A stretch of 38,597 nt of DNA from Cochliopodium minus (Eukaryota > Discosea > Himatismenida > Cochliopodiidae): the NCBI GenBank assembly GCA_024220525.1, contig JAMYWO010000150.1, positions 40,043 to 78,639 of the forward strand, given 5' to 3'. The translations under genes and the position numbers were made by a program. The notes under the pieces are model-generated. The model searched no databases. It was not told where the DNA came from and saw only the letters and a list, made by a program, of their open reading frames with translations. Shown here in pieces: positions 1-38,597 of the stretch (position 1 is its first letter; each line of letters starts with the position of its first letter).

Positions 1-37
1 TTTTTTAAGATCTTCTTCATTTCTATTTATTTTTTAC

Positions 38-239
38 CTTTAAATTGGTTTCCAGAAACACCAATAGGTGAAAAATTGAATGAACTGCCACAGTCAACAT
101 CATTTGTTAAAAAGTATTGTACTGTGGAATTATTAACTAACATCCCTTGAAGATCGGTGCAATTAGTTATTGGGAGCACTTGAGAATAAACTTGACAAAA
201 AAAGAAGAGGAAAAGAATTATTGAATTTAAATTTATCAT
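38..239 (-). CDS. GLUG beta-helix surface protein, first exon (part 1 of 3)
   Basis: First coding exon of a secreted or membrane protein. The start chosen is the ATG at 239; it is followed by a hydrophobic signal peptide (about 20 residues, ending near VYSQ). Then comes the opening of a GLUG-type right-handed beta-helix: a TDLQ...DVDCGSSFNFSPIG...FKG pattern, as at the start of many polymorphic surface proteins. The exon ends in phase 1 at a GTAAAA donor and the gene runs off the left end of the window. Gene order suggests it continues in 4674-5548 and ends in 12989-14454, which together give signal peptide, helix, stalk and membrane anchor. A coding stretch between this exon and 5548 is missing at the joint. 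The function is not known; a cell-surface adhesive role is inference. Confidence 0.7.
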
Positions 240-530
240 TTTCAATAATTTTTTTTATATTTTATTTTATTTTGCTCCACATAAACATTTATTTTAACTG
301 TGGATCTGATGGAAATTGGTAACATTTAAAAGATATTGAAAACAAAGTCTAAAACAATTAATGAAGTTTTAAAAAAAATTATTATTGAAAAAAAAGTTAA
401 TGAAAAAATGGGAATCCTTCAAATATATTCAAATTCTTGTCCCATTAAAGGAAAAAAGATGTTCAAATTTTATTAAAATAAAGGATAAATTAATAAAAAA
501 AAAAGGAATAAACAAACCATAACAAAAATA
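240..530. promoter_or_regulatory. Divergent intergenic region
   Basis: 291 AT-rich bases separate the start of the GLUG gene (minus) from the start of the RBR ligase (plus), so both promoters should lie here. I see runs of A and T but no motif I can name. Confidence 0.4.
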
Positions 531-3227
531 ATGAGCAAAAAAAATGTAAGTATAACCCCAATTTTACCATAATTAACATATTTTATTTCTATTCAAAGAA
601 AAATGAGAGTATAGAAGAGGATGAAAGTGATGAAAATGATAGCGAAGATAATATGGATGAAGATGAAGATGAGAGCGATGATGAGGATGTACCATCAATT
701 GAAGAAGTGAAAGAAAAGAAGGCCAATTTCGTATTGATACCCAAAATTGAAGTCAGAGAATACATGGAGAAGCAATTAAAGAAATTTGAATCGATCACGG
801 GTCTCCCCAAAGAAAAAGTTTACTTGTTATGGACCGTAATCAAGAATCCAACCGAATTTGAGAACAAATATTTTGAGAATATGAACAAATATTTGAAATT
901 AGGTGGTGTATTGCAAGATGAAAAAGAAAAACCCAAAGTAGATCCAAAAAAGAAATTTGGTGAGTTTATAAATGGAAAATGAATTTAACAAATTTATATT
1001 TTTATTTATATATCCGAAGAATGCAAAATCTGTTTTAGTGATACGATTTATGGTGAAACATATTCTGTTGGATGTGGACATGAACATTATTGCAAGGATT
1101 GTTGGAATGGTAAAAAATATATCCAAACCTTGATATTAATATAAAGACCATATTAAACCATATATAATCAAAATATTAAGCTTTTAAATTTAATTATCAA
1201 ATTCGTTCTGTATAATTTTTAATTTATTTTTTTTTGGTGAAATTTGCAAAAATTAAATTTTTAAATCAAAAAAAATTTATATTTTTAACCTTGATTTGAA
1301 TTTTTGAATAGATTACTTGAAAGTGCTCGTCAAATCGGTAAACAAAAAATTTCTTTTTGAATTAAACTTACTCTTCCCAATTAGAGCTCACACGAAATGC
1401 TGAATGCAAAGTGCATGTCAGTAGGATGTAATATAAGATTAACTGCAACAGACTGGAAGAATCTTTTGAAATCTCCCAAAGACAAAGAAAGATACGACTA
1501 CTTTTACTTGAAAGCATTCATAGATGTAACCAACAACTTGTCTTTTTGTCCTTCTCCTAACTGTGGTGTAAGAAAATTAAAGTTTTCAAACTAATTTTAA
1601 TTTTATAAACTTTTTTTTTTTATGTAGAATGTATTGAAATATACCGGTCATTCCAAAACTGACATTTTAAATTGTAAAAAAAATTCTCTCAAAAAAAAAA
1701 ATTTATATTTTTAAATGTTAACATTTGTTTTTTTGATAATAGGTACCTGTGGATCTAAATTTTGTGTTGGATGCTCTAATGAAGCTCACAATCCAATTAC
1801 ATGCAAACAATTTGAAAAATGGGTAATTTTTCCTTTTTCTTTTTTTTTATGAAGAAAAAAAAATTAACCCCTTTTTATTTAAAAGAATGCAAAACTTTTG
1901 GATGAGGGAGCTTCTCTTAAACTTTTACATACCATCGCAAAGTGTTGGTAATTTACTTTCTTTTCCTATTTTTTCAATTTATTAATTTATTTTTTGTAAT
2001 TAGTTTTCATTGTGGAATGCCAACAGAAAGAAATCAAGGATGTAACCAGTAAACAAAAAATTTTAGTTTTATAATATATTTCGATTAAATAATTATCCTT
2101 TGAAAGTATGACATGCAGAAAAGAAGGTTAATCAAATTATTTAACAAATTTTTTTAATCAGTTTTTTTTTTATTTTCTTTATTTAGTCGGAGGATGTGGA
2201 GGAGAATGGTAAAATTCTTTTATTCTTTTTTTTTCATTTAATCAATCTTTTCTTTATTATATCAATAGGTGTTACGTAAAATGAATTTTTAAATTTTTAA
2301 ATTTTTTTAAATATTTTCATCGATTAGGTTTGGTAAAATATTTGTTGGAAAAAATTTTTTAAATTTTTAATTTACATTTTTTAAATAAAGTTGTGGTGAT
2401 TGGAAATCACATGGATCTAATACTGGAGGATATTTCTCTTGTAATGTTTACAAAGGATCTTCAGGAGAGAAAAATGATCAAAAAGCACAAGATTTCAAAA
2501 ATGAGCTCCAAAAATTTCAACATTTTTCCGACAGGTAAAAAAAAATAATTTTTTTAAATTATTTATGAATGAAATTAAAAAATTAATTTTTATTAATTTA
2601 AAAAAAAAAAAAAAAAGATATGATGGACATGAACAATTAAAGAAAGATGCCATTAAAAGAAAAGAAAAAATCTTGGAATTGATGCCATCTTACAGAGAAA
2701 AAACTGGGAAAGAACCTGATATTCGTAACAAATAAAAGAAAATATTTTTGAAATTTTATTTTTAAATTTACTTTTTTTAAAAAAATATTAGTTTTGGAAG
2801 CTATTGAACACTTGATAGAGTGCAGACACATTTTGAAATACACCTACGCTTATGCTTATTTTCTTGAACAACAAGCAGAAAACACTCCAAACAGTACTGC
2901 AAGCAAAAAGAACGATACACCAACAAAAACAAGTAAATTCGTGATATATTCAATATTATTTTTAATTTTTTAATTTTTAATTTTTTAATTTTTTAATTTT
3001 AATTTTTTAATTTTTTAATTTTTTAATTTTATTTTTTAGATAATAACAAAATTGAGCTCTTTAACTTTCAACAAGCTAACGCTGAAGGTATCACCGAAGC
3101 TTTGGGTGGTCTCATCTTCTCCGAATTGCTTGTGCTCATCCAAAAGAGAGACGACATCAGGAGGTATATTGACGTCTCCAAAACATTCTTCAAGAATTTG
3201 ATTCAATCCTTTGAAACTTCCTTTTAA
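531..3227 (+). CDS. Ariadne-type RBR E3 ubiquitin ligase (17 exons)
   Basis: Transfers ubiquitin from an E2 to its own catalytic cysteine and then to substrate. Exons: 531-545, 599-959, 1020-1109, 1312-1337, 1385-1567, 1628-1673, 1743-1822, 1886-1947, 2004-2048, 2107-2126, 2187-2208, 2269-2275, 2328-2332, 2391-2534, 2618-2724, 2792-2932, 3040-3227; they sum to 1542 bases (513 aa) with every phase consistent. Order: acidic N-terminus (DEDEDESDDEDV), RING1 opening CKICF, with C...GHEHYCKDC one residue longer than the usual CGHxFC, then an IBR (CPSPNCG, CTCGSKFCVGC). RING2 follows, with the catalytic cysteine in NQGCNHMTC, and then CYVCCGDWKSHGS, as in ARIH1. The helical C-terminus with YTYAYAYFLEQ and IQKRDD is the Ariadne domain. 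Two exons of 7 and 5 bases encode the CYVC part. The Ariadne class is known to work with neddylated cullin ligases; that role here is inference. Confidence 0.93.
2958..3035. repeat. TTTTTAA short tandem array in an intron
   Basis: Repeated TTTTTAA/TTTTAA units fill the last intron of the RBR gene. Simple-sequence DNA with no coding potential. Confidence 0.8.
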
Positions 3228-3294
3228 AAAAAAATTTTGAAAAATTAAAAATTAAATTGAAATTTTAAAAAAAATAAAAATAAAAATAAAAAAA

Positions 3295-4462
3295 ATGGGT
3301 AATAATCAACCTAGCCAACCTAATCAAGAACAAATGTGGAATCAAGAAAATTCATTAGATGAATTACAGAGGAGAAATAGATATAAATGTGGAGAGAATT
3401 TCGTTACCCAAAAGGATTTGGTGGAGAAATACAGATGGGATATTTATCAGGAAGTATATCCTCCATTGCAACCAAATAAAGAAATTGAAAAAAATGAAGG
3501 TATATAATAACCCAAATAAAATTTATTTATTTTTTTTCCCTCAAATAATAAAACGTACCAAGATGGAAATATACAGGAAGATAAAAATGATGTTGACAAT
3601 TTCCCAAATGAAACGATATCAGAAACCAAAATGGATAATAATGAAGAAAAGAAAGAGAATGGAGATGATAATAAAGAGAAAGAAAAAGATTTATTAAAAG
3701 GAGAAAACGACAAAGAAAAAGAGGAGAAAAAGGAAGAATTTTCCACAAAGAAACAAAAATTAACTCCCCAAGAGAAAAAACTGGAAATTATAAAAGAAGA
3801 ACTCTTAAAACTAGATTTGAAGACAAAGTACGAAGTGGATGAGGAGTTAAACAAAAAAGTAGTTTTGTATAGAGGAGACATTTGTTCTCTAGAAATAGAT
3901 GCCATTGTGAATGCCGCTAAAACTTCTTTAATGGGAGGTTTAAACCTACTACTTTTTTTAAAAAAAAATTAAATATTTCAAATATTTTTTTAAAATTACA
4001 AAAAAGGAGGAGGCATAGATGGTGCAATACATTCAGGTAAAAATTAAAAACAAAAAACAAACTGAATAAATCTTTGATCTTGATCATATTATTAAAATTA
4101 GCCGCTGGGTAAAAAAAAAAATTTAAATTTAAATTTTGTTTTTAATTAATTATTTTTAAAAAAATTATTTTTTTAAAAGTGAAAATTTGAAAAAAGAGTG
4201 CAGTCTTTTAGATGGAACTCCAACTGGAACTGCAAAGATAACTAGAGGATATAATTTACCTTGTAAGTATGTTGTTCATGCAGGTAAATTAAAAAGAGAA
4301 ATTATCACGGGTTAAATTTATCATACCTCTTATTTTGTTTTTTTTTTTCAGTTGGACCCGTTGGAGAAAACTCTGATAAATTAAAAGGTGCTTATTCTAG
4401 TTCATTGGAATTTATCCCAAAAAATAATTTGAAAAGTATTGCTCTTTGTGGAATTTCTACAG
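3295..4462 (+). CDS. Macro-domain ADP-ribose hydrolase-like protein, 3' end missing
   Basis: MacroD-type domain, a family that binds ADP-ribose and removes mono-ADP-ribose from proteins. Exons: 3295-3499, 3581-3937 (an acceptor giving a start at 3563 also keeps the frame), 4007-4036, 4102-4108, 4180-4283, 4352-4462. The first ~160 residues are polar and rich in K, E and N. The macro domain begins at VVLYRGDICSLEIDAIVNAA and goes on with GGGGIDGAIHSAAG, a CSLLDGTPTGTAKITRGY segment and LPCKYVVHAVGP, so the NAA, G-rich loop and HAVGP ribose/phosphate loops are all present. The AAG part is a 7-base exon. The frame stops in an intron that enters a TTTTATTTA array and the N at 4476, so about one third of the domain is not in this piece. 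Confidence 0.88.
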
Positions 4463-4475
4463 GTAAAATAAAAAA

Positions 4476-4476
4476 N
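4476..4476. other. Single-N assembly joint A/B
   Basis: One ambiguous base lies between an intron of the macro-domain gene (plus) and a TTTTATTTA array followed by a minus-strand GLUG gene. Neither neighbour finishes its gene across it, so I read it as a contig joint of unknown gap size. Confidence 0.75.
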
Positions 4477-4640
4477 TTTATTTTATTTATTTTATTTATT
4501 TTTATTTATTTTATTTATTTTATTTATTTTATTTATTTTATTTATTTTATTTATTTTAATTTATTTTAATTTATTTTTATTTATTTTATTTATTTTGTTT
4601 ATTTTTATTTATTTTATTTATTTTATTTATTTTATTTAAC
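4477..4640. repeat. TTTTATTTA array
   Basis: About 164 bases of TTTTATTTA and TTTTTATTTA units at the left edge of piece B, nearly the same as the array at 14480-14640. It lies in an intron of the GLUG gene and is a likely cause of assembly breakage. Confidence 0.85.
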
Positions 4641-4673
4641 TTTCTTTTGTAGAAAAAAAAATTTTTTTTTTAC

Positions 4674-5548
4674 AAAAGTTCGGAACCCTATCAGTCCTCC
4701 CACCGTAAAATTGGCTGTCCCAATACGATGGAAAGATGCTCTTGAATAAGAATTGTTGATAAATAAGTTCTCATTGTATGAATAAGCAGTCAAGCCTCCA
4801 AAGTATCTAATAAAATAAATTAATTTGAAAAGTTTACTAAACTTGAAATTAAAAGGAAAACTTACGCGTTAGTACTGTCACTTCCAAGCATTTTGATGGT
4901 AAGTTGTTTAACATAAACTTGGTCAAAAGTGCCTATTTAACAAGAAAATTTTTTGAATATTATTTAAAAAAAAATTTAACTAATGGAATTTACCACTAAA
5001 AATGGCACCGCTGATACCTTTGATCAGAAATAAAAAAAAAAGGGTCATTTTTATTAATTTTCAATGTTTTCTTACCTGCACCTTTTCCTTGGCTACTTAT
5101 CTCTCCATTGATAACACCAGTGTTGCTTATAAGTGTGTTTCCCACACAAACTCCGAATATTCCTCCTATTCAAAGTAATAATTATCTATTATTCATTCAT
5201 TATTCTAACCTACTTACCTATGTTTTGATTTCCACTCGAATTTGTTGTTGCATATATTGTTGTTATATTATTTGCGGTCAATCCAATATTACCTTTATGA
5301 AAATATTGGATATATCAGTTTTAATCTTAATAATTGAATTTATGAATTCTTACTATTTGCAATCAACCATCCTATTGTATTAATTCCTTGTATATGAATT
5401 CCATCAATGATTATATTTGATATTTGGATGCTTGTTCCTATATTCAAGTTTATTAACATTCAGGAATGATATCATTTCAAATTACCACTTGCAACTAATG
5501 TTCCGACATTATTTTTTCCAAATACTGTTATATTTTGAAAATATAAAT
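4674..5548 (-). CDS. GLUG beta-helix surface protein, middle exons (part 2 of 3)
   Basis: Seven minus-strand exons (right to left): about 5548-5486, 5437-5354, 5292-5218, 5165-5076, 5017-4994, 4932-4866, 4806-4674. All junction phases agree. The translation is a string of short beta-helix rungs: NITVFGKNNVGTLVASG, IHIQGINTIGWLIAN, GGIFGVCVGNTLISNTG, then GLUG-type turns YFGGLTAYSYNENLF and FTVGGLIGF separated by INNSYSRASF. The last exon ends in phase 0. The exon that starts at 14454 in piece C begins in phase 0 with DDGYVVQITNSYS, which is the natural next rung, so I infer that these exons precede 14454-12989 in one gene. The upstream end runs into the N at 5549. Extracellular location is inferred from the signal peptide of part 1. 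Confidence 0.75.
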
Positions 5549-5549
5549 N
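5549..5549. other. Single-N assembly joint B/C
   Basis: One N between an open GLUG exon on the left and an AAAAAAT array inside a ferlin intron on the right. The genes on the two sides are different and both are cut. Confidence 0.8.
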
Positions 5550-5640
5550 AAAAATAAAAAATAAAAAATAAAAAATAAAAAATAAAAAATAAAAATAAAA
5601 ATAAAAAATAAAAAATAAAAAATAAAATATAAAATACAAA
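5550..5640. repeat. AAAAAAT array in a ferlin intron
   Basis: A/T heptamer-like repeats at the left edge of piece C. The right edge of piece D (37135-37224) has the same repeat, and the same ferlin intron should span both. Confidence 0.85.
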
Positions 5641-5836
5641 AAATACAAAATAAAATTTTTTTTGAATAAAATAAGAATAAAAAAAAAAAAATAAAAATAA
5701 AATTTTTTTTGAATAAATTAAGAATAAAAAATTATAAAATAAAAATGTTAATAAAAAAATAAAAATATAAAAAAATAAAATAAATTTCAACAAAATAATC
5801 AAAAAAAATTACAAAAAAACAATTTTTTTTATTTAC

Positions 5837-8800
5837 CTTGATTCAATTGGCTTTTTATCCATTGCTTTCCATTCTTCACTGAAGAATCTGTTTTCAAGAT
5901 CAATGACAGTCTCTCCAATCATATCATCAAACCCGATCTTGTCATCCCACACAGAAACAGTGAGTTTGTTGTTGGTAGGCAAAACGATATTGAACTCGAA
6001 AGATCTGTAGAACTTTGGTCTCAATGTTTCTTTCTTGGAAACATTTTCTCCATCTTCTATGTTCAATTTTTCTCCCTTTCCACAAGACAATCTTTTTATA
6101 AAATTAAATTTTTTAATTTTTTTTTTTTGAATTTTATTTTAACAAAGATTTTTGATTTTTTTTTAAATTATTTTAAATTTTTAATTTTTTTGAATTTTAT
6201 TATTAAAAATATTTTAATTTTTTTAAAATTAAAACTTTAATATTTTTTATTTTTTATTTTTTTTGAATTTTCATTTTATCATTTTAATCATTTTACCTCA
6301 AGTATGGTTTACAAAGTCCATTTTTGGAGTTCGCTACGAGTTGTTCTCCTTCGAGTACATAGACTCTCAAAATCAAGTTTTGTTCTTTTGCAAGAGATTT
6401 CACGTCTGTCAAGGTAACAGGTTTTTCTTCAGATCCCCAAATTGCAATGTTTGCTAAAAAAAAGAAAATTTTTAAAATTGTTTCAAATAAAAAAATAAAA
6501 ATAAAGAAAATAATGTAGAAAATAAAAATAAATAACAATTATTAATTAAAAAAAATATTGAAAAGGAAAGTTTAATATAATAAAAAATAAAAATTTTTTA
6601 AAGATAATATTTTTCTAAAAAAATTTTTACAAAATAAAAATAATTAAAAATTTTTATTTGCAAAAAATATATTTTTTTACCCTTCAAAACACCAACAATA
6701 TTGCTATTGTTAGTTCCTCTTTTCAAATTGAATTCCAAGAAAGGAGGCTTTTCAAAATCTCTTTCCAACTCATGAGCAATGATTTTTCTTTTGAATCTCC
6801 CCATTCCCACAACGTCTTCTTCTATCTCTCCTTTCACTTCGAGTTGAGTGTCTTCTACTTCTTTGATGGTTCTTCCTTCAGTAGGAACTTTGATTTCTAT
6901 TAATTGAAGTTCGATTTGTTCTCCTCCTTCATTTTTCTTGTTTTCCTCCTTTATTAAAGATAATATTTTGTTTTTAAAATTATTTTAATTTTTTATTTTA
7001 AAAAATCATTTTTATTTTCTATTTTCTATTTTTATTTTTATTTTTATTTTTATTTTTATTTTTATTTTTATTTTTATTTTTATTTTTATTTTTATTATTT
7101 TTTTTTATTGTTTATTTTTAGATTAATTTGTTTTTTGAATAATTTTATTACTTGAATGATTCTCTCGATTTCCATTTCGTTTTTCTTGCTGAGTTCATTG
7201 TTTTCTTCAATTTTTGTTTGGACAGGTGGCTCTTCTTCGAGAGGGATTTCATTAACATCCATTTTCACAATTTTGTCAAGACCAGAAAGGATCATACCAC
7301 TTTAAAAAAAAATTAAAATTAAATAATTGTTTATTTCATAAAATAATAACAATTGACAATATTTTTTAATAAAAAAATAAAGAATAATAAAAAAAAATAG
7401 AAATAAATTGAATAACAATAATAAAGAAAATTTTTTTTTTTTTATAATAAAGAAAATTTTTTACCTCCCAGGAATTTCATCAATAACTTTTATATCAGCA
7501 TTGATAACTTCAGCTTGCAAAATTTCTTTTGCTTCTTCTTTGTTTGCCCAAGTGACATAAGGAAACAGACTGATCGTGGAAAAAATAAGTTGGATCAATT
7601 AAAAACTTTGTTTGAACCAAAAGAAAATATTTAAAAAGAAAAATTACCTTGTTGATCTAGTAGCAACAAGAGGAGATCCTATCAAAAAAAAATAATGAAA
7701 TTAAAAAATAATAAATTAAAAAAATAAAAAAAAAAATAAATTAAAATAAAAAAAAAAATTTAGTAAAATAAAAAAATTAATTAAATAAAAAACTTTATAA
7801 AAAAAAACTATTTTGTTTAAAATAAATTAATTAATTTAAATAAATAAATAAATAAAATAAATTTTTAAAAAGAATTTTTTTTTAAACCTAATAATCTTTT
7901 GTCAAATACTCTGAAATTAATAGGAGGAACGAACAATAGGTCTTGGGGTATTTGGATGTCCATTTCAAAATGCTCCAAATAATTTGGAGAATGACCAGAT
8001 GGCTCCTTGGTGTTTTTGGTTTCGAGTTTCTTGTTCAAATCACCCACGTCAAACTCCACCTTTGAGTTTCCAATTTTCAAGAAATGATATGGTTTTAACT
8101 CTCTTGCACTTAATTTTTTTTTTGTATAAAAAAATTTAAAAATTATAAAAATTTAAATAATTAAAAAAAATAATTAAAATATTTCCAATCAAAAAAAAAT
8201 ATTTTTTTTTACCCAACGAGATTGATTGCTAATTTGCAGTTTTTCATTTGAGGAGTGATGTTTGGGATAGGAATGTTCTTAGATTCGGCCATACCAATGA
8301 TTTGGAAGGAAGCCAATATGAATCCTTCTTGCTTTCCGTTCTTCATGTTGAGAGGATACCATTCTATAGAATTACAAAGTTAAAAATAAATATGTCATTT
8401 TTTTTTTTTGAAAAATAAACCTGGTTTTTCTGGAATTTTTTCTGTGACTGTAGAAATAGATTTTTTGAATCTGCCCAAATCTTCATCATCTCCAATGTTA
8501 TCATAGTCAAAAACCTTTATTTAAATAAGAAAAAAAAAATTAATAAATTAAACAAAAATTAAAATAAATTATGAACAATAATTTAATAAAATTAAAATTA
8601 ATAAATTAATAAATTATTTATTTAAAAAAGAGATTATTTATATCAAAAATAATATTAAAAATTAGTAAAATGGATTTACATCGCAAATAATTTGGGGAGC
8701 AAGATCTTTGTTGTCAGGTATTTCAACTTCCAAGCAAATAACTTGGTACCAACAAGGATAAGTGGTCTCCTTGATAGTTTTGGTTTTGTTGTGAGCCTTT

Positions 8801-11533
8801 CCGCATCTCAAAACGAGATAAGGATCACTCGATCCACTTTTATCTCCTGATGCGAGCTCTTTGCCTTGGTAGATGAATGCTCTAAGCTGGAATTTTTTCA
8901 TGTTTGGCAATGCAATGTTGTTACGTGGAATGGAAGATACTTGTGATGCTTCACCAATACTAATTTAAATATAAAAAATGAACAATAAATAAATCTAAAA
9001 TAAAAATTGAAAATAATAAAAATTATAAAAATAAAAACAAAATAAAATTTACTAAAAAATTTAAAGTTATTGAAAACAAATAATTAGATTTTACCTTATT
9101 CTGTAAAGCAAAAAACCTGCGAAAGGATTTTTTTCTTCCTTGATGTTAAACACGTCAGGTTTAACTGTGTCCCACTTTGGAAATGCTTCTTTGTCATTTT
9201 TGATGTCAGAGATCTAAAAATAAAATATTCAAAATACAAAAATAAAAAAATAAAACAAAAAAATAAAAATAAGTAAAAATAAGTAAGATGAAAAAAATAA
9301 TTTTTTAAAATAATTTTGAATTTACTTTTAAGCAGATGTATCCAATTCTTGTTTTTCCACTCAACAATTTGGTTTTGTAAACATTAATAAACAAAAGAGG
9401 TTGAGAAACAGGATTAACAGGCAAATCAATGGTCCAGTCTTTGAAAGCGTTGTACATCTTGCAGTATCCGTCTGCTACTTTGAAGTTATCAGAATGGACT
9501 TCCAAATTGGCGACGGAGAGTTCAATGAGGATGTCTGATGAAGTGATGAGCTCTGTCGCTTCGAAAGCGTCGAATCTGATTGTATATTTACCGTATTTTG
9601 GTTCTTCTTTGAGCTCTTGCAAGGTTTTTTTTAACATCTAAAATTAAAATATAAAAATAAAAAAATAAAAATATTTTAGAAAAATTTCAAAATTTCAAAA
9701 TAAAGATATTATTAAATTTTTTTAAAAAATAAAAACAGAAAAAAAATAAAAATAAAAAACTTGTTACTTTTGGTTGGTGAACTCTTTCGGTGGTCACTCC
9801 TACCAAGACTGATCCTTTGTAGGAGGTACCTTGAATAGCACCAGAGTTCATCAAAGGTGCATACTTGGAAGTACTGTTTGAATCAGGAGCGCCATAAAGA
9901 GGATACCAAGTTCTTATATAAAATAAATTAAATTAAAAAAATTGAAAAATAAAATATAATTTTTTATTTTAATTTATTACGGAGTGACTGGCTTTTCCAT
10001 GATTTCTTTAAGAGAAAAAAATAACGTGGAAATCAAGTCATCTTTTCCAACGTCATCATCATATACTTGGACTCTAATCACATCACTCATAATTGGAGAA
10101 ACGAAAGGAACACAAAGTTCTGTGAAAGAAAAATGAAAATATGAAAAAAATGTAAAAAAAATAAAAAATAAAAAAAAAATATGAATAATTTTTTTACCTT
10201 CATTCCTATTTTTTCAATATAAATTTGAAGATTAATTTTTTATTTTAAAATATGTTCATTTTACCAAGACGGGTTGAAATCATTTTTTATGGTTTTGGTA
10301 GACAACCTCTCGTTGGCAGCAAACTTCGTTGAAACTTTACCATCACATTTTCCGATGGTATCTGTTTTTGGGAGTTGTTTTGCTTTGTAAACAGCCACTT
10401 TCAAGAAATACTAAAAGCAAAAAGTGTAAAATTTTAAAAAATAAATAAATAAATAAAATAAAAAGAAACAAAATAAAATTAAAAAATAAAAGTTAAAAAT
10501 TATTTTACTTCTTCTATGTTAATGTTGGGAGATGTCAAAACAATTGCTCCTTCAATATCTTCATCTCCTTCTTCATCTTCTGAGTGAGCAGCTGCCTCAT
10601 CTCCAGGTCTTTGATAAATAAATATTTTCAAAAAGTTAAAATAAATAGAAAATAAAAAAAAAATAATATTACCCTAATACAATGATGGACAATTTAACGT
10701 ATCCTTGAACTCCTTCGTTCTTATCTTTTTATTTTTTTTATTTTTTTTAATATTTTCGTTGAATATATATCTTATTTGTGAATTATACCTGTTGTATCTG
10801 TCAATGCTACCCATTTCCTATATATTTCATGATTCTTTTCCTTATAAATAGTACTCACATCGAATTCAAATGACCCAATAAGTACATTTCTGAAGATGGT
10901 ATTTGCATCAAATACTATAGATAATGATTTGTTTATTTATTAAAGAATTGTTTCGATATATTGATTTTATAGGCTCCGAGATTATTTTTTATTTTTACCT
11001 TGAATTATAATTTTTTCGTTAACAAATTCTTCTTTGAGCATTTTGTTCTTGAAGATGAACATTCTATCCCTTTAAAAAATGAATATATAGTTCATAAATT
11101 GTGAAACTGAAATCCATTCATAAAAAAAAGAATTTTTTTTTTTACCATGTGCATACTGTTGTATTTTTATGTCTATCAAAGGAGAATAAATAAAAAAATG
11201 AGAAATATAAAATAAATATGTCTACATATCAGTATGTTGTTTATTTCCAAATGCATTGACGAAACAGATTGGATCTAATTATTCAAATTCAAAATTTATC
11301 AAAATTTTTTTTTTTTGTGCAAATCGAACTTACCAGACCTGCGAAAGTTATTAGGAAGAATTGATTTTTGACTATCTTATGAAATACTTACATTCCATTC
11401 ATATCTCTCCCTTTGAGATCTCTCCCTTCTATTATATGAACTCTTTTATCATATTTTTATTTAACAAGTTATTATATTGGATTTGAAATATGAAATAGTG
11501 TTACCTTATTTGGAAATCTTGTTTGTTTATCAT
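5837..11533 (-). CDS. Ferlin, exons 1-26 (5' part; continues at 37075-35578)
   Basis: Multi-C2 protein of the ferlin family, which binds membranes and calcium and acts in vesicle fusion and membrane repair. 26 exons run from an ATG at 11533 to 5837 and sum to 3071 bases. With the 8 exons at 37075-35578 the total is 3801 bases, 1266 aa, shorter than animal ferlins (1700-2100). C2 domains by residue: about 4-131 (DFQIRVHIIEGRDLKG, SDPICFVNAFG), 165-290 (YFLKVAVYKAKQLPKTD), 470-580 (FQLRAFIYQGKELASGDKSG, SDPYLVLRCG), 590-715 (GARELKPYHFLK, FPPINFRVFDKRLLG-like end), and 915-1020 (LILRVYVLEGEQL, IGETVIDLENRFFS). The last of these has CKPY where SDPY is usual. Exons of 5 (11334-11338) and 8 bases (10198-10205) occur. 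The last codon in C is split (IES|AG) and is completed in phase at 37075. The start is uncertain: an upstream ATG exon would be out of frame. Confidence 0.92.
7019..7095. repeat. TTTTTA array in a ferlin intron
   Basis: About 13 TTTTTA units within the intron between the exons at 7152-7299 and 6681-6948. Simple sequence only. Confidence 0.8.
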
Positions 11534-11872
11534 TTTGATCTATGAAATATAATTTGCAATTTTGATTTTATTTATAATTTAAATATCTTAAATAAATAAA
11601 AAAAAAACAAAAAAGGATTTTCAGTTCCCTTTGAAATACTCACTTTTTAAACTTAGTTTGACTAAGATTTTAAAATTGGCTCTTTTTTCCATTGACATAT
11701 CAACATGTATTAATTATTAATCAATAAAGAAACAAATAAAATAATGAAAAAATGAGAAGTAATTTAAAAGAGTTTGTCACATATAACATTAAATAGTTTA
11801 AAAATCAACGATTTTCCTTGACAATAAAATAAAAAAAAAAATATTGAAAGAAATTTTGAGATAATTCATATA
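11534..11872. promoter_or_regulatory. Divergent region between ferlin and Ras-like gene
   Basis: 339 bases between two divergent genes. A short minus-strand frame with ATG (11698-11644) ends at a GTGAGT donor, so it may be a 5' non-coding exon or an upstream ORF of the ferlin gene. Spliced to the next exon it does not keep the ferlin frame. Nothing else recognised. Confidence 0.35.
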
Positions 11873-12655
11873 ATGTGCGATAGAGTACTCAATGATAATT
11901 TTTGCTTCAAAATAATCCATTTGGGTAATGAATATAACTTCAATTCCTCAAATAATACAATATTTCTTAAAGGAAATAAATCAGTTGGAAGAACATCGCT
12001 GATAGAAAGATTCGAAAACAATCAATTTGAAGCAGAAATCAAAAATGTAAAATTATTTGTTCTTTGAAATGAAATTTTTTTGATTATTCAAAAGAAATCA
12101 CATTTCAGATCGAAAAAAATTAAATCTCTTGGAAAGATGGTCACACTTGGAATTTGGGATTATGTAAAACACAAAATTTTTTTTTTTTTTTGAATTCTTG
12201 TCGATTATAAATTAATTTATTTTAAAAAGCATTCTTGTAAAGAAATTTCAATTTAATTTCAAAAAAAAAGAAAATTTAAATGGAAATGTAAATAAATATG
12301 ACAGCTCCAATTTATATGAAAAACTCACATGGAGTGGTGATTCTTTATGATGTCACAAACAGAAAAAGCTTTGAAGATAATAGACAATGGTTAAAAGAAA
12401 CAAAAAAATTCATTGATGCTAAATGTATATTAGTTGGTACCAAAATAGATCTAGAAAGTAAAAGAGTTGTTTCATATGAAGAAGGATATAAATTTGCAAG
12501 TACATTTGGTTTTTACTTTTTTTTTTTTTTAATTTCTCAAAATAAAAAAAACTTTCCTCGTAGGATTATTATTCATTGAAACAAGCTCAAAATTTTCAAT
12601 CAATGTGGAAGAATTATACTTTATTGACTTTTTTTATGATGGGGATAGAATTTGA
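11873..12655 (+). pseudogene. Degenerate Ras/Rab-like GTPase
   Basis: Small GTPase remnant. Pieces: 11873-12050 or so (P-loop region), 12109-12163 (VTLGIWDY), about 12298-12508, 12564-12655. The P-loop reads GNKSVGRTS, with arginine in place of the invariant lysine. The DxxGQ switch II segment that should follow IWD cannot be found between 12164 and 12297. The base-contact motif is GTKID rather than NKxD, while GVVILYDVTN, RQWLKE and ETSSKFSINVEE are clear family landmarks. The junction into 12109 is one base out of phase. After 12655 a different frame stays open to 12881 with no homology I recognise (starts EFEKINQICAIPCF). Either it is a decayed gene or a GTP-independent relative with unusual exons; loss of the lysine and of G3 makes normal GTPase action unlikely. 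Confidence 0.6.
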
Positions 12656-12988
12656 GAAAATAAACCAGATTTGTGCAATTCCTTGTTTTGATTTTGTCTC
12701 GAAAAATTCTTCAAAGTTTCCTATGACTATAAAAGAAGAAATATTAAGCTTTGTTGTTTGTTTAAAAATCAAAAAATTGGAAACTCCTCCAAAATATATT
12801 TTGTTCAAAATTCTAAAAGAAAGTATTTTGACATATCAAAGCTTTATTTCAACTTTTAAATATGAAGAAGATAAGATATAGGAAAAATGGACATCACAAT
12901 AGAAAATCAAATTCTAATAATTTTTGCTTGATTTATTAAACAATTCTTTAAAAACTCCTTTTTTTGTTTCTTTTTCACTTTATTTAAT

Positions 12989-14454
12989 TTATTTAATTTC
13001 CATTTCTTTTCCAATTTGATCAATTATTCTAGTTTGCTCTAATCTTGTCTTCCAAAAAATAAAAATTCCGATAGAAACAACAATGAGGGAGCCCCCAACA
13101 ACACCCAAAACGATACCAATGATAACTCTATTTGAAATACCTTACAATTCGATCCCATAGAAGTAGAAAGAGAAACAGAAAGGGAGTTCTGTTGATTATT
13201 CAATGATGATTTAATTTTGTAACATTTGTTGTTTTTATAAGTTGGTTGAATAACGAATTGAGAATCATTTAAATTCAATTTTTGAGAACAATTATAGGTT
13301 ATAATGGTGGTATTTGTAACTCCGTTTGAAGGTTTTACATCAATGATCATTGTAATAGTTCCATTCAAAGAAACACATCCATTATTAAGATTAATGATAG
13401 TGTTATAACTCGAAAAAAGAAAAAGAATCGAGGAATCATTGGACTGGGTGAAATTTCCATTTAATATTGTTATTGAAGAATGATTAAGAAGAATCATTTT
13501 TATTATTTCAAGATTTCCTGTAATCGTTATTGTTGTTTGGTTGAGTGAAACAGTTTCTGATATGATAGTCGTGGTGTTTGTAAAAATTGGAGTGAAAGAA
13601 TATCCCCATTTATTAGAATTTGGGTCAAAATTGCAAGAGATATTATAAAGTGAAGAATCCAAAATTATTCCTAAAAAAAAAATAAAGTTATATAAAGTTT
13701 ATTATAAATTGAAAATCTTTTTTGATTTAAAAAAAAAAAGGGTTTACCTTGGGAGCCACAATTCTCGCAGCTTGCGACAGGATATAAACAATTAAAAGGA
13801 GAAAAAGTAGAAGGAAAATTGGTGGAAGGAAAATTGGTGGAAGGTGAAGTTGTGGAAGGAATATTAGTAGGTAGAATTTCCGTTTGTGGTATGGACATAG
13901 ATGATGAAGGAAACATTGTTGAAGGTGATATGGTGGATGGTATTTGTGTACTTGGAACTAGGGTCGATGGAGTTAATGTGGAAGGAACTTCGGTGGAAGG
14001 TATTAATGTAGAAGGCGCCATTGTGGTGGGACAATTAGAAACCCCATAAGAATAATTATATTCTAATTTTATAATGTATTTAATAAAAAAATATTATTAA
14101 ATTATTATTATTCAAAAACAATAAAAAAAGCAATAATCTACTTTCTAAATAATCTCTAAAATTGTTACCTGACAACAAATTATCTCCTCCCCAAACTGAA
14201 GTAGAAAAATTATTTAAAATAGAGTTATAAAGAGAGGAACAATCCTGACCAACAGCAGCTCCAGTCGTGTTTGTCGTACAAATACATCCAATTGCATTGA
14301 ACCCATTTTCGTTGTTATAAAAAGTGTTGGAATAAATGATGGTTCTTGCTGCAGTAACTGAAGAAACTTCCCCAATAATATTTCCAACTGTAGTCCCATT
14401 TATTATGGGAGTGTTTGAATAAGAGTTTGTTATTTGAACAACATATCCATCATC
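12989..14454 (-). CDS. GLUG beta-helix surface protein, C-terminal exons with stalk and membrane anchor (part 3 of 3)
   Basis: Exons 14454-14169, 14062-13748 and 13670-12989. The first gives beta-helix rungs (VVQITNSYS, TVGNIIGEV, a TNTTGAAVGQDCSSLYN region). The second holds a serine/threonine/proline stalk of about a dozen PST-type repeats (APSTLIPSTEVPSTL and variants), likely O-glycosylated, and a Cys cluster (CLYPVASCENCG). The third has many NxS/T sites, then a membrane helix IIGIVLGVVGGSLIVVSIG and a short cytoplasmic tail with KTRLEQTRIIDQIG. The helix lies in a frame one base away from the exon's earlier part: near 13140 a G appears to be missing between CK and GISNRV. The exon length also fails division by three by exactly one base, so a sequencing indel or a true frameshift is likely. 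Its 3' end faces the Ras-like gene. Confidence 0.78.
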
Positions 14455-14479
14455 CTTATTTATTTTAATTTTTTTGAGT

Positions 14480-14640
14480 TTATTTTGTGGTTAATTTTTA
14501 TTTATTTTTATTTATTTTATTTATTTTTATTTATTTTATTTATTTTATTTATTTTATTTATTTTATTTATTTTATTTATCATATTTATTTTATTTATTTT
14601 ATTTATCAAATTTATTTTATTTATCAAATTTATTTATATT
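14480..14640. repeat. TTTTATTTA array with CAAATTTATTTTATTTAT units
   Basis: Matches the array at 4477-4640. Its right third contains a CAAATTTATTTTATTTAT unit that recurs at 36285-36330. It sits between a GLUG exon that needs upstream exons on its right and an ankyrin frame that may need downstream exons on its left. Confidence 0.8.
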
Positions 14641-14697
14641 TTTTTTTAAAACATTTTATCTGAACTTTTAAAATATTTTCAAAAAATTTTTTTTTTT

Positions 14698-14978
14698 TTA
14701 CCTTGCTTTGTATTCCAGAAATAATTTCAACAAATTGAAATTAAGAATATCATTTTTCAATAAATAATGAAAAGGAGAATGTTTTTGAGAATTTTTGTTT
14801 TTAAGACTGCATTTTTTCTCTACTAAATATCTTACTGTTTCCTCCTTTTTTGACAATTTTTTGTTTGATAAAATGTGGTGTAGGGGCGTTTGTTTGAAAA
14901 ATTTGGTGTTGACATGTACGCTTGCCTTACTTTCTACCATCAGTTTTATGATTTCCAACGTAATAAACTTATTTTCGC
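14698..14978 (-). CDS. Ankyrin-repeat protein fragment
   Basis: One minus-strand exon, from an acceptor near 14978. It encodes about two and a half ankyrin repeats: EIIKLMVESKASVHV, TPLHHILSNK, RYLVEKKCSLKNKN, SPFHYLLKN, KLFLEYKA, with the TPLH and long-helix spacing of the family. The frame ends at TAA (14698-14700), but the same bases form an AG|GTAA donor, so the gene may continue to the left. No 5' exon or start codon is convincing on the right. It lies in what would be a GLUG intron if the reordered layout is right. It may be a nested gene or the product of a chimeric join in the repeat. Confidence 0.55.
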
Positions 14979-15357
14979 CTTTTTAAATGTAAATTAAGAA
15001 ATCAATTAAAAACATTTTATAATTACAAAAAAAAATTTGCATTAAAAAGCAAAAGATTAAATTATTCAATGGATGAAATTGGATCTATCCATTGTATAAT
15101 CAATGGAATATTTTATCAATGGAGATCCGAGAATGAAAATTTGTTAGTAAATATATCAAGAATGGATCCAATCAATATCAATCAAATGATAATGTGATTA
15201 TATTCAATCAATGATCAATTTATATACTATCATATGTTGAAATATAAAAATTGATCCAAATTATATGAAATTTTTTTTATAAAACTTTATCGAGCAAACA
15301 GTAAAAAACCAAGAATCGCATCGAAATTAAAACAAAAAATAAAATATTTTTCTTTCT
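14979..15357. other. No gene seen; one inverted repeat
   Basis: 379 bases to the end of piece C. The only structure I see is a 14-base inverted repeat (13 of 14 pairs, arms 15061-15074 and 15087-15100, 12-base loop), followed by several ATCAAT/CAATGG words. Confidence 0.4.
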
Positions 15358-15358
15358 N
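15358..15358. other. Single-N assembly joint C/D
   Basis: Right after this N come 21 bases identical to the last 21 bases of the window (38577-38597), in the middle of an LCAT-like exon. The left side is non-coding and unrelated to that gene. Confidence 0.9.
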
Positions 15359-15500
15359 CGAAGATTTGAAGGGTGCCCTTTCTCTGAATCTTTGGATGCC
15401 TAGATCTAATGTCTCCATGATTGTTAGAAAGATGTTATCTCTAGGTTGGTTGTTAGATCCTTTTTGTGTTGAACAAATCTTTGAAATAATTTCAAAATGA
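15359..15500 (+). CDS. LCAT/PLA2G15-like lipase, end of last exon (continues from 37226-38597)
   Basis: 3' end of the lipase gene whose body lies at the right end of the window. The frame enters as GAA GAT TTG and continues GALSLNLWMPRSNVSMI to a TGA at 15498-15500, closely following the GDG...LKSAL...W end of PLA2G15. The final stretch (MLSLGWLLDPFCVEQIFEI) aligns to the region that holds the catalytic histidine in LCAT and PLA2G15, but no histidine is present there. See the entry at 37226 for the domain account. On its own this would be an orphan exon with no gene in front of it. Confidence 0.85.
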
Positions 15501-15543
15501 ACAAAACATTAAAATTTAATTAAATAAATAAATAAAAAAAAAA

Positions 15544-16794
15544 ATGAATTTGTCCAATGAAAAGAATAATACACCAAAACAAATATGGATAATGATTTTA
15601 TCTTTTCTCCCAATCAAAGATTTTCTATCAATTTCTCTCACTTGCAAATTATTCAATGAGATTTTAAAGGAGAACGAGATCTTTTGGAGATTATTCGTTC
15701 ATAAAAACTATCAAGAATATTCATTGCCCTCTCAATTCAAGGGTTGGAAGGAATTTTATCTTTTGGCATTGAAAATAGGATGGGATCCCAACAAAATTGT
15801 AAACAATAAAATTCCATTCAATATAATCAAAATTTTTTTTCTTCAAATTTCTTTATGCATAAAATCAATCCAATTAATTTTGAATATTTTATTTTGTGCC
15901 AAAAATATCAGATATTAAACTGTTTTCATCAAATTTTTAATTAATAATTTTAAATTCAAATAATTTTGAATTAAAATACATTTTAGCACATAAATCACGA
16001 AATAATAAATAAAACTACAATAAGATCAATAGAAGCTTCAAAGGATGGATGGATAAGTTGTTTTAGCCAAAACAGTTTGGCAGAAGAGTTGTTGTATCCT
16101 TTCCACATCAAAAATATTTCTTTTGCTCATGCTTTTGGTGTTGCTTTTTCTCGTTCTTTGCTGTATTCTAAAAATTTTCTTTATGGCTGTTGCGAAAATA
16201 GATTTGCTCTGTAAACAAAATAAAAAAAAATAAATTAAAAAAATAAATTAAAAAAAAAAAAAAAAATTGAAATTTTTTATTTAAAAAATGTCAGATACTC
16301 CAACCTTTATAGCAAAGATTTGTCTTTATGCCACAACAATTCAAACTCTATTATAAAGGAAAAGGCATTTGAGACGGGAGACACTGTGTACATAATGTTA
16401 CACAAAGGTTCATACTCAAAGGACAATGCTACCGTCAGTTATTTTAAGCTTCAAAATGAGACAATAACTTATTTGTTGACTTTAATTGATATCCCATTAA
16501 AAGGTATTAATTTTATTTTAAAAAAAAATTGTTATTTTGTTCATTTTAAATTATTCTATTTATTTCTTTTGCGTCATGAATGCTTTTTTTTTTTAATTTT
16601 AATTTTTGAAATTTTTAGGAGAAAAGCTTTATTTCTTTAATTCCCATCACTCTGCTTTTGAAATTGAAATGCTGACTCCTATACATCTCTCGGATGAACT
16701 CCCCTCTTCTCTCACTATTCATTCCTTCAATCTCCTCCAAAAAAATGACTGCCAAAAAAATGACCACAAAAAAAAAAAAAAAAAAAATTTTTAG
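15544..16794 (+). CDS. F-box protein
   Basis: Likely substrate adaptor of an SCF ubiquitin ligase. Exons 15544-15798, 15987-16210, 16295-16503, 16619-16794 sum to 864 bases, 287 aa. Residues ~10-50 form an F-box: PKQIWIMILSFLPIKDFLSI then LTCKLFNEI and EIFWRLF. The rest (WISCFSQNSLAEELLYP, FGVAFSRSLLYSKNFLYG, DTVYIMLHKGSYSKDN, GEKLYFFNSHHSAF) has short strand-like repeats that suggest a small beta-propeller, but I cannot assign a family. The C-terminus becomes a poly-lysine run coded by an A-tract before TAG, so the exact stop depends on the A count there. It starts 44 bases after the lipase stop on the same strand. Confidence 0.85.
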
Positions 16795-16870
16795 TTTTTA
16801 TTCTTGATTAATTTTAATTTTTAATTTCATTTCTGTTTAAGATTTAAATTTAAATTTTTTTTCTCCTTTT

Positions 16871-17444
16871 TTAATTTCCTTCTCCTTTGTAAGTGTTTTT
16901 GTTGTTCTGTGCCTCGTTTATGTGTAACGTACAGTAGGCCCTCCCATTTCCAAACTTGTAGTTGGTCAAGTTTAATTGCATGGTGCATCCAGTAGTTGAG
17001 CATTTAACTTTGCAAAAAAAAAAAATCAAAAAAATCTTTTTGGGGTGGAAAAATTCTAACAACAAATTTTGTGATATGCCTTTCAAAATGTTAGTGTTTT
17101 TTTTTAATTTTAAATTCACAATCAATTTAATGAAAGGGTTTGATTAGTCATCTCTGATGTTTTATTTTTTATTGTTGAAATGATTTGATATTTGCTCAGG
17201 TATATTGATTATTATATTGTGTATACTTTACAAAGTAAAATGTTTTACCACTTCTTGCTTTGGTGGTCCTATTTTGAATCCTTCTGCACTATATAATTCA
17301 AAATTTAATTTTTATTATTCTATTTCAATAAAAGAAAATATACCTATAAACTGTTTTATTACAAGATCCACATTTTCCTTTTTGTTGTAATTGAAATTGA
17401 ATCAAATAAAAAAAAGAATTGACAATATTGGTACCCAAATTCAT
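16871..17444 (-). CDS. Small single-LIM-domain protein
   Basis: CRIP-like zinc protein of about 79 aa. Exons: 17444-17435 (MNLG), 17377-17344, 17288-17232, 17007-16871. The joined start reads GKCGSCNKTVYSAEGFKIG, a typical first LIM half with CxxC. It is followed by PPKQEVVKHFT, and then, in the last exon, KCSTTGCTMQLNL and GRAYCTLHI, which supply the remaining cysteines and the closing CxxH. Single LIM proteins usually act as adaptors on actin or transcription complexes. The junction between the third and fourth exons is one base out of phase with canonical GT-AG borders, and the expected cysteine after the HFT histidine is not read. So an indel, an odd splice site or a slightly different exon is likely at that point. 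Confidence 0.7.
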
Positions 17445-17810
17445 TTTTTTTTTTTTTATTGATCACCATCTTAATATAATAAATCAAAAGGAGATGAACA
17501 TATTGTTTCTTGATTATAAGAAATGATGTAGTTTTCTAATCAAAGTTTGATTTTCAATTTTAGTTTAATTTAACAAATTTAGCCAGCTATAAATAATAGG
17601 AAAGTGGGAAACCAATAAGCTGAAAGTCTGCTGTCAAAGATAAAGGGAGAATTTCTTTTCTTTTACTTTTATAAATCAAAAATAATAAAAAAATCAAAGA
17701 GAGTAAATTTTCTATTTACAGTTTAGAAACAATCATATCTGATTAGATATTAGATTTGAATCATACAACTAAGAAAAATCAAAAGAAAAAGAAATATAAA
17801 TAAAGAGAGG
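17445..17810. promoter_or_regulatory. Divergent region between LIM and PEX11 genes
   Basis: 366 AT-rich bases upstream of both genes. I see no repeat, RNA gene or named motif. Confidence 0.35.
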
Positions 17811-18920
17811 ATGAAAAAATTTGTAAGATACATTAACGACTATAATGGAAGAGATAAATTCTACAGAACAATCCAATATGGATTGAAAATGCTTGTATTT
17901 TACACCACAGAAATAAGAAATCTGAAAAAGGAAGGAAGAGGAGAGATACCTACCTTCCTGGCAGGCTTCGAGAAGGGATTATCAAGTGGAAGAAAATTGA
18001 TGAGAATAGGAAGTATCCCAGGCTCCTATATGACGTTTATCAATTCATTGAATGAGAAGCAGCTCCCTTTGAGGATTTTGACTGCCATCAGAGATTTCCT
18101 TGGATTCATCTTCCTTTTTTTCGATCATGTCAATTGGCTCGCATCTTCGGCTGCGCATAAGGCATTGGCATGGGATACGAAAGTAAAATAAATTTTTTTT
18201 TTTTAAGCGAATTTTGAATCAAAATAATAAAAACACCAAATAAAAAAAACAAACAAATAATCCAAAAAATTCAAATACATATAAAGTTTTCTTCGATCAA
18301 AGTTTTAAAAAAAAGATTAATCAAAGATTTAAGATGGTTTTATTTCTTGTTTTGGTTGAAATTTAAAAAAAAGTTCAAAAATTTGTTTAAATCTAAACAA
18401 CTTTCTTTAAATTCAATATTTCCAAATGAAAAATAAATCAAATTGAAAAAATATATATTAAATATTTATTCTCAAAAAAAAATTAATATAAATTATTTTT
18501 AAAAACTAATTCTTTTTAATTAAGTCATTTTTTTTAAATTTGTTATTTTTTTTTAATTTCATTAAACTAATCAAATTTAATTTTAAGAAATCGGAGAGAT
18601 TCGTCGACACATTATGGCTCATCGGACTTGTTCTTTCAACCATCATAGACACCATCAAATACGTGCAAGACCTCCAACTCATTGAAAAAATCAAAAAGCA
18701 AGCAAAAAATGATCAACAAAAGGAAACAGATGCCAAAGAGGAGATTAAAAAAATAAATGACCGTAACAAAAATCTCCCTTTTAAATACATCAAAAATTTT
18801 TTCGATATGCCTGTTGCTATGAGTGCCATTGATTTGTTGAACATCAATCTTGGTTGGAAAGGTTTTTTCGGTTTTGTTTCTTCTTTTTCTTCTGCTTATT
18901 TATTGTGGCCTGCCAATTAG
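17811..18920 (+). CDS. PEX11: PEX11 family peroxisomal membrane protein
   Basis: PEX11 proteins elongate the peroxisome membrane before division. Exons 17811-18182 and 18588-18920 give 234 aa, the usual PEX11 length. The N-terminus has the signature GRDKFYRTIQYGLKML, followed by an amphipathic stretch and GLSSGRKLMRIGSIPG, matching the family's SxxRKxxRxG box. A hydrophobic span (LGFIFLFFDHVNWLA) follows. The second exon carries FVDTLWLIGLVLSTIIDTI, a charged loop and the closing FFGFVSSFSSAYLLW, which corresponds to the GxxGxxSSxxxL end. The single intron (405 bases) is long for this window. The gene implies the organism has peroxisomes. Confidence 0.93.
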
Positions 18921-19157
18921 TTTTTCTTATTTCAGTTTGTGGTTTTTTTTTTTGGTTTAATAAAGAATTGTTCAAAATTAATAACAACATGTTTATAATT
19001 TTTTTTAAAAGTAAAACTTGATCCAACAAAAACAAAAAAAACTTTCAAAAATTAAAAATTTGTTGAAATCCATTGAAGAATTCAATTATTGGAGTTGTGA
19101 ATATTGATTCAATTTTTTTTTTTTCAATTAAAAAATAAAAATCAAATTAAAAAAAAA

Positions 19158-20145
19158 ATGAAGGAAAATAAGAACTATGAATTCATTGTTGAAGAGAAAA
19201 TCTTCTCATATGATACTGATAAATTCCCATTTTATAATATAATCAAAGATATACTTAATGATGTCGAATTAGATGAAATACATACCCTTGATAAAGAATC
19301 AAATAAAGAAAAATATATAAATGAAAAGACAGATTTGAGAACAAACTTTCATAAAATGCTATATGATTCAAAAAAATTGTATGAAGAATTTCTATTGATC
19401 TATAGAAAGTTTATATTCGATGAAATAATTCCACTTTTCGAAAAATTTGATGAAGAATACATCATATTTCAGTCCTTTCCTACATTTAGATTCGCCACTC
19501 CAAATAATTTGAGCGGTAAATAATCATCTTTTAACCATTTAATTAATTCGAACTCAAAACAAGTATCTGAGGGACATAGGTTGGAATAAATACAAATCTT
19601 TGGTTTTATATGTTGAATATTTTTTTTATTTTTTTAAAATCCAAAGAGATGGAGAAAATATGCATCCCAAATATGAATTCAACTATTGTATTCCATTGAC
19701 TGAAATGTCAAATTCAACAAGCTTTTACATCGAGGATAATCCTTGTAAAAAAAAATAATAATTTTTCAACCCTATCATGATATATTTGTCATAACAAGAT
19801 TCTAATTCCTTTCATCTGATCCCACCAATGAAATACTCGAATATCCTTCAATTTTGGGGATCTCAATGTTTTCATTATTCCAAGAAAAACGAAACACAAA
19901 AGACCAGAGTTTCATTCGACTTTAGAATAGTATCTCATTCAAAATATAAGGATTTCATCCAAGAGAATATAGGAGAAATGGATTCTCTATCACCATACTT
20001 CTCCATTTATTATTCTGCATACAATACAAAGGATAAAAAAGTATATTCATTGAGTGATGATGATAATTCCATCAAATCTATACAAAATTTTGAAGAACAT
20101 TGCATTCTTATACATGATTTGCTTTTTGACCTTTTGGAAAATTAA
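19158..20145 (+). CDS. StrG-like putative Fe(II)/2-oxoglutarate dioxygenase
   Basis: Exons 19158-19515, 19564-19579 (16 bases), 19647-19744, 19799-20145 sum to 819 bases, 272 aa. The C-terminal half resembles the StrG family of double-stranded beta-helix oxygenases, first known from streptomycin gene clusters. It has FPTFRFATPNNLSG, the HxD metal motif in SEGHRDGENMHPKYEFNY, CIPLTEMSNSTSFYIED, and the distal histidine plus arginine in CFHYSKKNETQKTRVSFDFR. The 16-base exon lies directly before the HxD site and supplies its histidine codon. The N-terminal half is polar, mostly helical and not recognised. Substrate unknown; the activity is inferred from the conserved metal and co-substrate residues. 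Confidence 0.75.
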
Positions 20146-20348
20146 TTTATTTGTAAAACCAAAATATGATCTGCTAACCTAATATGGAAATCCCATTCAC
20201 CTCACATTTTTTTATTTATTTATTTATTAATACCAAAAATAGAAATGTATTTTTTAGAATGATAGATTTTTAACTAAAAAAAGAAAATATCAAAATAAAT
20301 AATTAAAAAATAAAAAAAAATTTAAAAAAAAGAGATAAAATAAAATAA

Positions 20349-21267
20349 ATGAGCTCAACAAGATCTAAAATTTGTATTTTGGGAGATGGTAAATTTGAAT
20401 TGTTTTTATTTTTCAAAATTAGTTAATCAAACAATTCATAAAGGTGGAGTTGGGAAAACTGCATTGTAAAGAGGATTTTTAATATTTATACTGAAAAAAT
20501 AAATAATTTTTATTTATATTTTTTCTTTTTTAAATAGCACTATTCAATTTTGTACAAATACATTCATTTCAGATTATGATCCAACAAGTAAAACTATGAA
20601 ATTAAAATTTAAAAGAAAATTATTATTATCCTCTAAATTATTTCATCATAAAAAAAAATTATTATAGTTGAAGATTCATATAGAAAACAAGTCGTTGTTG
20701 ATGATGATGTCACAATGGTAGAAATTTTGGATACTGCAGGACAAGAAGGTAAAATATTTAAAATATATACTCAACAATATAAATAATCAAATTAAAGAAA
20801 ATAATCAATTTATACACCGAAATATGAAAATTAAAAATAATTTTAAACACAAAAATATAGAATTTAAAGCATTGAGAGATCAATGGATTAGAGGATGTGA
20901 AGGATTTATAGTAATGTACTCTATAGATTCCTTGTCATCATTCGAAGAAGTGAATTCCTTCATTGAAAATATAGAAATCGTGATGGATAAAAGAGCAGAT
21001 CAATTGAATATCATTGTCGTTGGAAATAAATGCGATCTCGAGGATGAAAGAGAAGTATCAACTGAAGCAGGAGAGAATATGGCTAAATCTATCAATGCTA
21101 TCTTCAAAGAGGCTTCTGCAAAGACAAGAACTAATGTTGAAGAGAGTATTTTCGATATCATCAGAAAAATGAGACAAAATCCTGTTGGATCCAACAATAA
21201 TTCCAACAACAAGAAATCTGGAGGTAGTTCTGATAAGAAATCTGGTGGTATTTGCAACCTTCTTTAA
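20349..21267 (+). CDS. Ras-family small GTPase
   Basis: Exons 20349-20388, 20444-20465, 20538-20587, 20668-20748, 20861-21267 total 600 bases, 199 aa. All G motifs are intact: GDGGVGKT (G1; the intron falls inside it), an effector loop with YDPT and EDSYRKQ, DTAGQEE (G3), GNKCDL (G4) and EASAKTRTNVEE (G5). The effector region matches Ras proper (SDYDPT...IEDSYRKQ). The tail is Asn/Ser/Lys/Gly rich and ends CNLL, a CaaX box with leucine last, which favours geranylgeranylation. It acts as a membrane-bound molecular switch, probably in growth, motility or macropinocytosis as in other amoebae (inference). It contrasts with the decayed GTPase at 11873. Confidence 0.95.
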
Positions 21268-21658
21268 AAACAATGTCTTTTTTTTCTATTCGAAGGAATG
21301 TATTGTGTTTGATAAAAATTAAAAGTTGATCCATTTCTTTCTTTTTATATAACAAATACATACCTTTTTTTTTCTTAATTTAAAGAATCCAATTTGAGGG
21401 TTAATTGTATTGAAATAACCGCAAATTTTCTTTAATTTTTGGATCTACTTTCCATTTTAAGTTAAATTTGAATTAAAAGATTTTGAAAACTCAAAAAGGA
21501 TACTTCAAAATTGTCCATAATCCATTTTGTATTCATTCCTTTGTGATTTGAATTAGGAGTCTTATTCCTTCAAAAAAATAAAAAATTTAATTTTTTTATT
21601 TGAGATTATTTAAAGAAAAAATCGAAAAAAAATAAAAGAAAATAAAAAAAAAAAAAAA
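21268..21658. other. Intergenic region
   Basis: 391 bases between the Ras stop and the zinc-finger start, same strand. AT-rich, ending in an A-rich leader just before the ATG. I see no feature in it. Confidence 0.4.
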
Positions 21659-22771
21659 ATGAAACAAGGAGATTGGAAATGTGGTTGTGGTTTTGTTAAT
21701 TTTGCGAATAGAACAACATGTAGAGATTGTAAAAAGGAAAAGAGTGGAGGAAGCAATAACAATAATAACAACAGCAATAATAGTAATAACAGCAAATTTA
21801 ATGATAAGAAACAAGGAGATTGGAAATGTGGTTGTGGTTTTATTAATTTTGCAAATAGAGATACATGCAGAGATTGTAGAAAAGAAAAGAGTGGAGGAAG
21901 CAATAACAGCAATAATAACAGCAAAAATAACAATAGTAGCAATACTGAAATGAAACAAGGAGATTGGAAATGTGGTTGTGGTTTTATTAATTTTGCAAAT
22001 AGAGATACATGCAGAGATTGCAGAAAGGAAAAGAGTGGAGGAAGCAACAACAGCAATAATAACAACAGCAATAACAATAGTGGCAATACTGAAATGAAAC
22101 AAGGAGATTGGAAATGTGGTTGTGGTTTTATTAATTTTGCAAGCAGAGATTCATGTAGAGATTGCAACAAAAATAAAAATTCGAGCAGCAGAAGCAACAA
22201 CAGCAATAATAACAATAACAGCAATTATAAGAAAGGAGATTGGAAATGCGGGTGTGGATTTATGAATTTTGCAAGCAGAACAAACTGCAAAGATTGCGAC
22301 AAGAATAGAAATTCAAATTACAAGCAAGGAGACTGGAAATGCGAGTGCGGCTTCATCAACTTTGCTAGCAGAACCAACTGCAAAGATTGCGACAAGGAGA
22401 AATCCTCCGGTAGCGGGATAATCAAGCCAGGAGACTGGAAATGCGAATGCGGCTTTGTCAATTTCGCCAGCAGAACATCCTGTAAGGATTGCAGCAAGGA
22501 TAGAGCCTCCTCCCCTTCAGATTCATCCAATTCATCCAACATGAAGAGAGGCGATTGGATCTGCAAATGTGGATACTTGAATTTCGCCAAGAGAAATACA
22601 TGCCATGAATGTGATAGCCCTATCAACAGGGAGAATCTCTCGAGGGAGGGCGATTGGATCTGCAGCGGTTGTGATTACAAGAATTTCGCCAAGAGATCCA
22701 CCTGTAATGAATGTGAGGCTCCTAGGGATACATCTTCCTCATCATCATCTAACAACAATAATAGTAATTGA
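21659..22771 (+). CDS. Nine-finger RanBP2-type zinc-finger protein
   Basis: Intronless 370-aa protein made of nine RanBP2-type fingers with Asn/Ser/Gly linkers. Each finger follows GDWKCGCGFxNFAxRxxCxxC: W-x-C-x-C-x3-N-x6-C-x2-C. The last finger (GDWICSGCDYKNFAKR) has the more usual C-x2-C first pair. The conserved W, N and R residues are those used by RNA-binding members of the family such as ZRANB2 to read single-stranded GGU; RNA binding is therefore likely, target unknown. Fingers 1-4 and their linkers are almost identical in DNA, which shows recent tandem growth, while fingers 5-9 have diverged. Base composition is clearly richer in G and C than the rest of the window. Long Leu- or Phe-rich frames on the other strand are shadows of the Asn codons. 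Confidence 0.93.
   Translation: MKQGDWKCGCGFVNFANRTTCRDCKKEKSGGSNNNNNNSNNSNNSKFNDKKQGDWKCGCGFINFANRDTCRDCRKEKSGGSNNSNNNSKNNNSSNTEMKQGDWKCGCGFINFANRDTCRDCRKEKSGGSNNSNNNNSNNNSGNTEMKQGDWKCGCGFINFASRDSCRDCNKNKNSSSRSNNSNNNNNSNYKKGDWKCGCGFMNFASRTNCKDCDKNRNSNYKQGDWKCECGFINFASRTNCKDCDKEKSSGSGIIKPGDWKCECGFVNFASRTSCKDCSKDRASSPSDSSNSSNMKRGDWICKCGYLNFAKRNTCHECDSPINRENLSREGDWICSGCDYKNFAKRSTCNECEAPRDTSSSSSSNNNNSN
21660..22175 (+). repeat. Coding tandem repeats, finger-plus-linker units
   Basis: Units of about 130-150 bases starting at about 21660, 21808, 21952 and 22096. Each has a finger core differing at only a few bases, followed by AAC/AAT/AGC-rich linker DNA. The array is the near-identical first part of the zinc-finger gene. 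Confidence 0.8.
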
Positions 22772-23001
22772 AAAAAAAAATCATTTCATTTTTTTTATTT
22801 TAAAAATAAAAAATTAAGAATCTTGATTAATTAAATAAATAAATTAAATTATTTTATATAAAAATGAATTTCATGTTCAATTTTTTGTTTGATTTTCATT
22901 GCAAAGAATTTCAAGTTATCAACTTTTTTTTGCTTAACAAACTAACATGTTTTTTTGAAAAATTCATTTCTCAAAGTTTTTCTAAATCATTTTTGTTTTA
23001 G

Positions 23002-23923
23002 ATTTTTCAGACTCCCCAAAACTGAAATACATTATTGTTTTGGACTTTGAAGCCACTTGCGACGAGCCAAGAAACGTTGATCCACAAGAAATCATAGAGT
23101 TTCCTTCTGTCATTGTTGACATTGAACAAAAGAAGGTGGTTGGTTCCGTCCAATGTAAATATTTTCTTTATTAATTTTAATTATTTTTATTGAATTTTAT
23201 TTTAATAATATTATTTAATTGAATTTTATTTAAATATTTTAATTTTTATCTTTATAAAATTATTTTAATCAATTTTTGTTTCCATTATTTTTTTTTTATT
23301 AACTTTTTTATTAAATGAGACTACGTCAAACCAAAATTCAATCCGAAGTTGACTGACTTTTGCACCAAGCTCACTGGAATCACACAAGACCAGGTCGATA
23401 AAGCTCCAGAGTTTACTCAAGTTTACTCAAGTCCGAACTATTTTTTTATCACATTTTATTTTTGTTTTATTTATTTATTTTTTTAGTTAATTTTTGAATT
23501 AATTTTTTAATTTATTTTTTTAAATTAATTTTTTTAAATCAATTTTTTTTAAAATCAATTTTTTTAAAAGCCTACAAAAACTGGTTGAAAGATAACAAAC
23601 TGTTTGTCGACGAAAATGACATTAAAGAGGTATTTTTGACATGTGGAGATTGGGACTTAAAAAAGTGTTTGCCTGTCGTAAAAATTTTTTTTTTTTAATT
23701 ATTTTCAACATTTATTTTATTTTAATGATTTTTTTAAATTATCTTTTATTTTTTATTTTTATTTTTAAAGCAACTTAAAGCAAGCGATTTGAATTGCGAA
23801 TCCTATTTCAAGAGATGGCTCAACGTAAAGACTCAATACAGTATTCATTACAATAGAAGAGCTCCTTCAGGGATGATGCGTAATATATTTTTCATTAAAG
23901 TTTTTTTTTTATTTTTTTATTTT

Positions 23924-23954
<31 letters not shown>

Positions 23955-24298
23955 TTTATTTTTCTATTTTAATTTATATTTTTATTTTTTTATTTTAATT
24001 ATTTTTTAACTAAATTAGAAATGCTCGTAAGAAAAACTTTTTTTTGAAAGTAGAAAAATTTAATTTTTAAAATATTTAAAAGGGAGCCCTAAATATCGAA
24101 CATGAAGGAAGACATCATAGTGGTAAAATAATTTTCTATTTTTTAATAAAATTTTATTTTATATTTATTTTGATTATTTTTTTTATTTTTTCAAATTTAA
24201 TCTAATAAGGTTTGGATGACTGCAAGAACATTGCCAACATTGTAATCAAAATGTTGGAAGATGGGTGGGTTCCAAAGATCAAAAAAACATTTTTTTAA
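23002..24298 (+). CDS. ERI1-like DEDDh 3'-5' exonuclease (5' exon not found)
   Basis: Exons 23002-23154, 23320-23430, 23571-23674, 23771-23879, 24019-24026, 24083-24122, 24210-24298, all phase-consistent, give 203 visible aa. Motifs of the ERI1/ERI3 group are complete: Exo I in YIIVLDFEATCDE, IIEFPSVIVD, a KLTGITQDQVD segment, Exo II in FLTCGDWDLKKCLP, and Exo III in EHEGRHHSGLDDCKNIANI. So the D-E-D-D-H residues are present. Relatives trim histone-mRNA ends, 5.8S rRNA or small RNAs. An 8-base exon (24019-24026) supplies QML, and two donors start GTC. The first exon here opens in mid-codon after an acceptor. A start exon between 22772 and 23001 is needed, but I cannot choose one; a weak ATG frame at 22864 reads to a stop before the acceptor. 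Confidence 0.88.
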
Positions 24299-24406
24299 AA
24301 GCAAAAGATTAAAAAAAATTTTTTTTTTAAACAAATTTATTTTTGATCATTTTAAATTTATTTTTTAATCATTTTAAATTTATTATTTATTGATTTTAAT
24401 TTTTTT

Positions 24407-25669
24407 TTAAAATAATTTGTTATTGCCATTTTTGAATTTTTCATTCAAAATGTTGATTTCCTTTTCAAGTTCTTCAAGTTTTTCTTGTGGGAGTTTATCT
24501 CCTCTTGAATCTCTCAAGTGATTGTACAAAAGATCCTTGGTGTCGAGTGTTTCCCTAAAGTAGTTTTCGTGGAAAAATTGGGCATCAACGGTATACTCTG
24601 TTTCACAAACAATGCTGCTTCCTACAACATACTTTGTTGTTCCATCAAACAAAGGTTCCAAAACTTTTCCGATTGAAATTCCATATCCTTTAACGAAAAA
24701 AAAAATTATTTTTTTTATTTTTTTCAATTTTTTATTTTTATTTTTTTTTTAAAGTTATTTAATTTATTTGAAGTTTTTATTTTTCAAAGTTATTATTTTT
24801 TAGTAGTTTTTATTTTTTACCAGGCCTTTTAATCAAAGTATTAAATTGAGCTAATTCTTCCACTGTTTTATTTGGTATTTGTGTTGTCATTCCAGAGACA
24901 AAAGTGGAAGGGTTCACTCCAAACACTTTGATATTGTGTGATTTCTCAAGAGAAGTTGAAATTTTGATGAAACCATCCAAAGCATACTTTGTCATTCTGT
25001 ATGTTTGAAATATTGGCTAAAGAAAAAATAAATTTTTTATTTTTAATTGATATTTTTTTATTTTACCATGTGGATGTTTTGTGTTCTTGACATCAAGGAT
25101 CCAATAGAAGAGTTAAAAACTACTACACCTCCGTTTTTTTTCAAGAAGGGAGTTGCTTGTTGTAAAGTAATAACAGCTCCAAAAAAGTTTGTTTCGAACA
25201 TGTTTTTGTAATCACTAATTGTGTCAGTCAACAAATCACTGAATCTATTTTCATTTCGAAAAATAAATAAAAAGATTAAAAATAAATACTTTTTTTTTAA
25301 AAAGTATTTTACTTTCCAGCAATACCAGCATTTGCGAATACGAAATCAATCGATCCAAAAATTTTCTCCCCTTCTTCCAAAGCTTTTCTTTGGTCTTCTT
25401 CTGAAGTTACATCTCCTTGAATAAACAAAGCTTTTCCGACTTTAAGTTCATTTATTTCTATATTCAAAAATTTGTTTTTTCAGAATTTAAGATATTCAAG
25501 TTTTTTTTTTACCTTTTTCCACTCTCAATCCATTTTCTTTATTTCTTCCAAAAATAATCACATTCAATCCAACTGATGCCAAATATTTAGAAGAACCTTC
25601 CCCAATTCCATTATTACCTCCAGTGATAAAAACTGTTTTGTTTTTTAATTTTTGATTAATGTTGCTCAT
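24407..25669 (-). CDS. Short-chain dehydrogenase/reductase
   Basis: NAD(P)-dependent oxidoreductase of the classical SDR fold. Exons 25669-25513, 25457-25313, 25244-25067, 25016-24821, 24687-24407 sum to 957 bases, 318 aa. Residues ~12-22 hold the nucleotide-binding TGGNNGIG, followed by FGRN, GDVTSEEDQ and FANAGIAG (NAG motif). The catalytic serine region is VVFNSSIGS and the YxxxK pair is YRMTKYALDGF. A PSTFVSGM stretch matches the usual PGxVxT segment. The last ~70 residues form a charged C-terminal extension (LPQEKLEELEKEINILNEKF) that looks like a coiled coil and goes beyond a standard 250-aa SDR. Substrate unknown. It lies tail to tail with the exonuclease. Confidence 0.93.
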
Positions 25670-25887
25670 TTTTTTTTGTTTTGATTATAGTTTGTTTTAA
25701 TTTGATTTTAGTTTTTTTTTTTTTTGTAAGTTTTGAATTTTAGTTTTTATATTTGATTAAAAACTATTTGAGCCCAATTGAGGAAGATAATCGCATCTTT
25801 TCATTCAGAGAAATTAATATAAAAAAATTTTTAAAATGAGGATGATAATATGTTTGCCCGCTAATAAAAAATTCCTCTTAACAAAAA

Positions 25888-28003
25888 TTATTTTTTATTT
25901 TTAACAATATTGTCAATTAATTGATTAATCTTTTGTAATGTGATAAGGGAAGTAGATTGGATAGGAATATGCTCAGAATAAATTGAACAGCTTAGATCTA
26001 TCTCGCTATCCCTATCGGGAAACTCCAAGTTGACACGTATCATAGTGACTTTGGAGTTCCTTTCTTTGTTTTCTTCTTCGAATCCGTTTTGGAATCGCTT
26101 GGAGATTTCTCTTGCAATTTTGACATTCAAATGTTCTGATTCAGCCCCTAAATAAAAAGATTAGATGTAGAAAGGAAATCTGAATATAAAAAAAATCAAA
26201 TAAAAAATGAATTTAAGAATTATTATTTATTATTTAATTAAAAGAATAATATTAAATAATTTGAATAAAGTTTATTTCTAAACTCTTTTTTTTTTTTTTT
26301 TAAATTTACTTATTGCAGGAACATTTTTTCCAGATCCAATTTCGAGAATAACCACTTTTGTGGGAGTCTTCTCTTCTTGGATGAACTTGAGCAGAGCTTT
26401 CTCCCATTTCATGTACATCAATTGTGGCTCTAAAAAAATTATCAACAAAAGATAATAAACAAAAAAAAAGAAAAGATTTGTTTTAAATTAATACCTCTTT
26501 TAAATCTCCAACCAAAGTCATTAAACATGAAGACACAAGGTCTCATGGGTCTACAAAAAAATTTTTTTTTTTCTTAGAACTTTTTTATTTTCTATTTATT
26601 ATTATCGTTATTTTTGTTATTTTTATTTTCTATTTCTATTTTATTATTTTTTTTTCTATTTTAAAACTTTATAACTTTTTTTTTTCTATTTATTCTTATC
26701 GTTATTTTTTTTATTTTATTTTTACTTATTTATTTTTTTATATTTTTATTTTTATTTTTGTTTTAAAATTTACCCTTTGCAATGCACGCAGAGAGGAAAG
26801 TTGTTAAAAAAACCTTTGTTCTCCGAATTGACATCCAATTTTTTGACAAGTTCTTCATTCTCCTCTTCTCCCAAATCATTCTTGGCCATCATAGTTTCCT
26901 TGTCAATATTGAATTTAAAATTGGGAGGAGCTTTGCGAATGATGTCTCTTTCTTTGATGATTCCTTTTTATAAAGATTGTTTGTTATTTTTGTTTTTTAT
27001 TTTTTTTTTTAAATTATTTTCAATTAATTTTATTTTTTTATTTTTTATTTTTATTTCATTTTTTTTTATTTTTTAATTACCTATTTGCAATTTTTCTTTC
27101 TGGCATTCTCTATAGCAGAACCAATTTTCTACATTGCCATGTTTCTCATAGAGATCAACATCTTCTTCGGCGAGATCTCTCTGATGATGAGAATCGACAT
27201 TACTAAAAAAATAAAATTTAAAAAATCAAAAATAAAAATAAAATTAAAATAAAAAAAAATGAAATAAAATCAGGCCTGAATAAAATGCAAAAATATTAGA
27301 ATGAAATTAAATTTAAAGATAGAAAAATATAAAAATTAAAAAACAAAATGTTTTCTTCTTTTTTTGCCTTGTTATTGAGAAGAAGGTTGAAGGTCGTTTT
27401 ATTATATTTTCGTTCAAAATTTTCTTAAGAAGTTCATCAAAACGGGAAGCTTTCTCGTTCCCACTTTCCAAACTGAAAAAATTGGTTTTCCAATCTTTTA
27501 AGATTTTATATCCATCATGACACTTTGTGTTTCTGTAATCATCAAAACAAGATCCCCAAAAACCATAAAAAAGTTCTAGTAGTTTTATTAAATAAAAATT
27601 TTTATTTGATTATTTTTTTACCTTTGTTTTTTTCTAATAAAAGCGGGTAGCACAAATCAATGTATTTCAATCCTTTTTCTTTGTAAATTGGGTAATCTGC
27701 CACTTGGTTATATGTTTCTATTTGCAAAATCAAAAAAAAAAAATTCAAATAAAATTATATTTTCATCCCGTAATTGTTTGAGATTACTTAATCCTGAATC
27801 TATTTTCCAATTTGATTTTGAAATTAGTAAATAAATTTGGCATTTTTTATTTTACCTGCACTGAATCCAGCTAATTTTTTTTTTTTATGAATTTCTTCAA
27901 ATTATCTTGATTTAGACTTACCTCCTGTGTACAATATGAGAAAATCTGCATTTGCTATATCATTTGCAGCTTTTACTAAATTTTTTTCCTCATTTATTTC
28001 CAT
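25888..28003 (-). CDS. Sir2-family NAD-dependent deacylase (10 exons)
   Basis: Exons 28003-27922, 27870-27856, 27799-27788, 27717-27622, 27575-27368, 27202-27081, 26963-26774, 26550-26495, 26429-26310, 26147-25888 sum to 1161 bases, 386 aa. The NAD loop YTGAGFSADSGL is built from exon 1 plus two tiny exons of 15 and 12 bases. Then come YNQVADYP and FYGFWGSC, the NAD-binding SITSNVDSHH, and the catalytic histidine in YEKHGNVENW. Zinc cysteines lie in CYREC and CVHC, followed by MRPCVFMFNDFGW, the counterpart of RPxxVxFGE. The C-terminal part has a further EIGSGKN and EHIPIQS. It belongs to the atypical sirtuins with a large zinc-insert; substrate unknown. One intron (from 27367) starts with GC. 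A longer N-terminus (from 28099) is also open but rests on a lysine run. Confidence 0.88.
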
Positions 28004-28514
28004 TTTTTTTTTTTTTTTTTTAAATGCAAAGTTTTTTTTGAGTTGTTCTTTAATTTGAGAAGGAAATGGATTTGCTTTTCTTGGAAATGAAATTATCATA
28101 ATTTCAATTTAAAGAAAAGTTTCATTTTAAATTTTTCACCGAAATATATTAGCTCAAAAGATTTTCCTTATCATATTCATTAGTTGGATTGAAACTATTT
28201 GGATTTAAAGTTATGGATTGAAAATATGTTAGACTACTTTTTCAAAAATTTAATTTATTAGTTTTCGATAATTCGAAAAAATCAAAATTTACTTTCCGCC
28301 TAAATAAAAGTGAAGAGAAAAAATCTTTCAAAAATTAAAATTGGACATCGTTTTTGAGTTATCTTGGTAAAATAGATTATTCACAAATGCAAAAAAAATA
28401 GGAAAATTATCTCTGAAAACAAAAATTAAATTCACTGATAAAAGTTAAAATTTTTTAATTAAGAAAGGAATAAAAAAAATAATTTATAATTATAAAAAAA
28501 AAAAATAGATCAAA
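28004..28514. promoter_or_regulatory. Divergent region between sirtuin and Sel1 gene
   Basis: 511 AT-rich bases between two divergent starts. I see no repeat, RNA gene or motif I can name. Confidence 0.35.
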
Positions 28515-29514
28515 ATGGATATTAGCTCTCTGATGAATCCATTTAATGAGGAGGACCATAATAACAAGAAAAGAGGAATAAATAGCAATGAAATTAAAAT
28601 GGAGGTCAAAAACAAAATATATTTTTCGAATTTTATTCGAATAATGTCAATTAACTCTTTTTAATAATCCTATTGTTATCAACATATAAATATTAGGAGA
28701 AGGGAAATGGAAATACCAAAAAAGTTAAATTAGAAGATAATGATAGTAATTGTAAAAATATAGGAGAAGACAAAATAATAAATAACGATTCATTGATACT
28801 GATCAATAATGAGACGTGCAAAAAGCACGGAATTAGGGAAATAAAAGATTTAGAGATTAATGTAAAAAATAATTAATCAATATTAATTTTTATTTGAAAG
28901 AGAAATTTCTTAAACCAAGGAGAATTAATATTATAAATTATAAATTATAAATTATTTAAAAAAAAAAACTTTTTAATTGTTTTTTTATTTGGAATATTTA
29001 AAAGGGATTTATAGAGATTGTGGATAAAGAAAATAAAAAGATCAAATGCATAAATAGAACATCTTTTTTGACAAAAAGTATAGAAGGGATGGAAGGTAGG
29101 TTGAAAAATCTGAAAAAAAGCGATGAAGGAATCTATATCTTCAAAAAATCAAAGAAAAATAATTACACATGCACTTGCTATGAATTTCTAAAGAAAAGAA
29201 AAATAGCCAAAAGTGGGAAAATATGCTTCATAGGTGAAGATACATTTTATTCTTTTTTTAAATCTTCAGATAAAGAGATGATACATGCTTTGGCTTCCTA
29301 TTTTGAGATAGGGACTTCAAAAGTTCAAAAAGATTTCAGCATGGCATTTCGATTGTATCAAATCGCTTCTGAATTTGGCAATCCGAGGTCATGTTATGAA
29401 TTGGGGTTGATTTATGAAGAAGGGAGAAATAATATAGATAAAAATCTTCTTTTATCTAAAGAATATTTCAAAAAATCTGCCAACATTTCTCTAAATCAAA
29501 GAGAAAATAATTAA
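28515..29514 (+). CDS. Sel1-repeat protein
   Basis: Exons 28515-28604, 28697-28861, 29005-29514 total 765 bases, 254 aa. The first ~90 residues are polar (Asn, Lys, Glu) and look disordered. The C-terminal third carries two Sel1-like helical repeats: ALASYFEIG...DFSMAFRLYQIASEFGNP and SCYELGLIYEEGRNN...LSKEYFKKSA, with the AxxYxxG and A-F-xx-Y-xxAA spacing of the family. Sel1 repeats bind other proteins and are used as scaffolds. The middle, with YTCTCYEFLKKRK, is not recognised. The first intron starts GTCAAA, a rarer donor. Confidence 0.8.
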
Positions 29515-29626
29515 TTATTAAAAGCTTGTATTTTAGATCTTGTCAACCAGCCATTTCTTCTTCTCAAAAATCCATTCTTCTCAAAAAAAAATAAAAAAAA
29601 ATCAAAAAAAAAATATTAAAATTTAT

Positions 29627-29697
29627 GTTCGCAACCGGATTTGAACCAGTGACCGGACGATCTGCAGTCATCCGCTCTGCCGCTGAGCTATACGAAC
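29627..29697 (-). tRNA. trnC-GCA: tRNA-Cys (GCA)
   Basis: 71-base cloverleaf without intron. The 7-bp acceptor stem (GTTCGTA with TGCGAAC, one G-T), a D stem GCTC/GAGC, and the anticodon stem GATGA/TCGTC around loop CTGCAGA give anticodon GCA. The T arm is ACTGG TTCAAAT CCGGT. The B box GGTTCAAATCC is intact, and a T-run follows on the transcribed strand as a polymerase III stop. CCA is not encoded. Confidence 0.97.
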
Positions 29698-29932
29698 TTT
29701 TTTTTTGGAATATTAGTAAAAATTTAATTATATAACCATTATTTCAATAAAATTTTTATTTTTTTTTAAAAGAATTTAATTATGATATGTTGAAGAGGTT
29801 TTGGTAATTTGAAAAGAGAAAAGTTTTTGTGATAATTTAAAGACAACAAAAAGATAAAAACTTTCTTTTTAAAGTCTGTATGAAAAAATTTGTTATTAAT
29901 TGTTGACCATTCCTAACATAAAAAACAAAAAT

Positions 29933-31475
29933 TTATTTAAGAAAAATACTTTTAAAAGTAGATCTTGATTTTACAAATAAACTGTGATTTTGGATTAACT
30001 TCAAATCTTTAAACTCTAATTCTCTAGGACAGAATACGTTTTCTATATCTCCAACACCAAGTTGTCCAAAATAACCTCTGCCACATACAAAGTTTTTGTA
30101 TTTATTACAAAATATTGAATGATTTAAACCATTTGTAATATAAGATACATCTGATAATCCATTAGTGGTAAAAAGAGTAAGATATGCTTCATTCATTATT
30201 CCTAGTTGTCCTCTTATATTCGTTCCGCATCCAAAAACTTTTCCTTCTTCTTTAAAAAAATTTTGTGTAAAAAAAAAAAATTTTAATAAAAATAATTTTT
30301 AGATTTGTTTTTGACTTGTCAAAATCAGACTGTGGTCTCCGCAGTGGACTGAAGAAATGTTGGGAAAAGAATTGTTCGAACACAATTCAAATCTATTCAC
30401 TTTATCTCCCAACCCTAATTGTCCACTACTATTTTTACCAAAACTTTTCAATACAGTGTTTCCTTTCTCATCACCTTTAATAAATTTTTTTTTTTTTTTT
30501 TTTTTACACATCAAAAAATTGGTTTACTTGTTAAAATGAAGGAGTGCATCCATCCACAACATATTGAGATGATATTTTTGTCTGTTACAAGTAATTTTGG
30601 TTCGCTAGTCATGCTTAATAATTTGTTAAATCCACATTGACCTAATGTATTATTTCCCATCGACCACACTTCTCCACTCTCTTTCGAAAAAAAAATTTAA
30701 AAAATAAAAAATTAATTATTCAATCAAAAAAATTAATAAAAAATCAAAAAAATTTTCAATACTTTTAAGGAATAAGCAATGTTCCCTTCCACAAGAAATA
30801 TTAACAACATTTTCTATTTTTATTTCTTCATAGCAGTAATTTGAACTTTGAAAATTCCCACACATTATAACTTTACCGTCACCTTTTTCGAAAAATAAAA
30901 TAAAAAATCAAAAAAATCAAATAAATAAAATAAAAAAATAAATTACTTTTTAGGAATAAAGAAAAGTCAATGGATGCAGATATTTGAAATACGTTTGAAC
31001 CAATATATTTGAATTTATTTAAATTTTGAAAGGTATTATTTCCTAATTGCCCTTTTTCATTGAATCCTAATGGAAGAAAATTTTTTATAAAGTTTGTTTA
31101 GGAAGATTTCTTTTTTTACCACAACCATAGCAATCCCCATTTTCTTTTTAATTTAATTTTCAAAAAAAAAAAAAATATAAAAATATATATATTGAAATTA
31201 TCTTCTATTACTTTCCAAATAAAAAGAATGCAGATTTCCCAAAACAAATGATTTGATGTTTGGATTGTTCATTACAAAAGTGGGAACTTTTATTGCTTTT
31301 AGATTATTCCCTATTCCACACTGTCCGTAATAATTGGACCCAAATGAATAAACATCACCCTTTTCTTCAAATATTGGTAAACAATTTAAATATAGTGTAA
31401 ATATTTTTGTAAATAATATTTACCATTCATAAAAATATTATGTGATGAAAAACATGAACTTGAATTTGGATTCAT
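29933..31475 (-). CDS. RCC1-repeat beta-propeller protein
   Basis: Exons 31475-31424, 31364-31212, 31143-31120, 31066-30947, 30882-30763, 30680-30528, 30474-30316, 30249-29933 sum to 1098 bases, 365 aa, the size of a single seven-bladed propeller. RCC1 repeats are plain in every large exon: GDVYSFGSNYYGQCGIG, NGDCYGCGFNEKGQLG, SGEVWSMGNNTLGQCG, SFGKNSSGQLGLGD, KVFGCGTNIRGQLG, FVCGRGYFGQLGVGD, each followed by a G-D-H-S or G-x-x-H strand (VHCGDHSLIL, CGWMHSFIL). Several exons cover one blade each, with phase-1 borders. Such proteins act as guanine-exchange factors or scaffolds; nothing here shows which. No nuclear signal, FYVE or kinase part is attached. Confidence 0.92.
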
Positions 31476-31595
31476 CCTATAAATAATTCTCAAGATTTAT
31501 ATTGATGAATAATCAACAAATTTTTTTTTAATTAATTTATATATTTTAATAATCTCTTAAAAAAGTATTTTAAATGGTTCAATCTTTGGAGAGTT

Positions 31596-33546
31596 TCACT
31601 GATAAACACTACATTTTCCGAAAGGTTCGCAAATTAAATAAGAGTTGTCATTGTAGATGATTGGAACATAGTCAGGGTTTTCAAGTGGAACTGTCCATTC
31701 CAAAACTTTCAAAAAAAAATAAAAAAAATAAAATAAATTAAAAATAAAATAAATTAAAAATTAAAAATTAAAAATTAAAAATTAAAAATTAAAAATAAAT
31801 AAATTAAAAAAATAATTATTTACTTCCGCTGTTAATGTTGTAAGAAGATAAATTGTATGAAGATACAATAAGACTGTCATTTGCAATAAAGCCGTGGGAA
31901 GTAACAAAGTTGGTTACATTCCAGTTAAGAACTCCGGTGGAAGGATGAAAGGAGCTAATTCCACATGGTCCAGATGACAAAGAAACAACCAAGTTTTCTT
32001 TGTTGCCTCCCAACAAGAAAATTCCTATTAGTCCTTTAAAAAATATTTTCCACACTTCTTCATTATGATAAGTATCATGAGCAATGAGATAGGCTACAAA
32101 ATTTTTTTATTTTTTTTGTAAATTTTTTTTTGTAAATTTGTTTCATTTTTTAAAATTATTTTTTATTTGTTTCATTTTTTATTTGTTTCATTTTTTAAAA
32201 TAATTTTTTTTATTTTTTATTTTTTATGGTTTATTTTTTTTATTTTTAATTTGTTAATTTTATTTTTATTTTTATTTTTATTTTTTATTTATTTTTTATT
32301 TTTTATTTTTTATTTTTTTTAAAATAATTTTTACATCCATTGAATGGATTCTCGCATGTCAAGAAATAGACAATGGAATCTATCATGATGACTTTGTCGA
32401 CTGTTGAAATGGTGCTGCTGATTGAATTGTTACTCAAAAAACTTCCGTTCAATGCATCAAAAATAAATAAAGAGGTGCTAAAAAAAAATGAAAATAAATA
32501 AATAAAAATAAAAATAAAATAAAAAGAATGAAATTATTTCAAATAATAAACTCATTTCCAAAATTTAAACGGTAAAATTATTGAAAATTGTTTTTTTTGC
32601 CTGTAAAATTGATAATCTCTTACAACCAAAAATATTTTGGTTGAATCTTCGTTAAGGAGGGGGTTGTTGAACTTGTAGTAGCGAAGTGAGTTGTCCAAGG
32701 TGTAGTTCCACATTTGTGATGCATTATTTCCGTTGAAGCAGTACTGTGTGAAGGAAGTTTCAGTGTATCCGTAAAAATAGATATTTTTATTGAATCCGAC
32801 CAAAATATCAGAGAAATGATAAAAATCTCTTGAAGATATGATTTCTATAAAGAATAAAAAAATTAATTTAAAAAAATAATTTTAAAATAATCTTTAAAAT
32901 CAATTTAAAAAATCTTTAAAACCTTGTTTCAAGTATAAATTGTACTTTGTTGTGTCGTACATGTTTAAGCTGAAAACAAATCCTTTTTCCGGAGTGATTT
33001 GTTGAGTGATGGTGTAGAGATATCTTGTTGTTACTGCCATTGATTGGATTGATTCTCCCGATGTCAGATTGATGAATGATTTCACTTGATATAATTAAAT
33101 AAAAGGAAATTTAATTTAAGAAATTACTAGTGTTGATTGAATATTGAAAGGAATGATTTCAACATAATCCAATAATAAATTATTTCCAACTTCAAAATAT
33201 AATAAAATAAATGGATGAAACAGTTTGATTCCAAAATGTTTGTTATATTTTATAGAATATAGGATCTGTGAATTTATAAGATCTTACAATTAAATTTTTG
33301 ATCCAATATTTCGAAATAATTGTTTGTAGGTGAAGCCATATATAAGATAAAATCTCCATTATTCCCAACCAATGATTTACCAACGTTTGTTGAAGTATTG
33401 AATACGATGGAGGGAGTTTTATCAGAAAGATATGGAGCATTTCTGGAATTTTGAGAATCAAATCCTTTCATCGTCCAACCAATATTTTGGAAATTGTACG
33501 AAAGGAAAAGAAGGAAAAAATGAAGGAATATCAGCTTCAAATTCAT
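31596..33546 (-). CDS. Secreted PQQ-like beta-propeller protein, copy 1
   Basis: Exons 33546-33288, 33084-32923, 32844-32601, 32477-32335, 32093-31824, 31705-31596 give 1188 bases, 395 aa. A signal peptide (LIFLHFFLLFLSYNF) leads into IGWTMKGFDSQNSRNAPYLS, the W..G....N.p opening of quinoprotein-dehydrogenase-like propellers, followed by repeated strands (FILYMASPTNNYFEIL, RYLYTITQQITPEKG, SGPCGISSFHPSTGVLNW). No enzyme cofactor residues are apparent, so a structural or binding role outside the cell or in a vacuole is most likely. The protein is ~80% identical by eye to the next gene to the right, same strand, with the same six-exon structure. The intron after exon 3 begins GC here (32600) but GT in the copy. 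Confidence 0.85.
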
Positions 33547-33609
33547 TCTATTTTGGTTTCAATTTTATTTTTATTTTATTTTCACTGAAATTTTTTTTAT
33601 TTTTTGTAA

Positions 33610-35275
33610 TCACTGATAAATACTGCATTTTCTAAAAGGTTCGCAAATTAAATAAGAGTTGTCATTGTAGATGATTGGAACATAGTCAGGGTTTTCAAGT
33701 GGGACTGTCCATTTCAAATCTTTCAAAATAAAATAAAAAAAATAAAATGAAATAAAAAATAAATAAATTAAAAAATAAAAAATAATTATTTACTTCCGCT
33801 GTTAATGTTGTAAGAAGATAAATTGAATGAAGAAACTATTAGACTGTCATTAGAGATAAATCCTTTGGAAGATATGACATTAGTGATGTTCCAGTTAATG
33901 ATTCCAGTGGAAGGTTGAATGGAACTGATCATACAAGGAGGTCCAGATTGAATGGAAACAATCAGATTGTTTCTATTAGCTGCCAATAAGAAAACACCGA
34001 TCCATTCATCAAAGAAAATTTTCCATAATTCTTGGTTATGATAAGTATCATGTGCAATAACATAAGCTATTTAAAATTTAAAATTATTTTAATTTTTTTA
34101 ATTTTTTTTGTTATTTTTACAAATTTTTTTTTAAATAATTTTTACATCCATTCCATTGGTTTTGACAAGCTACAAAATAAATGATGGAATCTATCATTAT
34201 TACTCTATCTACAGTGGAAATGGTGCTGCTGATAGAACTGTGACTCAAAAAACTTCCATTCACTGCATCAAAAATAAATAAAGAGGTGCTAAATAAAGAT
34301 GAAAATAAAATAAAAAAGGAATCATTTAATTCTTTTAAAATTCTTTTTACCTGTAAGTTTGATAATCTCTAATAACCAAAAATAATTTAGTTGAATCTTC
34401 GTTAAGGAGTAGATTATTAAACTTAAAGTATTGGTTGGAGTTGTCCATTGAGTATTTCCAAATGAGGGATGTGTTATTTCCGTTGAAGCAGTATTGAACA
34501 AATAATTTTTCGTTGCACAAATAAAAATATAAATTGTTATTGGGTCCAATCAAAATATCAGAGAAATGATAAAATTCTTTGGGAGAAGTTAAGATTTCTT
34601 TTCAAAAGATAAAATTAATAATCTTTAAAATCAATTTAAAAAAATCTTTTAAACCTTGTTTCAAGTATAAATTGTACTTTGTTGTGTCGTACATGTTTAA
34701 GCTGAAAACAAATCCTTTTTCTGGAGTGATTTTTTGGGTGATGGTGTAGAGATATCTTTGAGTAGCTGCCATTGATTGGATTGATTCTCCCGATGTCAGA
34801 TTTATAAATGATTTCGCTGAATAATTTAAAATTAAAGAATTAAATAAAAAATAATCAAAGGAAATCAAGGGAAGTTAATATTAAAATCAATGATCTTACA
34901 ATTAAATTATTTCATCTTCAAAATATAATAAAATAAAAGGATGAAACAGTTTGATTCTAAAATGTTTGTTATATTTTATAGAATATAGGATCTGTGAATT
35001 TATAAGATCTTACAATTAAATTTTTGATCCAATATTTCGAAATAATTGTTTGTAGGTGAAGCCATATATAAGATAAAATCTCCATTATTCCCAACCAATG
35101 ATTGAACAACGTTTGTTGAAGTATTGAAAACGATGGAGGGAGTTTTATCCGAAAGATATGGAGCATTCTTGGTATGTTGAGGATCAAATCCTTTCATCGT
35201 CCAACCAATATTTTGGAAATTGTACGAAAGGAAAAGAAGGAGGATGATATAAATTGTGATCCTGAAGCTTTTCAT
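33610..35275 (-). CDS. Secreted PQQ-like beta-propeller protein, copy 2
   Basis: Exons 35275-35014, 34816-34655, 34597-34351, 34288-34146, 34066-33794, 33719-33610 give 1197 bases, 398 aa. Signal peptide ITIYIILLLFLSYNF, then IGWTMKGFDPQHTKNAPYLS and the same series of propeller strands as copy 1, ending DNSYLICEPFRKCSIYQ. Exon borders and phases match copy 1 throughout. Intron 1 is also conserved between the copies for about 70 bases before the shared donor, so the duplication or a later conversion event is recent. The gap between the two genes is only 63 bases. Function unknown; secretion is inferred from the signal peptide and the many NxS/T sites. Confidence 0.87.
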
Positions 35276-35577
35276 CTTTTATTTTTGTTGGTTTTAGAAT
35301 TTTTTTCTCAATTTTTATTTTAATATTTTTAATTATAAGGTTTAAAAAACTCGGAGTCTCAGTTTATATTTTTTAAATAATAATCAACTTATAGTTTTGC
35401 TTCTTTGAAATATATATCTCATCAAGATTAAGAAATGATTGTAATTCTAATCAATCTTATTAACATTAATTTACAATTAATAAAGAAATCAAAGAAAGAT
35501 ATATATTTTGAAATTCTCAAAATTAATTTTTAATTGTATTTGTTTGTTAAATCATTTGAAAAAAATTGATGATAAGA
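35276..35577. other. Intergenic region
   Basis: 302 bases between the start of propeller copy 2 and the stop of the ferlin gene, both minus. It should hold the propeller promoter and the ferlin 3' end. It has a GATATATATT-like AT stretch but nothing I can name. Confidence 0.4.
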
Positions 35578-37075
35578 TTAAAAAATTTTGCATCCATCAC
35601 AGCAACAACAGCATTTTGCACAACAAACTATCGAAAAAAAAAAGAAATTAAATCATTAAAAAAAAAAAAATTAAAAAGAAGAATAGTCGTAGTACCATTG
35701 GTGAGCATTTTGTCAACTCTGAAAGGATTAAAACTTGTTTTAGGTCTATTAGGGAGATCCAAAGGATTAGGAGGAGATCTAAAAAAAAAAAAGTTTTAAA
35801 AATCAAAAAATAAAAAATAAAAAATAAAAAATTGATCGAAATAATTAATTAATTTATCAAAAAAAATTATTTAAAAATTAATTTTATTTACCTCCCAATA
35901 CCAACAGGATTCAAGTTTGCTTCACTCTCTGTCAAAATAGTGAGTTCAAATTGAAGTTTACCTTGAGGACCTTCATAATTAGGGTGGTACTAATATTAAA
36001 AAAAAAAAAATGTAAATATTAAAAAATGTATTTAAAAAATTAAAAAATTGACAAATTAAAATTAATAAAATTTGAATTATTTCTTTTTTTTTTACCATGC
36101 TGACAAATTGCTTTTCGAGGTCGGTTTTGGATTCTTGTCCAAGAACAAACTTTTTGTAGGCTTGGTCACACAATTTTTTCAAATTAAAATTGGCTTCACA
36201 AATAGCGTCATTGGGAGCAATGACATCTTTGTCCCACATTTGGACTGAAAAATAAAACATTAATTTATTTTATTTATTTTATTTATCAAATTTATTTTAT
36301 TTATCAAATTTATTTTATTTATCAAATTTATTTTATTTATTTTTATTTTTATTTTTATTTTTATTTTTATTTATATTTTTATTTTTATTTTTATTTTTTA
36401 TAATACCTTTGAGTCTTGGGTGGGCAGTTGGAAGAGTCATTCTGAAAACCATTCTCCAATTGAACAAAGCTTTTCCATCTTCACATCTTTTAATTTTAAC
36501 AAATTTCAAACAAATTTTCAAAAAAAAATAATTAAATAAAATCAAAAAAACCGAAATAAATAAGCAATTAAATTTTTGAAAAATAAATCAAGAAATAAAT
36601 ATTCTAATAAATTACCTCCAATGAATATCTGTCTTTTGGGGTTTGGAAACTCCCTCTATGTAGGCAGAAATAAAAACATCCGACATTTTGTTGGAAATCA
36701 AATTTTTTTCTGATTTTGTAAAATAAAAATATATAATTTAAAAAACGAATAAAAATAATTAAAAAATAATAAAAAAAATGATTTTTCAAATAAAATAAAT
36801 TAATTTTTTTTTTTTTACCATCTCTAAATGCAACATCTTTGGTGTCCCAAATAATCAAACGAACTGATATTTTTTTTTGATTTATTAAAAAAGATGAATA
36901 AAAAAATGAATAAATTAATTTAAAATTAATTAATTTGATTTTACCTTCAAAGACTTGGGGAGGAGGAGGGAGGATGTTGACGAGAGGGTTTTGTTGTGCT
37001 TGTTCTTGAGTCAAGATGTCCACCCACATGGTGAGTTTACCTTGTGGATTAGATGAACTAGGGTTCCAAAGGGTT
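35578..37075 (-). CDS. Ferlin, exons 27-34 (3' part; continues from 5837)
   Basis: Eight exons: 37075-36945, 36863-36819, 36709-36616, 36486-36407, 36244-36096, 35989-35892, 35778-35696, 35627-35578. The first opens RTLWNPSSSNPQGKLTMWVD once its split codon is joined to the PIES end at 5837, just as in other ferlins. Then come the proline patch ILPPPPQVFE and the last C2 domain (VRLIIWDTKDVAFRD, MSDVFISAYIEG, DIHWRCEDGKALFNWR, VQMWDKDVIAPND). The ferlin C-terminal NPLDLPNRPKTSFNPF box follows. Instead of the usual single transmembrane helix after that box, the last exon ends NVCCAKCCCCCDGCKIF: eight cysteines in 15 residues, a likely S-acylation anchor. There is no hydrophobic segment. As a separate gene it would have no start. 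Confidence 0.92.
36255..36397. repeat. TTTTATTTAT / CAAATTTATTTTATTTAT array in a ferlin intron
   Basis: Simple T-rich repeat with three to four 18-base CAAATTTATTTTATTTAT units at 36285-36330, shared with 14605-14640, then TTTTTA units. Confidence 0.8.
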
Positions 37076-37134
37076 CTAAAAATTATTTAATTAAAAAAAA
37101 TTACCAAATATAAAAATAAAAAATAAAAAAAAAA

Positions 37135-37224
37135 ATAAAAATAAAATGAAAATAAAATAAAAAATAAAAAATAAAAAATAAAAAATAAAAAATAAAAAAT
37201 AAAAAATAAAAAATAAAAAATAAA
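37135..37224. repeat. AAAAAAT array at the right edge of piece D
   Basis: Tandem AAAAAAT units in the ferlin intron upstream of exon 27. The left edge of piece C (5550-5640) has the same array, as expected if the two edges flank one unassembled repeat. Confidence 0.85.
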
Positions 37225-37225
37225 N
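37225..37225. other. Single-N assembly joint D/E
   Basis: One N between the ferlin intron (minus) and an open LCAT-like exon (plus). Both genes are cut here. Confidence 0.8.
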
Positions 37226-38597
37226 ATCTCAATTTCCCAGAAACTGTCTTTTGGCAGCTCTGACCATTGATGAAAACTTTAATCCTCCAAAAGGAGTATC
37301 TTTTTTGTTACCAAACAACACAAGTCCTATTTCAGTGTTGGGTAAACAAAAATTTTTAAAAAATAAATAAATTTTAACATCTTATTGACTTCGTTATTCA
37401 GGACCAATGCTTCCTTCTGTTGCAACTTTTTTCTTGAAAGCAGAATCAAAGGGTTATCAATACGGAAAAGATCTCTTCATTTTACCTTACATTTGGCCTG
37501 TTGCACTTCACCTTCAAAACTATACTCAAAACTTTAAATCAACAATTGAGATGTTGAGTAAAAATAACGGAAATGAAAAAGTGGTTATTGTTGGAAATAG
37601 TGAAGGAACTTTGGCAATTAATTTTGGTATTTATTTTTTTATTAGAGATATTTTTTGATTGAAATTGGATAAATATATTGATAATTTTAATTTATTTTGA
37701 AGGGATGCAAAAGTTGGGAGATCATTGGAGGTAAAATTGATATTTATTTTACTTTGAATTTTTTTTATTATTATTTTTAATCCCAATAAATGTTTAGTGA
37801 ACAATATGTTGGGAAAGTAAAAATAAATTGAAATTAAAATTTAATTATTATAACTTGTGAAAAAGATTTTTTTAACAGCAAATTGCGCAAGTGGAGGGCA
37901 ATCTTCAGGCATGGTTTTCACTGTTACTCCTCAAGACTATTGCACCATTGGGGAACCATTAGTAGCAAGATCGAGTATTTGGTACAACGTGACAAAATAT
38001 TGGACTGGAAATTGGCAATTTTTACCTTGTAAAATTAATTAAAAAAAATTAAAGAAAATTTAAAAATAATTAAAAATAAAAAAAAAATTTTGCTTTATTT
38101 CTAGATCCAACTGTTTATGGAGATACACCTCTGGTAATTACACCAAAAAGAAATTACACCTCACAAGATTGGAAACAATTTATAATTGACTCAAACAACA
38201 ACGAAACTTACTCTAATTTAAAAATATCCGCTATTCAAAATTTCTTTGACAATTACAATTTCTCCATTGGTCCTCCTTCAAGTGTGGAAGTTTATGGATT
38301 GATAGGAGAACAAAGTAAAAATTTATAAAAAACTTCATTTTTATTTTTCAAATAAAAAACAACAATAATCAAAAAATATTTAAAAATTTAAAAATAAAAA
38401 ATTATTTAATAATTAAAAATAAAAAATTTGACATTTTAGTAAAAACTTCTTTTGCTGGTATCTATTCAACTTCTGACGCTTCTGACGTAATCTTTGCTAA
38501 AAAAATAATTAAAAAAAAATTTTTTTGACATTTATTTGTAGGCTCCTATCATGACCCAAGAAAGTGGAGATGGTGACGAAGATTTGAAGGGTGCCCT
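37226..38597 (+). CDS. LCAT/PLA2G15-like lipase, main part (continues at 15359-15500)
   Basis: Alpha/beta-hydrolase of the lecithin:cholesterol acyltransferase / lysosomal phospholipase A2 group. Exons: 37226-37341 (opens in mid-gene), 37402-37626, 37703-37730, 37798-37816, 37866-38028, 38105-38314, 38440-38486, 38542-38597; with the last exon completed at 15359-15500 the phases close. Landmarks: NCLLAALTIDENFNPPKGV, SKGYQYGKDLFILPYIWPV, the nucleophile elbow VVIVGNSEGTLAINF (serine present, but GHSxG changed to GNSEG), ARSSIWYNVTKYWTGNW, ITPKRNYTSQDWKQFI, VYGLIGEQ and ESGDGDEDLKGAL, which carries the acid residue. The catalytic histidine region at the very end shows no histidine. N-terminal exons with the signal peptide are missing to the left. 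The piece ends inside an exon at the window edge. Confidence 0.9.

Follow-up and report, generated by a model that had tools for sequence, protein, structure and literature searches.

A Cochliopodium minus scaffold in which contigs at single Ns appear in reversed order

In ciliates with scrambled genes, the parts of a gene lie out of order and short repeats are found at their borders. In genome scaffolding, the Meraculous paper (PMC3158087), under the term negative gaps, describes neighbouring contigs of a scaffold whose overlaps are left unmerged, being 'too short or repetitive', and PMC5368935 also deals with unmerged overlaps of scaffold neighbours. Among the titles listed in a literature search on reversed scaffold order, no paper on such a reversal was found.

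We were interested in a stretch of 38,597 nucleotides (the window, positions 40043-78639 of scaffold C150) from the Cochliopodium minus assembly, which comprises 44,654,751 bases (44.65 Mb) in 598 scaffolds. C150 has 103,588 bases, and its positions 1-4731 are all N. As the original prediction had stated, four single Ns divide the window into five pieces, A to E; the other pieces of C150 are p0, p1, p2 and p8 (Table 1). The prediction had also held that the true order is E-D-C-B-A with the orientations kept. Our analysis bears this out: the E-D, D-C and B-A joins are each established on their own evidence, and C-B is compatible. It is almost certain, in our judgement, that the contigs at single Ns are each correctly oriented but reversed in order, with E-D-C-B-A followed by p2. 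Several genes look broken though they are whole, because the single-N pieces are listed in reverse.

Table 1. Pieces, joins and gene parts of C150 (positions are those of the window unless C150 is given)
Feature	Position	Strand	Remarks
p0	C150:4732-21875		left of the window, outside; 100-N gap to p1
p1	C150:21976-36019		outside the window; single N at C150:36020 to p2
p2	C150:36021-38615		printed left of A; 1427 Ns to A
p8	C150:90530-103588		printed right of E; 11890 Ns between E and p8
Piece A	1..4475	+	true place after B, before p2 (77-base overlap with p2, macro-domain gene, 61-base intron with B)
Single N, false join A-B	4476
Piece B	4477..5548	+	start inside TTTATTTTA minisatellite
Single N, false join B-C	5549
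Piece C	5550..15357	+	true place after D (ferlin gene)
Single N, false join C-D	15358
Piece D	15359..37224	+	true place after E (21-base overlap, lipase gene)
Single N, false join D-E	37225
Piece E	37226..38597	+	true first of the five
Secreted/membrane protein gene, first exon	38..239	-	in A
Secreted/membrane protein gene, middle exons	4674..5524	-	in B
Secreted/membrane protein gene, C-terminal exons	13039..14454	-	in C
Tail of C, ankyrin exon then dispersed repeats (15134-15266, 15260-15357)	14650..15357		probably chimeric
Macro-domain gene, part in A (model)	3301..4462	+	last exon in p2
77-base overlap with p2 start	4399..4475	+	inside macro-domain gene
Ferlin, N-terminal part, 25 exons (model)	5837..11533	-	in C
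Ferlin, C-terminal part, 8 exons (model)	35578..37075	-	in D
Lipase (LCAT / group XV phospholipase A2 like), part in E	37227..38597	+
Lipase, final exon part and stop	15359..15500	+	first 21 bases duplicate the end of E
21-base end overlap	38577..38597	+	equals 15359-15379, inside lipase exon

Overlaps between the ends of the pieces

Exact end-to-start matches of at least 15 bases were sought over the 72 ordered pairs of the nine C150 pieces. The end of E was identical to the start of D over 21 bases of complex sequence, a word present exactly twice in the window; the chance of such a match is about 1.4e-9 over the 72 ordered pairs. The end of A was identical to the start of p2 over 77 bases, also of complex sequence. 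Further matches to the start of C were observed at the ends of D (44 bases), p2 (46) and p8 (45), and these carry no weight because all three are one low-complexity A/T minisatellite. Pairs that are neighbours in print overlap by 0 or 1 base, and opposite-strand matches, end to end or start to start, reached 5 bases at most among the nine pieces. When the 400-base piece ends were compared by blast, the E-D and A-p2 links were seen again, together with three short matches of 80-86% identity. Moreover, the end of E, with its exact match to the start of D, borders the 11890-N run, suggesting that this run starts at a true contig end.

The short exact repeats flanking E-D and A-p2 may resemble the pointers of scrambled genes, as they might if the printed order were real and the organism scrambled its genome or trans-spliced its genes in the manner of ciliates. 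However, every break seen falls at an N or N run (4 of 4 at N joins in the window, plus C150:36020, C400:26022 and C598:2378) and not inside continuous sequenced DNA. Several breaks are located within minisatellites or within a dispersed repeat, as is typical of assembly, although exons are cut at E-D and A-p2. The ferlin paralogues are contiguous and the listed kinesin and myosin matches are in order, as described below. We therefore give real scrambling practically no credence, and a reversed list of contigs is the reading followed here.

Genes running across the reversed joins

The lipase exon was predicted to continue from E into D, and it does so. The frame is open from E via the 21-base overlap into D, with a stop at 15500. 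The joined protein matched LCAT (E 2.6e-5) with the matched stretch confined to E, and group XV phospholipase A2 aligned with a stretch spanning the join (E 0.00041 for the whole protein, 0.055 for the stretch alone). This homology, though collinear, is weak, and the main evidence for the join is the overlap itself. A search with the start of E found one copy only.

For the ferlin gene, 34 exons running from C into D with matching codon phase had been predicted. The continuation was upheld by splicing, relatives and phase, and the model obtained here has 33 exons. Several C2 domains in order with those of dysferlin, myoferlin and otoferlin identify the gene as a ferlin. In the alignment with dysferlin 9b8k, the part in C reaches residue 1673 and the part in D begins at 1770. 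Three ferlins with lengths of 1276-1281 residues align with the whole of the spliced protein, and the best database protein match is 40% identical. The best 6 of 80 database matches were aligned, and 6 of 6 crossed the C-D join without a gap; identity to them was 59-63% over the 78 columns around the join, compared with 37-40% before it. Two of these relatives are named Anaeramoeba and four carry no species name. If C and D are abutted, the join intron has 436 bases, the longest of the model. The gene model is imperfect, and its last exon is probably mis-modelled: it shows six extra residues against the six relatives near window position 36820, and its end is rich in cysteine, with no clear C-terminal membrane anchor.

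In the genome-wide search, the ferlin join region matched C150 twice, the two halves being separated by 30 kb and standing in the wrong order. Full separate gene copies elsewhere had been named by the original prediction as the contrary outcome; for the ferlin join region, two paralogues were found, on C78 and C301, and both are different genes (37-55% identical). Both halves are contiguous there in about 1 kb, and each paralogue gave one match spanning the join residue, without a stop in C301 and with one internal TAG in C78. The existence of two paralogues, and of gaps in the assembly, would fit the view that the printed order is right and the matching halves belong to other, unassembled gene copies. 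On the other hand, the start of E is single-copy, and the halves are complementary in the only open phase, with no gap or repeat where relatives exist. Such copies would moreover have to be invoked independently for each of five genes (lipase, ferlin, macro-domain, RUVBL2 and secreted protein), which makes this explanation highly improbable.

The macro-domain gene was the one N-cut gene that the rearrangement had been said to leave unexplained. The statement stood for the other genes, and the exception was removed by p2: the first exons lie in A, and the last exon and stop in p2. The protein joined from A and p2 matched positions 1-115 of the 118 in the Macro profile (E 4.6e-33), where the genome-wide search on C150 had shown just a fragment, 24-61. 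With both the overlap and the remaining gene in p2, the former exception now adds to the evidence for reversal.

The fourth gene was described as a GLUG protein with a signal peptide in A and a membrane anchor in C. Judged by eye, it has a signal-like leader in A and a hydrophobic anchor at its end in C, with a passage through B between them. It forms a single open frame, and at either join no phase but the agreeing one is open. A Pfam scan of the 333-residue A+B+C part gave no family at E<=0.01 and no GLUG match, so the gene is called here a secreted/membrane protein gene. With A and B abutted, a 61-base intron of phase 1, the only open phase, was obtained. The part in C fits only when the tail of C is set aside; with C cut at 14600 and joined to B, a 343-base minisatellite intron of phase 0 resulted. 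As printed, C continues beyond the minisatellite into an ankyrin exon (Ank_2, E 5.7e-8), the frame of which ends in a stop; for the dispersed repeats in this tail, 40 of 457 candidates were scored. The simplest reading is that the tail is probably a chimeric join at the minisatellite, a feature that the earlier reader did not report. C-B is the weakest of the reversed joins; it is compatible with the order and would require C to be chimeric.

Because the gene finder forces agreeing phases, both sides of each join were read separately. The bases left over upstream, and the downstream stops in phases 0, 1 and 2, were 1 with 12, 0, 13 for A/B; 0 with 0, 29, 23 for B/C with C cut; 2 with 23, 8, 0 for the ferlin join; and, for two scaffolds described below, 1 with 5, 0, 11 (C400, swapped) and 2 with 4, 15, 0 (C598, swapped). 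In 5 of 5 joins, the sole stop-free phase was the agreeing one. This is support, not proof, because the exon borders were still taken from the phase-forcing model. Exon models from this custom gene finder were used just where homology, overlaps or the phase test back them; one of them contains a 20-base intron. Scores from an all-pairs junction scan with the same gene finder were discarded, as one set of exons could receive different scores by itself and in a join.

Other scaffolds and the extent of the reversal

The chain beyond the window and the fault in other scaffolds are not visible from the window alone. Besides C150, the scaffolds C400, C598, C500, C450, C420 and C360 were examined whole, and C1 over its first 10 kb. 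C400 and C598 are the only two further testable multi-piece scaffolds among these, because C500, C450 and C360 have no N and C420 is one piece after 3949 leading Ns. In C400, the first stretch of piece 1 carries the TIP49 domain (matches over profile 1-342), and the C-terminal part is found in the last stretch of piece 2. Joined in the order 2-1, the pieces gave a 463-residue protein, residues 9-460 of which aligned with RuvB-like 2 (5oaf_B, 12-462; E 2.9e-203), the alignment being ungapped where the pieces meet. The full-length alignment and the TIP49 and TIP49_C domains identify it as RUVBL2. In print, a formin FH3 part (E 9.1e-13) stands next to a weak MOSC-like part, whose E of 0.0066 does not reach the Pfam cut-off. 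As the RUVBL2 gene is whole only with the pieces swapped, C400 strongly indicates the same reversal. In C598, a frame is open across 2-1, and the gene finder also gave a three-exon model over the printed join. C598 is weak evidence for the same reversal, because that model spans the printed join and no domain confirms 2-1.

Reversal was thus found in 3 of 3 testable multi-piece scaffolds, indicating that we are dealing with a scaffold-order error of the assembly and no biological feature. Most likely, a software step would have reversed the contig list without reversing the contigs themselves, and a single N may stand for an unmerged overlap. The list was likely reversed at one scaffolding step, with the other joins and the gap sizes added at another. 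Some features do not fit a plain reversal. In print, 1427 Ns separate p2 and A despite their 77-base overlap, which counts against it. The 100-N join between p0 and p1 seems correct as printed (a kinesin motor in p0 and similar coding on both sides, judged by eye), and under a plain full reversal p2 therefore cannot be the piece immediately before p1. A ribose-5-phosphate isomerase gene is interrupted in p8 and the lipase in E, and no pairing of p8 with E was found. A shifted-gap model for the runs of 4731, 1427 and 11890 Ns, with each run assigned to the opposite neighbouring piece, was also tried; it fits A-p2, fails for p8-E and B-A, and was rejected.

To test reversal blindly across the genome, myosin and kinesin motors were searched for. 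Among the motor matches listed, no gene had its halves reversed on one scaffold. Three myosin motors among them were incomplete (C79, C84 and C496), and these are uninformative because the missing parts are absent from their own scaffolds. In C1, a Ras-like exon at 6846 is cut at 6847 and followed by a minisatellite; a partner or successor of the cut exon was searched for and not found. The first 200 bases of C1, used as a query, matched a dispersed repeat and gave no end overlap.

These results leave room for mis-ordering limited to C150 and a few other scaffolds, with no systematic reversal in the assembly. The small number of testable scaffolds (three, C598 being weak), the motor matches and the seemingly right 100-N join of C150 agree with such a limit. 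However, all three testable scaffolds fit reversal, and chance errors would mix order and orientation, whereas no orientation change was needed; we hold limited mis-ordering to be possible but doubtful. From the sample of C150, C400 and C598, we lean towards a systematic reversal, in which most single-N contigs of the assembly stand in reverse order inside their own scaffolds.

Consequences and comparison with known systems

Annotators and those who compare genomes would meet falsely split genes here (ferlin, lipase, macro-domain and RUVBL2) and false neighbours. If the reversal is systematic, local gene-order statements across the single-N joins of this assembly are wrong, and one scripted re-ordering would mend it and repair many genes. 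The same fault could be sought in other single-N assemblies by comparing the end of the next piece with the start of the previous one.

As in the negative gaps of the Meraculous passage (PMC3158087), contig ends overlap here and were left unmerged. Unlike the gaps described there, the overlapping neighbours stand on the wrong sides, the list running backwards while the orientation of the contigs is kept.

The disordered gene parts and short border repeats are shared with the scrambled genes of ciliates. In contrast to these, each border here is the N-marked end of an assembled piece, the parts are simply reversed, and the ferlin paralogues and listed motors are contiguous.

Dispersed repeats at sequence ends

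The end of contig C, the third piece of the window, falls within one of two dispersed repeats, for which copies on other scaffolds showed 86-98% identity (40 scored of 457 candidates). Scaffold C1 of the same assembly begins inside a further dispersed repeat of about 105 bases (40 scored of 222 candidates), which shows inverted matches internally.

Features of the window and of other scaffolds of the assembly
Feature	Sequence	Position	Strand
Dispersed repeat	window	15134-15266	
Dispersed repeat	window	15260-15357	
Dispersed repeat	C1	1-105	
Ras-like exon, first of adjoining pair	C1	5614-5762	
Ras-like exon, second of adjoining pair	C1	6697-6846	
Zinc-finger protein	window	21614-22771	+
Tandem paralogous genes	window	29616-35275	-
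First paralogue (gene model)	window	35275-33610	-
Second paralogue (gene model)	window	33546-29616	-
Long N run at scaffold start	C420	1-3949	
Long N run at scaffold start	C150	1-4731	

Genes in piece D

The second of the two tandem paralogues carries an extra C-terminal part, which we take to resemble RCC1 repeats. The zinc-finger protein contains about eight similar units (GDWKC.CG..NFA.R..C..C), presumably of the RanBP2 type, joined by N- and S-rich linkers.

Cut exon, partial motor matches and N runs on scaffolds of the assembly

The two Ras-like exons on C1 were 77% alike, and a single N cuts the second mid-exon. Among the matches listed, three myosin motors were incomplete, on scaffolds C79 (profile 384-593 of 679), C84 (2-315 of 679) and C496 (22-277 of 679), each with no further motor part on the same scaffold. 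Scaffolds C420 and C150, the latter containing the window, start with long N runs, which may be either gaps or withheld stretches and are unusual at that position in deposited assemblies.
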